From: a virus
Strand: one strand, 5' to 3'
Length of the DNA stretch: 64,000 nt
Virus record (IMG/VR): IMGVR_UViG_3300042691_040495
Location: 1 to 64,000 of that record
The notes under the pieces were generated by a model, which was given only the letters and a program-made list of their open reading frames with translations, had not been told where the DNA came from and ran no database searches. Position numbers and translations under genes: made by a program. Of this stretch, positions 1 through 64,000 are shown in pieces; position 1 is the stretch's first letter, and every line of letters begins with the position of its first letter.

Positions 1-78
1 CTCCTCCAAACAATACGCCAAATACTACGCCGTCACGTACTCCTCCAAACAATACGCCAAATACTACGCCATCACGTA
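1..78 (+). repeat. 39-bp tandem repeat, two copies, coding
   Basis: Positions 1-39 and 40-78 are the same 39-bp unit with one mismatch. It reads in frame (13 codons) as a Pro/Asn/Thr/Ser/Arg-rich unit. The array probably continues left of the window. The length is a multiple of three, so copy-number change would keep the gene open. Confidence 0.85.
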
Positions 79-2630
79 CTCGTCCTAGTACTACGCCACA
101 ATCTACTCCACCAAGTTCTACAATGCCTCCCGGCGGAGGAGGTGGCGGTACTGATCCCGGCGGCGGTGGCGGTACTGATCCCGGCGGCGGTGGCGGTACT
201 GATCCCGGCGGCGGTGGCGGTACTGATCCCGGCGGCGGTGGCGGTACTGATCCCGGCGGCGGTGGCGGTACTGATCGCGGCGGCGGTGGCGGTACTGATC
301 CCGGCGGCGGTGGCGGTACTGATCCCGGCGGCGGTGGCGGTACTGATCCCGGCGGCGGTGGCGGTACTGATCCCGGCGGCGGTGGCGGTACTGATCCCGG
401 CGGCGGTGGCGGTACTGATCCCGGCGGCGGTGGCGGTACTGATCCAACGAAAATTCCTTTTTATCCTCGTTGCAGAGCAACATGGCAATTAGAGGGTGTT
501 GTTGATCCGAGTGTTGCTTGTACTTTTGAAGGTTCAGCATCTGGTATACAAGTTTTTGCCGACTCGGTTCAAGGTTATACTCTATTAATGGCTGAATATA
601 ATGGCAGTCTACCAGAATTCTATGGATCAGGAGAATTTACAGGCATTGGATCATATGGAATATGCAATAATCAACCAGAGACTACAGATATTGTTGCTGC
701 TTTTCAAAATATATATCAAACTGTTAATAGTTGTATAATAGAACACAATAGCGATCCTGATGTCTATGATCCAGTAACAAATCCCACAGGACCAAAATAT
801 AGACAACCTCAACTTAAATATTTTGGTACATATTGGGATGGAACACAATGGATTAATAATATTAATATAAGTCAAATAGGTGGAGCAATATCACAATCAA
901 TTACTAATAATATAGAAGACTTAAAAATTATGAATACATCTGAAAATCAATATATTAATAGTAGTAATTTTAAAATCAATATTAGTAATAATTGTCATAT
1001 AACTAAAACTCCAACAAAAAGTCCGGCCCCAACAAGAACTGTAACACGAACACCGAAAGTAACAAGGACAGTAACAAAATCGTTAACACCCACGCACTCT
1101 GTAACAAAATCACATCCAATAACAAGATCATTAACGCCAACTGTTACATCAACGCCAACTGTTACATTAACACCAACAAGATCAACTACTCCAACACCAA
1201 CCTATATTACAGATATTACAACCACTCCAACCATAACACAAACAATTACTCCGACACCAACAAAAAGCCAACCTATAACTATAGTTGATAATATATTATT
1301 AAATAACAGTTGTTTTTCTTCTAATTGGGCCACATTAATTTACGGAACAGATCAAAATACTACGGTCGGATCATTAAACACTTTTGCGGCTTGGCGTAAT
1401 ATTTATTCTATAGTTGATAATAATTATTCTATAATGGCAGGGGCAGCAACTAATCAATTTGTTAACGGTCCTGATGAATATTTTTATTCTAATGATAATG
1501 TATTTATAGACACAAGAGAAGCACCATCATCAAAGGATATAACCGGTCATTACAAAGTTAGAAATAGAATACTAGCAAATCAAAGTATTGATGGAAGAGA
1601 AAAATTAGTATTAGAATGTTTATCTCCTAATACAATAATAGGTAATTTTGTACAAAAACAACCGAGAATATTTAATACTATGCATATATACAAATCAACT
1701 ATTGGTATAACTGGTAGCTCAACAAAAGCACGATATAGTAATTTATTCGTAGCAGGAAGGAACGCTGGAGCAGATATCTATCTTAGAATAAATACATTAT
1801 TAAATCAGTCAGAACTCTCCCTAGCTGCGCCATATTCCGGAATGCTTCTAAAAAAGATGATTTCAGTAAATGCAACAAATAATGCTGATAATTCTTTAAA
1901 TAGTTATATTTTCTTTTTATATCAAAATCTTCTTTATGTAACCAATTCCAATTTTGATCCTGTAGGATCTTTACAAATACCTAATTCTAGTGCATATGAT
2001 ATGGTATTTTATAATAATAAATTGTATATTAGTGATTTTAATAAGTTACATGAGATAGACTATGGAGGAACAACAGATCCTATTAATAAATATTTTATAT
2101 TTAATATATTAAAATCTATAAATTTTAATCAACCCATTTATAATTTAACATTAAATCATTTAAATGGTAATATATATGCATCAAATACATACTCAGATGG
2201 CGAGTGGGATAGGAGCCATACTATAGTAAATTTATTAGATTATTCACAAACTGCGATAAATATTTCTTCTAGAGGTAAAGGAATATTTAATGTTGGAAAT
2301 AATAAATTATATATAGGTCATGGTAGTGATAATTATATTTCTGTAGTAGATCCAATAACAAATAATGAAATTAATAAAATAGATACTATTGAAACACCAA
2401 CTATTTTAACTATAGATAATAAACAAACATTATATTGTGGTAGTAATAAAATACAAGTTATAGATATATTAGAAGAAAATATTACTAGAACTCAACCTAT
2501 ACCAAGTTTTCAAAGTATTAGTAGTACGAATTTAATAGATATTCATATAGACACAGCATATGGATTTAATGCTCCTCTCGGAAGAGCATTTATCGTAAAA
2601 AATAACAATATAGAAACTGCAATTTTTTAA
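3..2630 (+). CDS. Thr/Pro- and Gly-rich stalk protein with propeller-like C-terminus (5' truncated)
   Basis: The frame is open from the left edge, so the ATG at 123 is internal and the gene starts outside the window. Order: Pro/Asn/Thr repeats, 13 units of Gly5-Thr-Asp-Pro (132-446), a globular part with several Cys (450-1000), a Thr/Pro stalk of TPTRT/TRTP type (about 1000-1275), then a C-terminal part. That last part has recurrent short strands such as NKLYISD, NGNIYAS and NKLYIGHG, as in NHL/YVTN-type beta-propellers. No catalytic motif seen. Extended low-complexity stalks ending in globular domains suit a virion fibre or surface adhesin; this is inference. The following gene repeats the Thr/Pro module. 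Confidence 0.8.
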   Translation, partial: PPNNTPNTTPSRTPPNNTPNTTPSRTRPSTTPQSTPPSSTMPPGGGGGGTDPGGGGGTDPGGGGGTDPGGGGGTDPGGGGGTDPGGGGGTDRGGGGGTDPGGGGGTDPGGGGGTDPGGGGGTDPGGGGGTDPGGGGGTDPGGGGGTDPTKIPFYPRCRATWQLEGVVDPSVACTFEGSASGIQVFADSVQGYTLLMAEYNGSLPEFYGSGEFTGIGSYGICNNQPETTDIVAAFQNIYQTVNSCIIEHNSDPDVYDPVTNPTGPKYRQPQLKYFGTYWDGTQWINNINISQIGGAISQSITNNIEDLKIMNTSENQYINSSNFKINISNNCHITKTPTKSPAPTRTVTRTPKVTRTVTKSLTPTHSVTKSHPITRSLTPTVTSTPTVTLTPTRSTTPTPTYITDITTTPTITQTITPTPTKSQPITIVDNILLNNSCFSSNWATLIYGTDQNTTVGSLNTFAAWRNIYSIVDNNYSIMAGAATNQFVNGPDEYFYSNDNVFIDTREAPSSKDITGHYKVRNRILANQSIDGREKLVLECLSPNTIIGNFVQKQPRIFNTMHIYKSTIGITGSSTKARYSNLFVAGRNAGADIYLRINTLLNQSELSLAAPYSGMLLKKMISVNATNNADNSLNSYIFFLYQNLLYVTNSNFDPVGSLQIPNSSAYDMVFYNNKLYISDFNKLHEIDYGGTTDPINKYFIFNILKSINFNQPIYNLTLNHLNGNIYASNTYSDGEWDRSHTIVNLLDYSQTAINISSRGKGIFNVGNNKLYIGHGSDNYISVVDPITNNEINKIDTIETPTILTIDNKQTLYCGSNKIQVIDILEENITRTQPIPSFQSISSTNLIDIHIDTAYGFNAPLGRAFIVKNNNIETAIF
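132..446 (+). repeat. Minisatellite, 13 units of 24 bp (first 27 bp), coding GGGGGTDP
   Basis: The first unit has one extra Gly codon and different Gly codons; the next twelve 24-bp units are virtually identical. The visible change is a CGC codon (Arg for Pro) at 276-278; the final Pro codon is CCA. The array is very GC-rich in an AT-rich genome. Such identity points to recent expansion or ongoing homogenisation. The unit is in frame, so slippage would alter linker length without frameshift. Confidence 0.95.
1000..1275 (+). repeat. Thr/Pro-rich coding repeat, copy 1
   Basis: Degenerate repeats encoding TPTRT, TRTP and TPTPT motifs in the middle of the first stalk protein. The opening stretch, from CHIT through KSPAPTRTVTRTP to KSLTPTH, is closely matched at the start of the copy at 2688-3037, so the module is duplicated. 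Confidence 0.8.
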
Positions 2631-2645
2631 ATTAGAAATAATATT

Positions 2646-3596
2646 ATGAATGATAATACTAATATAAATATAGATGCTAATTGCGATATTACAAGAACAC
2701 CAGAAAAAAGTCCTACACCTACGCGAACAGTAACTCGAACCCCAAAAATAACACGAACAGTAACAAAGTCATTAACGCCTACTCATACAATAACAAGATC
2801 ATCAACGCCAACAATTACTCCTACTAGAACAGTTACTCCCACAAGAACAGTTACAAGAACCGTAACTATTACACCAACCAGAACAATTACGCCGACACCA
2901 ACCATAACCCCTACAACAACCGTAACTCCTAGTATCACATTAACTCAAACTACTACAACTACACCAACAAATACTATTAGTCCTACTATAACGGTAACAC
3001 CAACACGCACAATAGCACCAACTCCAACTGCTTCTACTGTAAATAATTTCATTTTTGACTCTGATTACATCGCAATAACCTATCAATTTTTTGATGGTAA
3101 AGATTTAGATACTGCTACTAATTTAGCATATCCTAGATCACAAAATACATGTAATTATGTTGGATATTCATATAGTAATTTTATTGGAAATTCATCTAAT
3201 AAAATATTAACATGGTCTGGAGATAATACTGGCGCTAGCGGTTTTGAATCTGTTCTATTTGATGTTAATGCTTTTAAATATTTTTATTCTAATATTAATG
3301 AATTTGTTATAGATTGTAGATCGCATTGGTTTGGTACAACAGGATCTAATGCCGTTAGATTAGGAGTAGTATTATACAAAGGAGGGACAGTATCGCCAAC
3401 TCTTAATAACTATCAATTTGTAATTAATAATTATACTAATACATATTCATTTAGTACAAAATCTACTTTAATAACAGCTAGGTATAATAGTACTGATAAA
3501 AATCCTCAAAGAGTTGCAACATTCAAATATAATTTAATAACCAAAGAAGGACTAATAGATAATAACGATGTAATAACTGCTGTTGGATGCTATTAA
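2646..3596 (+). CDS. Thr/Pro-rich stalk protein with C-terminal globular domain
   Basis: 316 aa. Residues 1-15 are Asn/Asp-rich, residues about 15-130 are a Thr/Pro/Arg stalk, and residues 135-316 form a globular domain with aromatic and Asn-rich beta-strand character. The N-terminal 45 residues align well with the stalk region of the preceding gene, which ends 15 nt upstream, so the pair are tandem relatives. No signal peptide. The Thr-rich stalk would be an obvious acceptor for O-linked sugars, and glycosyltransferases lie 2.5 kb downstream. Virion-fibre or display role is inferred. Confidence 0.75.
   Translation: MNDNTNINIDANCDITRTPEKSPTPTRTVTRTPKITRTVTKSLTPTHTITRSSTPTITPTRTVTPTRTVTRTVTITPTRTITPTPTITPTTTVTPSITLTQTTTTTPTNTISPTITVTPTRTIAPTPTASTVNNFIFDSDYIAITYQFFDGKDLDTATNLAYPRSQNTCNYVGYSYSNFIGNSSNKILTWSGDNTGASGFESVLFDVNAFKYFYSNINEFVIDCRSHWFGTTGSNAVRLGVVLYKGGTVSPTLNNYQFVINNYTNTYSFSTKSTLITARYNSTDKNPQRVATFKYNLITKEGLIDNNDVITAVGCY
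2688..3037 (+). repeat. Thr/Pro-rich coding repeat, copy 2
   Basis: Repeats of TPTRTVT / TPTITPT type across about 116 codons, alternating Thr with Pro, Arg, Val or Ile. The first 35 codons match copy 1 at 1000-1275. Confidence 0.8.
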
Positions 3597-3599
3597 AAT

Positions 3600-3980
3600 A
3601 TGTTTAATTTTTATTCTACTAGATCATCAGAATGGAATAATGTTAGAAAACAACATCTTAAAAAAAATAATAGTTGCTGTGGATGCGGTAAAAAAGAAAA
3701 ACTAGAAGTTCATCATATTGAACCATATCATGTGAATCCTGATAGAGAATTAGATCCATCAAATTTAATAACATTATGTAAAAGTTGTCATTTTACTATT
3801 GGTCACTTAATGGATTGGAGCAGTTGGAATATTGACGTTATTAATGATTCTGGGGTGTATTTAAATAAGGTGAAAAATAGACCTTATCAAATAAAGGTTC
3901 AAAGCAATGAAAACTCTCATTTATTTGCTCGTTGCTTGCATAGGATATTCAATATGTTTAGCAGGAACGCGAGACCCTAA
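3600..3980 (+). CDS. HNH endonuclease
   Basis: 126 aa. A zinc-binding HNH domain occupies residues 25-70: CCGCG, then EVHHIEPYH, then NLITLCKSCH, giving the two CxxC pairs and the HH...N...H metal/catalytic pattern. It starts 3 nt after the upstream stalk gene. Its last 74 nt overlap the next gene in another frame, so its tail lies under the protease signal peptide. A free-standing homing-type HNH nuclease is the likeliest role. Confidence 0.8.
   Translation: MFNFYSTRSSEWNNVRKQHLKKNNSCCGCGKKEKLEVHHIEPYHVNPDRELDPSNLITLCKSCHFTIGHLMDWSSWNIDVINDSGVYLNKVKNRPYQIKVQSNENSHLFARCLHRIFNMFSRNARP
3854..3863 (+). promoter_or_regulatory. Candidate phage promoter motif GGTGTATTTA
   Basis: Copy of the GGTGTAT(T/A) motif, 44 nt before the protease ATG at 3907, inside the HNH coding sequence. 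Weaker evidence than the intergenic copies because it overlaps codons. Confidence 0.3.
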
Positions 3981-4653
3981 TATCAGTGATAAAAGTTATA
4001 TAGACTACGGATCCAAGTTTAAATGTGTTGTTCCACTGTGCGGAAAAGAGGACGATGGAGGCCCGTATTGTGCATCTGGCGTCGTTATTAAACCTAATTG
4101 GATTTTGACTGCTGCTCATGTGATTAAAAGAGCAAAAACGTGCAAAATCACCATTAATGATAAAGAAATACAAACTTCTGTATTTATTCCTCATAAAGAT
4201 TTTGAATCTAATAATTTTGGGTATTATGATATTGGTTTAATTTATTCTGATGAAAATATAGAATTAGATTTTTATCCTGAATTATATAAAGAAAATAATG
4301 AAGTGGGAAAAATTTGTGCATTATCTGGATATGGTATAACAGGAACTTTTGGAACAGGAGCCAAGATAGGAGATCATATTAAAAGAGCAGGATCTAATAG
4401 AATATCAGGAACAGATAGACATTTACTCATATGTGATCTAAAAGATCCTAATACTGTATTAGAATTTTTAATAGCAAGTGGAGATAGTGGTGGTGGTTTA
4501 TTTATAGATAAAAAATTAGCTGGTATAAATTCTTGTGTATTAGCTGTAGATGATCATCCAGATTCAACATACGGAGATGAAAGTGGCCATACTAGAATTA
4601 GTCAACATTTATCATGGATAGAAAGTACAATAAATGAGAATGAAAAAAAATAA
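3907..4653 (+). CDS. Secreted trypsin-like serine protease (S1 family)
   Basis: 248 aa. An N-terminal signal peptide (about residues 1-19, hydrophobic LIYLLVACIGYSICLAG) is followed by a chymotrypsin-fold domain. The triad is visible: His71 in LTAAHV, Asp108 in YYDIGL and Ser194 in GDSGGG. Cys40/45/55/80 and later Cys suggest disulfides in an exported enzyme. It overlaps the HNH gene upstream and the subtilisin gene downstream (20 nt), so the two proteases are translationally linked. It could act on host surface proteins or mature the neighbouring fibres; the substrate is unknown. Confidence 0.9.
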   Translation: MKTLIYLLVACIGYSICLAGTRDPNISDKSYIDYGSKFKCVVPLCGKEDDGGPYCASGVVIKPNWILTAAHVIKRAKTCKITINDKEIQTSVFIPHKDFESNNFGYYDIGLIYSDENIELDFYPELYKENNEVGKICALSGYGITGTFGTGAKIGDHIKRAGSNRISGTDRHLLICDLKDPNTVLEFLIASGDSGGGLFIDKKLAGINSCVLAVDDHPDSTYGDESGHTRISQHLSWIESTINENEKK

Positions 4654-5560
4654 AGTTAGTCTTTTACCATATATTTCAGAAGAATTACACGGACTATCTG
4701 CTGATGGGCCGCAAGAATATGGTTGGGAATTAATTAAATTTAATATTCAGTCAATATGGAGTCAAGCAGAAGGGGACGGAGTAGTCGTGGCGGTTATTGA
4801 TACAGGTTGTGATCTTGACCACCCTGATTTGAAAGAAAATTTATTAGATGGTAAAAACTTCATAAATACTAGCAAAGCACCAGAGGATGATAATGGCCAT
4901 GGAAGCCATGTATCTTCTACAATAGCGGCACTAAACAATGGAACAGGTATGGTGGGAATAGCACCAAAAACAAAAATATTACCCGTCAAAGCATTAAATG
5001 CTGAAGGTAGCGGATCAATAGATGTAATTTCAAAAGCGGTTGTTTGGGCGGCTGATCAGGGTGTGGATTTTATTACAATGAGTTTAGGTTCACCAAATGG
5101 AGTAAGTTGCTTAGACGATGCTATAGGATACGCGAATAGTAAAGGATGTGTGGTATTTTGTGCCGCTGGAAATAGTGGAGAAAATGTCGATATCATGTAT
5201 CCTGCTAAATACGAACAAACAATAAGTATTGGAGCTATTGATGAAAATTTAGACAGAACCAGCTTTACTTGCAGTGGTGAATCGCTAGACTTTTTGGCTC
5301 CCGGACATAATATTTTAGGATGTATTCCTGGTGGAAGATATGCTCTAATGAGCGGAACAAGTATGAGCAATCCATTTGCGGTTGGTTGTGCTTCTTTGTT
5401 ATTAAGCTATAATAAAAAATACAAAAAATATCAATTAGAAAATTATAACGGATATATTGATACTTTTAAAACGTCATGTTTAGATTTAAATAATCCTAGA
5501 TACAAAGGTATTAAAAAATATCAAGGATATGGAATATTAAATCCATCTAAATTATTTTAG
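4634..5560 (+). CDS. Subtilisin-like serine protease (S8 family)
   Basis: 308 aa. Catalytic motifs are intact: Asp56 in VIDTGCDLDHPDL, His89 in GHGSHVSS, the Asn of CAAGNSGEN (oxyanion hole) and Ser243 in GTSMSNP. It is compact: about 30 residues precede the catalytic domain, with no long propeptide and no clear signal peptide. It starts within the end of the trypsin-like gene (ATG 4634 or 4640), implying co-expression. Intracellular or virion-associated action fits the missing signal peptide. Its 3' end overlaps the convergent minus-strand gene by four bases. Confidence 0.92.
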   Translation: MRMKKNKVSLLPYISEELHGLSADGPQEYGWELIKFNIQSIWSQAEGDGVVVAVIDTGCDLDHPDLKENLLDGKNFINTSKAPEDDNGHGSHVSSTIAALNNGTGMVGIAPKTKILPVKALNAEGSGSIDVISKAVVWAADQGVDFITMSLGSPNGVSCLDDAIGYANSKGCVVFCAAGNSGENVDIMYPAKYEQTISIGAIDENLDRTSFTCSGESLDFLAPGHNILGCIPGGRYALMSGTSMSNPFAVGCASLLLSYNKKYKKYQLENYNGYIDTFKTSCLDLNNPRYKGIKKYQGYGILNPSKLF

Positions 5561-5913
5561 TATTTTATATTTTGTCTATGTAAATAATGTAATTTATAAT
5601 TTGGATTATAATAATAGGGTTTATTAGAATTATATAATCTTCTACGGTTTTGTTGCTCCATTCTTAGTCTTTCTTGATGAGCCTGCAACTCAGAATCTAT
5701 CTGATCATGGTAGTCGTCCGAAATCCTGGCCCTTCTTTCTGTATCTGCTAAAGAACCAGGATCGGAAAATGCCTGTGGTCCTTTAGTCGAATAGTAAAAA
5801 AAACTTGATAAACTATCATTCAACATTTCATTTTCTGGATTGTTCCAGTGTTGAGCATTACAATTTATTGACATTATCATATAAACAAATATAAAAACTA
5901 TTCTATTTAACAT
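5557..5913 (-). CDS. Small secreted protein of unknown function
   Basis: 118 aa from the ATG at 5913, chosen because AAGGAG sits just upstream (AAGGAGATAGAATTATG on the minus strand); the in-frame ATG at 5937 has no such site. Residues 1-20 form a signal peptide (MLNRIVFIFVYMIMSINCNA). The rest is hydrophilic, with an Arg/Glu/Gln-rich probable helix around residues 60-90 and a Tyr/Asn-rich tail. It is the only gene of this strand between 1 and 6.6 kb. No family recognised. Confidence 0.65.
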   Translation of the reverse strand: MLNRIVFIFVYMIMSINCNAQHWNNPENEMLNDSLSSFFYYSTKGPQAFSDPGSLADTERRARISDDYHDQIDSELQAHQERLRMEQQNRRRLYNSNKPYYYNPNYKLHYLHRQNIKY

Positions 5914-5955
5914 AATTCTATCTCCTTGTGTTTCCATTGCTTTATCATAACATGC

Positions 5956-5970
5956 GGTGTATAAATAATC
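5956..5970 (+). promoter_or_regulatory. Candidate phage promoter motif GGTGTATAAATAATC
   Basis: Intergenic copy of the recurrent GGTGTAT motif, 53 nt before the ATG at 6009. It contains TATAAATA, the octamer known as the -10 of T4 late promoters. Its position supports translation of the next gene from 6009 rather than 5928. Confidence 0.5.
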
Positions 5971-6008
5971 AATATGGTACTATAATCACAAATTTTAAAA
6001 TATTTTTT

Positions 6009-6692
6009 ATGAATCAACTATTAGTACTGAGTGCAAGCGTAAATTATTTAGACTATTTATCTTTTACATATTCTTTAAATAAAGATTTATTTAAGAAATA
6101 TAATTTAAATTATGTTATAGTTACAGACTATAAAGATAATGAAACATATAATTTTTGTATTAGTAATAGTATAAATTGTTATAGGACGGATGCTTTTTAT
6201 CATTTTAACGGGAAAGATGCAACATTTAATAGAGCAGGAGCGCTAAACGAGTTTTTAAAAATAAATACAGCATATTCTTCTAGTTGGATTCTTTTATTAG
6301 ATTCCGATATTATATTAAATGAAGAAATTATAGATAGTTTTTTAAAGACTAATCAAGCCAATATATTCTATGGTTGTGGAAGAGAATTTTATTTAAGTTA
6401 TGAAAATTATCAAAAAAATAAACATTCTGGTATAGAGCAATGTAAGCATTTGGGTTTTTTTCAATTATTTAATATAGAATATTTAAAGAAAAAATACGAA
6501 GAACTTAAATTAATTAATTATGATTATAATAATAATATAATTATATCAAATTATAATGTTTCGGCACAAGATGGCTTATTCGCCAATTTATTTCCAAATA
6601 AACAAAGTCTTGGATATGTTAAGCATATAGGCCCACCATACAAAAATTGGGATGGAAGAATAACAGAACAATGGAATATTAATCAATATTAA
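6009..6692 (+). CDS. Glycosyltransferase-like protein, GT-A fold
   Basis: 227 aa from the ATG at 6009 (MNQLLVLSAS); the longer frame from 5928 adds an unlikely leader and would start before the candidate promoter. It shows the nucleotide-sugar pattern of GT-A enzymes: NRAGALNEFLK at about residue 75 and ILLLDSDIIL near residue 95, with DSD as the metal-binding DxD. It is plus-strand and convergent with the minus-strand glycan operon whose last gene ends 4 nt away. Donor and acceptor unknown. Confidence 0.7.
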   Translation: MNQLLVLSASVNYLDYLSFTYSLNKDLFKKYNLNYVIVTDYKDNETYNFCISNSINCYRTDAFYHFNGKDATFNRAGALNEFLKINTAYSSSWILLLDSDIILNEEIIDSFLKTNQANIFYGCGREFYLSYENYQKNKHSGIEQCKHLGFFQLFNIEYLKKKYEELKLINYDYNNNIIISNYNVSAQDGLFANLFPNKQSLGYVKHIGPPYKNWDGRITEQWNINQY

Positions 6693-6695
6693 GTA

Positions 6696-7259
6696 TTATT
6701 TTTTTTCAAAAATCATTAATGTATCTTTAAACCAAGATAGGCTAACATTATTTCTTAATATTTGTGATTCTGTCTTATTAAAAACATAATTTCTTAAAGC
6801 TATTTCTGATATAATATAGTCATTTGTTTGACAGTTTACATGTCCTTGACCTCCTTGCCCCGGTATTGCCCAACTAAGCACTATTATAGTAGAAGCGTGT
6901 CTAGTAATATTATCAAGAAATATTTTTTCATATATTACAGGTATGTGTTCGCCAACTTCCAGACTCATTACTACATCAAAAGTTTTTTGCAAATCCATGG
7001 GTGTAGATAAATCATAAACATTACATAATCCGTCTGTAATGATATTTGTTTCTGGATTTCCATCATAACATTCACAGAACATTGAATTATTCACTATGGT
7101 CTTACAATAATCTCCTGCCCCACATCCTAGATCTAAAACTGTTGAAACACCACGACTGCGAAAAAAACTAATTAACCCTATTGCTAGTAGAGGATCGTGC
7201 CAATGTTCATTAATAACATTCCCTTCCCAGAAACCTGTTTTATTTATAGAAAAGTTCAT
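6696..7259 (-). CDS. Class I SAM-dependent methyltransferase
   Basis: 187 aa. Motif I is VLDLGCGAGDYC (about residues 35-46), followed by an acidic residue at the end of strand 2 (CYDGNPET) and a motif-II-like DVVMSLEVGEHIP, typical of Methyltransf_11/23-type enzymes. ATG 7259 chosen; an in-frame TTG lies 15 nt upstream. It is the last gene of the minus-strand glycan operon and starts just after the preceding stop. Sugar or glycolipid methylation is a reasonable guess. Confidence 0.8.
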   Translation of the reverse strand: MNFSINKTGFWEGNVINEHWHDPLLAIGLISFFRSRGVSTVLDLGCGAGDYCKTIVNNSMFCECYDGNPETNIITDGLCNVYDLSTPMDLQKTFDVVMSLEVGEHIPVIYEKIFLDNITRHASTIIVLSWAIPGQGGQGHVNCQTNDYIISEIALRNYVFNKTESQILRNNVSLSWFKDTLMIFEKK

Positions 7260-7261
7260 TT

Positions 7262-8239
7262 TTATAATTCCCAATTATTTAATTGTAATAGATCACAAGT
7301 ATGTTGTATTCCATTATTTCCATCAATATATTTAATATAGTATTCCCTAGCATTATTACTAATAAATTGTAAAAAATCTTTATCATCTTTAATTTGTACA
7401 AATTTTTCTTCTATCATTTTTGCATGATCTTTATTTGCATAATGTTCTTGTTTATTTTCTAATGGTGGACCAGCAGAAATATAATGAAAATTTGGTATGA
7501 GATTAGGACTCATTTCATTGGTATATTCAAATCGTAACATAGGAACACCCATAGCCATATACTCTATATCTCTATAGCATATCTGGGCAGATCCGGCACA
7601 AGAAAATCCAACTTTATAATTAATTAGTTCATTAGCATAGTTATCAAAATTTCCAATAGAATTGCCTCCATAGAATAAATCAGTATTGAAAAATTTTATC
7701 ATTGGTCTATGTTCCAGACCTGTACCTCTAAAATAGAATTTATCAATAAATAATGATATTTTTTTACGTTGATTATATAGAGCATTTAAATCATATAAAT
7801 TAGATGGAAAATATATCCAAGGACTATAAATATTATCTATATTTTTATCATAGCAGTGATGTAGTATATCCTTACGATTAAATTGAGATACTAGTATTTT
7901 ACTTATATATGGTTTTGCTATTTCATTATTGAATAAACCAAGATTAATATCACTAAAATAATCACTAGTGGATAGTATTTTTATTTCTTTAGAGTCATAG
8001 TTTTCTAAGATCATCTCGCACTCAAGCATTATAGTAGAGTACATCACATTTTCGTTATCATTATCATATAAAAGTTTAACAGGATATCTTTCTTTATGAG
8101 CATTTATAAAATATCTATTTTCAATAATATCAAATTTATTTTTAAGATTTAATACAAAGTTATCAAAAAAGATATTATAATACCTATATTTTTTTGTTAC
8201 AAAATTAGTTGGATTATGTACTATTATTCTTGGTTTCAT
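7262..8239 (-). CDS. Putative glycosyltransferase (GT-B-like / CAP10-like)
   Basis: 325 aa. Recognition is weak. The C-terminal half has a segment reading VGFSCAGSAQICYRDIEYMAMGVPMLR, here split as FSCAGSAQICYRD and EYMAMGVPMLR. This resembles the donor-site loop of CAP10/LPS-type and other GT-B transferases, where a small residue cluster precedes a conserved acidic residue and an xMGxP turn. Overlaps the carbamoyltransferase gene by 4 nt. Function inferred mainly from that loop and from neighbours. Confidence 0.55.
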   Translation of the reverse strand: MKPRIIVHNPTNFVTKKYRYYNIFFDNFVLNLKNKFDIIENRYFINAHKERYPVKLLYDNDNENVMYSTIMLECEMILENYDSKEIKILSTSDYFSDINLGLFNNEIAKPYISKILVSQFNRKDILHHCYDKNIDNIYSPWIYFPSNLYDLNALYNQRKKISLFIDKFYFRGTGLEHRPMIKFFNTDLFYGGNSIGNFDNYANELINYKVGFSCAGSAQICYRDIEYMAMGVPMLRFEYTNEMSPNLIPNFHYISAGPPLENKQEHYANKDHAKMIEEKFVQIKDDKDFLQFISNNAREYYIKYIDGNNGIQHTCDLLQLNNWEL

Positions 8240-9813
8240 AGTTTATGAATAATAAATTTATCAGTAAAAATATTATCTAATCCAGAATTATCTAACATAT
8301 AAATTGCGTCTTTATATGTATTTATGAGTGGTTTTCCATTAACATTAAATGACGTATTAAGTAAAACTGCTATACCAGATTGTTTTTCAAATTCTGTTAA
8401 TAGATCATATATGAAAGCATTCTGATCTCTGGTAACAGTTTGTAATCTGGCTGTTCCATCAATGTGAGTAATTGATACTAGTTGATCTTTATATTCTGGT
8501 CTGACTTTAGCATAGTAGCTCATAAATCTACTTTCTCCTTCAAACTCAAAATACTTATTAGCATCTTCTAGTTTAACTATTGGGGCAAATGGTCTGAACC
8601 ACTCCCTCTTTTTTACCTTATCATTTAAAATATCTTTCATATTAGGAATAGAGGGATTACATAAAATGCTTCTATTACCCAATGCTCTAGGTCCATGCTC
8701 AGAATTACCCTGTATCAAACCAACTATATTACCATTAGTTAATAGTTTCGCAGCTTTTTCGTGGCTGTATTTTGAAGAATGTCTGATTTCTATTATTTCA
8801 TAAAGATTATAAGGATCTAAAACTGGCAATCCACCATATGTTACATCAACTTGATCTCTCGGTTTCTCATGATCTAGCAACATTCCAAGAGCTAATCCAC
8901 AATCATTAGAATTTGGTGCAACAAATGTTGGCCTATTAAATAGTTCTTTAACTTTGGTATTACATACGACATTAAGAGCGCATCCACCAGTTAAACATAT
9001 TGGCATATCTGGATATTCATTAACAACTGGAGTTATTAATTCAAAAAATACTTCTTCAAATGCTGCCTGAGACGTAGCAGCTATATCTAGAGCTATTTGA
9101 CCATCTAATCTATTATCTGTTGTAAAAATAACTCCAATATTAGATCCTACTATAGTATTAATTTTAGATAGGTAATCTCCACCATCAGGTTTGCTATAGT
9201 AATATTCTTTAAAATATGGTAGCCATTCACTATTAGTTTTACCATATCCACATAATCCCATAAGTTTTCCAGAGTATACCAGATTGCCCATTCCTAATTC
9301 TGATTCAAATTTTATAGGAGATAAAAAATGACCAAAAGACATATATGCAAATCCAAAATCAATTTCAACACGTTTAATATTTTTTACACTATTTTCTCTA
9401 GTAGCATGAAATATATTAAAGAATCCGTCGCTACCACCACCATCATAACTAATAACCAAAGACTCTGGAAAAGGAGACTGATAAAATGTACCAGCAGCAT
9501 GAGCATGGTGATGCAAACAAGGTACTCTTTCTTTTGCATTTATAAATTTCTCATAATGTAAATACTCATCCCCATATACTACATCGGTATTGGAGTATAT
9601 TACAGTATCAAAATTTAAATCTATGTTAAAATGAGTACTAATATAATTTAACATTTCTTGCAGAATAAATTTATTATGATGACATAATAGATATTGAGTT
9701 AATCCATAATTTTTTCTATTAATAAATCTTTCTATTTCAATTACTCTATAGTTAGAACCATCTCTAAAAGCTATTCCACCATTATGGGATCCGTATATAG
9801 CAATATTATTCAT
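8236..9813 (-). CDS. NodU/CmcH-family carbamoyltransferase
   Basis: 525 aa, full length. The N-terminal Kae1-like domain has HHHAHAAGTFYQSPF and VISYDGGGSDGF (ATP/carbamoyl-adenylate chemistry); the C-terminal domain has GNSEHGPRALGNRS and FRPFAPIV, hallmarks of the family. These enzymes use carbamoyl phosphate and ATP to carbamoylate sugar or antibiotic hydroxyls. In this operon the likely acceptor is a sugar on a phage- or host-derived glycan; a modified DNA base is the alternative. Overlaps both neighbours by a few bases. Confidence 0.95.
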   Translation of the reverse strand: MNNIAIYGSHNGGIAFRDGSNYRVIEIERFINRKNYGLTQYLLCHHNKFILQEMLNYISTHFNIDLNFDTVIYSNTDVVYGDEYLHYEKFINAKERVPCLHHHAHAAGTFYQSPFPESLVISYDGGGSDGFFNIFHATRENSVKNIKRVEIDFGFAYMSFGHFLSPIKFESELGMGNLVYSGKLMGLCGYGKTNSEWLPYFKEYYYSKPDGGDYLSKINTIVGSNIGVIFTTDNRLDGQIALDIAATSQAAFEEVFFELITPVVNEYPDMPICLTGGCALNVVCNTKVKELFNRPTFVAPNSNDCGLALGMLLDHEKPRDQVDVTYGGLPVLDPYNLYEIIEIRHSSKYSHEKAAKLLTNGNIVGLIQGNSEHGPRALGNRSILCNPSIPNMKDILNDKVKKREWFRPFAPIVKLEDANKYFEFEGESRFMSYYAKVRPEYKDQLVSITHIDGTARLQTVTRDQNAFIYDLLTEFEKQSGIAVLLNTSFNVNGKPLINTYKDAIYMLDNSGLDNIFTDKFIIHKL

Positions 9814-10513
9814 TTGTATTGGGTACTAATAGCCCATCTCCACGCATTTCTAAAATATTAATATGTTTATAATTGTATTTATTAGAATAGTCATCAATAA
9901 TAGTTTGAATAAACTCTGCAGTATGACCACCAGCAGAATAATTAATTTCAAATTCAATAATAGGTTTATATAATAGATTATCCATTATAGATAGTATATC
10001 TTTTAAAATTAATGTATCACTATTTTCAGTATCAATTTTAATAAAACTTTTTTTATTTAAAAGTCCATTATTGTTAAAAAAATCTGATATCTTTGCGGTT
10101 TCTCTCTGATTCGTATTTTTATAATGGTTCGTTTTTGATAATCCAAAATTAATATATTCATTATTGTTTAATATTTGTTCGTCAATATATTCATCATCAA
10201 AATTAATATTGATAATTTTATCTAAAATAATATCATTATATACTGATACAGTATGGTCATTTTCATATTTATTCTTCATATAAGAATATAGTTTTGTATT
10301 ACCTTCAAACAAATAAGCTTTTTCAATATTAAGAATTGATTTTTCTTTAATTAAATCATAGACCTTACCAACATTGGCACCGATATCTATATAAATAGTA
10401 GGATCGTGTTTATAATACGATTGTAAAATATTAGATATGCCACATAAAAATGGCTCAACGTGCTGTGAGCAATGATGATCATCCCATCGTTTTATATAAT
10501 AATTATAATCCAT
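9806..10513 (-). CDS. FkbM-family methyltransferase
   Basis: 235 aa. SAM-binding motif IYIDIGANVGKV near residue 40, an acidic strand-2 end (YLFEGNTKLY) and the FkbM signature FIKIDTENSD (about residue 158; usual form IKIDTEGxE). FkbM enzymes methylate hydroxyls of sugars and polyketides, and commonly sit in polysaccharide clusters. It lies between the GlcNAc-transferase-like gene (3-nt gap) and the carbamoyltransferase gene (8-nt overlap). Confidence 0.8.
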   Translation of the reverse strand: MDYNYYIKRWDDHHCSQHVEPFLCGISNILQSYYKHDPTIYIDIGANVGKVYDLIKEKSILNIEKAYLFEGNTKLYSYMKNKYENDHTVSVYNDIILDKIININFDDEYIDEQILNNNEYINFGLSKTNHYKNTNQRETAKISDFFNNNGLLNKKSFIKIDTENSDTLILKDILSIMDNLLYKPIIEFEINYSAGGHTAEFIQTIIDDYSNKYNYKHINILEMRGDGLLVPNTNE

Positions 10514-10516
10514 GAT

Positions 10517-11809
10517 TTATAAATTACCAGTAATTGGTTCGGCCCAACCGTTCTTTATGCTATGGGGCCAAACTATCCAGCTAGTAGGTAGTTTTTCAGT
10601 TTGGAACTCTCTCCATACTTTACAATACCCGTCTGGATCATTCTTCATAGAGAGTATCTCATTAGCATCTGCATCTTGTCTATACATATCCTCTCCTTTT
10701 TCATCCTTAAAAGCAACAGCCCAAAAATCATAATCGTTTTCTGGAACTTGATCATATTGAATATCTATACAGTGTTTAAATATTCTTAATAATTTACTAT
10801 CAAATTCTTCATCTGATAAGTTTGTTGTTTCTGGATCTGGTGGAGGTTTTCGGTCAATAACTCTTTTTTGAATTGCTCTTTTACCAAAACATAGTCCTGA
10901 ATATTTTTCATAATCTCTTAATGTTCTTATTGATCCAAATCCGTATCTTCCAAAATCTATATCTCTTTTCTCTCCATCCATTTCAAATAATTTACGATTT
11001 TTTAAATGACAATAATTATTTCTCTTAGCCCAATCTTTGTCATCATCCCATTGTTTTGTTCGCCCTTTTCTGGTATATTCATGCCAACATATAACTTTAT
11101 TAGGATGAAATAAATCATATCCCCATGTATATGCTCTAACAGCTATGCTTATTTCCTCTCCATGAAAATAATATTCTGGATCATGAGGGACTTCTATGCT
11201 AAATTCTCCTAGAGTAAAAGCAAAATGAGCACTATAAAATCTTGCAGGCAGAGGTTTTGTGATATCATCATGAGGTTCATATGATGCAGGAAGGAAGAAC
11301 ACGGCGCCTTCTGGTATGAATCTATCAAAATTCATTTTCCATGGTTCGTTTATTCTTGCTCCGGGATCATTGTCAGGGTCGAAACTGGGAATATATCCTG
11401 TCAGTAATGGTTTTTTATATCCATCTTTTTGTAAGTCTTTTAACATATTAATTAATTCAGTATCCCAATGCGGGACAAATCTATGATGACTATCTAATTG
11501 TAAAGTATATTTTTCACCATCATATAATGATTGAACACTATTTCTGGCCCAACAAACTCCTTTACTATCCAAATAGTTAACATCTAGTATTCTGAATCTT
11601 GGGTCATTTTTAAATTCTTCTAAATTGTCCCACTCATCTTTGTCACAATGCTGCCAGCATATTCCGAATCTTAGTAGTTCTGGATGGTCAGCTTTATCTA
11701 TCATGTCTTTAAGAGTTGGCAATAATTGAGGATCTCTGTAAGAAGCTATTTGAACAAAAATTGTATTCTTACGATCCTTCTTAATTTTCTCTTCTTTCTT
11801 GCGCTTCAT
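10517..11809 (-). CDS. GlcNAc-transferase-like protein (GT60 / PF11397 type)
   Basis: 430 aa. After a Lys-rich N-terminus comes IFVQIASYRDPQLLPTL, then RFGICWQHC, YLDSKGVCWARN and TLQLDSHHRF (metal site DSH). Further on are FTLGEFSIEVPHDPEYYFHGEE and HPNKVICWHEYTR. These match the family of Skp1-type hydroxyproline GlcNAc-transferases, which are also common in large viruses and bacterial glycan loci. Eukaryotic members add GlcNAc to hydroxyproline, notable next to Pro/Thr-rich proteins, but acceptor specificity here is unproven. Confidence 0.85.
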   Translation of the reverse strand: MKRKKEEKIKKDRKNTIFVQIASYRDPQLLPTLKDMIDKADHPELLRFGICWQHCDKDEWDNLEEFKNDPRFRILDVNYLDSKGVCWARNSVQSLYDGEKYTLQLDSHHRFVPHWDTELINMLKDLQKDGYKKPLLTGYIPSFDPDNDPGARINEPWKMNFDRFIPEGAVFFLPASYEPHDDITKPLPARFYSAHFAFTLGEFSIEVPHDPEYYFHGEEISIAVRAYTWGYDLFHPNKVICWHEYTRKGRTKQWDDDKDWAKRNNYCHLKNRKLFEMDGEKRDIDFGRYGFGSIRTLRDYEKYSGLCFGKRAIQKRVIDRKPPPDPETTNLSDEEFDSKLLRIFKHCIDIQYDQVPENDYDFWAVAFKDEKGEDMYRQDADANEILSMKNDPDGYCKVWREFQTEKLPTSWIVWPHSIKNGWAEPITGNL

Positions 11810-13433
11810 AAAAATGTACTCTGTTATGGGTTATAGGACTAGATAATAGTATTGCTGAACGAACTTTTTCTTCAACTGTTAAAGTATATATATGACTCAT
11901 CCATGTTTGTTCAAATGGATTCTCCCATTTTGTATCTAAAAACAGCTTTTGATTACCTTCTTGATCTATAATATGAGGCCAATTACAATAGTAAACTTCC
12001 CCTTCAGCATAAGGATTACCATTATAAGATTTTATATGATGAAATTTTGTTGATGGTTTTTTATTGCCTCTTCCAAAAAATTTCATTCTTTTTTCTGATG
12101 GAACATTATGCCAACTCCATTGATCAGAATTATTGCCATAAAATTCACTAAAACTTAATTTCAAAAAATCATAATATTCATTATCCATTATTCTTATGGC
12201 AACATTAAAAAGACCATCTACTTTTTTATTAAAACCAAACGAGCATCTATTATCAAAATCTAGAAGCATATCATCTTCAAAAAAGAACATGTATTTTGAA
12301 CCAGTATCTGCAAAATGTTCAGCTGCTATTTGTCTTGAACGACAAATTCCCTTGTTGCCGTGTCTAATTTCTTCAAAGTTATATTTTTTGGTTATAACAT
12401 CGTATTTTTCAAACAGTTCTGGTTTCGTTGTATTATTAAGCAAAATTTTTCTTGTTTTATTTAAGAAATTATTGTCATATTTTTCAAAACTATCCAAAAC
12501 CATTTGTAGTTGTTCTGGAGAATTAAATGCATTAATATACAAAAGTATATCATTATTGGTATGTTTTTTCCTTTTGGGTTTACCAACATCCTGAACTATG
12601 GTTATGTTATTTTTTACTTTTTCGAAGAATGTAGACAGCAATCCATTATCTTCTATCATTTCAAATTTAAATACATCAGTATCTAAATATGTCATTATTG
12701 TAAAAATGCTTTCTTCTGTTCCCATTAAGCCAGAATTAAGAGTATCATTTAGTAATGAATAATATAATTCATTTGCTTTTGATATATAATCTATATGACC
12801 ACCAAAAAATCCACCTCTAGCAACCCTGTTAACACTGTCGCTATGACAGTACTCTTTCATTTTATCTATTTTGAATCCGTGTATCTCTGAGTTGGTTTCA
12901 TATGGAAAACATATAAATAAAAATTTATCAACAATACTTTCTATTTTTTCTATTACATTATCATGACTAAAATATCCAGGATGCACAGTATTTGCTATCC
13001 CTCCATCCAACCAAAATAAATATTCTGTATTAAATGGGTTAAAACATTTTGCATTATGCAGAAAGAACATCTTGCTCATAACCATAGGGTTGTAAAGTTC
13101 CATTCTGCACTGTGTGCTATCTTTTAACCATCCTACTTGATTTTGCCATTCATCATTAAGTCTTATTTTCTGTACATTATCAAAAAATGGGAAGAAAGAC
13201 CCTTTAAATTGGTCTTTAGAATGATGGTAAACCACAGTATTGGATTTTTCTCTGTGTTCCCAAACTATATGTTCGTGTTCTTTGTCTATAAATACTATTA
13301 AGGGTATATCTTTTAGGGATTTGAGCAGTACAATAAAGTTATCAACATAATGCTGAAACGATCTTCCCCATCCTTCTGATAGATTATCCCTACCAAGATC
13401 CCATATACCGGTCACAATAGTAGAGTTTATCAT
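11781..13433 (-). CDS. HtrL/YibB-like and glycosyltransferase fusion
   Basis: 550 aa from the ATG at 13433; a longer in-frame start at 13523 would lie upstream of the promoter at 13476-13504. Residues 1-280 match HtrL/YibB: STIVTGIWDLGR, YNPMVMSKMFFLHNA, FWLDGGIANTV and GGFFGGH. Residues about 300-550 are a second GT-A-like module, ILLYINAFNSPEQLQ, GNKGICRSRQIAAEH, then MFFFEDDMLL with the EDD metal motif. First gene of the minus operon. HtrL-like proteins occur in LPS/capsule loci; the two-module fusion suggests two consecutive sugar transfers. Confidence 0.75.
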   Translation of the reverse strand: MINSTIVTGIWDLGRDNLSEGWGRSFQHYVDNFIVLLKSLKDIPLIVFIDKEHEHIVWEHREKSNTVVYHHSKDQFKGSFFPFFDNVQKIRLNDEWQNQVGWLKDSTQCRMELYNPMVMSKMFFLHNAKCFNPFNTEYLFWLDGGIANTVHPGYFSHDNVIEKIESIVDKFLFICFPYETNSEIHGFKIDKMKEYCHSDSVNRVARGGFFGGHIDYISKANELYYSLLNDTLNSGLMGTEESIFTIMTYLDTDVFKFEMIEDNGLLSTFFEKVKNNITIVQDVGKPKRKKHTNNDILLYINAFNSPEQLQMVLDSFEKYDNNFLNKTRKILLNNTTKPELFEKYDVITKKYNFEEIRHGNKGICRSRQIAAEHFADTGSKYMFFFEDDMLLDFDNRCSFGFNKKVDGLFNVAIRIMDNEYYDFLKLSFSEFYGNNSDQWSWHNVPSEKRMKFFGRGNKKPSTKFHHIKSYNGNPYAEGEVYYCNWPHIIDQEGNQKLFLDTKWENPFEQTWMSHIYTLTVEEKVRSAILLSSPITHNRVHFYEAQERREN

Positions 13434-13475
13434 AGTTAAGTATGTATTATAGTAATATCCGCCCGCTCTGCATAA

Positions 13476-13504
13476 TATATAATCAGAAATTAGCCTATCG
13501 TCAA
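13476..13504 (-). promoter_or_regulatory. Sigma70-type promoter of the minus-strand glycan operon
   Basis: On the minus strand TTGACG (13504-13499), a 17-nt spacer and TATATA (13481-13476). Transcription would begin near 13469, 36 nt before the ATG at 13433. This excludes the longer in-frame start at 13523. Confidence 0.6.
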
Positions 13505-13528
13505 GACAAAAAAATCTTATCAAAGTGG

Positions 13529-13556
13529 TTGACAGTCCTTTGATCTTTCCTATAAT
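13529..13556 (+). promoter_or_regulatory. Consensus sigma70-type promoter, divergent
   Basis: TTGACA (13529-13534), 16-nt spacer, TATAAT (13551-13556): both hexamers match the consensus exactly. It faces the plus-strand operon starting at 13590, about 27 nt after the expected start site. Confidence 0.75.
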
Positions 13557-13589
13557 AACGTTGTATGGGCCGATAACCAGAGATTTGAA

Positions 13590-13781
13590 ATGAGAAATTT
13601 AGACGATAATAACGATAAAAAACCAGAAAGAAGGCAGAAAGTCAAAAAACAGCACATTAAAAAGAATATGCTTGATGATGAGCTGATAAATAAGAACAAT
13701 GCCAAGAAAGAAATAAAAAAACTCAAAGAGAGTTTTGATGACGAAGAGTGGGAAAACTGGGATAGATTTTACAATCATTAA
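13590..13781 (+). CDS. Small highly charged protein, unknown
   Basis: 63 aa, about half Lys, Arg, Asp, Glu or Asn, with a C-terminal DDEEWENWDRFYNH acidic-aromatic tail. No fold recognised. First gene after the consensus promoter at 13529-13556, so probably expressed early by host polymerase. Small charged early phage proteins are often host-takeover factors; that is only a possibility here. Confidence 0.6.
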   Translation: MRNLDDNNDKKPERRQKVKKQHIKKNMLDDELINKNNAKKEIKKLKESFDDEEWENWDRFYNH

Positions 13782-13785
13782 TTAT

Positions 13786-14037
13786 ATGAAATATTTAGAA
13801 GAAATATCTATTGGTGATTGTTTTGTTCTATCTGGTAATTATTTTATATTAACAACCGACTTTAAAAAAAATGGTGATAAATTAGCAGTATGTTTATCTG
13901 ATGGTTCATCCAAATGGATTAAATCTAATGATATGATTGATCCTATTGATATATTTACATTAGATAAAGATAATAACATTATAGCAATAAGAGAGAGAGA
14001 AAAAAATGCTGCTAATACGAATACAAACATTTCTTAA
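13786..14037 (+). CDS. Hypothetical small protein
   Basis: 83 aa from the ATG at 13786 (MKYLEEISIGDCF); the upstream in-frame ATG at 13735 would overlap the previous gene by 47 nt. The pattern GDCFVLSGNYFIL...LAVCLSDGSSKWI suggests a small beta-barrel (SH3-like) as in phage YxKT-type proteins. Its 3' end overlaps the zinc-ribbon gene by 32 nt. Confidence 0.6.
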   Translation: MKYLEEISIGDCFVLSGNYFILTTDFKKNGDKLAVCLSDGSSKWIKSNDMIDPIDIFTLDKDNNIIAIREREKNAANTNTNIS

Positions 14038-14257
14038 GTCATTATTCTTTCATGTGTGGAACGGATTTCCCAAAACTACACAGTCTGAAATTTTAGATAG
14101 ATATTCTATATGTATAGAATGCTCTGATTTTAACAGAGAAAAATCTGAATGCAATATATGTGGTTGTGCCATTAGCAAAAAAAGTAAATTCCTTAACAAA
14201 TTGGCATGGGCGGATCAAGAATGTCCTGCTGGAAAATGGTCAAAAATTATTAGGTGA
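14006..14257 (+). CDS. Small zinc-ribbon protein
   Basis: 83 aa. CIECSDFN...CNICGC (residues 36-54) gives two CxxC knuckles, followed by QECPAGKW near the end, the layout of DUF6171-like phage proteins. Role unknown; possibly nucleic-acid or protein binding. Overlaps the preceding gene and ends 3 nt before the macro-domain gene. Confidence 0.65.
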   Translation: MLLIRIQTFLKSLFFHVWNGFPKTTQSEILDRYSICIECSDFNREKSECNICGCAISKKSKFLNKLAWADQECPAGKWSKIIR

Positions 14258-14260
14258 ATT

Positions 14261-14833
14261 ATGACAAGTAAAATAATCAACAAAAAAAATAATCATAATA
14301 ATATAGTATATTCTAATAATGATTTATTTGAAATGATTAGAAATAGAGTAAGTTCAGGAAACGAAGGCGCAACTGTGTTTGTTCCACATGTTTGTAATAA
14401 TATAGACTTATTCGGTGCCGGATTTGCATCACAAGTAGCCATAAAATATCCAATAGTAAAAGAAAATTATCATCTATTAGGTAAAAGTTTTCTGAAAACA
14501 AATCTTGGTTATTCTCAAATTGTTAAAGTTTATGAAAATGATAAATATAGACATAAATTATGTTTTGTAAATATGATAGGACAAAATGGAGTAAAAAGTA
14601 TCACAAATACCAGACCACTAAATTATTTAGCTCTGGTTAAAGCTATGAACTCTTTATCTCAACATATACATACAAATACCGGGTTTTTGAATAAAAGTGA
14701 AAAAATAGAGATTCATTGTCCAAAATTCGGGAGCGGACTCGCTGGAGGAAACTGGGATTTTATAACAGATATTATAGAGGATGTTTGGGGCAAATTTTTT
14801 GTAACAGTATATAATTATCCGCCCAAAAAATAA
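14261..14833 (+). CDS. Macro-domain protein (ADP-ribose binding)
   Basis: 190 aa. VFVPHVCNNIDLFGAGFA (residues 39-56) is the macro-domain loop (HxxNxxGxxGxGxA-like), and HCPKFGSGLAGGNWD (about residues 152-166) is the second, phosphate-binding loop. The fold binds ADP-ribose, and many members remove ADP-ribose from proteins or dephosphorylate ADP-ribose-1''-phosphate. In a phage it could undo host ADP-ribosylation or bind NAD-derived defence signals (inference). Sits at the head of the second glycan locus, 4 nt before the next gene. Confidence 0.8.
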   Translation: MTSKIINKKNNHNNIVYSNNDLFEMIRNRVSSGNEGATVFVPHVCNNIDLFGAGFASQVAIKYPIVKENYHLLGKSFLKTNLGYSQIVKVYENDKYRHKLCFVNMIGQNGVKSITNTRPLNYLALVKAMNSLSQHIHTNTGFLNKSEKIEIHCPKFGSGLAGGNWDFITDIIEDVWGKFFVTVYNYPPKK

Positions 14834-14837
14834 TACT

Positions 14838-15485
14838 ATGAGAAAAGTTATTAGTTTTAGTTTGTGGGGAGATAACCCTAAATATACTTTTGGAGCTATT
14901 AGAAATGCAGAATTGTTACATCAAATATACCCAGGATGGGAAGCATATTTCTTTCTAGGATCAACTGTTCCAGAAGCTATTTGGAAAAATCTATTACTAA
15001 TTCCAAATATAACTGTCTTTTATAAAGACTCGCCCGGAGATTGGAGTTCCATGTTTTGGAGATTTGAAACGTGCTATGATCCTGGTGTTGATATTTCAAT
15101 TTTTAGAGATACAGATTCTAGAATCTCAATGAGAGAAAAATACGCAGTCGATGAATGGCTAGAATCTGATAAAACTTTTCATATCATGAGAGATCATCCT
15201 CATCATGGATTTCCTATTCTCGGTGGAATGTGGGGATATAAATCTAATAATAAATATCCAATGAAAAAACTATTAGAAACTTTTCAAAGAAAAGATAAGT
15301 ATGGTACAGACTATGAATTTTTCTATAACTCATTGTATCCATTAATAAAAAATGATAAAATAGTTCATGATCCATTTTTCGATAATATTCCTTTTCCAAC
15401 TGAGAGGATAGACAAAGAATTTGTTGGGGATGTATTCGATGAACAGGATAATAGACATCCTGATTATTGGAAATATATACCATGA
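14838..15485 (+). CDS. Glycosyltransferase-like protein, GT-A type
   Basis: 215 aa. The N-terminus ISFSLWGDNPKYTFGAIRNA is followed by YPGWEAYFFLGSTVP, then ISIFRDTDSRIS (DTD metal motif near residue 95) and HIMRDHPHHGFPILGGMWG. This is a family of short GT-like proteins found in marine phages and polysaccharide loci. No biochemical role is assigned that I know of. Its stop overlaps the next start (ATGA). Confidence 0.65.
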   Translation: MRKVISFSLWGDNPKYTFGAIRNAELLHQIYPGWEAYFFLGSTVPEAIWKNLLLIPNITVFYKDSPGDWSSMFWRFETCYDPGVDISIFRDTDSRISMREKYAVDEWLESDKTFHIMRDHPHHGFPILGGMWGYKSNNKYPMKKLLETFQRKDKYGTDYEFFYNSLYPLIKNDKIVHDPFFDNIPFPTERIDKEFVGDVFDEQDNRHPDYWKYIP

Positions 15486-16261
15486 TAAAAAATTATGGAT
15501 TTAATACTTTTGTAACCAAAAATTGGCTACCTTTAGCAGAAATATTGGTTGATTCGATTGTATCTTTTAGCAAGTACAAGATCACCGTTAACTGTATTAA
15601 TTTTGAGCATAACTTTAATCATGATCGGGTTGTTAGCAAAACCACAAATATAGATAATTTAAACTTTTATTCTATATGTATGATAAAATGGATGTCTCTT
15701 TTAGATAATCCTTACGATATATGTGCAATATTAGATTCTGATATGGTTGCTACTAAAGAGATAGATAATCTATTTTATGATAATGAAGATAAGATTAAAA
15801 ATTGCAAATTTCCACTATTGGCAAAACACCCGCACAACCCTTTTTCCAATCCTATTCATGCTGAGAATCTAAAAAATTTGTGTTCTTTATTTTCCCCAAA
15901 TATACCAAAAATGAATTGGGTATACGCATGTGGATTAATATCTCAACATCATAAAAATTTCATATCAGAATTAGTAAATAATATATCTTATTTTCATAAA
16001 CGAGGTATACAAACATACATAGAAGATGAAGGTATTTTAAATGCGCTACTAAATAAATATGAAGTTTCTGAAGACTTGGGATATAACCATATTCCCAATT
16101 CTACACTAATAAATGCATATATTAATAACGATATGGAAGATACCGAATTATATGATAGTTATTTAAAAAACTCCTGTCCTGTAAAATTTTATTTATTACA
16201 TGGATGTAAAAATCCCTTGATAGCAAAATCTCTACTACAACAAATAAAAAATAAAACATGA
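15482..16261 (+). CDS. Glycosyltransferase-like protein, GT-A type
   Basis: 259 aa from the ATG at 15482, which overlaps the previous stop as ATGA; the frame extends to 15467 but that start lies deep in the upstream gene. It has FVTKNWLPLAEILVDSI at the N-terminus, CAILDSDMVATKEID (DSD motif near residue 90) and a C-terminal His-containing FYLLHGCKNP. This is the layout of GT8-like retaining transferases, where a late His helps bind the metal. Specificity unknown. Confidence 0.65.
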   Translation: MIKNYGFNTFVTKNWLPLAEILVDSIVSFSKYKITVNCINFEHNFNHDRVVSKTTNIDNLNFYSICMIKWMSLLDNPYDICAILDSDMVATKEIDNLFYDNEDKIKNCKFPLLAKHPHNPFSNPIHAENLKNLCSLFSPNIPKMNWVYACGLISQHHKNFISELVNNISYFHKRGIQTYIEDEGILNALLNKYEVSEDLGYNHIPNSTLINAYINNDMEDTELYDSYLKNSCPVKFYLLHGCKNPLIAKSLLQQIKNKT

Positions 16262-16920
16262 TTATTCATCATCATCTAGGTTTGGGCGATCATTTTGTAT
16301 GTAATGGTTTGGTGAACTTTGTTGCCAAATATAGTCAAGAGTCTATAGATTTAGTATGTAAAAAGCATAATGAGCCTACTGTTAGTTCTTTATATTCTGA
16401 TAATCCCAATATTAATGTTATTCCTTTAAATATAAATTCACACAATGAAATAACTGAAATCAATAACTATGCATTTAAAACAAATCAAAAAATTCTTAGG
16501 GTAGGATTTGAGCATACTGATCCAAAAAATTGGGATAAGTCGTTCTATAAACAACTTGGTATTGATTTCTTAGAAAGGTATAGATTTTTTAAATTACCAA
16601 GAATCAAATCACAAAATATGCTACCAATTCCTGACAACAAATTTATTTTTGTTCATAATCAAAGTAGTGATCATATATTTAATCTTAATATAGAAACAAA
16701 ATTAAGTACAGTATTTGTTAAAAAAGAAGATACAAATGATTTATTATGCTATATTGATTTAATACAAAATGCTAATGAAATTCATTGTATTAATAGTTCA
16801 TTATTCCATCTGATAGATAGCATACCTAATATAACAAATAATTTATATTATCATAATGTTAGAAAACATCCATGTAATTTTCAAGTATCACCTAAATGGA
16901 GTATAATAGAGTATGTCTGA
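16258..16920 (+). CDS. GT-B-like (heptosyltransferase-type) protein
   Basis: 220 aa, shorter than GT9 enzymes (about 350 aa). It opens with IIHHHLGLGDHFVCNGLVN, the GLGD turn common to GT9 N-domains, and ends with an EIHCINSSLFHLIDS segment corresponding to the donor-site helix. Probably a minimal or degenerate member; whether it is catalytic is uncertain. Overlaps both neighbours. Confidence 0.55.
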   Translation: MIIHHHLGLGDHFVCNGLVNFVAKYSQESIDLVCKKHNEPTVSSLYSDNPNINVIPLNINSHNEITEINNYAFKTNQKILRVGFEHTDPKNWDKSFYKQLGIDFLERYRFFKLPRIKSQNMLPIPDNKFIFVHNQSSDHIFNLNIETKLSTVFVKKEDTNDLLCYIDLIQNANEIHCINSSLFHLIDSIPNITNNLYYHNVRKHPCNFQVSPKWSIIEYV

Positions 16921-17296
16921 AAAAATACCAATTTCTAATGGAGAATTATTAGATAAATTTTCTATATTAGAATTAAAATACAATAAAATTATAGATCCAG
17001 ATAAAATAAACAATATAAAAAATGAAATATCTTATTTAAGAGATATTTGTTATAATATCATTAATAGCTATAATATAACTAATCTTTATTACGAATTAAA
17101 ACAAGTCAATGAAGTATTATGGAACATAGAAGATAATATTAGAATAAAAGAAAATAAACAAGAATTTGATAATGAATTTATAGAGTTAGCTAGAAATGTA
17201 TACAAAACTAATGATAAACGAGCAAATATTAAAAAAACAATAAATGAAATATCAGGTTCAGAGATCATAGAAGAAAAATCCTATGAAAAATATTGA
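16913..17296 (+). CDS. DUF6165-family protein
   Basis: 127 aa. ISNGELLDKFSILELKYNKI at the N-terminus (usual form GELVDKxxILxIK) and, C-terminally, NEVLWNIEDNIR and YKTNDKRANIKK. These are conserved positions of DUF6165, a helical family found beside glycosyltransferases in phages and bacteria. Function unknown. Overlaps the exostosin-like gene by 14 nt. Confidence 0.7.
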   Translation: MSEKIPISNGELLDKFSILELKYNKIIDPDKINNIKNEISYLRDICYNIINSYNITNLYYELKQVNEVLWNIEDNIRIKENKQEFDNEFIELARNVYKTNDKRANIKKTINEISGSEIIEEKSYEKY

Positions 17297-18071
17297 TTAT
17301 ATAGAATTGAATAAATTATCACATCTTCATGATGAAGAAAATATCTTTTTTTGTAAAACAGATTATATCTTAGAAGATTTCAAAAAAATACAAAAAATAA
17401 ACCATTCAGTAATATTAATTACAGGTAATTCTGATTATGCAATTACTGATGAGATAATATCTTTAGCTCCTGATAATATTGTTGCATGGTATGCACAAAA
17501 CGCAGTATCTAATTCCAAAATTCTGCATCCCTTGCCGATAGGACTAGAAAATAAACTACCGTCAGTCAGACAAGGCCACGGTATAGGATATTTTGACAGA
17601 GCATCTGAAAAAGAAAATTTGCTTAATAAAAATGATATATCTAATTTGGGTACTAAATTTATTTATGCTAATTTTAATCTTAATACTAACTATAATTATA
17701 GATCAATAGTTAAACAATATTGCATTCAATCATCTTTTATTGATTGGCAAGAACCTCATTTAACCTTAGCAGATTTTTTTAACACAATACAAGATTATCA
17801 GATGGTAGTTTGCCCAATAGGAAACGGAATAGATACACATCGATTATGGGAAGTCTTATATAGTAATAGAGTTCCTATTACCATAATTCCTGGAGACTTC
17901 AAAATATATCAACTATATAAAAAATTACCAATAATTCTATTACAAGATATTAATCAATTACTTGATAAAAATTTTATAATACAAGAATATGATAGATGTT
18001 TATCTATGGTTTGGGACAAATCATTATTAGATATAAATTCATGGATTAAAATTATTCAAAATAAAGATTAA
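17283..18071 (+). CDS. Exostosin-like glycosyltransferase
   Basis: 262 aa. The recognisable part is VVCPIGNGIDTHRLWEVLY (about residues 180-198), then VPITI and LPIILLQDINQL. This is the pattern of the exostosin/GT47-like C-terminal domain, in which a PxGxGxDxxRxWE loop binds the nucleotide sugar. The N-terminal half has weaker similarity. Located between DUF6165 and an RmlD-like gene. Confidence 0.65.
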   Translation: MKNIDYIELNKLSHLHDEENIFFCKTDYILEDFKKIQKINHSVILITGNSDYAITDEIISLAPDNIVAWYAQNAVSNSKILHPLPIGLENKLPSVRQGHGIGYFDRASEKENLLNKNDISNLGTKFIYANFNLNTNYNYRSIVKQYCIQSSFIDWQEPHLTLADFFNTIQDYQMVVCPIGNGIDTHRLWEVLYSNRVPITIIPGDFKIYQLYKKLPIILLQDINQLLDKNFIIQEYDRCLSMVWDKSLLDINSWIKIIQNKD

Positions 18072-18074
18072 TAT

Positions 18075-18920
18075 ATGAGTAAAAAAATACTAATATTAGG
18101 CAATGGTTTTATTGGTAAAAATCTATATACGTATTTTATTTCTAAATATAATACAACTATTACTAGTAAAAAAGATATAGACATCACCAATATTGAGTCT
18201 GTAAAATATTATCTAAATAATAAAAATTTTGACTATGTTATTTATGCCATAGGAATAAAAGATATTACAGAATGTGAAAAATATCCTGATAAAGCATATT
18301 CTATTAACTCTAATGGCGTTGCTAATGTTATCAAACATTTAAATAGAACTACCAAATTTATTTATATATCTACAGATTATGTATTCGATGGTAATATTGG
18401 TGGATATTCAGAAAATTCCATATCTTTACCATCAACAGCTTATGGACAATCAAAACTTGTAGGCGAACAATACGCACTTCAGCACAATAATTCTATTGTA
18501 GTCAGAACATCCGGCGTATATGGAGAAAATTGTCTTTGGCTTAAAAATTTATTAATTTCTCTATCAGAAAAGAAAGAAACTGTGTGTTTTTCTGATGTAT
18601 ACAACACTCCAACATATGCTATCAATTTGGCAGAAATGATTGACGATATTATTAATACTACTTTTCTAGGAGTTATCCATTTAAGTGGAAACACAAGAAA
18701 TAATAGATATGAACTATATTCGTCTGTGGCTACTATATTTGAGAGAGATCGTTCTCTTTTATCTAGCGGAATATCAAATGGTAAATTCCCTAAAGATATT
18801 TCATTAAATAATAGTTTATATAAACAAATAACTAAAAAAATACCAGATACTGTAATTAATGGACTTACAAGACTAAAAAATGAACATCAACATATTGATC
18901 CCATCAACATCGTCAATTAA
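18075..18920 (+). CDS. RmlD-like NAD(P)-dependent sugar reductase/epimerase
   Basis: 281 aa, SDR extended family. Rossmann motif LILGNGFIGKNL (GxGxxG) at residues 6-17; catalytic region FIYISTDYVFDG with Tyr-x3-Lys in TAYGQSKLVGEQ; then VVRTSGVYG. This is the dTDP-4-dehydrorhamnose reductase pattern. With the RmlC-like gene at 21833 it implies synthesis of a deoxysugar nucleotide; RmlA and RmlB are not in the window and may be host-supplied. Confidence 0.82.
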   Translation: MSKKILILGNGFIGKNLYTYFISKYNTTITSKKDIDITNIESVKYYLNNKNFDYVIYAIGIKDITECEKYPDKAYSINSNGVANVIKHLNRTTKFIYISTDYVFDGNIGGYSENSISLPSTAYGQSKLVGEQYALQHNNSIVVRTSGVYGENCLWLKNLLISLSEKKETVCFSDVYNTPTYAINLAEMIDDIINTTFLGVIHLSGNTRNNRYELYSSVATIFERDRSLLSSGISNGKFPKDISLNNSLYKQITKKIPDTVINGLTRLKNEHQHIDPINIVN

Positions 18921-19773
18921 TACCGTAAATAATGGAGCAAACGTTCAAGGTGACGAACTAGTTGCTCGATCATGGGCAAAATATTTGCAACAAGACACAA
19001 GAGTTTCTAGCGTTGATATCAATGGATTTGGCATATATGATGTTTCTATATCCTTTAGTCCATTAGTAAATCACCAAATGGTAGGATACAAAATATTATA
19101 TCTACAAAATGTTTTTCCGAAGCCCGCTTGGCCGGGTACTATTGAAGTGTATCATAAAATAAAACATAAATATGACAACTTTATATTTCCATCTGAAGGA
19201 TTGATGAATAACTGTGGTGAAGGACTTGTGTGTCAATTCGCTGTTGATCCTGATTTATTTTTTCCTAAACCTATAGATAATAATTTATCTCATAATTTAT
19301 GTTTTGTAGGTAATAATATTAGAGATCAACAAACATCAGAAAAATATTTATTATGCGCTAAAGATAAAGGATTGACCATATATGGTAATCCAGCAGGATG
19401 GAACTCTCCATTATGCAAAGGCAAAATAAGCATAGATGATGAAGCCACCCTGTATTCTTCTTCAAAAATATGTTTAAACGCTCACCTTACCGAACACCTA
19501 GATTATGGTTCGTATAATTTTCGTATCTTCAATATTTTAGCATGTAAAGGATTTATTATTTCTGATAGATCTCAATTTCTGGAAACAGAATTTAAAAATT
19601 GTATGGAATTTACAGATGGAAATGATGATCTTCTTTCAAAGATTGATTATTATCTAAATCATCCAGAAGAGACGAATAAATACAGAGAATATGGATATAA
19701 TCATGTTTTATCTAAACATACTTTCAAACACAGAATGTCAGATCTGTTAAACTGGCTAGGAACAAAATTATGA
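18880..19773 (+). CDS. CgeB-like glycosyltransferase (GT-B, Glycos_transf_1_3 type)
   Basis: 297 aa. GLTIYGNPAGW and LYSSSKICLNAHLTEH, followed by GSYNFRIFNILACKGFIIS, match the C-terminal donor domain of CgeB-like transferases (N-x-R-x-F/Y-E-xxACGG pattern). The N-terminal domain is reduced. The ATG at 18880 overlaps the RmlD-like gene by 41 nt, an unusually long overlap here; a later start would remove the first strand. Confidence 0.75.
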   Translation: MNINILIPSTSSINTVNNGANVQGDELVARSWAKYLQQDTRVSSVDINGFGIYDVSISFSPLVNHQMVGYKILYLQNVFPKPAWPGTIEVYHKIKHKYDNFIFPSEGLMNNCGEGLVCQFAVDPDLFFPKPIDNNLSHNLCFVGNNIRDQQTSEKYLLCAKDKGLTIYGNPAGWNSPLCKGKISIDDEATLYSSSKICLNAHLTEHLDYGSYNFRIFNILACKGFIISDRSQFLETEFKNCMEFTDGNDDLLSKIDYYLNHPEETNKYREYGYNHVLSKHTFKHRMSDLLNWLGTKL

Positions 19774-21149
19774 AAATACTATTTGCAAATATACCAAATG
19801 TAAAATATGTTAATGGACAGATCCACACTGGACCAAATGCCGGATCACGATGGCCTTGGACCAATCCCGGAGGACATTTTCATGGATATGCTCCTTTCCC
19901 CTTTTGGTTAGGATATGCTGCAAAATATGTGCAACATCATGGTTTTGAAACGTATTTTTATGATGGTGTTGCATTAAAACATTCTGATTTAGAAGTTACC
20001 AAAAAAGTTATTTATGACTTAAAACCAGATATAATTTTTTATGATATATCTACGCCAACTTTTAAACTAAACAATGATATAGCATTATGGTTTAAACAAA
20101 ATATCGGATGTCGAAATGTATATTGTGGACCCCATATGAAAACCTATGCCAATGAATGTATAGAGTTAGATCATGTTGATCATTGCATTGTTGGAGAATA
20201 CGACATACCAGCATTGGATATTTGTCAAAAATTAGACAATGCCAAAGATATCTATAGATTTGAACATCTATCAAATATAGATACTTTACCTAATGGAGAT
20301 AATTTTTTACCATATAGACCATTAGATTATATACAAAACTATTATGAACCAACAATGAACACTCCTATGATACAATTAACAGTGAGTGCTTCTCGTGGAT
20401 GTCCATTTAAATGTACATATTGTCAATGGCCAAATGTTATTAATAATGGTAAATATAGAGCACGATCAGCAGAAATGGTTATTGATGAAATACAACAAAT
20501 GAAAAACATTTTGGGAGATGATCTTCGTAGTATACTCTTTGATGATGATACATGGAATCTTGGACATAATAGAATATCTAAAATTTGTGATGGACTTAAA
20601 AATTTTAATATGCCATGGACAATGATGGGCAGAATAGATACAAGTAAGCCTGAACTATATGATAAAATGGTAGACTCTGGTTGTGTTGGAATGAGATTTG
20701 GAATCGAAACATTTAATCAGGAACTATCTGATAATGTTAAAAAACATATGAATACTAAAACCGCTTACGATAACTTAAAATACTTAGTTACTAGATTTTC
20801 AAATATGGAATTTCATTTTACTACTATGAAAAATTTTCCAGGAGAAAAAGCAGGATCATGGGAGAAAGATCAAGAAATTTTAAAAGATCTTCAAGCAATT
20901 GGTAGACAGAATAACAATACTGTTCATTGGCAAATTAGTGATTGCATACCTTTTCCTGGAACAGAATTGTGGGAAGAATTAGTAGAACTTGGACATGGAG
21001 ATACTTTGAAGAATTTTAGTTTATATGATGGTAGTCCAGAACATAATGGAGCATTGGAAAAAACTGTTGGTTGGTTAGGAGAAAATTATAAACCAAAATA
21101 TTCAGAATATTCCAAAGATGGAACTCCAACAAACTTTCCTAAGGAATAA
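19770..21149 (+). CDS. B12-binding-type radical SAM protein
   Basis: 459 aa. Residues 1-150 form a Rossmann-like domain resembling cobalamin-binding domains. ASRGCPFKCTYCQWP (about residues 205-219) carries the CxxxCxxC cluster motif, and SILFDDDTWNL plus GMRFGIETFNQ are the usual radical SAM strand motifs. BchE/HpnJ-type enzymes of this class do methylation or rearrangement. The DxHxxG cobalamin motif is not obvious, so B12 dependence is likely but unproven. In this cluster it probably modifies a sugar or lipid. Confidence 0.85.
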   Translation: MKILFANIPNVKYVNGQIHTGPNAGSRWPWTNPGGHFHGYAPFPFWLGYAAKYVQHHGFETYFYDGVALKHSDLEVTKKVIYDLKPDIIFYDISTPTFKLNNDIALWFKQNIGCRNVYCGPHMKTYANECIELDHVDHCIVGEYDIPALDICQKLDNAKDIYRFEHLSNIDTLPNGDNFLPYRPLDYIQNYYEPTMNTPMIQLTVSASRGCPFKCTYCQWPNVINNGKYRARSAEMVIDEIQQMKNILGDDLRSILFDDDTWNLGHNRISKICDGLKNFNMPWTMMGRIDTSKPELYDKMVDSGCVGMRFGIETFNQELSDNVKKHMNTKTAYDNLKYLVTRFSNMEFHFTTMKNFPGEKAGSWEKDQEILKDLQAIGRQNNNTVHWQISDCIPFPGTELWEELVELGHGDTLKNFSLYDGSPEHNGALEKTVGWLGENYKPKYSEYSKDGTPTNFPKE

Positions 21150-21154
21150 TTATA

Positions 21155-21250
21155 ATGCTAGCATTAACAATGCAACAAAGTGCTGAGTGGATAGAATCTA
21201 TCATATTACAAAGGAATAAAAAATATGTTAACTACAGAAGATATAAATAA
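21155..21250 (+). CDS. Possible 31-aa peptide
   Basis: ATG at 21155 preceded by AAGGAA with 8-nt spacing; ends in the 5' part of the next gene. The sequence MLALTMQQSAEWIESIILQR continues for 11 basic/aromatic residues. Could be a real short peptide, a leader peptide coupling translation to the methyltransferase, or chance. Confidence 0.3.
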   Translation: MLALTMQQSAEWIESIILQRNKKYVNYRRYK

Positions 21251-21836
21251 TGTATGCATAGGATGGTCAAATAACTCTCATGTTCAATTTTTTACAAAAA
21301 TCTTATCTGATCCAAGAATTAATAATATTTGTATTTGTGGAGTTTATTATGGTAGAGATATTGCTTATATAAAAAATATTAATAATTATCTCTATAATAG
21401 AAATATAAAAATAACAGGCATAGATTTATTTTCTGATGATCCAGGAGCAGACTGGGAAGAACATAAAAAAAATATGACATGGGAAGAATTTTGTGGTATG
21501 CCCAGCCCAACAAAAGAAAAAGCTGAAAATAATTTAAAAAAATTAAACCTATTTGATAACAATATTACATTAATTAAAAATAAAGATTCAGATTTCTTAG
21601 AACAGACTAATGAGCAATTTGATTTTATCTATTTAGATACTGCTCACGACTACAATACTGTTAAAGTATCTATAGATAAAGGTATAAATAAATTGAATAA
21701 TTTTGGCATCATTGGTGGCGATGATTTTGCAGATTCTTCTACATGGGGTGTTAAAAGCGCAGTTGAAAAATCTTTTTATAAATATGAATTAATTGGTTCT
21801 TGTTGGTATACAAATTTTAGAGATTATATTAAATGA
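21225..21836 (+). CDS. SAM methyltransferase, Methyltransf_24-like
   Basis: 203 aa, with AAAGGAA upstream of the ATG. ICICGVYYGRDIAYI stands where motif I is expected, with a degenerate glycine pattern, followed by KITGIDLFSDD and a clear FDFIYLDTAHDYNTV with the D-x-A/D-H-x-Y signature of Methyltransf_24-type sugar O-methyltransferases. A later IIGGDDF strand fits. Stop overlaps the RmlC-like start. Confidence 0.7.
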   Translation: MLTTEDINNVCIGWSNNSHVQFFTKILSDPRINNICICGVYYGRDIAYIKNINNYLYNRNIKITGIDLFSDDPGADWEEHKKNMTWEEFCGMPSPTKEKAENNLKKLNLFDNNITLIKNKDSDFLEQTNEQFDFIYLDTAHDYNTVKVSIDKGINKLNNFGIIGGDDFADSSTWGVKSAVEKSFYKYELIGSCWYTNFRDYIK

Positions 21837-22357
21837 ATCATATATTTATTCATGATAAATTAATTTCTGAAATAATATTAATCAAAACTCAAATTTATGA
21901 GGATCATAGAGGAACACTTTATGAGACTTATAATAAAGAACTATTTATTAAAAATGGCATACCAGAAATAGTACAAGAAAAATGTTCACATTCTGAATAT
22001 AAAGTATTAAGAGGATTACACTATCAAAAAGATCCTTACGGACAAGGCAAAATAATTAGATGTAATAGAGGTAAAATTCTTGATGTCGCTGTTGATATTA
22101 GAGAAAACTCAACAACATACAAACAATGGGTTTCTTATGAATTATCAGAATCTAATAAAGATATGATATATATACCACCAGGATTTGCTCATGGAATTCT
22201 AGTATTAAGTGAAGAAGGTGCTGACTTTACTTATTTTACAACCCAAAAACACTATCCAGAATATGAAGTTATATTACAATACAACGACCCCTCAATAAAT
22301 ATTGACTGGCCAATTAAAGATGTAATTCTATCGAATAAGGACAAGGGAAATAAATGA
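21833..22357 (+). CDS. RmlC-like dTDP-4-dehydrorhamnose 3,5-epimerase
   Basis: 174 aa, typical length. EDHRGTLYE near residue 24, KVLRGLHYQ with the catalytic His, ILDVAVDIR and IYIPPGFAHGILVLSE are the core cupin motifs of RmlC. The enzyme epimerises C3 and C5 of dTDP-4-keto-6-deoxyglucose before RmlD reduction. Together with the RmlD-like gene 3 kb upstream it supports production of a rhamnose-type deoxysugar. Confidence 0.9.
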   Translation: MNHIFIHDKLISEIILIKTQIYEDHRGTLYETYNKELFIKNGIPEIVQEKCSHSEYKVLRGLHYQKDPYGQGKIIRCNRGKILDVAVDIRENSTTYKQWVSYELSESNKDMIYIPPGFAHGILVLSEEGADFTYFTTQKHYPEYEVILQYNDPSINIDWPIKDVILSNKDKGNK

Positions 22358-23097
22358 AAAATTATAGATGTTCTTCTTTTTGTTCGCTATATAAAGGAGA
22401 AAAATTTGTTAAAGGATACATAGAAGACATGTTGAAACAGTCTATCTTTAATGATATTGAATTTATTTTTTTGGACTGCGCTTCTCCAGAAAATGAGAAA
22501 AACTTTATTATCCCATTAACAGAGCAATATTCAAACATTAAATATCATAGACTAGATAATGATCCTGGTTTATATGCGGCATGGAACATAGCAATTCGCA
22601 TGTGCTCGTCAGATATTATTGGAAATTGGAATATTGATGATAGAAAAAATGTAAATAGTTTTGAAATACTGGTAAAATCTTTTGAAAGAGATCCAGAACT
22701 GGATCTAGTATATGGACTTACTTATGTATCTACCATAGCTAATGAAAGATACGAAGATAATAACTATTCTAATATTTATCCTTGCTTACCACACTCTTTA
22801 AAAAATCTATTACTTAATAACAGTCCTCACTGTATGCCTTTGTGGAAAAAGAATTTACATGATAGATTTGGATACTTTGATGAATCGTATAAGACAGCTT
22901 CTGATGGAGATATGTGGTTGCGTTCATGCGTCGGAGGTGCTAAGATATCTTTGGTCAACCATCCGGTGGGTTTGTACTACCATAACCCACAAGGTAGATC
23001 AACAGATCAAAAAACACTACTAGAAATGGTAGCTGAAGTTCAAGAGATGAGAAAAAAGTATATGTCTTATTTAAATTTGGAGAACTCTAATGGATAG
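22354..23097 (+). CDS. Family 2 glycosyltransferase
   Basis: 247 aa. FCSLYKGEKFVKGYIEDML and EFIFLDCASPENE open the GT-A fold; GLYAAWNIAIRMCSSDIIG and NIDDRKN supply the donor site; later SDGDMWLRSCVGGAKI stands in the ED-x-W-like acceptor loop. Inverting GT2 chemistry is expected. Overlaps its neighbours on both sides by a few bases. Confidence 0.85.
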   Translation: MKNYRCSSFCSLYKGEKFVKGYIEDMLKQSIFNDIEFIFLDCASPENEKNFIIPLTEQYSNIKYHRLDNDPGLYAAWNIAIRMCSSDIIGNWNIDDRKNVNSFEILVKSFERDPELDLVYGLTYVSTIANERYEDNNYSNIYPCLPHSLKNLLLNNSPHCMPLWKKNLHDRFGYFDESYKTASDGDMWLRSCVGGAKISLVNHPVGLYYHNPQGRSTDQKTLLEMVAEVQEMRKKYMSYLNLENSNG

Positions 23098-23233
23098 TTT
23101 TATTGTGATATGTTTGGTAATATCAATACTTGGAGGATCTATTTCTGGAATGACAGAAATATACAGAGAACGAGGAATCAAAACCCAATCCTCAAAAAAT
23201 ATTTTTACCTTCTTATTCTGTGACAAATATTAA
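23090..23233 (+). CDS. Small single-span membrane protein
   Basis: 47 aa: ATG 23090, stop 23231-23233, which shares its last base with the next ATG (TAATG). Residues 4-20 (FIVICLVISILGGSISG) are a transmembrane segment, then a charged stretch and a Phe-rich tail. It fills what otherwise looks like a gap between two genes. Function unknown. Confidence 0.6.
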   Translation: MDSFIVICLVISILGGSISGMTEIYRERGIKTQSSKNIFTFLFCDKY

Positions 23234-23763
23234 TGGAAAGACTGAAGAATCAGAGAGTCTATTTAGCAGGAGCCATGGACAGAGTTCCTGATCGGGGATC
23301 AACATGGAGAGACAATATAACCCCATTTCTTAATGATCTCGGTATTGTTGTATTTAATCCTATAAGTAAACCCACAGATATAGGATTAGAAGATAAAGAT
23401 ACTCATGCTATCAAAACTAAACTGAAAGAAAAAGGAAGATACGATGAACTAACATCAATGATGAAAACCATAAGATCTGTTGATCTAAGATTGGTTGATA
23501 TCAGTGATTTTTTAATAGTTAATCTGGATCTAAATACTCATCCGTGTGGAACTTTGGAAGAAATATTTTGGGCAAATCGTCAAAAAAAACCAATAATTAT
23601 ACATATGGTTCAAGGAAAAGGCCATACTCCAGATTGGTTATTTGGAACAATACCTCATCAAATGATATTCTCCACATGGGAGGAAATAAAAGCATACTTG
23701 AATCATATTAACTCATCAGAAAATATAGATTCTTATAAAAGATGGTATTTTTTTTCGGTGTAA
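23233..23763 (+). CDS. Nucleoside 2-deoxyribosyltransferase-like protein
   Basis: 176 aa. RVYLAGAMDRVPD at residues 8-20, STWRDNITPFL, VVFNP and, centrally, RLVDISDFLIVNLD with HPCGTLEEIFWA. These correspond to the first-strand loop, the Asp cluster and the catalytic-Glu helix (GTxxE) of the PF15891-type family. Classical members exchange bases on deoxynucleosides; relatives hydrolyse nucleotides or NAD-type substrates. It precedes GMP reductase, consistent with purine remodelling. Confidence 0.7.
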   Translation: MERLKNQRVYLAGAMDRVPDRGSTWRDNITPFLNDLGIVVFNPISKPTDIGLEDKDTHAIKTKLKEKGRYDELTSMMKTIRSVDLRLVDISDFLIVNLDLNTHPCGTLEEIFWANRQKKPIIIHMVQGKGHTPDWLFGTIPHQMIFSTWEEIKAYLNHINSSENIDSYKRWYFFSV

Positions 23764-23764
23764 G

Positions 23765-23968
23765 ATGCCTAAATATTATATCAAATCTGGTCAAATTAAA
23801 TTTATAGTAGATTGTACAGACCATATTTGCGCCATTCTTGCTGCGCTCACTCACTATAAAGGAAAAGGGGTTTTAACCGGACCCAAAATCTGTGTTAGCG
23901 AACAAGGTTTTGAAGATTTCAGAAAATGGAAATGTTATGATACTGATAAGTATTTGAAAGAAATATGA
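23765..23968 (+). CDS. Hypothetical 67-aa protein
   Basis: MPKYYIKSGQIKFIVDC, then CAILAALTHYKGKG and KICVSEQGF: the look of a small alpha/beta phage protein. Sits one base after the deoxyribosyltransferase-like gene and one base before GMP reductase. No function assigned. Confidence 0.6.
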   Translation: MPKYYIKSGQIKFIVDCTDHICAILAALTHYKGKGVLTGPKICVSEQGFEDFRKWKCYDTDKYLKEI

Positions 23969-23969
23969 A

Positions 23970-25094
23970 ATGCAAAAAATTATTAATGAAACTAAGTTAG
24001 ATTTTGATGATGTTCTCATACGACCCAAAAGATCAACATTAAGTAGTAGATCTGATGTATGTATTCAGCGAGAGTTTAGATTTAAATACTCGCCAAGAAA
24101 ATTATTGGCAGTACCAATTATGGTAGCTAATATGGATACTGTTGGCACTTTTGGTATGGCTAAATCACTAGTCAAGCAAAATGCTATCACATGCTTACAC
24201 AAGCACTATTTACCATATGAATATATTGATTTTTATAGCGATCCCAATATTCCTAATAAAGACCTAGTTTTCTATTCCATAGGAACTGGACAGAAAGATC
24301 TAGAAAAACTCTCTTATGTTCACAATCATCTTACAGAAGGTAAACATTGTCCAGGCCCAAATATATGTTTAGATATTGCGAATGGATATACTGAACAATT
24401 TGTAAAAACAGCAGCTCATATCAGAAAACTATTTCCAGAATCTGTTTTAATGGCTGGAAATGTTGTTACTCCAGAAATGACCGAAGAACTAATTATTCAT
24501 GGTCAGGTTGATATAGTTAAGGTTGGTATAGGTTCTGGTAGTGTGTGTACTACTCGTTTAAAAACTGGCGTAGGATACCCTCAATTAAGCGCCGTAATGG
24601 AATGCTCTGACGCTGCTCATGGTCTTGGTGGACATATCTGTTCTGATGGAGGCTGTAAAGTAGTTGGAGACGTTTGCAAAGCATTTGGTGGTAATAGTGA
24701 TTTTGTAATGTTAGGTAGTATGTTCGCTGGAGCAGATGAGTGCGAAGGAGAATGGAAGTATGAATATCTTACTAATATGGGATTTTGGCAACCATTAGAT
24801 CCAGGATATAAATTTGATCCTCCAAAAACAAGAAAAACCACCCTCCAGTATTACGGGATGAGTAGCAAAAACGCTATGAATAAACATCACAACGGTGTTG
24901 CTAAATATAGAACCGCAGAGGGTAAATGCGTTACTGTACCATACAAAGGAACAGCAGAAGAGATACTGCAAGATATTTATGGAGGTATACGAAGCGCCTG
25001 TACTTATATAGGAGCTAACAAGATAAAAGATTTTGGCAAAAAAACAACATTTATACAAGTAAACAATACTCATAATAAGGTATATGAAAAATGA
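23970..25094 (+). CDS. guaC: GMP reductase
   Basis: 374 aa. Aligns well with bacterial GuaC along its length: KLDFDDVLIRPKRSTL at the start, VANMDTVGTF, AGNVVTPEM, GIGSGSVCTTRLKTGVGYPQ with the catalytic Cys, SDGGCKVVGDVCKAFGG, QYYGMSSKNAMNKH and GGIRSACTYIGA. No CBS domains, and the YGMSS flap is GuaC- rather than IMPDH-type. It reduces GMP to IMP with NADPH, releasing ammonia, and would let the phage move guanine nucleotides toward adenine in an AT-rich genome (inference). A short insertion is seen around residue 265. Confidence 0.93.
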   Translation: MQKIINETKLDFDDVLIRPKRSTLSSRSDVCIQREFRFKYSPRKLLAVPIMVANMDTVGTFGMAKSLVKQNAITCLHKHYLPYEYIDFYSDPNIPNKDLVFYSIGTGQKDLEKLSYVHNHLTEGKHCPGPNICLDIANGYTEQFVKTAAHIRKLFPESVLMAGNVVTPEMTEELIIHGQVDIVKVGIGSGSVCTTRLKTGVGYPQLSAVMECSDAAHGLGGHICSDGGCKVVGDVCKAFGGNSDFVMLGSMFAGADECEGEWKYEYLTNMGFWQPLDPGYKFDPPKTRKTTLQYYGMSSKNAMNKHHNGVAKYRTAEGKCVTVPYKGTAEEILQDIYGGIRSACTYIGANKIKDFGKKTTFIQVNNTHNKVYEK

Positions 25095-26149
25095 AAATAA
25101 ACTATTCTGGACCAATTAATAATACTGGGTATGGTCTAGCATCATTAAATATTCTAAAAGAATTATCAAAAATAGCTGATGTAACTTATTTTCCTATAGG
25201 TAATCCGGCCGTTAATAATCAAAACGACTACAACGCCGTTCTACCGTTGCTGCAAAAAAGAATGCAATTAGATATTAATGCACCTAATTTTAGAATATGG
25301 CATCAATTTGATTTATTAGATCATATTGGACGAGGCAAATATATTGCTTATCCATTTTTTGAATTAGATTCATTTAATGATTTTGAAAAAATTAATTTAA
25401 AAGTTCCAGATATAGTTTGTGTTAGTAGCAAATGGGGCCAGCAAGTTCTTCATAATAATGGTATAGAATCACCATCTTGCGTTGTTCCGCTAGGAGTAAA
25501 TAGAGAAATATTTAATAACAATATAAAATCCAATAGAAAAGATGATAAATATGTATTTCTGAATATAGGAAAATGGGAGGTACGTAAAGGTCACGATTTA
25601 TTATTTAATATTTTCAATACAGCATTTCCAAATGAAAAAGATGTTGAATTATGGATTTTAGCATCAGAAAAAACTAATAGCTATTCTTCAAGCGATGAGC
25701 TTACACAGTGGAAAACTATGTATGCTTCTGACAGAGTTAAACTTTTCTCTGGTTTTGAAACTCAAGAAGAAATTGCTCAATTAATAGCAAACTCTGATTG
25801 TGGATTATATCCCTCAAGAGCAGAAGGATGGAATTTGGAGTTATTGGAAACTATGAGCATGGGCAAACCAGCAATAGCAACAAATTATTCTGCGCATACA
25901 GAATTTTGTACATCTGATAATTCTTACTTGGTAGATATAGAAGAAACAGAAAAAGCTTTTGATGGAAAAGCATTTCAAGGACAGGGTAATTGGGCTAAAT
26001 TAGGTAAAAATCAAATTGATAATATTATTGATCATATGAGATTTGTTTACAAAAATAGGCTAAATGTAAATCCAAATGGAATAGAAACGGCCAAAAAGTA
26101 TTCTTGGGCAAATGCAGCAGATCAAGTTATGAGGTGTATTTCTAATTAG
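25091..26149 (+). CDS. Family 4 glycosyltransferase (GT-B)
   Basis: 352 aa. INYSGPINNTGYGLASLNIL forms the N-domain GG-like loop; the C-domain has YVFLNIGKWEVRKGHDLL, IANSDCGLYPSRAEGWNL and ELLETMSMGKPAIATNYSAH, i.e. the EGWxxxxLE donor-site motif of GT4. Last gene of the second glycan locus; overlaps guaC by 4 nt. Confidence 0.9.
   Translation: MKINYSGPINNTGYGLASLNILKELSKIADVTYFPIGNPAVNNQNDYNAVLPLLQKRMQLDINAPNFRIWHQFDLLDHIGRGKYIAYPFFELDSFNDFEKINLKVPDIVCVSSKWGQQVLHNNGIESPSCVVPLGVNREIFNNNIKSNRKDDKYVFLNIGKWEVRKGHDLLFNIFNTAFPNEKDVELWILASEKTNSYSSSDELTQWKTMYASDRVKLFSGFETQEEIAQLIANSDCGLYPSRAEGWNLELLETMSMGKPAIATNYSAHTEFCTSDNSYLVDIEETEKAFDGKAFQGQGNWAKLGKNQIDNIIDHMRFVYKNRLNVNPNGIETAKKYSWANAADQVMRCISN
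26133..26142 (+). promoter_or_regulatory. Candidate phage promoter motif GGTGTATTTC
   Basis: Copy of the GGTGTATT motif at the very 3' end of the GT4 gene, 27 nt before the ATG at 26160. Lies in codons, so weaker than intergenic copies; the AGGAGA ribosome site follows. Confidence 0.35.
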
Positions 26150-26159
26150 GAGAAAATAT

Positions 26160-26675
26160 ATGCCAATTCCATCAAAACACGAAAACGAAGATAAACAGAA
26201 ATTCATTGCTCGTTGTATGGGTGATGAAGTTATGAAAAAAGACTATCCTGACACCAAACAAAGGGTTGCTATCTGTTTGGGTCAAACTAAGAAAAAATCA
26301 GAGTCATCCATATTAGAAGAAGTTACTGATAACTTATTAGCTTCTAATTGCGATTGGGATGATGAATGGGATGAATTTGTATGGGAAATTGAAGCAGATT
26401 TGATATATGACGAAGAAGATAAACTAATTGCTGCCGAAAAAAACGGTAGAAAAGTAACATTAAATAAACCTTTTAGAACTCCGGATGGACCAAAAAAATT
26501 TAGCGTATATGTAAAAAATGACAAAGGTAACGTTGTCAAAGTTAATTTTGGTGATCCAAACATGAAAATAAAAAAGAATATTCCAGAAAGACGCAGGAGC
26601 TTCAGAGCAAGACATAACTGTGACAATCCCGGCCCCAAGTGGAAAGCAAGATACTGGTCTTGTAAAGCTTGGTAA
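26160..26675 (+). CDS. Conserved phage protein, two short domains, unknown
   Basis: 171 aa with AGGAGA before the ATG. Residues 1-40 carry the pattern FIARCMGDEVMKKDYPD plus QRVAICL seen in diverse phage proteins. Residues 75-171 are a second conserved block, KFSVYVKNDKGNVVKVNFG, then RRRSFRARHNC and KARYWSCKAW, basic and with paired Cys. Both modules are familiar from phage virion or prohead-associated proteins, but I know no proven function. Confidence 0.65.
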   Translation: MPIPSKHENEDKQKFIARCMGDEVMKKDYPDTKQRVAICLGQTKKKSESSILEEVTDNLLASNCDWDDEWDEFVWEIEADLIYDEEDKLIAAEKNGRKVTLNKPFRTPDGPKKFSVYVKNDKGNVVKVNFGDPNMKIKKNIPERRRSFRARHNCDNPGPKWKARYWSCKAW

Positions 26676-26696
26676 TTATCTTAAAAGGAAAATTAT

Positions 26697-27299
26697 ATGC
26701 AATCAATAGAAGAACTAATTAAAGCACAAGAAATAACAACAGCCCAAGCAACTGAAACCACAGACCAAGCCGATCAAGTCAGTATATCAGAGCAAAAAGA
26801 AGCAGAACCAGCAAAGTCACAAGAAGTTACGGGGTACACAACAGAGACGGTTATTGAACTTTTAAAAAAATCACTCAATATACACTGGCAACAAACAACG
26901 TCACTTTCTGCACAAGCAATGCATCTGGAGCGTTGGGGATATGCAAAACTATCTGAGGTTTTAAGAAAAGATGCAGAAGAAGAACATCAACATGCTATTA
27001 TTAATTTAAAAAGATTAGAATTTTTTGATGCGGACTATCAACCATTAACAGTTAGTCCACCATCTTGGAAGCGTCACGATATGGTTGCTATGATCCAATA
27101 TAATCTTGCATCAGTCAAAGAGGCATCTTCTGCTGAAAGGGCAACAATTGTTGCTGCGAGAGCGGTTGGCGATGAAATTACTGCCAATATGATGATTCCA
27201 TTACTACAGGGTAGTGAAGATGGTATAGAGCTATATGAAGGTTATTTGAAACTTATTGAACAAATGGGTCTTGACAATTTCTTAAGCATCCAAGTGTGA
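26697..27299 (+). CDS. Ferritin-like diiron protein (bacterioferritin-type)
   Basis: 200 aa with AAAAGGAAAA upstream. After a 45-residue Gln/Thr/Glu-rich tail, residues 48-200 form a four-helix bundle. Helix A has HLERWG-type Glu, helix B has KDAEEEHQHAIINL (the ExxH iron-ligand motif), and later come AARAVGDEITANMM and EDGIELYEGYLKLIEQ. These are ligands and spacing of ferritin-like/bacterioferritin proteins. Iron storage, peroxide detoxification or a structural use of the fold are all possible; the long N-terminal tail is unusual. Confidence 0.75.
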   Translation: MQSIEELIKAQEITTAQATETTDQADQVSISEQKEAEPAKSQEVTGYTTETVIELLKKSLNIHWQQTTSLSAQAMHLERWGYAKLSEVLRKDAEEEHQHAIINLKRLEFFDADYQPLTVSPPSWKRHDMVAMIQYNLASVKEASSAERATIVAARAVGDEITANMMIPLLQGSEDGIELYEGYLKLIEQMGLDNFLSIQV

Positions 27300-27303
27300 A
27301 AAG

Positions 27304-27972
27304 ATGACTAAGAATAGACTATTATTTGAAGTTAATTCTCTAATAGGATCTACTAATATAGATAATATCAAATATACCAATGAATCAGTAACTGATCAGC
27401 CAGTATCATCTATTATTAATTTTGATTATAAATCTATTCTTAATCAACCGCCACAGAATAGTAGTTCTTCTACATTGCAAGAATTAATCTACATATCAAA
27501 AATTACTAATAATAGAAATAATGATGATATAGAACTTGTTCATAAAATAGATAAAAATGCAGCATCCTTAGTTATGGATTTTTGCAAAAATCAGAATATT
27601 ATTTTTCCTAAAAAACATTTTGATCATCTATATAGTATAATTAAACCAGTTATACTTAATACGAAATACTATTTTAATAGAGCAAGACCTTATCAATTAG
27701 CCAAATTCTATGGTATAGATATTAATGTTATTCAGACAGACACACACCAAACTCCGTCCTACCCATCAGGGCATACGGTGTATGCTAGATTAGCAGCAAA
27801 TCTTGTTTTAAGGTCTAATCCACAATTCAAATATGAATTGGATCAAATTGTTAACAAGAGTGGTTATGCTAGAGTTTTACAGGGTGTTCATTATCCTTCG
27901 GACAACAAAGCATCTATATTATTCACAAACTATATCTTTGATAAATTAAATACTAAAATAAAGGGTTTATAA
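27304..27972 (+). CDS. PAP2-family acid phosphatase
   Basis: 222 aa. All three PAP2 motifs are present: KYYFNRARP (KxxxxxxRP), YPSGHTVYARLA (PSGH) and YARVLQGVHYPSD (RxxxGxHxxxD). No transmembrane segments, so a soluble non-specific or phosphoester phosphatase rather than a membrane lipid phosphatase. A role in dephosphorylating sugar or lipid phosphates for the glycan locus is conceivable. Confidence 0.88.
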   Translation: MTKNRLLFEVNSLIGSTNIDNIKYTNESVTDQPVSSIINFDYKSILNQPPQNSSSSTLQELIYISKITNNRNNDDIELVHKIDKNAASLVMDFCKNQNIIFPKKHFDHLYSIIKPVILNTKYYFNRARPYQLAKFYGIDINVIQTDTHQTPSYPSGHTVYARLAANLVLRSNPQFKYELDQIVNKSGYARVLQGVHYPSDNKASILFTNYIFDKLNTKIKGL

Positions 27973-27973
27973 A

Positions 27974-28891
27974 ATGGACAGAATTTATGATCTATTAAAT
28001 AATGTAGAAAAATCTCTAAAACAACAGTCAGAAAGTACGATTTTGCCAGTTCCCGTCACTACTGTTGAACCATCTATTGATCCAAATACTAAACCAGGAC
28101 TTAAACCTGAATTAATAGATCAAAAAACTAATGATGATTCATTAAATTCTCAAAAACAAAAAATAGATCTCTTAAAAACAAAAAATCCTAATCAACAAAT
28201 TTCCAGACCAAATGGTGATAGCGCCATTGCTATGTCTAAGTTACGATCAGGAGATAAAGTTAAAAATACTAATACCGCATGTATGCATTATGGTAGCGAA
28301 GGTATAGTTCAAGATGTAGAAGAATTACCAGAACATATTGGTTATATTGTTGGATACAAAACTACTAATGCTGGTCAATCATGGACTGTTGATCAATATC
28401 TAAGAAAAACAGAAGATCAATTAACTTTGGTTGACTCTTTTGATGACTATGGGTTAGCAGATATTACTAGACCACCAACATCCATAATGGATTACGATAT
28501 TGAAGAAGCAGACGAAGAAAATGAAACTCCAGAAACAGAAATGACAGAATACAAAAATGATTTCTTTGAGATGAGTGTGGGTTCACTAAGAGCTATAGCA
28601 GCACATGCACAAAAAATTCTAGAGTCATTAGACAACCCCTCAGTTAAAGAAAACTTGACAGAAAGCTGGCTACAGGGTAAAATCGCCATAACTGAGGACT
28701 ACATGAGAACAATTCACGATTTCATCATGTTTGTCACTGAGGCTGCCGATACTATATCTGCTGCTGATAGACCCGGACTTTGGGAAAATATACGAAAGAA
28801 AAAAGAAAAGGAAGGCAAAAATTATAAGCCAGCCAAACCAGGAGATAAAGATAGACCTGATCCGGAACAATGGAAAAAGCTTACTAAGTAA
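27974..28891 (+). CDS. Conserved phage protein, probably structural-associated
   Basis: 305 aa. Residues 1-80 are low-complexity; residues 90-150 carry GDKVKNTNTACMHYGSEGIV, a small barrel module repeated in many phage proteins. Residues 200-245 are helical, with LTESWLQGKIAITEDYMRTI split from its neighbours. The C-terminus GLWENIRKKKEKEGKNY then PAKPGDKDRP is a tail seen on diverse phage and giant-virus proteins. Function unproven. Confidence 0.65.
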   Translation: MDRIYDLLNNVEKSLKQQSESTILPVPVTTVEPSIDPNTKPGLKPELIDQKTNDDSLNSQKQKIDLLKTKNPNQQISRPNGDSAIAMSKLRSGDKVKNTNTACMHYGSEGIVQDVEELPEHIGYIVGYKTTNAGQSWTVDQYLRKTEDQLTLVDSFDDYGLADITRPPTSIMDYDIEEADEENETPETEMTEYKNDFFEMSVGSLRAIAAHAQKILESLDNPSVKENLTESWLQGKIAITEDYMRTIHDFIMFVTEAADTISAADRPGLWENIRKKKEKEGKNYKPAKPGDKDRPDPEQWKKLTK

Positions 28892-28932
28892 AGTAAGTCT
28901 TAAAAGAAATTACTAATAAAGGATATTGATTT

Positions 28933-29529
28933 ATGGAAAGACAGTACGATAGTTTAGATACGTATATTAATTTAGCAAAAAAGACCATATCAAAATTTTG
29001 TCCTAAATTTTATAATGGACTTTCAGCAGAAATGTTAAAAAATAATGATGCGATATCGGATGTTGCAACAGCTATTATGTATGCTGATTGGAGATTTGAT
29101 CCGTCAAGAAAAGGAAAGAGCGGTCAAAATAAAACGCTTTACTCGTATCGTAATCAGTGTGCTATATGGGCAATTAAAACTTATGTTACCAATAAGTATA
29201 AGAAAAATTCTGATACTGTTAGTCTAGATTTTAATGTTAAAGAATCAGATCTCTCTATGCATTCAACATTACCGGACCACAGCATATCCGAACCAATTGA
29301 TATTTTGATTGAAAAAGAAGAAACAGCAAATCTAAAAGAAGGCATTAATGATTTACTAACAAATAGTAATCTGTCTGATAAACAACGAGAACAGATCAGA
29401 ATGTACTATCTTGAAAATCATACCCTATCATATATTGGTAAAAAATTTGGTGTCTCTAGAGAAGCAGTAAGACAGAATATTAAAAGAGCAATGGATATTA
29501 TTAGATCATATGATAACTGCCAAGTTTAA
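28933..29529 (+). CDS. Phage RNA polymerase sigma factor
   Basis: 198 aa. Region 2 is visible at residues 40-85 (DVATAIMYADWRFDPSR, YSYRNQCAIWAIKTYV, i.e. the core-binding and -10-reading helices), and region 4 at the C-terminus: KQREQIRMYYLENHTLSYIG then KKFGVSREAVRQNIKRAM, a classical helix-turn-helix. It lacks regions 1.1 and 3, as in sporulation and T4 gp55-like sigmas. It would redirect host RNA polymerase to phage promoters; the GGTGTATTA-like motif is the natural candidate site (inference). Gene end overlaps the next by 20 nt. Confidence 0.85.
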   Translation: MERQYDSLDTYINLAKKTISKFCPKFYNGLSAEMLKNNDAISDVATAIMYADWRFDPSRKGKSGQNKTLYSYRNQCAIWAIKTYVTNKYKKNSDTVSLDFNVKESDLSMHSTLPDHSISEPIDILIEKEETANLKEGINDLLTNSNLSDKQREQIRMYYLENHTLSYIGKKFGVSREAVRQNIKRAMDIIRSYDNCQV

Positions 29530-29857
29530 TTTAATTTCTCCAGTACTAGACGCATCATGTAATAGATATAAGATACTATCGCTTAATACTATAGACTTAG
29601 AACTACCTTCTATTTTTATCGAGGATAATCTAGACATTGACTCGTGTCTTAGTCATATTATTAACAGACATACCGACGGTCACGATATGCATCATAATTT
29701 TAAACTAACTGATGTGGTATTATCTGATATTCTAGAAATTTACTATATTGTTTTTATTACATATGAAACTACTATAAAAGACGCTCATTTAATAGATATA
29801 GAACCAATACTAAATAAGTTACCAAATAATGCTAAAAAAATTCTTTCATTACTTTAA
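29510..29857 (+). CDS. Hypothetical protein
   Basis: 115 aa, mixed alpha/beta with a HINRHTDGHDMHHNF-like His-rich stretch in the middle (residues 50-64). No family recognised. Overlaps the sigma gene upstream and the next gene downstream (29 nt), so probably co-translated with them. Confidence 0.55.
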   Translation: MITAKFNLISPVLDASCNRYKILSLNTIDLELPSIFIEDNLDIDSCLSHIINRHTDGHDMHHNFKLTDVVLSDILEIYYIVFITYETTIKDAHLIDIEPILNKLPNNAKKILSLL

Positions 29858-30212
29858 AAGTTTAATATCTAAAAAAAAGACCGAGGAAAATCTTGGTATA
29901 GTTGTTTCGTTAACAAGTGATTTAAAAATTGATATTGCATTAAAATATCCAAAACTGGATAATTATGATATTAATATAATACCATCTATAGCTGAAAAAT
30001 ATGCTGAATTATTGATCTATATAAATAGCAATGTTTTAAAACATAAACTTCTGGAGACTATTGATGAAAAATCATATCGTTCTAGTGATATGAAAGAAAA
30101 GCTGTTTTTTGATAATGTATTATCTTTTCATGATATCATTAAAAAAGAAATTAAAAAGAATAGCAATACTGGCCCATTAATTAGTCCAATGTCTGTTTTC
30201 AATGCAAGGTGA
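29829..30212 (+). CDS. Hypothetical protein
   Basis: 127 aa, basic N-terminus (MLKKFFHYFKSLISKKK) and helical body; no motif recognised. Last gene before the 86-nt intergenic region with a hairpin and a variant promoter motif. Confidence 0.55.
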   Translation: MLKKFFHYFKSLISKKKTEENLGIVVSLTSDLKIDIALKYPKLDNYDINIIPSIAEKYAELLIYINSNVLKHKLLETIDEKSYRSSDMKEKLFFDNVLSFHDIIKKEIKKNSNTGPLISPMSVFNAR

Positions 30213-30235
30213 TGTTGGAATCCCTGCATTTTCTA
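30201..30235 (+). terminator. Possible weak terminator
   Basis: AATGCA (30201-30206) pairs with TGCATT (30225-30230), with a GG/CC pair further in and one mismatch, followed by TTCT. It spans the preceding stop codon. The stem is short and the U tract poor, so it may not terminate efficiently. Confidence 0.3.
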
Positions 30236-30245
30236 TTACTATAAA

Positions 30246-30260
30246 GGGGTATTATAGTTA
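30246..30260 (+). promoter_or_regulatory. Variant of the candidate phage promoter motif
   Basis: GGGGTATTATAGTTA in the gap before the gene at 30299; differs from GGTGTATTAT by one base. 53 nt before the ATG, a spacing similar to other copies. Confidence 0.3.
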
Positions 30261-30298
30261 TAGATCACAAATTATCCTATTTTATAGAGATACTTATA

Positions 30299-30739
30299 AT
30301 GGATAAAAATAAATTAATTATATGGCAAAAATGGGCCGATCCATTTGGTCAAGAAGATAGTGACGATACATTTGATCCGTATACCGGAGAGTATTATGAT
30401 ACTGAAGATGAAGATGAAGAAGATAATGAACAAAAAAAACAACAAGAGAATTTAATTAAACAACAACAAAAGGCGATCAGAGTAATAGCAACACCAATGG
30501 GTATTATTCCCATGAATGATAATACTGCTAGTGGTAAACTATTTAATTTTTGGATCGGACACACTAACTTTGATATATCTAAAAAAATTGCTGAAATTAT
30601 AGAAAGAACAGATGGAGTAGAAACATTAGATATTTTTACAAGATATAGATTTAGAGTATCAATCGGAAAAGCTTTTGATGATTCAGAAACAATGAGAACA
30701 ATAAATAAAAAAGTATATAGAGAGCTAAACGATGGCTAG
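30299..30739 (+). CDS. Conserved phage protein, unknown
   Basis: 146 aa. WQKWADPFGQ at the N-terminus, a very acidic stretch with a Gln-rich tail (residues 18-62), then a compact alpha/beta domain with KLFNFWIGHTNFDIS and TRYRFRVSIGKAF. Common as an unknown in large phages. Overlaps the ClpP-like gene by 8 nt, so it may assist that protease. Confidence 0.6.
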   Translation: MDKNKLIIWQKWADPFGQEDSDDTFDPYTGEYYDTEDEDEEDNEQKKQQENLIKQQQKAIRVIATPMGIIPMNDNTASGKLFNFWIGHTNFDISKKIAEIIERTDGVETLDIFTRYRFRVSIGKAFDDSETMRTINKKVYRELNDG

Positions 30740-31394
30740 AACTAACACTAGTGATACAGAATTACAATCTCTTCATTCGTATAATATTGATATAAAAAAT
30801 AGAGAAATCTTTTTACACTCACATTTTGGATATGATGAAGACGAGGCTGGTGTTGACTACAGATCGTCCGTAACATTTGAAAAAAACTTGAGATTTTTAA
30901 ATCAACAATCAAGTGAACCAATATTAGTACATATGCACCTTCCCGGAGGAGATTGGGAGGATTGTTTAAGTTTATGTGATACTATAAAATATAGTCGATC
31001 TAAAACAACAATCCTAGCATATGCGAAAGTTCAATCGGCTAGCAGTATTATATTTCAATCTGCTAATCTAAGAATATTAATGCCAAATGTTAATATGTTA
31101 ATACATTATGGCTCAATTAGTATTGATGATGAACACAAGGCCGCTATTAGTAGTTTACAATGGAGCGAACGAGAATCAGCAAAAATGTTAGATATATTTG
31201 TTGATAAATGGATGAGTAGTCCGATGGCAAAAGAAAAAAACTGGAAAAAGCCAATAGCTCGAAAACATATCCAAAGTCAGCTCGCGACAAAAAGTGATTG
31301 GATACTAACAGCAGACGAGGCGGTGTATTATGGTTTTGCAGATGGTATTTTGGGAGATAAGAAATATCCAACTATAGAATCATTAAAAAAGTAA
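30732..31394 (+). CDS. ClpP/SppA-like serine protease
   Basis: 220 aa, ClpP fold. VHMHLPGGDWEDCLSLCDTI is the substrate-binding strand and first helix; KVQSASSIIFQSA contains the nucleophile Ser (position of GxAxS in ClpP), MLIHYGSISI the catalytic His, and TADEAVYYGFADGI the C-terminal hallmark. The acid residue is less certain. In phages such proteins act as prohead proteases or as replacement ClpP; no capsid genes are nearby to decide. Confidence 0.8.
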   Translation: MARTNTSDTELQSLHSYNIDIKNREIFLHSHFGYDEDEAGVDYRSSVTFEKNLRFLNQQSSEPILVHMHLPGGDWEDCLSLCDTIKYSRSKTTILAYAKVQSASSIIFQSANLRILMPNVNMLIHYGSISIDDEHKAAISSLQWSERESAKMLDIFVDKWMSSPMAKEKNWKKPIARKHIQSQLATKSDWILTADEAVYYGFADGILGDKKYPTIESLKK

Positions 31395-31398
31395 CATT

Positions 31399-32058
31399 AT
31401 GCATCTAGAATACTCGTGTTATGATGTAACACTGAAAGACTCAGAAGTAATAGAAACTTTAAATAAAGTTATTAAATTTGAACCTAAAACAATCTCTATT
31501 CTGCCTCAACATGTTAAATTATGTAAAAATCTTTCAGATACTAATATTCCAATATCAACTCCGATAGATTTTCCTTTAGGCACAATAGATCTACAATCAA
31601 GACTTTCAATAGCGGAAATATGTATAAAAAATGGCGCATCTATATTGGATATTATGTGTCCATCATATTTTTTATCTAACAGGAAATATGATAAATTTAG
31701 AGAAGATATAAAGGCGATTCAAACACTGTCTATCGAGTCTAATACTGAAATTAGGTATATTCTAGAATATCGTCAATTTAGCTATGAACTTCTTTATAAA
31801 GTAGCTCAAATTTTATATGACTTTAATGTAAAAACAATATATCCTGCTAGCGGATATTTTATTGATGATATTTCAGATAACATACTAGCTGCTGCTTTAA
31901 TTAATAAAAAAGTGCCCAATATACACATTATTTGCAATGGTAATATATGGAATAATGATCATATTAAATTGGTCAAAAATAGTAAATTATACGGATTACG
32001 AGTTAACTCATTAAATGCTTTGCATTTGTTGTCAAAAGAAAACATAATAAAAAATTAA
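31399..32058 (+). CDS. DeoC-like aldolase fold, probably inactive
   Basis: 219 aa, the length of DeoC. Matching landmarks: IPISTPIDFPLGTIDLQSR (FPxG), GASILDIMCPS with the conserved Asp, and RYILEYRQF (KvIlE strand). The Schiff-base segment expected as KTSTG reads IYPASGY, and the second-Lys segment reads IICNGN, so both catalytic lysines appear lost. It may be a re-purposed TIM barrel. If active, it would cleave deoxyribose-5-phosphate by another mechanism. Confidence 0.55.
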   Translation: MHLEYSCYDVTLKDSEVIETLNKVIKFEPKTISILPQHVKLCKNLSDTNIPISTPIDFPLGTIDLQSRLSIAEICIKNGASILDIMCPSYFLSNRKYDKFREDIKAIQTLSIESNTEIRYILEYRQFSYELLYKVAQILYDFNVKTIYPASGYFIDDISDNILAAALINKKVPNIHIICNGNIWNNDHIKLVKNSKLYGLRVNSLNALHLLSKENIIKN

Positions 32059-32065
32059 CCTTTTA

Positions 32066-32076
32066 GGTGTATCATT
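32066..32076 (+). promoter_or_regulatory. Candidate phage promoter motif GGTGTATCATT
   Basis: Intergenic, 54 nt before the ATG at 32120, overlapping a small inverted repeat TATCA-N6-TGATA. Part of the recurrent plus-strand motif set. Confidence 0.5.
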
Positions 32077-32119
32077 ACAGTGATAGACCATAAAACAAAT
32101 ATTTTCATGGAGACTACAA

Positions 32120-32665
32120 ATGTCAACAGCTAATACATCAGGTTCAGATTATTCAACGCCTCCAAATTTAAAAGGTAGCGGTTCTGTCAATAATGGCGGA
32201 ACTTCAACAAGAGTTACATCAAATAGCTTACTAAGAAATGTAGCCGTAAGCAAAGACAGAACAGGGGTTTTTGCCTCCACAGTCATTGATGGAACTGATA
32301 CAGACAAGGCCATATCAGCGGGCGTAATCGCTCACAATCACGTCAAACCAATAGCAGCCAGAGTAACAACAGAAATTGCAGGTCAATCTAGTACAGTATT
32401 ATCAACAACTGCTGATGATCCAACACAATTAAGAAGCATTAATAAAAGAGAAAGTTATAAATCAGCAGGAACAGCAACTGCTATGAGAGCTGGTTATTTC
32501 AATCTTTATACAGGAAAGTTCTCACCAGCACCAACTCCAGTATCAGAAGCTCCAGGAACAGATACTGCTGCTACAGTTAGCAGGAGTGCCCCTGGAGATC
32601 TTGTTTTTAGAACGGGCGCAAAACTTCCTGTTCGCACTCAAGATTATAAAGCCAAAACTGGCTGA
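32120..32665 (+). CDS. Hypothetical Thr/Ser/Ala-rich protein, likely virion-associated
   Basis: 181 aa with GGAGA 8 nt upstream. Composition is Ser, Thr, Ala and Gly-rich, few aromatics, Pro-rich near residues 130-145, no membrane segment. It stands alone between the candidate promoter at 32066 and a strong terminator at 32695, implying high independent expression, as for an abundant structural or decoration protein (inference). Confidence 0.6.
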   Translation: MSTANTSGSDYSTPPNLKGSGSVNNGGTSTRVTSNSLLRNVAVSKDRTGVFASTVIDGTDTDKAISAGVIAHNHVKPIAARVTTEIAGQSSTVLSTTADDPTQLRSINKRESYKSAGTATAMRAGYFNLYTGKFSPAPTPVSEAPGTDTAATVSRSAPGDLVFRTGAKLPVRTQDYKAKTG

Positions 32666-32694
32666 TTATAATCTATCATTCTTGAAGCAAAATG

Positions 32695-32730
32695 AAGCCA
32701 GCAATTATATTGTTGGCTTTTTGCTTTTTA
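32695..32730 (+). terminator. Rho-independent terminator
   Basis: AAGCCAGCAA (32695-32704), loop TTATA, TTGTTGGCTT (32710-32719): 10-bp stem with one G-U pair, followed by TTTGCTTTTT. Closes the 32120 gene. Confidence 0.85.
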
Positions 32731-32771
32731 GTGTATCTAATTAATACCTCCACACATAAAGGGCATAAATT

Positions 32772-33092
32772 ATGAGTGAAACCATAATTCACTTTTGGGA
32801 AAATATAGCAACTACTAGTATTGGTATTATTGTTACCATGATAGGATTTTGGATAGCTATTGGTAAAAACATGGCAACAAAATCTGAAGTTGCAGAAATG
32901 ATAGAAACAAAATCTCCATATCTACATGATAGACAATTTATTATGGAAAGATTAGCAGTTAATAAAGAAACACAAGCAGCTTTAACAAATATGCTACAGC
33001 GCAATACTGAAGTTATGAACGAACTCAAAATTCAAATAGCAACACTTGGTAAAACATTAGAAGCACTAGAAGAAAGAATAGAAAGAAATTGA
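32772..33092 (+). CDS. Single-span membrane protein with coiled coil
   Basis: 106 aa. Residues 14-31 (TSIGIIVTMIGFWIAIGK) are one transmembrane helix; residues 40-106 are a long charged amphipathic helix ending in an Arg/Glu-rich coiled coil. The layout resembles i-spanin- or holin-like phage proteins, but lysis function is not shown. First gene after the terminator at 32695. Confidence 0.6.
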   Translation: MSETIIHFWENIATTSIGIIVTMIGFWIAIGKNMATKSEVAEMIETKSPYLHDRQFIMERLAVNKETQAALTNMLQRNTEVMNELKIQIATLGKTLEALEERIERN

Positions 33093-33099
33093 GGTAAGC

Positions 33100-33291
33100 A
33101 TGGCTACTGATATTGAATTAGCAAAATCTACTAATCCTATAAAAAATGGTACTAGTATTACTACTTGTTCATTTACTGGTAATTATAATACTATTAATAC
33201 ATATGTAAATAATAAACCAGTTATCGAAGATATAGAATATAAATATGATGAATTATTTGATGATATTACTTACTATGTATTAGGTAATTAA
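33100..33291 (+). CDS. Hypothetical 63-aa protein
   Basis: Asn/Thr-rich N-terminal half, acidic C-terminal half (EDIEYKYDELFDDITYYV). Stands directly before the LRR-like fibre gene and one base separates them. Perhaps a small virion or chaperone protein; no motif recognised. Confidence 0.5.
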   Translation: MATDIELAKSTNPIKNGTSITTCSFTGNYNTINTYVNNKPVIEDIEYKYDELFDDITYYVLGN

Positions 33292-33292
33292 T

Positions 33293-34507
33293 ATGTCTGA
33301 TACAGTTCAAACTCAAGCTGCTTATAGATTTCCAACTGTTGATGCTAGTGGAAGACTAAGTAATATCCAACTACCAGAGACTATAGAAGCTAGACTATGT
33401 GTACTCAGCGATATAGATTCTGTATTATCTCAACAAGTATTATATGCTGGAGAATTAGCAGCACCAACAGATAAACTCTATTTACGCAGAGGGGACGGAA
33501 TTACAGCAGGAGGAACAATACTAGCAAATGGAAATTGTTATATCGAAAATAGCGTGTTTTCTTCTCCAACAATTATTAGTTTTACATCTTTGTCTGGAAG
33601 TGGGATGGCCTCTTTTGCTCCAATTTCTATTATTCCGAGTCAAAATCTTTATTTTCAAGTACATAATAGTGGAGAATTATTTAAATATGATGGTTTATGG
33701 ACATCAACTCTCAATTTTACCGATAGTTCAAGTTCGGTAACTTCAATAACGGTAAATAGTGTTGTTGGAGCAGTTAGTATTAACTTTGGTAGTTATGCTA
33801 ATTTAACATCAACATCCTTTTCTGTTTTAAAAATTTGCGCCGGAGACTTCAGAATCAATGGAGCATCAACCAATCAAACAACCCTGGATTTACCTCAATT
33901 AGTAGTTATTGGAGGCAGCTTTAATCCGATAGGAAATAATATTACAACATTAAATATACCATTATTAAAAAGCATTGGATCATCTTTTAGTCCAACAGCT
34001 ATGACAAATCTTATAAATCTTAATATACCATCGCTAAGATATGTTATTGGTTCATTTAGTCCTGGTGGATCCATATCAAATAATATGAATAGTTTAGTAA
34101 CTATAAATGCACCTGTGTTAGAATATGCAGGATCTATAGTTCTTGGACTAATGTCTTCTTTAACAACAGTTAATCTTCCATCTTTGGTTACAGTGAATGG
34201 AGCTATAACGATTACCTCATCAGCCACAGGATCAAATCTTACTGATTTTACATTAGGATCAAACTTAAAATATATTGGAGGCAACATTACAATAACCGGA
34301 CAAAAATTAACATCATCATCAGTAGAAAATATATTAGTTAAACTAGCAGCGCTAGATGGTACCAATGGAACAACAACATACGGAACTGGTCGAACAATAA
34401 ATCTTAGCGGCGGAACCAGTTCCGGGATATCTGCTTTAACAACAAATGCAAGTAATGCTAGAACAACGTTATTAGCCAGAGGCGTAACAATAACCTTAAA
34501 TGCTTAA
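33293..34507 (+). CDS. LRR-like solenoid protein, probable fibre/adhesin
   Basis: 404 aa. Residues 1-110 resemble baseplate or fibre N-terminal regions (AGELAAPTDKLYLRRGDGIT). Residues 165-320 contain repeats of the form LxxxxxPxLxxIGGSFxP and xLxxLNIPSL, a leucine-rich-repeat solenoid as in receptor-L-like or BspA-type proteins. The C-terminus GTGRTINLSGGTSSG closes the fold. No enzyme motif. Receptor binding is likely from repeat type and neighbours, but not proven. Confidence 0.7.
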   Translation: MSDTVQTQAAYRFPTVDASGRLSNIQLPETIEARLCVLSDIDSVLSQQVLYAGELAAPTDKLYLRRGDGITAGGTILANGNCYIENSVFSSPTIISFTSLSGSGMASFAPISIIPSQNLYFQVHNSGELFKYDGLWTSTLNFTDSSSSVTSITVNSVVGAVSINFGSYANLTSTSFSVLKICAGDFRINGASTNQTTLDLPQLVVIGGSFNPIGNNITTLNIPLLKSIGSSFSPTAMTNLINLNIPSLRYVIGSFSPGGSISNNMNSLVTINAPVLEYAGSIVLGLMSSLTTVNLPSLVTVNGAITITSSATGSNLTDFTLGSNLKYIGGNITITGQKLTSSSVENILVKLAALDGTNGTTTYGTGRTINLSGGTSSGISALTTNASNARTTLLARGVTITLNA

Positions 34508-34515
34508 GAGAACAT

Positions 34516-34701
34516 ATGAATAATAGCGAATCACAAAATAGCTGGAGACTAATTTACACAAATAATACTGTTTTGGATTTATTTGAAAGCGAAGGAGTCA
34601 CTTCTACCATATACAATTTATTTGTAGCAGAAAATAAACAGGAATGTTTGGACCATATATCTTCTTTAAACTTATACTATAATAATGAAAATAATAGCTA
34701 A
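34516..34701 (+). CDS. Hypothetical 61-aa protein
   Basis: Starts MNNSESQNSWRLIYTNNTV; short alpha/beta protein between the LRR-like fibre and the BIG2-protease, overlapping the latter by 17 nt. A fibre-assembly or capping partner is conceivable; nothing in the sequence proves it. Confidence 0.5.
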   Translation: MNNSESQNSWRLIYTNNTVLDLFESEGVTSTIYNLFVAENKQECLDHISSLNLYYNNENNS

Positions 34702-35887
34702 CACCACCAGTCCTAAAATGACTGTAACAAAAGCTTTTAATTTATTATCTTTAGAATATACCGCATATACTAGAGTTATAAACTCAACAGGCTCTGTATC
34801 ATATACAACAATTCAAGATAGAGTTTACACGTCCTATCCAACAGCAACATCTGTTACTGATTATCAAATGAATCTTATTACGATAGGTCAAAAATCAAAT
34901 ATTGATGAAAAAATTATATGGTCTTCTAGTAATACATCAGTAGCAACTGTGAATTCCAATGGTTATGTTACCCATGTATCAGATGGTAATTGCAATATAA
35001 CGGCATATATTGATGGAAAATCTTTATCTAAAACATTAAATTTTTCAACAACAAATATTGCCAGTACCTCATTTACTAGCTATGCAAATTCTTCTTTGGC
35101 ACAATATATTGTTGATACAATAAGTGCGAAGGTCTTAAATAAATCAGCATCGATAAGCAAAAATATTTTTTCATTACAAAATCACTCTCAAAGTATTTAT
35201 GTCAGAAATACCAGCTGTTGGGCATATGGACTAGATTTAACTTGTTTTAGTCCGTGGAATTCACTAGACGGACCACGCAGAGCCGGAACTCTTATAAGTC
35301 CTAGACACGTAATTTGCGCCCAACACTATCCTTTAACTGTTGGCACCACAATCAGATTCGTTCGTTTAGATAATACTATTGTTAATAAAACTATAACAGA
35401 TATATATAATTTATCTAATGCAGATATACAGATAGCACTATTAGATTCTGACGTTGGACCCGGAGTGTCGTTTGCTAAAATTTTACCAGAAAATTGGTTT
35501 AACTATCTTCCTTCAATATATTCAAACAGTACTACTCCTTATTGGAGAAATTATACTTTTGGATTGCCAGCTTTGTGTTTAGACCAAGAAGAAAAAGCTC
35601 TGATCCTTGATTTTGTCTCTTTCACTTTTAATACTCGAAATACTTCTTTCTCTATTCCTAATAATAGTAAAAATGCAGAATTTTATGAAAATATTATTGT
35701 CGGGGATAGTGGTAATCCAGAATTTTTAATAATTAATAATACATTAGTCATATTATCTACTTGGTTAACCATAGGTTCTGGGCCATTTATAACATTCTAT
35801 AAAACACAAATTAATGATGCTATGTCACAATTAGGAGGAAACTATCAATTAACAGAAATTGATTTGAGTTCTTTTAATACTTATTAA
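34685..35887 (+). CDS. BIG2-domain trypsin-like protease
   Basis: 400 aa. Residues 55-120 form a BIG2 Ig-like domain (IIWSSSNTSVATVNSNGYVT, the usual W-S-SxxxxVAxV-xxxGxV pattern). Residues 170-385 form a chymotrypsin-like domain: His214 in VICAQHYPL, Asp247 in NADIQIALL and Ser342 in VGDSGNP. No signal peptide, so virion-borne delivery fits better than secretion. The Ig-like domain may dock it on the particle or on glycans. Confidence 0.85.
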   Translation: MKIIANTTSPKMTVTKAFNLLSLEYTAYTRVINSTGSVSYTTIQDRVYTSYPTATSVTDYQMNLITIGQKSNIDEKIIWSSSNTSVATVNSNGYVTHVSDGNCNITAYIDGKSLSKTLNFSTTNIASTSFTSYANSSLAQYIVDTISAKVLNKSASISKNIFSLQNHSQSIYVRNTSCWAYGLDLTCFSPWNSLDGPRRAGTLISPRHVICAQHYPLTVGTTIRFVRLDNTIVNKTITDIYNLSNADIQIALLDSDVGPGVSFAKILPENWFNYLPSIYSNSTTPYWRNYTFGLPALCLDQEEKALILDFVSFTFNTRNTSFSIPNNSKNAEFYENIIVGDSGNPEFLIINNTLVILSTWLTIGSGPFITFYKTQINDAMSQLGGNYQLTEIDLSSFNTY

Positions 35888-35888
35888 T

Positions 35889-35898
35889 GGTGTAAAAT
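35889..35898 (+). promoter_or_regulatory. Candidate phage promoter motif GGTGTAAAAT
   Basis: In the 30-nt gap before the holin-like gene at 35918, a weaker match to GGTGTATTAT. Confidence 0.35.
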
Positions 35899-35917
35899 AA
35901 TCTTATGGAGAAAACAT

Positions 35918-36241
35918 ATGATTAAACCTGGTTATAAAACAAGCGAATTTTGGTTTACTTTAGTAAGTTTTATATTTAGTGGAGCTTATTTGATTGGAAT
36001 ATTAGAAAGCTTTAGTCAAAAAGAAGACTTAATACAAGAAACAAGTAGGGGTATAGAAGCAGCAATATTGATTATTGGTCAATTAACAGTATTATTTAAA
36101 TATATTAAAGGAAGAACAGATCTTAAAAAGACTTGGTGGAGCACAGCAACACCAGAAGAAAGAAAAACCGCCAATAGGCGAAGCTCTAAATCCAAAACTA
36201 AAAAGAAAATTACAAAACCAATTCAGCCCAAAGTTGAGTAG
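35918..36241 (+). CDS. Two-span holin-like membrane protein
   Basis: 107 aa, GGAGA before the ATG. Two hydrophobic helices (residues 11-29, FWFTLVSFIFSGAYLIGIL, and 47-63, AAILIIGQLTVLFKYI) are followed by a strongly basic C-terminus (KKTWWS, then RRSSKSKTKKK). Size, two spans and a basic tail are typical of class II phage holins. First of a run of small membrane genes ending at 39.8 kb. Confidence 0.65.
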   Translation: MIKPGYKTSEFWFTLVSFIFSGAYLIGILESFSQKEDLIQETSRGIEAAILIIGQLTVLFKYIKGRTDLKKTWWSTATPEERKTANRRSSKSKTKKKITKPIQPKVE

Positions 36242-36253
36242 ACAAACTCTATC

Positions 36254-36263
36254 GGTGTATTAC
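36254..36263 (+). promoter_or_regulatory. Candidate phage promoter motif GGTGTATTAC
   Basis: Intergenic, 45 nt before the ATG at 36299, followed by TATATATAGGG. One of the best copies of the recurrent motif. Confidence 0.5.
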
Positions 36264-36298
36264 TATATATAGGGCTTCTTTTAGGAAAGGTATTATAT

Positions 36299-36739
36299 AT
36301 GCCAGATGCAGCGTCAATAGATTCTATCAAAGTACAAATTGATAATTTAATCAATCAAGTAAAATCTTCACTTGGAGATGTAAAATCTGTTGCTATTACC
36401 CAAGCATGGAAGATTTTGCAACTTGCTGTCGCCGAAACTGTTCAAGTTCTAGAACAAACTTCTGGAGATTTACCGGGATCAGATAAAAAAACCATGGCTA
36501 TGGATTATTTATCAAAATTTTATGACAGTGTTTTTATTGTTATAGATATTCCTATGGTTCCTAGTTTTATGCAAATTATAATTCGTAAATACATTAAAAT
36601 ATTCTTGATGGCATTAGTTAGTTCTAGCATTGATGCTATGGTAACAACTTTTAGACAAGTTGGAGTTTTCCCATCAAAAACAACAGTAGTTTCACAATCA
36701 ATTAAACCCAAGGCTAAAAAAACGAGGAAAAAGAAATGA
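36299..36739 (+). CDS. Small membrane-associated protein, unknown
   Basis: 146 aa. Two hydrophobic stretches around residues 77-92 (DSVFIVIDIPMVPSFM) and 95-117, then a very basic tail (KPKAKKTRKKK). The tail resembles that of the holin-like protein upstream. Overlaps the next gene by 4 nt. Possibly a partner in envelope disruption. Confidence 0.6.
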   Translation: MPDAASIDSIKVQIDNLINQVKSSLGDVKSVAITQAWKILQLAVAETVQVLEQTSGDLPGSDKKTMAMDYLSKFYDSVFIVIDIPMVPSFMQIIIRKYIKIFLMALVSSSIDAMVTTFRQVGVFPSKTTVVSQSIKPKAKKTRKKK

Positions 36740-37119
36740 ATTACACAGAAAGTTTCGATCAATTTGCCAGCAGAGTAACACCCACAGATTTGGCTTTATA
36801 TGCTGGAGTAGGAATTGTTTTATGGATCTTGTTCAAAGACAGGCTTAGTCCTGTTCAAAAGTTTTTAGCAGATGTATTTGGTGGCTTAAAGTCAAAAATA
36901 AACCATGGATCATCCGTTGTTCCTGTTGTTGTTCCAGATGTTGCTCCTGTTGCAGTGTCCAAGGAAACTAAAGAAGATAATTTTTTTAAGTTAATTGTTT
37001 CTTGGAAGCAAACCAGAGACCTAGCAGTTAAGAGCGGTTGTGATGAAGCTGTTAAGGTTGCTGATCAAATGTTTCCATTTTTAAGTCCCACAGTTTGCTC
37101 AAAGGAAAAAAGTGTATGA
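36736..37119 (+). CDS. Single-span membrane protein, unknown
   Basis: 127 aa. Transmembrane helix near residues 17-34 (DLALYAGVGIVLWILFK), Val/Pro-rich linker at residues 60-75, then a soluble helical domain with two Cys. Stop overlaps the next ATG (ATGA). Confidence 0.6.
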   Translation: MNYTESFDQFASRVTPTDLALYAGVGIVLWILFKDRLSPVQKFLADVFGGLKSKINHGSSVVPVVVPDVAPVAVSKETKEDNFFKLIVSWKQTRDLAVKSGCDEAVKVADQMFPFLSPTVCSKEKSV

Positions 37120-37616
37120 ATCCCAAACTTAAAACAGGTCTTTTAATATTTGCTCTTGCTCTATTAGGTATCGGAATACTTAAACCCGATTTGAGTTTCT
37201 TTAATAAGCCAGTATCACCATCAGCTGTTGTTGAATTGGACGTTAAAGAGCCTGAGTCACCAGAATTGAAAGAGAAAGCAGACGCTGTGGTCAAAGCATT
37301 ATCTGCTAACTCTGATCGTAAAACTGACGGATTACGATTAGCCTATCTGTATAATGACATGGCAACTTTAGTTGGCCTTGACGGAAAAGATGAAGTTATT
37401 AAAAATACCGAAGAAATTAGACAAGCCAATAAATTAGTTGGTTTAATGCTAAGATTAGATATCAAAGGTAAGTACGAAGACCTTCCAGAATCTGCTCAAG
37501 CTTTGGTATTAACAGCAATTGGAGACGATAATGTTTTATTAAACGATGATCTTAGAGCAAAAGCTGTTGAAGGTTTCAAAGCTTTATCCTGGGCCTGTTT
37601 ACAAGGAAGCAAATAA
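37116..37616 (+). CDS. Membrane-anchored or exported protein, unknown
   Basis: 166 aa from the ATG at 37116, which has AAAGGAAAA upstream and overlaps the previous stop; an earlier in-frame start at 37095 is disfavoured. Residues 5-22 (KTGLLIFALALLGIGILK) form a signal anchor, followed by a helical, Asp/Glu/Lys-rich domain. It directly precedes the papain-like peptidase, sharing one base with it. Confidence 0.6.
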   Translation: MNPKLKTGLLIFALALLGIGILKPDLSFFNKPVSPSAVVELDVKEPESPELKEKADAVVKALSANSDRKTDGLRLAYLYNDMATLVGLDGKDEVIKNTEEIRQANKLVGLMLRLDIKGKYEDLPESAQALVLTAIGDDNVLLNDDLRAKAVEGFKALSWACLQGSK

Positions 37617-38542
37617 TGCCAAGATATTCACCACAAGAATTATACGATAATTATCGCAACGGTTTTAGCGGATGCTTGTGGGAACAGCACGTTTTCGACC
37701 ATTTGATGGAAAATAGTAAATATCCTTTGTTTGGTGATGCTAGCAAAAAAATTAAAAGTAGTGGTAAGGGCAAATTATCAACACCATATAAAAGTGTATT
37801 AAAATTTGAAAAAAGCCCTTATAATGAAAGACAAACAACAGGAGATTGTGTATCTCATGGAACACGAAATGCATGTGACGTTAGTAGAGCAGTAGAGATT
37901 GATGTAAATGGAGAGAAAGAAGCTTGGGTTGCTAAAGGAGCAACAGAAGCAATTTATGGTGCTCGCGGTCACGGCGGAGAAGGAATGAGTTGCTCAAGAG
38001 CTGCCGAGTTTGTTAGCAAGAACGGTGGCATATTATTACGCCAAAACTATAAAGGCGTTGTAGATTTTAGCAAATATAATGGTAATCTTGGTGCCGGATG
38101 GGGCGCGAGAGGATTGCCGGATAAAGTTATTGATCTAGCAAATGACCATCAGATCAGAACAACTAGTTTAATAAAAACAGTAGAAGAAGCAAGAGATGCT
38201 TTAGCTAATGGTTATGGTTTAGCAGTATGCTCTAATTATGGATTTAGTAACAAAAGAGATAAAAAGGGCATAGCTAATACTAGCGGTAGCTGGGGCCATT
38301 GTATGGCTTGGATAGCTTGTGATGATACTGGTAGCGAGCCACTATTCTTAGTACAAAATAGTTGGGGCAAATGGAATGATGGAGGTCATCCAGAATGGGG
38401 GCCTATACCTGACGGTAGTTTTTTAATACGAGCCGACGTAGCAGCAGGGATGCTTTCACAGAATGGAAGTTATGCGTTTAGTAATTTTGACGGATTCCCT
38501 GTACAAAAGCTACCATCTTACGGTTTTGAAGACTATCTATAA
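37616..38542 (+). CDS. Papain-like cysteine peptidase (C1 type)
   Basis: 308 aa. Active-site layout: Gln73...Cys78 in RQTTGDCVSHG, then SWGHCMAWIACD with the catalytic His, and LVQNSWGKW with the Asn of the triad, the order seen in papain. No signal peptide or propeptide visible. It is embedded in a run of membrane-protein genes with a holin-like gene 1.7 kb upstream, so it may be the lysis or envelope-opening enzyme, or a virion protease. Confidence 0.8.
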   Translation: MPRYSPQELYDNYRNGFSGCLWEQHVFDHLMENSKYPLFGDASKKIKSSGKGKLSTPYKSVLKFEKSPYNERQTTGDCVSHGTRNACDVSRAVEIDVNGEKEAWVAKGATEAIYGARGHGGEGMSCSRAAEFVSKNGGILLRQNYKGVVDFSKYNGNLGAGWGARGLPDKVIDLANDHQIRTTSLIKTVEEARDALANGYGLAVCSNYGFSNKRDKKGIANTSGSWGHCMAWIACDDTGSEPLFLVQNSWGKWNDGGHPEWGPIPDGSFLIRADVAAGMLSQNGSYAFSNFDGFPVQKLPSYGFEDYL

Positions 38543-38572
38543 TATAGTGGCCTAAAAGCTAACCTTAAGTTT

Positions 38573-38582
38573 GGTGTATTAT
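38573..38582 (+). promoter_or_regulatory. Candidate phage promoter motif GGTGTATTAT
   Basis: Intergenic, 33 nt before the ATG at 38606. It lies between TAACCTTAAG and CTTTAGGGTTA, an imperfect inverted repeat that would place the motif in a loop. Confidence 0.5.
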
Positions 38583-38605
38583 ATTTATACCTTTAGGGTT
38601 ATACT

Positions 38606-38800
38606 ATGAAACTTTTAGATAGAATTGCTTTAAACAATCTTTTACGAATAATAAGAGAACTTATTATACGAATGGTTGACTTTTTTGAAAAACAAAAAAA
38701 ACCAGTCAAACCAACACCAAAACCTAAACCCGACAGACCTCGCCCTTTGAAAAATATTATAGACTTGATACCTGTTCCATGGAGAACAAAAGATGAATAA
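38606..38800 (+). CDS. Small basic protein with Pro/Lys tail
   Basis: 64 aa. An amphipathic N-terminal helix (LLRIIRELIIRMVDFFEKQ) is followed by a Pro/Lys-rich segment (KKPVKPTPKPKPDRP). Could be membrane-peripheral. Overlaps the next gene by 8 nt. Confidence 0.5.
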   Translation: MKLLDRIALNNLLRIIRELIIRMVDFFEKQKKPVKPTPKPKPDRPRPLKNIIDLIPVPWRTKDE

Positions 38801-39140
38801 AATACTATTACCAATTTTAGCAGTTGCTATGATATTTGGGTCATATGGATATCATGGGTCAACAACTTCCGCAGTAACTCTTGTGGGGGGAATTGTTAAG
38901 GCTCAACATACTGAAAGTGTGAAAAAATACAAAAGAAAAGACTGTCCAATATGCAAAGGCAAAGGATACTATATTAGTGGTGATGGTATTGAAAAAGTTA
39001 ACTGCGGATATTGTATTCCTGATAAGAGTGACACTCCAAAAAATCAATTACCAAACACATATCCAAAAGTTATTACTCATCCTCCAGTAACTATTCAACA
39101 AAATTGCCCAAATGGCGTTTGTCCAATTCCTAAAAAATAA
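38793..39140 (+). CDS. Secreted Cys-rich zinc-finger-like protein
   Basis: 115 aa. Signal peptide at residues 1-16 (MNKILLPILAVAMIFG), then CPICKGKGYY...CGYC (DnaJ-type CxxCxGxG and CxxC pair) and a C-terminal CPNGVCP pair after a Pro-rich linker. Exported proteins with DnaJ-type fingers are uncommon; the Cys may form disulfides instead of binding zinc. Confidence 0.6.
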   Translation: MNKILLPILAVAMIFGSYGYHGSTTSAVTLVGGIVKAQHTESVKKYKRKDCPICKGKGYYISGDGIEKVNCGYCIPDKSDTPKNQLPNTYPKVITHPPVTIQQNCPNGVCPIPKK

Positions 39141-39151
39141 AGGTATAAAAA

Positions 39152-39550
39152 ATGGACGATAATCTTAGAGAAAAATTAAAAGCTATCGCAGAAAAAGTGT
39201 TAAAACAAGCCAATGTGCCAAATGATGAAAAATTTGGTAGTGTTATTGCTATACTAATGATGATTAGTATAATACTTACAGTAATTAGAGTATTACAAGA
39301 ATGCAATAAAAATAAAACACAAGGCATGACATCAGAAAATAAACAATCTCTCTATGCTGAAAACATTAAATCTTATAGTAAAAAACGAGGTTGGTTTACT
39401 AGACTAAGAATAAAAAGAATTCTTAAAAGAGAACTGACCTCAGAAGAATATAATAAATACGGCATTAAATTAACAGAAGCATTGTTAGATATAGGAGAAA
39501 CCCTCAAGGATGATGAAGTCGCAACTCTAATGGAGGCAGCAAATGTTTAG
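39152..39550 (+). CDS. Single-span membrane protein, unknown
   Basis: 132 aa. Transmembrane helix at residues 28-47 (FGSVIAILMMISIILTVIRV), flanked by a charged N-terminus and a basic C-terminal domain. Overlaps the GlsB-like gene by 8 nt. Confidence 0.6.
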   Translation: MDDNLREKLKAIAEKVLKQANVPNDEKFGSVIAILMMISIILTVIRVLQECNKNKTQGMTSENKQSLYAENIKSYSKKRGWFTRLRIKRILKRELTSEEYNKYGIKLTEALLDIGETLKDDEVATLMEAANV

Positions 39551-39794
39551 TATATTAATCTGGTGTGTATATGGTATTTTTGTTGGCAGCATAGCAAAAA
39601 GCATAGTTCCAGGAGAAGAAAATTTTGGTTTTGTTAAAACAGTAGCACTAGGAGTATGTGGCTCCTATATGGGTGGCGCACTATTATATTTACTGGGTAA
39701 GTATGAATCGGTGTCTCCTGCTGGATTGTTCATGGGAGTCGCCGGTGCTGTTTTAGCATTGGTGCTTTATAACAAACTACAATCATCAAAATAA
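39543..39794 (+). CDS. GlsB/YeaQ/YmgE-family membrane protein
   Basis: 83 aa, three hydrophobic segments. IWCVYGIFVGSIAKSIVPG, VALGVCGSYMGGALLYLLG and PAGLFMGVAGAVLALVLYN match the Gly-rich helices of this family, known as transglycosylase-associated or stress-membrane proteins. In a phage it may stabilise or perturb the inner membrane. Its stop overlaps the disturbed start region of the next gene. Confidence 0.75.
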   Translation: MFSILIWCVYGIFVGSIAKSIVPGEENFGFVKTVALGVCGSYMGGALLYLLGKYESVSPAGLFMGVAGAVLALVLYNKLQSSK

Positions 39795-42540
39795 ACTAGC
39801 AATAGTCTTATATTTATATTATACAGATTTATGGCCAGAGTTTAAACACTTATTAAGTCGTTTAGATCTGAACTATACTTTGTATTTAGGATTATGTAAA
39901 GATAATGATAATTCCGAAATCTTAAATGATCTTAACTCTTTAAAATGCCAAACTAAAATTAGTTATCATGAAAATTATGGAGCAGATATAGCTCCTTTTC
40001 TATCTCAACTTCATGATATAAAAGAACCTCTTTTCATTAAAATCCATGGTAAAAAAACAAACATAGGGACTCATAACCATGTGAATTGGAGATCCATTTT
40101 ATTAAATGATTTGATTGGAGGATCTGATATAGTAGAATCAAATATTTTAGCACTTGAAGATAAATCAGTCGGTATGATATCCCCAAGACCTCTTTTATGG
40201 TCCAACTTAGAGGGATCCAATTCTTCCAAGATACAGCATCTATGTTCGGAACTAAATATAGATTACAATTCAGTGAAAGATGGATATTTTGTTGCTGGAT
40301 CTATGTTTATGTCTAGAACAAAAATTTTTAAAAGTATTTTTACAAAAAATAAAATAATAAAAATATTAGAACTACTTAGTGCAGAAACCAATAAAGTACA
40401 AGATATAGTCAATGGAACATATTCGCATTCTCTTGAAAGAATTTTTGGCTATATTATTAAATTCAAAAATTTTACTATTAATTTTTTTAATCATAATTAT
40501 ATTTTAATTAAAAATACCGATACACAAAAAATATTTCATGGAATAAAATTATATACTAATTTTATGTATTTGTTAGAAGATATGAATGTTTATGGAAAAA
40601 TATTAACAGAAACAGATGATACTAAACTAATTCAATGGTATCACTTGAATAGTCCAATAGATCAATTATATCATTTATCAGAAGATAACTATTTTATTTC
40701 TAATGGTAGTAATTCTAGTCTTCTAGATGATTCTAAAATTAATTTTCGATTTGAAACCCCTAGTAGCATATCGATATCTATTCTTTTATTTTATCCAGAA
40801 GAGTTGTCTTTAAAATCTATCAATAATATATGTTCTATGTTATTTAATAAATGTCATGAATTAAATATACTAAAAATAATACTAAATATTAGAAATAATT
40901 CATTAAATTATAATTCAGAAATTATTAAAAATAATATTCTAAATTTACAAGAATACTATGGTAATTTAAATAAATTAGATATACAAATTAATTATTTTGA
41001 AAATTTTAATTATGGATATGGCCGTGGTCACAATGAAAATTTTAACATAGACTCGGATGCTGAATACTTTTTTGTACTAAATGACGATATATTTTTTCCT
41101 AATCTTGATTGGATGAATAGATGCTTTAAAGAGTTTCATGAACAACAGGATTTGGCAATTATCGGATCAGAACAGTCTCCTCAATTTTTAGATAATTTAG
41201 CCAATGGAATACTGAGGCCTATAATCGAAACGAATAATCCAGATTATTCTGAGGGATCGATACTTCTGATAAAATCGGATATTTTTAAACAGATTAATGG
41301 ATTTGATACTTCTTTAGAATATTGTTATTATGAAGACGTAGATTTGTGTCTTAGGGTTAAGCAGCTTGGGTATAAGATTAAAAACATAACTATTAAACAT
41401 CAGCATTTTAGATCAAGTAGTTCATCCAAACTTCCGATTATAGCAAGAGAATCTATAAGTGAATTAAATAGAGCAAAATTTTTATCTAAATGGGGTGGAT
41501 TTATACAAGGGAAAAAAGAAAATTTATATAATAACATATTAATAGATATAGATTTTGATGGATTTGGTGATATTGTTGACTGTTATTATCCTATTAAACA
41601 ATTATTATTGAATAATATAAATAATAATATATATATGTATATTCCATCTAATTTATTACATTTATATTTTTCTTTAATCTTTTTTCATCCAAATATAACA
41701 TTTATAAAAAAAGAAGAAATTAATAATATAAATTATGATAGTATATATTCAACAAAAAATTTAAACCTATCTCCACCATATCATACTATGGATATTATTG
41801 CTTCTCAATTTGGAGTGGTTGACTTTGACACTGATCCAACAGCCGTATGCTCTTATTATAAAAATAAATTAAAAAATTCAACAATAATAAAACCAGATAA
41901 AAAATATATTGTTATCCATTTTGACTCTCAAAGAGAGGGTTTTGAGTCGAGGATGCCCAATCAAGAAATATTGATTTCTATAACTCAAAAACTCAGTGAA
42001 CACTATAAATTTATTATTTTAGGTAAACATTTAAAGATACCAAATATTGAATTTGAAAATCATATATCAATTTTAAAAGATAATAATATAATCTATGATT
42101 ATAGAGATTCAGGATCAATAGAGGATATGTTTATGCTAATTTCGGGATGCTTTATGTTTTTAGGAGTTGACTCGGGGCCGAGTCATATAGCTCAATTATT
42201 AAATATTCCAAGCTATATTATATATGGTCCTATCAATCCTGCAACTAAAATATACAGATATTATAATTCTGGTTGTTATTATAATTTAAATCACGAGTCT
42301 GGTTCTGGAACCTATCACAGATGCTTAAGACCATCGTATCATTATGATATGAGAAGAGATGAAAACTGCATAAAAGAAATAGATAGTTCTTTTTTGACGA
42401 CAGATATTGAAAAATTTATATCAAATAATTTTGTCTTTAATTGGATACCTATTTTTGATTCTCTAAGAAGAAATCAGAGAGAATCGATACTACTACAAAT
42501 GCATAACCCATTATATAAAAATAAAATTTTGTTAAATTAA
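39793..42540 (+). CDS. Trifunctional RgpF-GT2-GT9 glycosyltransferase
   Basis: About 915 aa if read from 39793; the first usable codon is a TTG at 39880, which would lose the first strand and helix. N-terminal KLAIVLYLYYTDLWPEFKH, ADIAPFL and FIKIHGKKT are RgpF (rhamnan synthesis F). The centre is GT2: FFVLNDDIFFP, then EDVDLCLRVKQLGYKI. The C-terminus is GT9-like: IDIDFDGFGDIVD and FLGVDSGPSHIAQLLNIPS. Three transferase modules in one protein suggest assembly of an oligosaccharide. No ATG, GTG or TTG precedes KLAIV in frame; restoring one G in the upstream overlap would give ATGAAACTAGC. Confidence 0.8.
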   Translation, partial: KLAIVLYLYYTDLWPEFKHLLSRLDLNYTLYLGLCKDNDNSEILNDLNSLKCQTKISYHENYGADIAPFLSQLHDIKEPLFIKIHGKKTNIGTHNHVNWRSILLNDLIGGSDIVESNILALEDKSVGMISPRPLLWSNLEGSNSSKIQHLCSELNIDYNSVKDGYFVAGSMFMSRTKIFKSIFTKNKIIKILELLSAETNKVQDIVNGTYSHSLERIFGYIIKFKNFTINFFNHNYILIKNTDTQKIFHGIKLYTNFMYLLEDMNVYGKILTETDDTKLIQWYHLNSPIDQLYHLSEDNYFISNGSNSSLLDDSKINFRFETPSSISISILLFYPEELSLKSINNICSMLFNKCHELNILKIILNIRNNSLNYNSEIIKNNILNLQEYYGNLNKLDIQINYFENFNYGYGRGHNENFNIDSDAEYFFVLNDDIFFPNLDWMNRCFKEFHEQQDLAIIGSEQSPQFLDNLANGILRPIIETNNPDYSEGSILLIKSDIFKQINGFDTSLEYCYYEDVDLCLRVKQLGYKIKNITIKHQHFRSSSSSKLPIIARESISELNRAKFLSKWGGFIQGKKENLYNNILIDIDFDGFGDIVDCYYPIKQLLLNNINNNIYMYIPSNLLHLYFSLIFFHPNITFIKKEEINNINYDSIYSTKNLNLSPPYHTMDIIASQFGVVDFDTDPTAVCSYYKNKLKNSTIIKPDKKYIVIHFDSQREGFESRMPNQEILISITQKLSEHYKFIILGKHLKIPNIEFENHISILKDNNIIYDYRDSGSIEDMFMLISGCFMFLGVDSGPSHIAQLLNIPSYIIYGPINPATKIYRYYNSGCYYNLNHESGSGTYHRCLRPSYHYDMRRDENCIKEIDSSFLTTDIEKFISNNFVFNWIPIFDSLRRNQRESILLQMHNPLYKNKILLN

Positions 42541-42541
42541 T

Positions 42542-43342
42542 ATGATTAAAAATAAAATACATATTATATCATTTATTAAAAATGAAAAAGAATTTATAGA
42601 AACTTTTATACGATATCATATAAACATTGCTGATAAAATAACTATAATAGATAATGGATCTACGGATAATACATTAGATATAATCAATAAATACTTAAAT
42701 AATAATATCTCTTTGATTATAGATAATAGTAATTTTGATTATAAAGGCGAGATATGCACAAAACATATTAAAAAATCTGATGCCGATATAATATTTCCAT
42801 TAGACTCTGATGAATTTTTACTATATGATAACGGGTCAATAATCAAAGATGATACAAAACTTATCAGAGAATATATTCAAAATATACCAATAAATGGATA
42901 TAAATATAAAATTAATAAAATCTATAACAAAATAGAAAATACTAATAATTATTCCATTGATCAAACGTATAATTCTAATAAAATTGTTTTTCCTAGATCA
43001 GGATTTATTGAAACAGATTGTGGTTTCCATTTTGGTAAAGTCTTATTAGATAAAGATAATATAATTAATAAGATAAACATCTCGTACCTTCATTTGCATT
43101 ATTTTTCAAAGAACAGATGGCTTAAAAGCAGTAATCAGAAACTAAAAGCCAGACTACAGGATAAATTCAACGACTTAGATAGTATTGTAGGTTTAGCCAG
43201 CAGCCAAAATAAATCTAATCATATAGCCAAAGAAATGATTTATTACCTTGGTACAAACAACTGGCACAGACTAAAACATGATGTGTCCTTTGAAACTCCC
43301 TTCTTGACTTCTTTGTTCCAAAGTGATATGATACCTTCATGA
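42542..43342 (+). CDS. Family 2-like glycosyltransferase (Glyco_tranf_2_4 type)
   Basis: 266 aa. HIISFIKNEKEFIETFIRYH and KITIIDNGSTDNTLDI are the N-terminal signature; IIFPLDSDEFLLY carries the DSDE metal motif. A His-containing segment YLHLHYFSKNRW follows. Typical of LPS/capsule side-chain transferases. One base after the trifunctional gene, overlapping the dCMP deaminase gene by 4 nt. Confidence 0.85.
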   Translation: MIKNKIHIISFIKNEKEFIETFIRYHINIADKITIIDNGSTDNTLDIINKYLNNNISLIIDNSNFDYKGEICTKHIKKSDADIIFPLDSDEFLLYDNGSIIKDDTKLIREYIQNIPINGYKYKINKIYNKIENTNNYSIDQTYNSNKIVFPRSGFIETDCGFHFGKVLLDKDNIINKINISYLHLHYFSKNRWLKSSNQKLKARLQDKFNDLDSIVGLASSQNKSNHIAKEMIYYLGTNNWHRLKHDVSFETPFLTSLFQSDMIPS

Positions 43343-43806
43343 GACCATCATGGACTGATTACTTTTTAGGATTGGCAAAAGTTGTTTCTCAACGAAGCCA
43401 CGACGCTCAAACTCAGCACGGCTGTGTAATTACGGATAACCATAATAGAATATTGGGTGTTGGTTACAACGGCTTTGCTCGCGGTCTTGATGATACTAAA
43501 TTACCAAATATTAGGCCAGAAAAATATCCGTGGATGATTCATGCAGAAAGAAATGCTTTGTCTAATTGTATTGTTAGGCCAGATAATGGAGTAGCATATG
43601 TTACTGGCCAATGCTGCAATGACTGCATAATGGCATTATGGCAAGAAGGCGTAACTAAAGTATTTATGGCCGATGATCACGGAACAAAATTGTTTGACAG
43701 TGAAGCAAAAAATAGATTTGATACTTTTGTAGATATGAGTGGTATAGAAATTTTTTATATTAAGCCAGATCTATCTTGGCTCAAAGGGTTGTGTGGTGTA
43801 TTATGA
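43339..43806 (+). CDS. Deoxycytidylate (dCMP) deaminase
   Basis: 155 aa. Zinc site: HAERNAL (His and catalytic Glu) and GQCCNDCIMA (the CxxC pair). GVGYNGFARG is the substrate loop of dCMP-type members, and MRPSWTDYFLGLAKVVSQRS is the usual N-terminus. It makes dUMP for dTTP synthesis, fitting an AT-rich genome. Followed at once by a small membrane ORF and RNR. Confidence 0.9.
   Translation: MRPSWTDYFLGLAKVVSQRSHDAQTQHGCVITDNHNRILGVGYNGFARGLDDTKLPNIRPEKYPWMIHAERNALSNCIVRPDNGVAYVTGQCCNDCIMALWQEGVTKVFMADDHGTKLFDSEAKNRFDTFVDMSGIEIFYIKPDLSWLKGLCGVL
43795..43804 (+). promoter_or_regulatory. Candidate phage promoter motif GGTGTATTAT
   Basis: Overlaps the last codons of the dCMP deaminase gene (Gly-Val-Leu), 147 nt before RNR and next to the ATG of the small ORF at 43803. 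Exact match to the best motif copies, but in coding sequence. Confidence 0.3.
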
Positions 43807-43940
43807 ATGCATTAGTATATTATATATCATGTGGGATATATTTCTACAACAGGTGGTTTAATGGTAGCTCAGAAACTACAGATCTTTCTTTTCAAGCCAC
43901 TGTCTTAATAGGCATAATTGTAATTTTAAATAGGAGATAA
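43803..43940 (+). CDS. Small membrane protein, 45 aa
   Basis: ATG overlaps the dCMP deaminase stop (ATGA) and the stop lies one base before the RNR start. MNALVYYISCGIYFYNRW, a short polar stretch, then FQATVLIGIIVILNRR: two hydrophobic segments. The precise fit between neighbours supports it as real. Function unknown. Confidence 0.55.
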   Translation: MNALVYYISCGIYFYNRWFNGSSETTDLSFQATVLIGIIVILNRR

Positions 43941-43941
43941 T

Positions 43942-46131
43942 ATGTCGGCACTTCAAGAACTTCAGAATTATACATTTGTTAGTAAGTATGCTCGTTGGAT
44001 AGAAGATAAAAATCGTAGAGAAACTTGGAAAGAAGCTGTTGATCGCGTAAAAAGTATGATGCATATCCAGTATCCGCATATTAAAGAAGATATTGATTGG
44101 GCATATGATATGATGTATAAGAAGAAAGTTCTAGGTAGCCAAAGAGCGCTTCAATTTGGTGGAGAGCCTATTCTAAAAAGACATGCAAAAATATACAATT
44201 GCACTAGTTCTTATTGTGATCGTTTACGATTTTTTCAAGAGTGTTTTTGGCTATTACTCTGCGGCAGCGGAACAGGATTTAGTGTCCAAAAGCACCATGT
44301 TGCTAAACTACCAACATTAGAACATGATATTCCTGATAATAATGAAGGTATAAAATATGTAATTGAAGATAGTATCGAAGGGTGGGCAGACGCTCTTGGT
44401 GTTCTTCTCAGTTCATACTTTAGTAAACCAATTGAAGAATTCAAGATGTACAAAAATACTTATGTAGTTTTTGATTATTCAAATATTAGACCAAAGGGAT
44501 CCTCATTAGCTAGTGGAGTAGGTAAAGCTCCCGGATTTGAGCCACTACAAAATGGACTAGAAAAAATTAGAATTCTGCTGGATCGTTGTATTTCTAATGG
44601 CCAGAAAAAACTACGACCAATTGATGCATATGATATTGTGATGCACAGTAGTGATGCTGTTTTAAGTGGCGGAGTTAGACGCAGTGCTAGTCTCGCCTTG
44701 TTCAGTCACGATGATGAGGAAATGGCAAAAGCAAAAACCGGTAACTGGTATATGGACAATCCTCAAAGAGCAAGAAGCAATAATTCAGCACTTCTGCTCA
44801 AAAATGAAACGACATTTGAAGAATTCCAAGAATTGATGGAGAGCGTTAAAGAATTTGGAGAACCAGGATTTATTTGGAGTGATTCAACGGAGATGACTTT
44901 TAATCCTTGTGTAGAAGTAGGAATGTGGCCAGTAGATGAAGAAACTGGTAAGAGCGGATGGCAAGGATGCAATCTATCAACTATTAATTGTTCATCTATC
45001 GAAGATGAAGATGATTTTTATGAAAGATGCAAAGCCGCTGCTATTATTGGTACTCTACAAGCAGGATTTACTAAACTAGACTATCTTGGAGAGACTAGCT
45101 GTCGAATCTTTGAAAGAGAAGCTCTATTAGGAGTCTCATTAACCGGAACAATGGAAAAACATGATTTGGTACTGTCAGAAAAAGTACTACGCAATGGTGC
45201 AAAAATTGCTGTAGAAACTAACAAAGAAATTTCTAAAAAAATAGGCATTAATCAGGCTGCCAGAGTAACGTGTTTAAAACCAGAGGGAACAAGTAGTAGT
45301 ATGCTAGGAACCAGCTCTGGTATCCATCCTCATCATGCCAAAAGATATATTCGTCATGTGCAAGCTAATGTACTAGAAGCTCCGTATCAGCATTTCAAGA
45401 AAGTTAATCCTCAAGCATGTGTTAAATCCTCATGGTCGGCTAATAACACGGATGAGGTTATAAAATTTCCAATTGAGGTACCAGATGGTGCAAAATTAAA
45501 AAATCAATTGCCCGCTTTAGAAATGTTATCAGTTGTTAAAGATACTCAGAAAAACTGGGTTCAAAGTGGTAAAAATAGATCTTTATGCACACAAGATTAT
45601 CTTAGTCATAATGTAAGCAATACTGTAACTGTTAAACCAGATGAGTGGGATGCTGTAACAAAGTATATTTATGACAATAGAAAATATTTTGCCGGAATCA
45701 GCTTGATTCCTCAAAGCGGAGATAAGGACTATCCGCAGGCCCCATTCACAACAGTTTACACCAGTAGAGAAATTGTTAAAGAATACGGAGACGCTGCTCT
45801 ATGGTGTTCAGGATTAATTGAATTAGGATTAAATGCTTTCAATAATAATTTATGGGCAGCATGTGATTATGTCAGTTTAAATCAAGCTAAAGATAATGAT
45901 AGTCAAGAAAAGTTATTATTTATTACAAAAATGAAAAATTTTGCTGGAAAATATTTTGATAGTGATATTAGACGTTTAACATATTGCATGAAAGATGTTT
46001 ATAATTGGAAAATCTATTGTGATCTTTACAACAGCTTTAAGAAAGTAGACTACACACAACTTTTAGAGAACGAAGACAATACTGCGGGCATAGAAGAAAT
46101 TAGTTGTGCTGGTGGAGCGTGTTTATTATAG
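43942..46131 (+). CDS. Class II (B12-dependent) ribonucleoside-triphosphate reductase
   Basis: 729 aa, the size of monomeric RTPR-type enzymes (about 740 aa); AGGAGA precedes the ATG. SKYARWIEDKNRRETWKEAV and SQRALQFGG open the protein; CTSSYCDRLRFFQE carries a Cys pair; GGVRRSASLALFS and NPCVEVG follow; KPEGTSSSMLGTSSGIHPHH is the RNR finger/barrel signature. C-terminal CAGGACLL supplies the redox Cys pair. It reduces NTPs using adenosylcobalamin and needs no NrdB. It implies host cobalamin and oxygen-independent dNTP supply. Confidence 0.92.
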   Translation: MSALQELQNYTFVSKYARWIEDKNRRETWKEAVDRVKSMMHIQYPHIKEDIDWAYDMMYKKKVLGSQRALQFGGEPILKRHAKIYNCTSSYCDRLRFFQECFWLLLCGSGTGFSVQKHHVAKLPTLEHDIPDNNEGIKYVIEDSIEGWADALGVLLSSYFSKPIEEFKMYKNTYVVFDYSNIRPKGSSLASGVGKAPGFEPLQNGLEKIRILLDRCISNGQKKLRPIDAYDIVMHSSDAVLSGGVRRSASLALFSHDDEEMAKAKTGNWYMDNPQRARSNNSALLLKNETTFEEFQELMESVKEFGEPGFIWSDSTEMTFNPCVEVGMWPVDEETGKSGWQGCNLSTINCSSIEDEDDFYERCKAAAIIGTLQAGFTKLDYLGETSCRIFEREALLGVSLTGTMEKHDLVLSEKVLRNGAKIAVETNKEISKKIGINQAARVTCLKPEGTSSSMLGTSSGIHPHHAKRYIRHVQANVLEAPYQHFKKVNPQACVKSSWSANNTDEVIKFPIEVPDGAKLKNQLPALEMLSVVKDTQKNWVQSGKNRSLCTQDYLSHNVSNTVTVKPDEWDAVTKYIYDNRKYFAGISLIPQSGDKDYPQAPFTTVYTSREIVKEYGDAALWCSGLIELGLNAFNNNLWAACDYVSLNQAKDNDSQEKLLFITKMKNFAGKYFDSDIRRLTYCMKDVYNWKIYCDLYNSFKKVDYTQLLENEDNTAGIEEISCAGGACLL

Positions 46132-46158
46132 AACAATTTTTTAACTTATGCTTATAAA

Positions 46159-46168
46159 GGTGTATTAT
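46159..46168 (+). promoter_or_regulatory. Candidate phage promoter motif GGTGTATTAT
   Basis: Intergenic, 54 nt before the PhoH-like start at 46213; followed by a short palindrome AGTATTTTAATACT. One of the best copies. Confidence 0.55.
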
Positions 46169-46212
46169 TAATGTAGTATTTTAATACTCCTTATATAAGA
46201 AAAGGGCACACA

Positions 46213-46944
46213 TTGAGAAAAACTAATAAAAACTCAAAAAAGAAAATTAAAGTTATTGATGCAACAAATAATTTGGAACCAAAAGGAGCCGCTTATAGAA
46301 ATCGATTAAAACCAAGAACCGACAATCAAAAAGAATACATAAGGACGATTGCAGAAAATACTATTACATTTTGTCAAGGTTTAGCTGGTAGTGGTAAAAC
46401 ACACATTGCTATTGGAATGGCTCTTGAATATCTTTTAGATGAAAAAGTTAAAAAGATTATTATCACAAGACCAATATTAGAGGCGGGAGAAAAAATGGGA
46501 TATCTCCCAGGTTCCGCAGAAGAGAAGTTACATCCTTATTTATTACCTATACTAGATGAAATCGGGCATTTTATAAGTTCGGCCCACTATGCTTCTCTTA
46601 GACTGAATAATAAGGTTGAGGTTGTGCCATTAGGACTTATGAGAGGTCGTAATTTTCATAACGCTTTTATTGTTGCGGATGAGTGTCAAAACGCTTCATA
46701 TGAACAATTAAAAATGTTAATAACAAGAACCGGGCAGTCTAGTAAAATGGTCTTAACTGGTGATGTTGCTCAGTCTGACTTAAGCAGACACCTACAAGGT
46801 GGTTTTAGTGATATGATATCGGCCCTTAATGGAGTTGAAAGTATAGGATATTCTAAATTAGAAGCCTCAGATATTGTAAGAAATCCAATTATCTCTAAAA
46901 TCTTATATAGACTTGATGATTATGAGCAGCAAAGCCGAAAATAG
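46213..46944 (+). CDS. phoH: PhoH-like ATPase
   Basis: 243 aa from a TTG start (no in-frame ATG before the P-loop). Walker A GLAGSGKTHIAIGMAL (residues 55-70), IIITRPILEAGEKMGYLPGS, Walker B IVADECQNAS and MVLTGDVAQSDL are the family motifs. PhoH proteins are ATPases linked to RNA metabolism or phosphate starvation and are common in large phages. Upstream sequence AAAAGGGC provides a weak ribosome site. Confidence 0.9.
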   Translation: MRKTNKNSKKKIKVIDATNNLEPKGAAYRNRLKPRTDNQKEYIRTIAENTITFCQGLAGSGKTHIAIGMALEYLLDEKVKKIIITRPILEAGEKMGYLPGSAEEKLHPYLLPILDEIGHFISSAHYASLRLNNKVEVVPLGLMRGRNFHNAFIVADECQNASYEQLKMLITRTGQSSKMVLTGDVAQSDLSRHLQGGFSDMISALNGVESIGYSKLEASDIVRNPIISKILYRLDDYEQQSRK

Positions 46945-47512
46945 TAAATGTTTATTATTGAATGCAGACTATGCCCCTCTGAGGATAATATCTTGGCAGA
47001 GGGCTATAGTTTGGTCTATTAGATATGAAAACAATAATAATTATGGTATTGAAATATTATCATATTATGAGGATAAACATATACAAGGTTCTGCTGGAAA
47101 ACAATATCCAGTTCCAGCAGTAGCCAAAACCTTAAGATATTTTAATCTCTATAATAGAAAGATTAATTTTTCTAGACATAATTTATTTATACGAGATAAT
47201 CATACATGTCAATATTGCGGCATTCAACTATGTTCATCACAACTAACATATGATCATATAATTCCAAAATGCAGATTCAATGAGAATAAAAAATTATCAA
47301 CCAATTGGAATAATATAGTTACTGCATGTAGACCATGTAATCATAAAAAGGGGAATAGAACCCCTAAAGAAGCAGGAATGAAACTAATAAATTCGCCAAT
47401 AGAACCTAATTACTCTTTAGAGTACTTGCCCTGGTTTCAAGAAATCTCTACTATAAGGGGTGGACCTTCGTATGAATTGTGGAAACCCTTTATAAATATA
47501 CAATATGCATGA
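46922..47512 (+). CDS. HNH endonuclease
   Basis: 196 aa; start at 46922, with an ATG at 46916 as alternative. LLLNADYAPLRIISWQRAIV is the conserved N-terminus of a bacterial/phage HNH group; the catalytic part CQYCGIQLCSS, LTYDHIIPK, WNNIVTACRPCNHKKGNRTP gives two CxxC knuckles and the DH...N...H site. A free-standing nuclease, overlapping the end of phoH and adjoining small unknown genes. Confidence 0.85.
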   Translation: MSSKAENSKCLLLNADYAPLRIISWQRAIVWSIRYENNNNYGIEILSYYEDKHIQGSAGKQYPVPAVAKTLRYFNLYNRKINFSRHNLFIRDNHTCQYCGIQLCSSQLTYDHIIPKCRFNENKKLSTNWNNIVTACRPCNHKKGNRTPKEAGMKLINSPIEPNYSLEYLPWFQEISTIRGGPSYELWKPFINIQYA

Positions 47513-47912
47513 CTTTATTTTTAACGCTAAACCCTCTGATATACTAGAGATGTTTTATTGTTTGAAAGGCAAAGAAGATTTTATTGACTCTGATGGAAAT
47601 CCAAGAGTATCCGACAAGGATTCTGATAGCATAGCGGCTAAATGTATACAAAACAAAAAAGCTAAAAGTTTTCAAGCATCATCAAATAACTATAGTTACT
47701 ATATCAGAACAACACCAAATGCAACATTATTTAATCCAATAGAAAAATTATCTCCAATTAAAGATAAAAGACAATTTGATTTCATAGATTCTACTTGTAA
47801 AGATAAGTGGATGTTTGTTGAAGTTAGTAAAATAACATTTGATAAGTATATAAAATTTTTAGTCACAAAAAATATATCTTGGCTAAAGGAAGCTAATAGA
47901 GATTTAAAATAA
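47505..47912 (+). CDS. Hypothetical protein, paralog 1 of a pair
   Basis: 135 aa. Starts MHDFIFN; contains MFYCLKGKEDFIDSDGNPRV, ATLFNPIEKL and TKNISWLKEANR. The gene at 48600 shares this order, so the two are paralogs separated by two genes. No family known to me. Overlaps the HNH gene by 8 nt. Confidence 0.6.
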   Translation: MHDFIFNAKPSDILEMFYCLKGKEDFIDSDGNPRVSDKDSDSIAAKCIQNKKAKSFQASSNNYSYYIRTTPNATLFNPIEKLSPIKDKRQFDFIDSTCKDKWMFVEVSKITFDKYIKFLVTKNISWLKEANRDLK

Positions 47913-47913
47913 T

Positions 47914-48258
47914 ATGCCGACATATTCTTATGATTGTGAAGCATGCTCTTGTGAATTTGAATTATTCTTCTATATTAAAGATTACCAAGAACATCCAAAA
48001 TGCCCAAACTGCAAGTCTTTGAAAACATATAGATTATGTGCAAAAGATGCACTAACTCAAAATACATCAGTTAAAAAATCTGATAGCGAGCTTAAAACGC
48101 TAGGAGATTTGGCCAATAGAAACAGAGATAAGATGAGTGAAGATGAAAAAATAGCTCTTCATAATAAACACAACTCATATAAAGAAGATCCACCAGTTAA
48201 TGAACTTCCTAAAGGAATGAAAAGACTTAAGAAACAATCAAAAATTAAATGGACATGA
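47914..48258 (+). CDS. FmdB-like zinc-ribbon protein
   Basis: 114 aa. PTYSYDCEACSCEFELFF and CPNCKSLKTYRL form the CxxC...CxxC ribbon of the FmdB family. The rest is charged and probably disordered, with LPKGMKRLKKQSKIKW at the end. FmdB-like phage proteins are thought to be regulators or assembly factors; role undetermined. Confidence 0.75.
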   Translation: MPTYSYDCEACSCEFELFFYIKDYQEHPKCPNCKSLKTYRLCAKDALTQNTSVKKSDSELKTLGDLANRNRDKMSEDEKIALHNKHNSYKEDPPVNELPKGMKRLKKQSKIKWT

Positions 48259-48259
48259 T

Positions 48260-48607
48260 ATGAAAGAAATAACACAAGAAGAAAAAGATAATATTCTGAA
48301 TGCTCTAGATAACATTAAAAAACAATTGAGCGGCCATGATTTATCTGACTATATCTCAAAAGATAATGTTAAACTTATAGAATGTAAACATGAAATAGTA
48401 ATCAGTGTTATAGCAAGTGTTTTTGAAGAAAATGAAACTGGAGAAACAATAGGAGCTAAAGAGATAGCGAAGAAAAACTATCATATACCAGTTCCATCCA
48501 ATAAAAACTATCAGGAATATTTAAGTGGATTTTTTAATTTTCTAGAAAACTGTATGACATCGTCTGCACAAAATATGGAAACAGAAGGAGAGACTGATAA
48601 TGGATAA
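48260..48607 (+). CDS. Hypothetical protein
   Basis: 115 aa, acidic, mostly helical; EYLSGFFNFLENCMTSSAQ near the C-terminus. No motif recognised. Placed between the zinc-ribbon gene (1-nt gap) and paralog 2 (8-nt overlap). Confidence 0.55.
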   Translation: MKEITQEEKDNILNALDNIKKQLSGHDLSDYISKDNVKLIECKHEIVISVIASVFEENETGETIGAKEIAKKNYHIPVPSNKNYQEYLSGFFNFLENCMTSSAQNMETEGETDNG

Positions 48608-48977
48608 TTTCATTTTTAATCCAACTGATCGAGTTGATTTTACAGATACGGGCTATTATTGTCTTATCGGCTCAGAGAATTACATAGATGGTGAAGGATA
48701 TCCTAGACTTGAAAAAGATAGTAAAAAAGTATTAGCAAAAAAAATAATTAAAACAGATTCTCAGCCGCAATATTTTATTAAGATTTCTAATAATAATAAA
48801 CTATTTAATCCATTAGGATCTGGTCTAGAGGATAAATCATACAGCATAGTAGATAATGTATGTAGGCCATCCGATAAATTTAGGGCTGTAAATGAAAAAG
48901 TATTTAATATGTATTTAAATTTTCTATCAACTAAAAACACATCATGGTTAACAAGAGCAGAAAGAGAGATAATCTAA
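48600..48977 (+). CDS. Hypothetical protein, paralog 2 of a pair
   Basis: 125 aa. MDNFIFN start, GYYCLIGSENYIDGEGYPRL, NKLFNPLGSG, VDNVCRPSDKFRAV and STKNTSWLTRAER line up with the gene at 47505 in the same order. Shares its last base with the ATG of the next gene (TAATG). Function unknown. Confidence 0.6.
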   Translation: MDNFIFNPTDRVDFTDTGYYCLIGSENYIDGEGYPRLEKDSKKVLAKKIIKTDSQPQYFIKISNNNKLFNPLGSGLEDKSYSIVDNVCRPSDKFRAVNEKVFNMYLNFLSTKNTSWLTRAEREII

Positions 48978-49303
48978 TGGCTAAACTAAACAAAACACAG
49001 AAGTATGCTATACAATGGTTAAATTCTACTGGTTATGCAAGTGAGGCTATTGCTAAAGAATTAAATCTAACAGTGGAACAAATAGAGTCAATTATACCAA
49101 AAGTAGATACTCCAGTAGCAGATAATAAAGTCCAATCAATATCATCAGCAAAAGATTTAATGATTACACATACGTCTGGTAAAAAAATCAATTCGGTTGC
49201 TATAATGACAAAGGAAGCATCAGAAATTGTTGATACATCCAATAAAAATGCTCCAGTAATTAATATTGATAATAAAAAAGGAATTTTTAGACCTAAAAAA
49301 TAA
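48977..49303 (+). CDS. Small helix-turn-helix-like protein
   Basis: 108 aa from the ATG at 48977, which overlaps the previous stop; an earlier in-frame start at 48944 lies inside that gene. KYAIQWLNSTGYASEAIAKE then LNLTVEQIESII resembles a homeodomain-like HTH (sigma-region-4-like spacing). The C-terminal half is low-complexity with SGKKINSVAIMTKEASEI. DNA binding is possible. Confidence 0.55.
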   Translation: MAKLNKTQKYAIQWLNSTGYASEAIAKELNLTVEQIESIIPKVDTPVADNKVQSISSAKDLMITHTSGKKINSVAIMTKEASEIVDTSNKNAPVINIDNKKGIFRPKK

Positions 49304-49304
49304 T

Positions 49305-49727
49305 ATGTATCCATCAAGATACTCTAATGGCAAAACCGTCTCTGCTGCTCAATATATTACAGAGCTAATATGTGAGCATAAGGCCCGTATAGAAAAATTG
49401 GATCTTCATTATAGATTTTGGACTAATAAGGAGTGGTCTAAATACTATAGAGATCAGATAGCAACAGCCAATAAGCTTTTAAAGAAGTATACAGCCAAAG
49501 CTATCATCAGAGCATTGAATGACAAAAAAGCAGAAAAAATCTATTCTTTGCGAGCGCCGCATCTAGTTGCTATTATAGACCACCATGAGTCTATTTTAGG
49601 ATCTGAGAACACGGACTTAACGGAGAATATAGACAGATCAGAAAAGAAAACTTTCAGACAAAAAACAAATACAAAACAGGGCATACTTTCTAGATTAAAG
49701 GAATTAGATGATGGCAACAACTCTTAA
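49305..49727 (+). CDS. Hypothetical phage protein
   Basis: 140 aa from the ATG at 49305 (MYPSRYSNGKTVSAAQYITE); the frame opens at 49266 inside the previous gene. Basic, helical, with WSKYYRDQIATANKLLKKY and LRAPHLVAIIDHHESIL. Common beside recA-like genes in large phages, which hints at recombination or replication; not proven. Confidence 0.6.
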   Translation: MYPSRYSNGKTVSAAQYITELICEHKARIEKLDLHYRFWTNKEWSKYYRDQIATANKLLKKYTAKAIIRALNDKKAEKIYSLRAPHLVAIIDHHESILGSENTDLTENIDRSEKKTFRQKTNTKQGILSRLKELDDGNNS

Positions 49728-50730
49728 AGAAGATGTGATCAAAAATTTTGGAGATGAAATAATACTATCTGGTAATGCTCTAGTAGATAAAAAAGTATTA
49801 ACTATTCCTGTGAGTCCAGCATTAGACATTGCTTTAAATGGTGGAATTCCAGAGGGAAGTTTCGTTGTTCTTACGGGTCAGCCAAAATGTGGTAAAACCA
49901 CAACATCATTAGCTTTTTCAGCAACGGCACAACAAAAAGAATACGCTCATGGATCATTCAAAGATGGTCGCCAAGTGTACTACCTTAACATTGAGGGTAG
50001 ATTGAAAAAGAGAGATCTAGAAGGAATTCCAGGATTGGATCTCTCTAGATTTCATGTTATAGGAAGTCAACAAGGTAAAATACTTCATGGCGAAGAATAT
50101 TTACAAATTGCTGAAAGAATTATTAATGAAGTCCCAGGATGCGTTCTGATCATAGACTCATATTCTGCATTATGTACAGAAGCTGAGATCACAAGTGATA
50201 TGGATAAAATGCAAAGAGCAGATGGTGCTAAACTATTAGCTAAATTTTGTCGCAAGGTAGCAAACGTTATACCTGTCAATAGAAATATTGTAATCGGTAT
50301 TACTCATCTTATGGGTAATCCAACAGGATATGGTGCAGAGTTTAAAGAAAAAAGCGGCCAAGCAATAGCATACCAGACTGATATCAAGCTCAGGGCGAAA
50401 ACATTTAAACCATGGGTGGTTGGGACCGATAATACTCAGATCGGGCAGGAAATCGAATGGCAAGTGGTCTGTTCGGCACTTGGACCACCAGGGGCAGTTA
50501 CAACCAGTTTCATCAGATACGGACAAGGTATTGACAAATGTACAGAATTGATCAATTTAGCTTCTGATGTTGGTATTATTAATAAAGGTGGCGCTTGGTA
50601 TACCATAACCGTTCTCGAAGATAAGCCAAAATTTCAAGGAACAGAAAAAGTAAGAAATTTTCTATTAGAGAATAAAGAAGCATACGAGTCTGTTGAAAAA
50701 TCCGTTAAAGAGGTTTTGGGAATAAAATGA
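49708..50730 (+). CDS. recA: RecA-like recombinase
   Basis: 340 aa. ALDIALNGGIPEGSFVVLTG, Walker A GQPKCGKTTTS, Walker B CVLIIDSYSAL, an L1/L2-like region around residues 190-225 and a C-terminal NKGGAWYTI. It pairs homologous DNA during replication-coupled repair. More diverged than bacterial RecA and lacking the acidic C-tail, so closer to phage RecA/UvsX-type. First gene of the replication block. Confidence 0.85.
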   Translation: MMATTLKEDVIKNFGDEIILSGNALVDKKVLTIPVSPALDIALNGGIPEGSFVVLTGQPKCGKTTTSLAFSATAQQKEYAHGSFKDGRQVYYLNIEGRLKKRDLEGIPGLDLSRFHVIGSQQGKILHGEEYLQIAERIINEVPGCVLIIDSYSALCTEAEITSDMDKMQRADGAKLLAKFCRKVANVIPVNRNIVIGITHLMGNPTGYGAEFKEKSGQAIAYQTDIKLRAKTFKPWVVGTDNTQIGQEIEWQVVCSALGPPGAVTTSFIRYGQGIDKCTELINLASDVGIINKGGAWYTITVLEDKPKFQGTEKVRNFLLENKEAYESVEKSVKEVLGIK

Positions 50731-51146
50731 ATATTGTTGATTTGGATGGAAATAATATTAATTGGAGTTTAACTGGTCATATTTCAAAAGGCAGAATTAA
50801 TGATAAATCTTCTTTTCATTTGGCTGCTAGGAAACTGTTAATAGAAAGTTTTCCAACACTACAAATTTTAGAAGAAGTTCCTATTCCTCTTAGAAGATCA
50901 GAGACTTTATATCTTGACTTTTATTTACCTCTTATAAAGAGAGTAATAGAAGTTCATGGAGAACAACACTATAAATTTATTCCATTCTATCATAGTTCTA
51001 AAATGAATTTCTTAAAAGCGGTAAAAAGAGATAATGAAAAAAAAGAATGGTGCGAAAAGAATGGTATAACACACACTATATTACCTTATAATGAGTCAAT
51101 AGAAACATGGAGAAAAATATTAGCTTATGAGTACACGAACAGCTAA
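50727..51146 (+). CDS. PD-(D/E)XK-like nuclease (DUF559/Vsr type)
   Basis: 139 aa. ILEEVPIPLRRSETLYLDFY provides the first acidic residue, and RVIEVHGEQHYKF the E-x-H...Q-H part of the nuclease core. RDNEKKEWCEKNGI and ILPYNESI resemble the C-terminal of Vsr/DUF559-fold enzymes. Overlaps recA by 4 nt; a recombination-linked nickase is plausible. Confidence 0.65.
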   Translation: MNIVDLDGNNINWSLTGHISKGRINDKSSFHLAARKLLIESFPTLQILEEVPIPLRRSETLYLDFYLPLIKRVIEVHGEQHYKFIPFYHSSKMNFLKAVKRDNEKKEWCEKNGITHTILPYNESIETWRKILAYEYTNS

Positions 51147-51624
51147 AGAAGATCTACAACATTGGGATAATATTCTGGATGAATATGAATCATCAATATC
51201 TTTACCTAAATACGCGGCCCAATACGGAGTGTCAGAAAGCGAAATTAACCAATACTTAACAATGACACGTGATGAAATAGAAAAAATTTCACCGGAGGAT
51301 TGTGCTCAAATATCTTACAGATTAGCTCAATTTGCATTTCATGTTCAAAGAACTATTAATAGAGAAATAGCCAGATTAAATTGGTCAGAAGAAACAATTA
51401 AAGAAACTATAGCAGATGAAATAAATAACTATAAGGGATACGGATTTGTAGAAAAATCTTTACAAGCGATAAAACATAATGACAAAGCATCGTCATTAAA
51501 TAATATAAAAAAGTATGCTAAACAAAGAATTGATAGATTATCATATATCGCTAATAGTATAAAAAATCTATCTGATATTATGATGGCTATCCAGAAAACA
51601 AAGGTGCAGCATGGATCCAAATGA
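51127..51624 (+). CDS. Conserved phage protein, unknown
   Basis: 165 aa, helical. LPKYAAQYGVSESEINQYL looks like a small HTH; the remainder contains QISYRLAQFAFHVQRTINRE and a Lys-rich C-terminus. Located between nuclease and zinc-ribbon genes with overlaps, so presumably part of the replication operon. Confidence 0.55.
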   Translation: MSTRTAKEDLQHWDNILDEYESSISLPKYAAQYGVSESEINQYLTMTRDEIEKISPEDCAQISYRLAQFAFHVQRTINREIARLNWSEETIKETIADEINNYKGYGFVEKSLQAIKHNDKASSLNNIKKYAKQRIDRLSYIANSIKNLSDIMMAIQKTKVQHGSK

Positions 51625-52054
51625 CCTATTAAAAGACCCTGAACAACTTAAGAGTTTAATTTCTTTATTGCAAGGACTCGTGGACCAAGTATCCGCAGAT
51701 GATACACCCAAAGAAAAACCTCAAAATAAGAACGTGGCCCCTTCAAAACCATCGTCTACTATAAAGACGAAGGGTCGTCAAAAAGTAGGTGGCAACAATA
51801 ATATAAAGTCAAAAAAGACACAGCCAGAAAATATCAACGAGTTTGAAAAAATGGCTGAGTTTAGAATGCATAAGGATGATTGTGCAATAGATAAAAAACT
51901 ATGCTCAAATCCACCAGTAGCACGAATGAGAGATTTTGAGTTTGTTGATGTTACTTGCAGAGTTTGTGGCAAAAAAGAATCTATAGCCCCATCTCTGCTA
52001 TTTGATACTCCTTCACGATACAAGTGTAATAATTGCTCAACCCAATCTGGTTAA
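51611..52054 (+). CDS. Zinc-ribbon protein of replication operon
   Basis: 147 aa. N-terminal half Lys/Pro-rich and disordered; C-terminal half has CAIDKKLC, then TCRVCGKKES and RYKCNNCSTQ, a two-knuckle zinc ribbon. Could bind single-stranded DNA or partner proteins next to the helicase gene, which begins 4 nt later. Confidence 0.65.
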   Translation: MDPNDLLKDPEQLKSLISLLQGLVDQVSADDTPKEKPQNKNVAPSKPSSTIKTKGRQKVGGNNNIKSKKTQPENINEFEKMAEFRMHKDDCAIDKKLCSNPPVARMRDFEFVDVTCRVCGKKESIAPSLLFDTPSRYKCNNCSTQSG

Positions 52055-52057
52055 AAT

Positions 52058-53527
52058 ATGATTTTGTGTGATCCATCAGCCGAAAGAGCTGTTCTTAGTG
52101 GTATATTAAAATACGGTGAAGATGCATACTTGGATATTGCTGATATCTTACAAGAATCATCATTCACAATAGATAGTAATCAAATAATATTCAAGTGTTT
52201 AAAAAATATTTGTGAAAAAGAACCAAAACCCAATATTGATTTGGCGTCAGTTTATTCGTCAGCACAAGAATTAGACTTATCAAACATACTATCAAAAAAA
52301 GAAGAAGCTCAACATTTAAGAGCCATCTTTGATTTTCCTGTTAATCTGGAAAATATTAGAAAATTTGCTTCAAAAATAAAGAAACTTGAAATAGCCAGAC
52401 TCCTACACAAAGAGATGGATCAGGTTCAGGAAAGGTTACTTGATGTAACTGGAAGCGAATCTATATCTAATATTATAGGAATAGCCGAAGAATCCATATT
52501 TAATTTTTCCTCATCATTATCTAACGATAGCGATGCTGCACCAGCCTTTATAGCTAACGATATTGATAATTATATCGAATTTCTACAATCTAATAAGGTT
52601 GATCAAATAGGAATATCAACTGGCTTTCCTGTTTATGATCAGGCTATCGGTGGAGGATTAAGAAAAGGAACCGTTAATGTTATTGCTGCTCGACCAAAAG
52701 TTGGTAAAACCCTGTTATCAGATAACATGGGATATTATATAGCTAGTAAACTAAAAATACCAGTTTTGAATATGGACACAGAAATGACTAGAGAAGATCA
52801 TGTTCATAGGATTCTTGCCATGTCATCTGAAATTGAGATCAATAAGATTGAAACTGGAAAATTTTCAGAAACCCCAAGCTCTTTTTCTAAAATACAAGCA
52901 GCAATTAAAGAACTAAAAGAAAGTCGTCTTTATCATAAAAGTATTGCTGGTAAACCATTCGAAGAACAACTATCTATAATGAGAAGATGGTTGGTCAAAG
53001 AGGTTGGACTTAACGATGATGGTACGGCAAAAGACTGTGTTATAATATATGACTATCTAAAACTGATGGATAGTACAGGTATCAGTCAGGACATGAAAGA
53101 ATACCAAGTACTAGGCTTTATGATGACAGCATTGCATAATTTTGCAATACAATATAAAGTACCAATTCTATCTTTTATTCAATTAAATAGAGACGGAATA
53201 ACTAAAGAAAGCACAGACACCGCAAGCGGATCAGATCGTATTATATGGTTATGCAGCAACTTCACCATCTTCAAAAGAAAAAGCGACGAAGAGATTGCGG
53301 AAGATGGACAGGATGCTGGTAATAGAAAATTAGTACCACTAATTAGTCGCCATGGAGGAGGACTAGACGATAATGATTATATAAACTGCCACATGAAGGG
53401 ATGGTGTGCAAAAATAACAGAAGGTAAGACAAGATTAGAATTAATGAGCGGATCTAATAAGCAAAAGGACGGATTTATAGTCGATGAAAACAACGATGAA
53501 GAAGCAGAAGAAATACCATTCATATGA
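52058..53527 (+). CDS. Replicative DnaB-like helicase
   Basis: 489 aa. Residues 1-100 are the DnaB N-terminal helical domain (SAERAVLSGILKYGEDAYLD); the RecA-fold part has GLRKGTVNVIAARPKVGKTL (Walker A PKVGKT), LNMDTEMTREDHVHR, VIIYDYLKLMD (Walker B) and LSFIQLNRDG. Hexameric 5'-3' helicase expected. It overlaps the primase gene by 44 nt, as helicase and primase partners often do. Confidence 0.92.
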   Translation: MILCDPSAERAVLSGILKYGEDAYLDIADILQESSFTIDSNQIIFKCLKNICEKEPKPNIDLASVYSSAQELDLSNILSKKEEAQHLRAIFDFPVNLENIRKFASKIKKLEIARLLHKEMDQVQERLLDVTGSESISNIIGIAEESIFNFSSSLSNDSDAAPAFIANDIDNYIEFLQSNKVDQIGISTGFPVYDQAIGGGLRKGTVNVIAARPKVGKTLLSDNMGYYIASKLKIPVLNMDTEMTREDHVHRILAMSSEIEINKIETGKFSETPSSFSKIQAAIKELKESRLYHKSIAGKPFEEQLSIMRRWLVKEVGLNDDGTAKDCVIIYDYLKLMDSTGISQDMKEYQVLGFMMTALHNFAIQYKVPILSFIQLNRDGITKESTDTASGSDRIIWLCSNFTIFKRKSDEEIAEDGQDAGNRKLVPLISRHGGGLDDNDYINCHMKGWCAKITEGKTRLELMSGSNKQKDGFIVDENNDEEAEEIPFI

Positions 53528-54647
53528 TCAATATCAGTTAAAGCATTTATCTGATTTGGTTTGTGACGATATAGAAAATTTACTCATATCATTAGGTATA
53601 GACTCCTATAAGATATTGGATAAAATGGTAACCATGAGTTGTCCAATTCATGGAGGAGACAATGACTCTGCATTTAATCTATATCATCAAGGAGATTCTT
53701 ATAGAGGTAATTGGAAATGCAGAACACACCAATGTGAAAATGTTTTCAAATCATCCATCATAGGTTTTATTAGAGGATGCTTATCTAGTCAGCAAGGCTG
53801 GACAAAATCCGGTGATGACATGATCTCATTTAATGAGGCTCTAAAATTTGCTATAGATTTTGCAAATCATGATCCATCTGATCATAAACAAACAAGAAAA
53901 GCAAAAGAGAAAAATAATTTCATCAATGCTATTAAAAACATTGCACCAGAACAAAATAAACCACAACTTGTATCTAGATCTTTGGTTATTAAATCTTTGA
54001 ATATACCATCAAAATATTTTATGGACAGAGGATTCTCTAAAGACATATTAATCAAGTATGACGTCGGAGACTGTATAGGACAAGGTAAAGAAATGAGTAA
54101 TCGCGCTGTTGTACCAGTTTATGATAATGATATGAATGGAATGGCAGGATGCACAGGGCGAACAATTTTTGGAAAATGTAATAAATGTTCATCTTTCCAT
54201 AATATTAATCAAGAATGTCCCAGTGATAGAGATAAGTGGCTAAACTCTAAATGGAGACACAACAAAAATTTTAAAACACAAGAACATCTATATAATTATT
54301 GGTTTGCTAAAAAATTCATTCTAGAAACAAAAACCGTAATCATAGTTGAGAGTCCGGGAAATGTATGGAGACTAGAGGAGTCTGGTATTCATAATTCAGT
54401 AGCAATTTTCGGTTCTTCAATGAGCCATAAACAAAAAATGATTCTGGATGCTTCTGGAGCAATGAATATAATAACTATCATGGATAGCGATAATGCTGGT
54501 CAAGAAGCGGCAAAACAAATAGAGATCAAATGTGGTAGAACTTACAATATTAAAAACATAAAACTGTCATATAACGATGTTGCAGATATGACTGCAGAGC
54601 AAATTAAACTCGAAATAGTTCCCCAAATACAGGATTATTTATGCTAA
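53484..54647 (+). CDS. DnaG-like primase
   Basis: 387 aa. CHC2-type zinc site at residues about 54-80: MSCPIHGGDND...WKCRTHQCEN. TOPRIM domain: TVIIVESPGNVWRLEE (catalytic Glu) and IITIMDSDNAGQEAAKQI (DxD). Short relative to bacterial DnaG (about 580 aa), no helicase-binding domain evident, so interaction may differ. It synthesises primers for the DnaE-type polymerase encoded downstream. Confidence 0.85.
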   Translation: MKTTMKKQKKYHSYDQYQLKHLSDLVCDDIENLLISLGIDSYKILDKMVTMSCPIHGGDNDSAFNLYHQGDSYRGNWKCRTHQCENVFKSSIIGFIRGCLSSQQGWTKSGDDMISFNEALKFAIDFANHDPSDHKQTRKAKEKNNFINAIKNIAPEQNKPQLVSRSLVIKSLNIPSKYFMDRGFSKDILIKYDVGDCIGQGKEMSNRAVVPVYDNDMNGMAGCTGRTIFGKCNKCSSFHNINQECPSDRDKWLNSKWRHNKNFKTQEHLYNYWFAKKFILETKTVIIVESPGNVWRLEESGIHNSVAIFGSSMSHKQKMILDASGAMNIITIMDSDNAGQEAAKQIEIKCGRTYNIKNIKLSYNDVADMTAEQIKLEIVPQIQDYLC

Positions 54648-55372
54648 TATTAGGAATATCTGGACGAAAACAATCTGGAAAAAGTACGATAGGTAATTTT
54701 ATTCTATCTTTATATTTAGCTAAATTAAACTATTGTGAAAAAATATACATGGATGAAGATGGTCAATTGTTGATATCTGATATTCTTGGAGATACTAGAT
54801 TTGAAGGAATATTTAATCCTAGAAAAATGATGGAAGAATATAATGATCCAAGACTAGAACAAGCAATCAATAAATTGAATTCAAAAATTAAAGTATACAA
54901 TTTTGCAGATATACTTAAAACCGATATATGCATCAATATTCTTGGCTTAACATATGATCAATGTTATGGTTCTGATACTAATAAAAATGAAATGACAAAT
55001 ATAGTATGGGAAGATAAAAAATTATCAGCCAGAGACGTTATGCAAATTGTTGGTACAGATATTTTTAGAAAATTAGATACGAACGTATGGGTAAGAGCAA
55101 CAATCAATAAGATAATAAGAGAGAAACCAGATCTTGCCGTAATAACAGACTGTAGATTTCCGAATGAAATTGATTGTATAAAAAATAGTGGTGGAAAAGT
55201 TATTAGGTTGACAAGAAATCCATTTGAGTCGGATCATCTAAGCGAAACGGTATTAGATAAAGATAATTATGATTGGACTAATTTTGATTATGTGCTAGAC
55301 AATTCGGACATTTCTTTATTAGATCAATTTACACAAGTTAAAAAACTATTAGAGGAGATACTCCCATTATAA
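54641..55372 (+). CDS. Deoxynucleoside monophosphate kinase
   Basis: 243 aa. P-loop ILGISGRKQSGKSTIGNFIL; ADILKTDICINILGLT and SARDVMQIVGTDIFRKL resemble T4 gp1-type dNMP kinases; VITDCRFPNEIDCI and IRLTRNP follow. It phosphorylates dNMPs, linking RNR and dCMP deaminase products to dNTPs. Overlaps the primase by 7 nt and the next gene as ATAA. Confidence 0.85.
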   Translation: MLILGISGRKQSGKSTIGNFILSLYLAKLNYCEKIYMDEDGQLLISDILGDTRFEGIFNPRKMMEEYNDPRLEQAINKLNSKIKVYNFADILKTDICINILGLTYDQCYGSDTNKNEMTNIVWEDKKLSARDVMQIVGTDIFRKLDTNVWVRATINKIIREKPDLAVITDCRFPNEIDCIKNSGGKVIRLTRNPFESDHLSETVLDKDNYDWTNFDYVLDNSDISLLDQFTQVKKLLEEILPL

Positions 55373-56409
55373 TTACATATTTTAGAAGCTCCTCATATAA
55401 TACGCATAATATGTGTGAACAGCAGTATTTTTCAGAATACGTTCTAGGGTGGCGAGGGTTGAGCGGACAAAAGGCAGACAAAGGAACAATCTGTCACAAA
55501 GTTCTTGAAATTTTGGCAGTTATGAAAAAAGCAGAGCAGGATGGCCAGAGTACTATTAATGATGATTTGATTGGGGAATTAGATATTAATAATTATAATC
55601 TGGATATTATAATAGAAAAAGTATACTCATATTATACCCTTAATGCACAACATCATAAGTGGTCACCAAAAGACCATAAAGACTGTAAAAGCTGGGTTTA
55701 TAAAGCGATAGAATTTAATAATGGGATGTTTGATCCTAGGAATAGGAATATTTTATGTCCAGAACAGCATTTTGATTTTGAGATTAAAAAACCATGGGCC
55801 AAATATAATTACGATATTGGTAATGGTGAAAAATTAGAAGGTAATTTAGCATTAAAAGGCACCATAGATCTTATAACACTTGTTAATGACTCTACAATTG
55901 AAATAATAGATTGGAAAACCGGTCGTAGGCTAGATTGGGCTACAGGAGAAGAAAAAACCCAAGAAAAATTAGAAAAAGATCCACAATTAAAAATATACCA
56001 TTATGCTATTAAACATTTATATCCTCATATTGAAAATATAATTTTTTCTATCTATTTCATCAATGATGGTGGTCCGTTTTCTATTTGTTTCCATGATTCA
56101 GATTTAAAATCGACCGAAGATATGTTAAGACAAAAATTTGAAGCAATTAAAAGTACAAAAAAACCTAGATTAAATAAAAGCTGGATGTGTAGTAAATTGT
56201 GTCACTTTGGCAAAACAACATTTGAGGGAACTCATATTCAACCAATAGAAGAATATAGGGACGGTCAGGTATGTAGAGTTGGTCAAACGATGACAAAGTG
56301 CGAGCAAATAAAACATGATCTTGATCTTTATGGTATCGACACTACAATGGGTTTGTACAAGAACAAGAATCATTCCTTTGGAAGTTACAAAGCTCCTGGA
56401 TCACTATGA
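55369..56409 (+). CDS. PD-(D/E)XK exonuclease (RecB/Cas4-like)
   Basis: 346 aa if read from the ATA at 55369, or 332 aa from the first ATG at 55411. The upstream codons read ITYFRSSSYNTHNMCEQQYF, the usual start of this family, so the ATG start loses it. Core: ADKGTICHKVLE, GTIDLITL and IEIIDWKTGRR (D...E-x-K motif), then QLKIYHYAIKHLYP. C-terminal MCSKLCHFGK may hold an Fe-S or zinc site as in AddB/Cas4. Likely end-processing partner of RecA. GAGGAG at 55352-55357 supports translation from the ATT/ATA cluster. Confidence 0.8.
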   Translation: MITYFRSSSYNTHNMCEQQYFSEYVLGWRGLSGQKADKGTICHKVLEILAVMKKAEQDGQSTINDDLIGELDINNYNLDIIIEKVYSYYTLNAQHHKWSPKDHKDCKSWVYKAIEFNNGMFDPRNRNILCPEQHFDFEIKKPWAKYNYDIGNGEKLEGNLALKGTIDLITLVNDSTIEIIDWKTGRRLDWATGEEKTQEKLEKDPQLKIYHYAIKHLYPHIENIIFSIYFINDGGPFSICFHDSDLKSTEDMLRQKFEAIKSTKKPRLNKSWMCSKLCHFGKTTFEGTHIQPIEEYRDGQVCRVGQTMTKCEQIKHDLDLYGIDTTMGLYKNKNHSFGSYKAPGSL

Positions 56410-58274
56410 CAAAAACATATTCTGTGCTTCATGCTCACTCCCACTATAGTCTTTTGGATGGGATTAGTAAGCCTTATCAAATAGCCGATAGGTGCTATAA
56501 TACCGGTATTAAGACCTGTGCTATCACTGATCACGGGACAATATCAGGATGCGTACAATTTTATCAAGCCTTAAAAGCCAAAAAAATAAAACCCATACTG
56601 GGTTGCGAATTATATATCTCTAATAGAGACTCACATATTAAAGAAAAAGACAACAATAATCTGAGTCACTTTCTGGTTCTTGCTAAAAATTTAGCTGGTT
56701 GGAAAACATTGGTTAAAATTATATCAGAAACAAACAGAGTTGAAAATTTCTATCATAAGCCAAGAATTAGTTTCGACAGACTTGCACCAATGTTAGATGG
56801 TAATATCATCGGATTTTGCGGCCATCTTGGTTCTACACTTTCTGATATAGTAGAAGAAAATAGTTCAGACTATATTAGCAAATCTTTGTCATTCATTTCG
56901 CACATGAAAGAAATCTTTGGCGAAAACAATTTCTTTCTAGAAGCTCAGTTGATGGATCAAGAATTTAATCCCAAACAAAAAGACATGACCGATATTATGA
57001 GATCTTTGGGAATAAAAAGTCAAACAAAAGTTATAGCAACTCCAGATGCTCATTATTGTGAAAAGAAAGATGCGATTGATCAAAGAATTCTATTGTGCAA
57101 CAATTTAAAAACAACGCTTATTGACATAAATAAAAAACTGCTATCCAATGAGGACGTGCCAATGAGTTGTTTTTTCAAATCAGACAATTTTCATATACCA
57201 GATCCAGAAGAGATGATATCTTGGCACACAGCAGAAGAAATAGAAAATACACAATATATTGACTCATTATGTGAAGAATATTCTATATTAAGCAAACCGC
57301 TACTTCCTGCTTTTAAATGTCCTAATGGCGACAATCCAGACGAATATTTAAGACAACTATGCAGAAATGGTTGGAGACAAAAGGTTATAAATCATATTCC
57401 AGAATCAGAGCATGAAAAATATGCTGACAGAATTAAATTTGAGTTGAGCATTTTACAGGGTGCTGGTTTATCCAGTTACTTTTTAATAGTTCAAGATATA
57501 GTAAACTATGTAAAGGAGAGCGGATGGCTTCCTGGTCCCGGCAGAGGAAGTGCTGCTGGATGCTTAGTATCGTACCTTATCGGAATAACAGATATTAATC
57601 CAATAAAATATAATTTGCTATTTGAAAGATTCTATAATGAAGGTAGAAATACAGCAGATCATATATCTATGCCAGATATCGATGTTGACGTTCCTATTAA
57701 CAAAAGAGAAAATATTATCGAATACATAAAAAATAAATATGGTTCTGATAAAGTATCTCAGATGATAACATTTAATACAATGAAAGGTCGAGGAGCATTA
57801 AAAGAAGTACTAAGAGTTTATGACAATATTAGTTTTGAAGAAATGAATAGAATAACTAAATTTATACCAGATGAAGCAAAAATTGCAGACGAACTTCAAG
57901 AGATGAAAGAAGATACAGGTGAGGCATCTATTATTAGATGGGCTTTAGAAAACAATGTTGACAAACTCAAAGAATGGTGCTATATTAGTGAGGATGGCTC
58001 CCTGTCCGGTCCTCTTGCTAAGAGATTTGAGCAGGCAATCAGGCTTGAGGGAACTAAATCTAATCAATCAAAACATGCGGCTGGTGTAGTTATTAGTAGT
58101 GAAAATCTAAGTTCTGTATGTCCTATGGTATATGATTCAAAAAACAAACAATCAATAGCAGGGATGGAAATGCAAGACTTAGAAGGTTTGGGGTTAATCA
58201 AATTTGATATTCTTGGTGTTGCTATGCTTGATAAAATAATGACTATATCAGACATTCTATCTAAAGGAGAATAA
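56406..58274 (+). CDS. dnaE: DNA polymerase III alpha subunit, N-terminal part (DnaE-N)
   Basis: 622 aa. PHP domain at residues 8-75: HAHSHYSLLDGISK, CAITDHGTISG and LGCELYIS, with metal ligands intact. Polymerase core: WLPGPGRGSAAGCLVSYLIG, MPDIDVDVP with two catalytic Asp, then SKHAAGVVIS and GLIKFDILGV with the third Asp. It stops soon after, where intact DnaE continues to the FQLES motif. The rest is encoded at 59153. No intein motif at the end. Overlaps the exonuclease gene upstream by 4 nt. Confidence 0.93.
   Translation: MTKTYSVLHAHSHYSLLDGISKPYQIADRCYNTGIKTCAITDHGTISGCVQFYQALKAKKIKPILGCELYISNRDSHIKEKDNNNLSHFLVLAKNLAGWKTLVKIISETNRVENFYHKPRISFDRLAPMLDGNIIGFCGHLGSTLSDIVEENSSDYISKSLSFISHMKEIFGENNFFLEAQLMDQEFNPKQKDMTDIMRSLGIKSQTKVIATPDAHYCEKKDAIDQRILLCNNLKTTLIDINKKLLSNEDVPMSCFFKSDNFHIPDPEEMISWHTAEEIENTQYIDSLCEEYSILSKPLLPAFKCPNGDNPDEYLRQLCRNGWRQKVINHIPESEHEKYADRIKFELSILQGAGLSSYFLIVQDIVNYVKESGWLPGPGRGSAAGCLVSYLIGITDINPIKYNLLFERFYNEGRNTADHISMPDIDVDVPINKRENIIEYIKNKYGSDKVSQMITFNTMKGRGALKEVLRVYDNISFEEMNRITKFIPDEAKIADELQEMKEDTGEASIIRWALENNVDKLKEWCYISEDGSLSGPLAKRFEQAIRLEGTKSNQSKHAAGVVISSENLSSVCPMVYDSKNKQSIAGMEMQDLEGLGLIKFDILGVAMLDKIMTISDILSKGE
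57958..57986 (+). promoter_or_regulatory. Possible internal sigma70-like promoter
   Basis: TTGACA (57958-57963), 17-nt spacer, TATATT (57981-57986) within dnaE-N, about 290 nt before the 59-aa ORF. Could drive the small ORF, exonuclease and dnaE-C, or be chance within codons. Confidence 0.2.
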
Positions 58275-58275
58275 A

Positions 58276-58455
58276 ATGAAAAAACAGTTTCATGAATTGG
58301 CTGTTGGTCAAAAGTTTACAGTTAATGGCGTAGAATATATTAAAACAGACGAGGTTAGAATTAGTTGTTGCAAAAGTATCAATTGCTATGCTTCAGCCGA
58401 TGCTAATCAAAAAGGACATTTTCCAGGAAATACAGAAGTAACAGTAGATGGCTAA
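58276..58455 (+). CDS. 59-aa protein between the DnaE halves
   Basis: AAAGGAG precedes the ATG. MKKQFHELAVGQKFTVNGVE then YIKTDEVRISCCKSINC: a small beta-rich module (YxKT) common in phage proteins. It overlaps the exonuclease gene by 8 nt. It lies inside the interval splitting DnaE; a linker or regulator role is possible but unknown. Confidence 0.7.
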   Translation: MKKQFHELAVGQKFTVNGVEYIKTDEVRISCCKSINCYASADANQKGHFPGNTEVTVDG

Positions 58456-59146
58456 TATACAAAAAATTTGCGTTTTTGATTTAGAAACGGACGGAGCAAA
58501 CCCTGACCTCTGCAGTCCAGTTCAGATTGCAGCGGTCATGGTTGATCCGATGAAGTTAGAAATCATAGAAGATTCAGAGTTTAATATAACGGTTAAACCT
58601 CTTATATTAGAAGAAAAGCCCGACTATTCATACGCCGACTCTGACGTACTAGACTTTCATGCTAAAGTTAGAGGAAGTACAAAAGATAAAATATTAGAGT
58701 CTTGGAAAGAATACCAAAAACAAGAACATGGTTGGAATATGTTTATCTCATACCTAGAGATGTATCATATTCGATCAAATAGTAAAAAATCTTGTTTTAG
58801 TGCTCCAATAGCAGCAGGATATAACATTAATAGATTTGATCTCAGAATAATAGAACGTCTAAGTCAAAAGTATAACAATCTGAACAAAGAAGGACGCTCT
58901 TCATTATTTTATCCAAGAGATGTAATCGATATTATGAATCTTGTATTCTACTGGTTCGAAGGCAATAATGAACTGAAAAATTATACATTAGATAATCTAA
59001 GAGACTATCTTGGTATAGATAAAGAGGGGTCTCACGATGCTCTTAAGGATGTTAAGGATACAGCTAATATATTAATTAGATTTCTTAAACTACATAGAAA
59101 TCTATCAAATAAAATTAAATTTAAATCATCATTTATTGGAACATAA
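58448..59146 (+). CDS. DnaQ-like 3'-5' exonuclease
   Basis: 232 aa, DEDDh family. ICVFDLETDGANP (DxE, Exo I), IAAGYNINRFDLRI (Exo II Asp region) and EGSHDALKDVKDTANI (H-x4-D, Exo III) are all present. It resembles the proofreading epsilon-type exonuclease and sits between the two DnaE genes, so it likely provides proofreading for the split polymerase. Confidence 0.9.
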   Translation: MANIQKICVFDLETDGANPDLCSPVQIAAVMVDPMKLEIIEDSEFNITVKPLILEEKPDYSYADSDVLDFHAKVRGSTKDKILESWKEYQKQEHGWNMFISYLEMYHIRSNSKKSCFSAPIAAGYNINRFDLRIIERLSQKYNNLNKEGRSSLFYPRDVIDIMNLVFYWFEGNNELKNYTLDNLRDYLGIDKEGSHDALKDVKDTANILIRFLKLHRNLSNKIKFKSSFIGT

Positions 59147-59152
59147 TTTATA

Positions 59153-60778
59153 ATGGGTCAGGTTTTTACATTTGAGTGTGGTTGCAAATTCCCTGTCATA
59201 GATAATAATGAAAAATTTCCTAAAATAGATTTTTCACCTAAGCTTTCTAACATTAGTCTAACTTGTCAAAAAACTTGGGATTTAATATCTCTTGGAAATA
59301 CCAAAGGGTGTTTTCAGCTTGAGTCCAGACTTGGACAAACAATGGCCAGGAAATTGAAGCCTCAAAATATAGAACAACTATCTGGTCTTATTAGCATTCT
59401 TAGACCAGGATGCTTAGAGGCTATGAGAGATGGTAAAAGCGTATCTAATCATTATATTGATAAAAAAAATGGATTAGCGTCCATAGATTATTTCCATCCT
59501 GCTCTTGAGCCAATCTTAAAAGATACATATTCTGAGATGATATATCAAGAACAAGCCATGTCAATAGCCAAAGAATTAGCTGGGTTTAATCTGAAAGAGG
59601 CAGATGATCTTAGAAAAGCTATCGGCAAAAAACAAGCTGATAAGATGGCTAAGGTCAAAGAAAAATTTATTAATGGTTCAAAAAACAAAGGACTAATAAA
59701 CGAACAAGAAGCTGAACAAATATTCGAATGGATTGAGAAAAGTCAAAGATATTTGTTTAATGCGAGTCATTCCATCAGCTATGCCATGAATGCATATTTA
59801 TCAGCATATGCTAAAGCTCATTTTCCACGAGTATTTTTTGCATCTTATTTAAGGTTTGCCAAAGACAAAATTGATCCTCAACAGGAAATAAAAGAACTTG
59901 TGAGAAATGCTATTGAAATGGATATAGATATCAGAATACCTGATTTTAGAAATCTTAATGAGCTATTTATACTGAAAGATAAACAAATATTTTTTGGATT
60001 AACAGATATTAAAGGTGTTGGACAATCGGTTTATAATAAGATAATAAATCTGACAAAAGATCAAGACGTACAATCTATGTCATGGCCACAAATACTATCA
60101 ATTGTATTACTTAATATTAATTCGATAGCAAGCAAAGCATTAATTAGTTCTGGTGCATTTGATTATTTTAAGAAAAACAGATCAGAATTATTATTTGAAT
60201 ATGAGATATGTAGTGGATTAACAAAAAAAGAATTGACATCTTTTAACGACTATGTTTCATTAAAGAGCGATGCTGGTGTTCTGGAAATTATGAGACATAT
60301 TTATGATAATACTAAATTAATAAAAGGAAGAAAAGAAATAATAAATAATTGCATACAGTCATTGATGCGTCCGCCGTATTCTTTGGTCGATAAAATTGAA
60401 TGGTTGTCCGATTCAGAAAATAGTCTACTAGGAGTAGGAATTACGTGCTCGAAATTAGATGTTTATGATGTTAGTTCAGCAAACTGTAATTGTAAAACTT
60501 TCAAGACTTCCTTGCTGAAAGAAAACATTATTCTAGTAGGAGAAATATCTAATATAAATGTGACAAAAACAAAAAATGGTAAAAACCCAGGATTAGAAAT
60601 GGCTTTTGTGACTATAGAAGATCAATATGGAACTCTGGATACTGTTGTATTTTTTCCAGAAATATTTTCACAATATAGATCATATTTATTTATAGGCAGC
60701 ATACTGGTATTTGCTGGTAATCGCAGCAAAGCAAAGGATGGTCTAATTGTGGAAAAGTGTTTTAATCCTGTTTCTTGA
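59153..60778 (+). CDS. dnaE: DNA polymerase III alpha subunit, C-terminal part (DnaE-C)
   Basis: 541 aa. A short new N-terminus (MGQVFTFECGCKFPVIDN) is followed by TWDLISLGNTKGCFQLESRL, where the DnaE sequence resumes. Then SILRPGCLEAMRDGKS, YQEQAMSIAKELAGFNL, LFNASHSISYAMNAY (fingers), a helix-hairpin-helix-like IFFGLTDIKGVGQSV and a C-terminal OB fold (ILVGEISNINVTKTKNGKNP). With the N-part the total is 1,163 aa, near a full DnaE. The first 20 residues include Cys10 and Cys12 and have no counterpart in standard DnaE. Confidence 0.92.
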   Translation: MGQVFTFECGCKFPVIDNNEKFPKIDFSPKLSNISLTCQKTWDLISLGNTKGCFQLESRLGQTMARKLKPQNIEQLSGLISILRPGCLEAMRDGKSVSNHYIDKKNGLASIDYFHPALEPILKDTYSEMIYQEQAMSIAKELAGFNLKEADDLRKAIGKKQADKMAKVKEKFINGSKNKGLINEQEAEQIFEWIEKSQRYLFNASHSISYAMNAYLSAYAKAHFPRVFFASYLRFAKDKIDPQQEIKELVRNAIEMDIDIRIPDFRNLNELFILKDKQIFFGLTDIKGVGQSVYNKIINLTKDQDVQSMSWPQILSIVLLNINSIASKALISSGAFDYFKKNRSELLFEYEICSGLTKKELTSFNDYVSLKSDAGVLEIMRHIYDNTKLIKGRKEIINNCIQSLMRPPYSLVDKIEWLSDSENSLLGVGITCSKLDVYDVSSANCNCKTFKTSLLKENIILVGEISNINVTKTKNGKNPGLEMAFVTIEDQYGTLDTVVFFPEIFSQYRSYLFIGSILVFAGNRSKAKDGLIVEKCFNPVS

Positions 60779-60802
60779 CACGGTGGTGGCCCAGTTTATA
60801 AT
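60775..60802 (+). promoter_or_regulatory. Consensus sigma70-type promoter for ssb
   Basis: TTGACA (60775-60780), 16-nt spacer, TATAAT (60797-60802), both hexamers exact; the -35 overlaps the dnaE-C stop codon. Start expected about 60809, 35 nt before the ssb ATG. Confidence 0.8.
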
Positions 60803-60843
60803 ATGGTAGTTGCGAGTTTTCTTTTTTACATAGGAGTTGATTT

Positions 60844-61215
60844 ATGAATATTACATTGCTAAAGGGTAATCTTGCTAGAGATCCAGAATTACGAAATGTT
60901 AATACTGGCGGAAAGCAAACAGCAGTAGTAAATTTTACTGTTGCAGTATCACGCGAGTATACGAAGGCTAGCGGAGATAAGGATAAGATTACTTCCTTTA
61001 TTAATTGCGAAGCTTGGGATAGCGGAGCCGAAATGATCGCTGAGTCATTCAAGAAGGGCGATCTTGTGATGGTAGAAGGATCACTAAGAAATGATAGCTG
61101 GGAAAAGGATGGAGTTAAGCATAGTAGTCTTAAGGTAAGAGTTAATAACTTTTCTAAGATCACAAGACTATCTAAGAATTCCAAGCAGGATGCCCAGGAA
61201 CCAGTAGCGTTCTGA
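60844..61215 (+). CDS. ssb: Single-stranded DNA-binding protein
   Basis: 123 aa, OB fold, AGGAG before the ATG. MNITLLKGNLARDPELR, VVNFTVAVSREY, SFINCEAWDSGAEMIAESF and KKGDLVMVEGSLRNDSW are bacterial-SSB hallmarks. The tail ends QDAQEPVAF instead of the DDDIPF-like tip, so a shortened interaction tail is present. It has its own consensus promoter and terminator, suggesting strong host-polymerase expression. Confidence 0.93.
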   Translation: MNITLLKGNLARDPELRNVNTGGKQTAVVNFTVAVSREYTKASGDKDKITSFINCEAWDSGAEMIAESFKKGDLVMVEGSLRNDSWEKDGVKHSSLKVRVNNFSKITRLSKNSKQDAQEPVAF

Positions 61216-61240
61216 TAAATATAGGATAACCCTTTTAAAG

Positions 61241-61275
61241 ATATGGGGGTGCTAATAACACCCCTATATTTTTAT
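61241..61275 (+). terminator. Strong rho-independent terminator
   Basis: ATATGGGGGTG (61241-61251), loop of 7, CACCCCTATAT (61259-61269): 11-bp stem with one G-U pair, followed by TTTTTATCTTCTT. It ends the ssb unit. An ATG inside the stem (61243) is not used; the next gene starts at 61282. Confidence 0.9.
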
Positions 61276-61281
61276 CTTCTT

Positions 61282-62946
61282 ATGATGAAACAAAAACTTA
61301 AAATCTTGATGTGCTCCGAAGCCAGCTTTATCAATTCTGGTTTTGGAATTTATACTAAAGAACTTCTTAATAGATTATACGATACAAATAAATACGATAT
61401 AGCAGAATTTGCTTCGTATGGTTTTGTTAATGATCCTAGAGATGTTTCCATTAGATGGAAGTATTATGCCAATGCCGTTAAAGATACAGATCCAAGACAC
61501 AAAGAATACACATCACGAGGAGATAACCAGTTCGGAAGATGGCGTTTTGAAAAAGTTCTTTTAGACTTTAAACCAGACGTTGTGATAGATATCAGAGATT
61601 ACTGGATGACCGCCTACCAGAGAATATCCCCTCTGCGTAAATTTTTTCATTGGATATTAATGCCAACTGTAGATTCGTCTCCACAACAAGAAGAATGGAT
61701 TGATACATTTTTAGATGCTGATGCTATTTTCACATATTCTGATTGGGGTGCCGAAGTATTACAGAACCAAGCTTCTGGTAAAATCAACTATATAGATACA
61801 ACATCTCCGGGTGTTGATTGCAATATTTTTAGACCCAAAGATAGAACCTCAATTAGGTCGGCTTTTGGAATAGACCAAGATAGTTTTATTGTTGGATCGG
61901 TTATGAGAAACCAAAAAAGGAAATTAATACCCGAACTTTTTGCATCATTCAGAATTTTGTTAGATAGGCTAGAGGCAGATAACAACAAAGAATTAGCAAA
62001 TAAAATATTCTTATATCTACACACCAGTTATCCAGATATGGGTTGGGACATACCCGAAATACTTAGACAAAATAGATTAACCAACAAAGTACTATTCACA
62101 TATTTATGTAAAAACTGTGGAAGAGTTTCCTGTTCAAAATTTCAAGGACCAAGCAAAGTTTGTGAACGATGCTTATCTAAATCTAATAATTTTCCATCTG
62201 TTACTGAGGGTGTCAGTTCAGAAGATTTAAGCAATATATATAATATATTTGACTTATATGTACAATATTCTATTTGCGAAGGATTCGGGATGCCACAAGT
62301 CGAAGCTGGAGCGTGTGGTGTTCCTATTGCCACTGTTAATTATAGTGCTATGTGTGATATCGTAGATAAACTGAATGCTTATCCAATAAAAATTAAATCA
62401 GCATTTAAAGAGTTAGAAACAAAAGCCATCAGAGTATATCCAGATAATGAAGATTTAGCAGAATATATCCTGAATATAGCTTCTCAACCCAAACCGGTTC
62501 TTGATAAAAAGCGATTTGAAACCCATGAATTGACACACAAATATTATGATTGGAATAATACTTTTAAGAAATGGGAAAAATATTTAGATAGTTTGGATTC
62601 ATCTGGATACAGATCAAATTGGAATACTGGAGACTATTTACAGCCATTAACTGGCAATACTGATAATATTACTAGTAATAATTTTGATAATGTGCTGCAT
62701 ATGTTAAATAATAATATGAAAAATGCATCAATGATTGGTAGTCAAAAAATATTAGAATTACTAAATAGCGCTGATTATGGTTTTGTTCAAAATGGACCAA
62801 CTAGTATTATGGGATATAGTTTTAATGATCTTAAAGAATACATCAGAACATCCATAGATAATAATAATCAAGCAAAACAAGCAAAAGATAACAATGTTAA
62901 ATTTGATGAAGATTTTATCTTATATTCAAGACTGAAGAATAAATAA
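61282..62946 (+). CDS. Family 4 glycosyltransferase with inserted zinc ribbon
   Basis: 554 aa from ATG 61282 (or 61285, MKQKLKILMCSEASF); the frame opens at 61243 inside the terminator. GT4 landmarks: SGFGIYTKELLNRL, SPGVDCNIFRPKD, IVGSVMRNQKRKLIPELF and YSICEGFGMPQVEAGACGVP (the E...E donor site). Between the two, YLCKNCGRVSC and KVCERCLSKS (about residues 270-300) form a CxxC-CxxC ribbon absent from ordinary GT4. C-terminal 130 residues are an extra helical domain. Confidence 0.85.
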   Translation: MMKQKLKILMCSEASFINSGFGIYTKELLNRLYDTNKYDIAEFASYGFVNDPRDVSIRWKYYANAVKDTDPRHKEYTSRGDNQFGRWRFEKVLLDFKPDVVIDIRDYWMTAYQRISPLRKFFHWILMPTVDSSPQQEEWIDTFLDADAIFTYSDWGAEVLQNQASGKINYIDTTSPGVDCNIFRPKDRTSIRSAFGIDQDSFIVGSVMRNQKRKLIPELFASFRILLDRLEADNNKELANKIFLYLHTSYPDMGWDIPEILRQNRLTNKVLFTYLCKNCGRVSCSKFQGPSKVCERCLSKSNNFPSVTEGVSSEDLSNIYNIFDLYVQYSICEGFGMPQVEAGACGVPIATVNYSAMCDIVDKLNAYPIKIKSAFKELETKAIRVYPDNEDLAEYILNIASQPKPVLDKKRFETHELTHKYYDWNNTFKKWEKYLDSLDSSGYRSNWNTGDYLQPLTGNTDNITSNNFDNVLHMLNNNMKNASMIGSQKILELLNSADYGFVQNGPTSIMGYSFNDLKEYIRTSIDNNNQAKQAKDNNVKFDEDFILYSRLKNK

Positions 62947-62950
62947 ACCA

Positions 62951-63949
62951 ATGAATATCTTATATATAGGGCCGTATAGACAAAAGGGTGTGATCGGAAT
63001 AACTTCTCTTTTCGTATTAGCCAATTTGTTGTCAAAGTCTAATACAAAAATTAGTGCAAGACCGATTTATCTGAATAATTGTGAACCAGTAGATATTGGT
63101 GATAGTTCCATTCTTGCTAGCGAAAAAAATAGATTTGACAATTATGATATGGTGATACAGAATGTCGATCCTAAAGAAGCAATCAAAATTCATTCTGTTC
63201 CGAAAAATGTTATTATACCAATTTTAAATGAGAGAATATTGGATGAAAACACCATCAGTAAACTTTTGGATTTTGATTTGGTTTTAACAGATACAAAAAA
63301 TGCTTATGCTAGAATTGCAAATACCAATCATAAATTATCAAATAAAACCAAAAATTATGATTATGACATCCCCATGTCTTCAATACCAAAGAATAAATTT
63401 AATATAGGTATTTTAGACAATACTAAAAAATTGTATTTTATTGGTAGTTATAAACATAATGTAACCAATATTAATTATCTATGCAAGTCTTTCATCAGAA
63501 ATACATTGAACAATGAATGTTCTTTGATACTGTTTTTATTTGATATAGACGCAAAAATTAAGAATGATATTGAAAGTATGATATCTAAGATATATAATGA
63601 AAACGATATAAAACACACAATCAATAGAGTTATTGTTGCTCCTATAGACTCTACAATAGATAATATACTTGTTGCCCATCAAACGGGTGATATTTTCATA
63701 GACTTACAAGACGATAATACAAATACGTTAAATAACAAGTTGGCTACTATTCTTAACAAATCTATAGTTTCATTTACTGTAGATGATTATGAGTATAATT
63801 ATGATAGAAATCATTGTATATACGAAACTGGCTGCTCTGGAGTGTCATATAAATCGATAGACACAAAAATCAAAAGAGCAATATCAGATAAAACATATAG
63901 TGAAACTATAATACCATTTAAGAAACAACATATTAATAAAATTATATGA
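62951..63949 (+). CDS. GT-B-like protein, unknown
   Basis: 332 aa. NILYIGPYRQKGVIGITSLF resembles a GT4 N-domain, and the middle and C-terminal parts have paired alternating helices and strands, but the EGxxxxxLE donor-site signature is not seen. Probably a diverged or non-catalytic GT. Four bases after the GT4 gene, overlapping the next start (ATGA). Confidence 0.5.
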   Translation: MNILYIGPYRQKGVIGITSLFVLANLLSKSNTKISARPIYLNNCEPVDIGDSSILASEKNRFDNYDMVIQNVDPKEAIKIHSVPKNVIIPILNERILDENTISKLLDFDLVLTDTKNAYARIANTNHKLSNKTKNYDYDIPMSSIPKNKFNIGILDNTKKLYFIGSYKHNVTNINYLCKSFIRNTLNNECSLILFLFDIDAKIKNDIESMISKIYNENDIKHTINRVIVAPIDSTIDNILVAHQTGDIFIDLQDDNTNTLNNKLATILNKSIVSFTVDDYEYNYDRNHCIYETGCSGVSYKSIDTKIKRAISDKTYSETIIPFKKQHINKII

Positions 63950-64000
63950 ACAACATTACTAATTCTATTTTAAATATAGCATATGGTACACTAAATAATA
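63946..64000 (+). CDS. Start of next gene (3' truncated)
   Basis: ATG at 63946 overlaps the previous stop as ATGA. The 18 readable codons give MNNITNSILNIAYGTLNN; too short to identify. Continues beyond the window. Confidence 0.6.
   Translation, partial: MNNITNSILNIAYGTLNN

Follow-up and report, generated by a model that had tools for sequence, protein, structure and literature searches.

A candidate phage-encoded mucin-type O-glycosylation module for threonine- and proline-rich stalk proteins

Stalk genes and sugar genes at the locus

The window, i.e. the whole stretch of 64 kb analyzed here, belongs to a viral record of 96.7 kb, relatives of which are as long as 200-244 kb. It opens with two genes for Thr/Pro (T/P)-rich stalk proteins, which are followed by two protease genes and a long series of genes for glycosyltransferases (GTs) and other sugar-related proteins. 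The relevant features, including two further stalk ORFs from the record's other end, are:

3-2630, plus strand: stalk protein 1, 875 aa, truncated 5' at the contig boundary; phrog_15511; proposed glycan acceptor
2646-3596, plus strand: stalk protein 2, 316 aa; phrog_24956 and phrog_15511; proposed glycan acceptor
L002:8316-11261, minus strand, outside the window: third stalk ORF, with 149 Thr in a 422-aa T/P region and an FGE-sulfatase domain
L002:11271-15083, minus strand, outside the window: fourth stalk ORF, with an FGE-sulfatase domain
3907-4653, plus strand: trypsin-like gene between stalks and GTs, with a signal-peptide-like N-terminus
4634-5560, plus strand: subtilase gene, likewise between stalks and GTs
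6696-7274, minus strand: methyltransferase-like accessory protein, sub-threshold (score 25 against 27)
7262-8239, minus strand: glycosyltransferase-like accessory protein without Pfam match, in 25 of 80 GT60 loci
8236-9813, minus strand: NodU/CmcH-type carbamoyltransferase (Pfam domains PF02543 and PF16861); proposed optional decoration
9806-10513, minus strand: FkbM-type methyltransferase (Pfam); proposed optional glycan decoration
10517-11809, minus strand: GT60 glycosyltransferase (Pfam PF11397), 430 aa; proposed first-sugar enzyme on stalk Thr
11781-13523, minus strand: HtrL_YibB domain (Pfam) plus second GT-A domain (HtrL-GT), 580 aa; proposed glycan-extending tandem transferase
14838-26149, plus strand: variable sugar block, comprising GT-like proteins and the next eight entries
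18075-18920, plus strand: RmlD (Pfam)
18880-19773, plus strand: GT (Pfam)
19770-21149, plus strand: radical SAM protein (Pfam)
21225-21836, plus strand: methyltransferase
21833-22357, plus strand: RmlC (Pfam)
22354-23097, plus strand: GT2 (Pfam)
23970-25094, plus strand: IMPDH-like protein, between GT2 and GT4
25091-26149, plus strand: GT4 (Pfam)
39880-43342, plus strand: second GT cluster, an 886-aa multi-GT and a 266-aa GT2 (Pfam GTs at 39880 and 42542)
61243-63949, plus strand: third GT cluster, a 567-aa GT4 (Pfam GT at 61243) and the next ORF, extending in the record as far as about 67.8 kb

Stalk protein 1 is T/P-rich at its N-terminus (aa 1-40) and again at about aa 330-437, and contains 13 GGGGGTDP-like repeats and a long C-terminal domain. 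Thr makes up 23% of stalk protein 2, whose T/P segment (aa 11-141) has 53 Thr and 18 Pro. The pattern TPTxTPT occurs 16 times in the whole record, as against zero occurrences of a reversed control pattern, and the stalk segments have a T/(T+S) of 0.81, versus 0.50 for the remainder of the same ORFs. Composition and Pfam matches thus bear out the original prediction that two Thr/Pro-rich stalks lie beside sugar genes, to which the two stalk ORFs elsewhere in the record can be added. The intervening protease genes also recur: of 80 GT60 loci, 33 have the trypsin-like gene nearby and 38 the subtilase gene.

Pfam matches also upheld the earlier RmlC, RmlD, carbamoyltransferase, radical SAM and HtrL-like assignments. 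Eight GT-like proteins (counting HtrL) exceed the curated Pfam cut-off; the predicted total of more than ten transferase-like genes is plausible rather than Pfam-established, since six GT-like ORFs (at 5928, 7262, 14838, 15467, 16258 and 17283) have either no match or a sub-threshold one. Two of the three predicted methyltransferases are above the cut-off, with the one at 6696-7274 falling below it. The reading of the entire 26 kb as a single system was rejected: only GT60 and HtrL-GT stay together (72 of 80 loci), and RmlC, RmlD, radical SAM, FkbM and carbamoyltransferase vary between loci. Individual members of the variable block are each present in only 1-23 of the 80 GT60 loci (RmlC 1, RmlD 2, radical SAM 3), and the carbamoyltransferase in 3; a tie between this block and the stalks is unproven. 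RmlC was likewise discarded as a system marker, having returned just two loci when used as a search seed. The second GT cluster had no matches near GT60 across the 80 loci, and its tie to the stalks is not supported. The third cluster lies close to DnaB, not to the stalks, and is found in 41 of 80 DnaB loci, none of which has a T/P-rich ORF. When loci were retrieved by the carbamoyltransferase itself, 6 of 7 viral loci had it in tandem with GT60 and HtrL-GT, with a T/P-rich gene abutting in five of those six; the same combination is seen in the phages XacN1 and CM1 and in the bacterium Jiulongibacter (carbamoyltransferase identity to the last 52%).

A conserved GT60 and HtrL-GT pair tied to T/P-rich genes

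Judging by the comparative tests, the core comprises two genes, GT60 (PF11397) and its HtrL_YibB/GT tandem neighbor. The latter matches the HtrL_YibB profile (39.1 bits against a cut-off of 24.1) in its N-terminal half only, its structure model displays tandem GT-A domains, and it is encoded on the same strand as GT60 in 87 of 98 loci. At the level of whole records, TPTxTPT is present in 40 of 47 GT60 records versus 0 of 48 random viral records (Fisher 6e-20) or 0 of 19 random records of similar size (Fisher 4e-11), where the GT60 loci are related to one another and the random sample is not habitat-matched. In the reverse direction, PF11397 was detected in 12 of 38 stalk-bearing records (8 of the 14 that exceed 90 kb) versus 0 of 48 random ones (p 2e-5). 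A T/P-rich ORF lies within 10 kb of 36 of 80 GT60 genes, as against none of 80 same-clade DnaB loci and none of 120 random loci, and the same is true of 9 of 11 additional GT60 loci that came from stalk-bearing records. In 19 of 51 loci a T/P-rich gene abuts directly (<250 bp), and 10 of the 14 GT60 clusters obtained at 70% identity have a T/P-rich neighbor. Within the phage's own clade the presence-absence correlation between stalks and GT60 is weak (p 0.05).

The co-occurrence across related genomes that the original prediction had put forward as a check is borne out for the GT60 core. Its refuting condition, relatives with the GT block but no stalks, was examined as well: the exact motif is missing in 7 of the 47 GT60 records, most of them fragments, and the one of these inspected in full (G106) has in its place, some 10 kb away from GT60, a stretch rich in Thr, Gly and Ser. 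Long records with stalks and neither GT60 nor HtrL-GT also exist, namely G136 (202 kb), G027 (140 kb) and G141 (166 kb). Hence, the link is one-directional, and T/P stalks either need no such module or use another enzyme.

The pairing extends to a bacterial chromosome: in Jiulongibacter the gene order is GT60, T/P-rich protein, GT60, carbamoyltransferase and an FkbM-HtrL-GT fusion, with the two GT60 genes flanking the sole TPTxTPT gene in 4.5 Mb. Nine HtrL-GT ORFs of similar length to this fusion are found in phages. In the jumbo phage XacN1, a cassette of GT60 (ORF334), carbamoyltransferase and HtrL-GT adjoins a T/P-linker protein. TPTPT matches number 85 in XacN1 and 36 in CM1, as against none in the 346 kb of the GT60-less relative RaK2. 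All this could in principle reflect hitchhiking, whereby large aquatic phages gather both GT60/HtrL-GT and T/P-rich fibres in their variable tail-fibre/accessory region with no mutual action between the two, as might be expected from the relatedness of the GT60 loci, the stalks known without GT60, and the frequency in this region of proteases, HNH and such accessory genes. We consider this unlikely given the operon-like abutment, the bacterial chromosome in which the only motif gene sits between two GT60 genes, the contrast in T/P linkers between XacN1 and RaK2, and the fact that the same phages' other GT clusters are not near stalks. A conserved same-strand pair of GT60 and HtrL-GT accompanies T/P-rich genes in one bacterium and across many lineages of phages.

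The GT60 protein, its probable acceptor and alternative substrates

The GT60 protein matches the PF11397 profile with an E-value of 1e-69 (236 bits, cut-off 21). It possesses a DxH motif (D106-S107-H108) in place of DxD, which is invariant across 34 aligned sequences; both DxH and polypeptide Ser/Thr O-glycosylation are common to GT60 and GT27 (PMC7185993, from which, with PMC3769586, the GT60 biochemistry used here is drawn). A sequence search of the PDB returned no match. Foldseek searches of the PDB with its AF2 model (pLDDT 90.7) gave polypeptide GalNAc-transferases as 18 of the top 20 matches, with moderate fold similarity (TM about 0.45), and the protein is predicted to fold like these enzymes, as a GT-A domain near GT27. 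GT60 and HtrL-GT have neither membrane nor signal segments, and none of the GTs in the sugar block has a membrane segment. A BFVD search recovered further GT60-like proteins in phages and giant viruses, and at least 563 stretches in IMG/VR encode GT60. Literature searches for GT60 together with phage tail fibres came up empty, although this does not prove that no such work exists.

Threonine is the likelier acceptor, rather than hydroxyproline. The pp-alpha-GlcNAcT of T. cruzi, a characterised enzyme of GT60 type, modifies Thr in mucins of about 50% Thr and 1% Ser (PMC3769586), and the Thr-rich, Ser-poor composition of the stalks fits such an acceptor. The original prediction had mentioned hydroxyproline as the target of eukaryotic family members, and GT60 might act on hydroxylated stalk Pro, as Gnt1 does on Skp1: among 26 large GT60 records, 4 have PF13640-type prolyl-hydroxylase-like genes, which lie about 10 kb or less from GT60. 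However, such genes are absent from the other 22 and from the present record (a fragment), and the GT60 record G106 has a stretch that is Thr-rich and Pro-poor. This route therefore appears quite improbable.

The sugar genes might alternatively alter the LPS or capsule of the host, for example to counter superinfection, with the stalks being coincidental. Sugar clusters that include Nol-like carbamoyltransferases are common in cyanophages, jumbo-phage clusters have been interpreted as capsular polysaccharide modification (PMC7824862), and rhamnose-type sugars are the products of RmlC/RmlD. Yet the sugar proteins tested, from a genome of which half is unseen, have no transmembrane segment, so that none of them is a candidate for a flippase, a polymerase or a membrane phosphoglycosyltransferase (lipid-linked initiating transferase); moreover, GT60 belongs to a polypeptide-transferase family and is linked to T/P-rich genes. 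While part of the variable block could still serve to remodel the host surface, we judge this very improbable as an account of the whole. Even less credence can be given to the glycosylation of hypermodified phage bases. DNA glycosylation by phage GTs is known (cited in PMC12619734) and a dCMP deaminase is present, as is a dNMP kinase, but no hydroxymethylase or thymidylate-synthase-like gene was seen among the proteins scanned (a subset of the ORFs of an incomplete record), and GT60 is paired with T/P-rich genes on a bacterial chromosome too. Both alternatives had accompanied the original prediction and are set aside as whole explanations.

The proposed module and its relationship to known systems

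We propose, with considerable confidence, that the T/P-rich stalks are glycosylated by a cytosolic module of the mucin-type O-glycosylation kind that the phage itself encodes. This central idea of the original prediction is strongly supported by co-occurrence and adjacency, by the independent case of Jiulongibacter, by the fold and motif of GT60, and by the glycoproteins published for XacN1 virions. GT60 would transfer an alpha-linked sugar, probably GlcNAc, onto many stalk Thr residues before virion assembly, and the HtrL-GT tandem would lengthen it. The glycan could then be capped by products of lineage-specific genes, namely the FkbM methyltransferase, the carbamoyltransferase and perhaps other GTs and RmlC/RmlD. 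Dense glycans may stiffen and shield the long disordered tail stalks carrying the tip domains (FGE-sulfatase fold, propeller-like). Recognition of the virion surface may be altered by variable capping.

The closest parallels are the protist GT60 polypeptide alpha-GlcNAc-transferases (T. cruzi TcOGNT-2 and Dictyostelium Gnt2, with Skp1 Gnt1 for hydroxyproline), which belong to the same Pfam/CAZy family, share the DxH motif and are likewise associated with Thr-rich, Ser-poor, Pro-containing proteins. The protist enzymes are Golgi proteins, whereas the phage GT60 is apparently cytosolic, paired with the HtrL-GT tandem and of predicted activity only. The animal polypeptide GalNAc-transferases (GT27), which initiate mucin-type O-glycosylation and are the best structural matches of the phage model, have a similar Thr/Pro-rich type of acceptor but constitute a different CAZy family with moderate fold similarity. 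Here too a Thr/Pro-rich, Ser-poor acceptor is encoded with the transferase; however, the eukaryotic enzymes are those of the secretory pathway, and GT60 and HtrL-GT lack membrane or signal segments, so that the phage module is better said to work like the eukaryotic system than to be one. Virion glycosylation in mycobacteriophages (Freeman et al. 2023, as cited in PMC12619734) is also phage-encoded, and according to that citation it modifies the C-termini of capsid and tail-tube proteins, as opposed to the long T/P-rich stalks and GT60-type enzyme proposed here. XacN1 offers another phage precedent, with its cassette beside a T/P-linker protein: at least two virion glycoproteins have been reported, which its authors suggest are made by the phage's own GTs, although they did not tie a GT to the T/P linkers and the main text does not name the glycosylated proteins (PMC5852040). 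Unlike the present phage, XacN1 has no RmlC, RmlD or radical SAM annotated in the stretch inspected.

More broadly, we lean towards the view that the GT60 and HtrL-GT module is widespread in phages, producing bottlebrush tail stalks that are heavily glycosylated and capped in a lineage-specific manner, that it shares common ancestry with the mucin-initiating polypeptide transferases of protists, and that phages are perhaps a main reservoir of this enzyme type. Mucin-type O-glycosylation is usually regarded as eukaryotic, and phage virion glycosylation is known in few cases. If true, the proposal would reduce the substrate question for phage "moron" glycosyltransferases to a one-enzyme, one-peptide assay, provide a simple soluble bacterial system for producing mucin-like glycoproteins, and explain the long, protease-resistant and possibly masked tail stalks of large aquatic phages.

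Association of GT60 genes with Thr/Pro-rich stalks

The two-gene module and its proposed acceptors are arranged in the window as follows:
3-2630: stalk 1, a Thr/Pro-rich ORF
2646-3596: stalk 2, a Thr/Pro-rich ORF
10517-11809, minus strand: GT60 (PF11397) glycosyltransferase, proposed to place the first sugar on stalk Thr
11781-13523, minus strand: HtrL-GT, an HtrL_YibB domain with a second GT-A domain

Among viral records, which are fragments and whose random sample is unmatched for habitat, the TPTxTPT DNA pattern was recovered in 40/47 GT60 records (the exact motif is missing in the other 7) as against 0/48 randomly sampled ones, with the reversed control at about zero in all sets. In the reverse direction, PF11397 was detected in 12 of 38 stalk-bearing records and in none of the 48 random records. 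Within the 10-kb flanks, Thr/Pro-rich ORFs (at least 50% T+P in 50 aa) accompany 36/80 GT60 genes; the corresponding counts are 0/80 for DnaB genes of the same clade and 0/120 for random loci. In 19/51 loci no more than 250 bp separate a T/P gene from a module gene, and in 14 of these 19 the two share a strand. The carbamoyltransferase, used as a search seed, retrieved seven loci, six of which encode a GT60-carbamoyltransferase-HtrL-GT tandem; a T/P-rich gene abuts the module in five of these six, two of the five being near-duplicates. The GT60 proteins form 14 clusters at 70% identity, 10 of which have a T/P-rich neighbor; therefore the linkage is not a single sequence counted repeatedly, though relatedness still inflates the quoted P-values.

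The frequency of stalks within the phage's own clade leaves only a weak GT60-stalk correlation in that group. Three long viral records (G136, G141 and G027) have many T/P stalks and lack both GT60 and HtrL-GT; these may use another transferase, or none.

Conserved and variable parts of the sugar block

Pfam scans bore out the sugar genes listed in the original prediction. The stalk ORFs show strong T/P richness. All window sugar proteins were compared to 80 GT60 loci from IMG/VR, 80 DnaB loci and 80 random loci. HtrL-GT recurs at 72/80 GT60 loci, followed by a subtilase gene (38), the ORF at 14261-14833 (35), a trypsin gene (33) and the GT-like protein 7262 (25), with FkbM (6), carbamoyltransferase (3), radical SAM (3), RmlD (2) and RmlC (1) being rare. 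The GT60/HtrL-GT pair and its close neighbors are absent at the DnaB loci and, one HNH match excepted, at the random loci. Given these counts and the shared strand of the pair in 87/98 loci, the core is two genes, GT60 and HtrL-GT, and the remainder of the block is variable. For RmlC, RmlD, radical SAM and the two remote GT clusters, the connection to the stalks that the original prediction raised as a possibility finds no support in conservation; they may serve another purpose, such as host-surface change. The trypsin-like and subtilase genes (3907-5560) overlap head to tail between the stalks and the GTs and might process stalk or virion proteins.

The window covers bases 1-64000 of its source record (96,681 bases, IMG/VR), which probably represents less than half of a large phage genome, since relatives retrieved via DnaB reach 200-244 kb. 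At the other end of the record, on the minus strand, two further T/P-rich proteins with FGE-sulfatase domains are encoded within a series of giant ORFs (one of 2622 aa, another exceeding 2000 aa) resembling tail or baseplate genes. Stalk 1 contains an unusual Gly-rich spacer of 13 near-perfect GGGGGTDP repeats (123-490). By eye, DNA polymerase III alpha is seemingly split (56406-58274 and 59153-60778, within 56406-60778) around an exonuclease-like ORF (58448-59146). Unusual phage cargo comprises:
23970-25094: IMPDH/GMP-reductase-like gene
26697-27299: ferritin-like gene
27304-27972: PAP2 phosphatase gene

Isolated phages and a bacterial locus

Among 50,697 phage records, the window-type GT60 occurs only in XacN1, CM1 and RAS14, and is grouped with carbamoyltransferase and HtrL-GT in XacN1 and CM1, which have 85 and 36 TPTPT matches respectively. 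The RaK2 group has most of its structural genes in common with XacN1 (PMC5852040); RaK2 has no TPTPT match over 346 kb, and its giant protein RaK2_0070 is a distant homolog of XacN1 ORF325 without the T/P linkers of the latter. At least two glycoproteins are reported for XacN1, left unnamed in the main text, and its authors suggest the phage GTs ORF328 and ORF334 as their makers (PMC5852040); ORF334 is the GT60.

A scan of ~85,000 bacterial and archaeal genomes with restrictive seeds returned a close GT60 match in only two. In Jiulongibacter sediminis two GT60 genes flank one for a 262-aa T/P-rich protein, followed by a carbamoyltransferase (52% identity to that of the window) and an FkbM-HtrL-GT fusion (46% identity to the window HtrL-GT in the corresponding part). 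All five TPTxTPT positions in this 4.5-Mb genome fall in the T/P-rich gene, and a survey of 395 genomes from the class of this bacterium showed no further strong match to GT60. The second GT60 paralog, adjoining the T/P-rich gene, is shorter (7960-8880 of stretch L442).

Enzymes and acceptor composition

The DxH motif of the GT60 family is present in the window GT60 and invariant across 34 phage relatives. A PDB sequence search found no relative; the predicted fold is confident, and 18 of its top 20 solved-structure matches are polypeptide GalNAc-transferases, the other two being chondroitin polymerase. HtrL-GT is modeled as a tandem of GT-A domains best matching two-domain enzymes, e.g. LARGE1, LH3 and chondroitin polymerase, and might extend the glycan, a role we only infer because overall TM-scores are low. 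In G142, a 310-kb record, the GT60 match (L418/L441) lies within an open frame of ~820 aa, possibly a fusion.

PF13640 prolyl-hydroxylase-like genes occur in 4/26 large GT60 records (G082, G085, G098, G107), each ~10 kb or less from GT60, making a minority hydroxyproline branch possible. The T. cruzi alpha-GlcNAc-transferase is assigned to GT60 following PMC7185993, which cites Heise 2009; the mucins on which this GT60-type enzyme acts are ~50% Thr, 8% Pro and 1% Ser (PMC3769586). In phage stalk segments, selected in a way that does not distinguish T from S, T/(T+S) is 0.81 vs 0.50 elsewhere in the same ORFs. The GT60 phage G106 has a Thr/Gly/Ser-rich, Pro-poor stretch (TGTTTGSTTGST; L482 15858-17768) near its module in place of T/P repeats, which suggests that Thr is the conserved feature.
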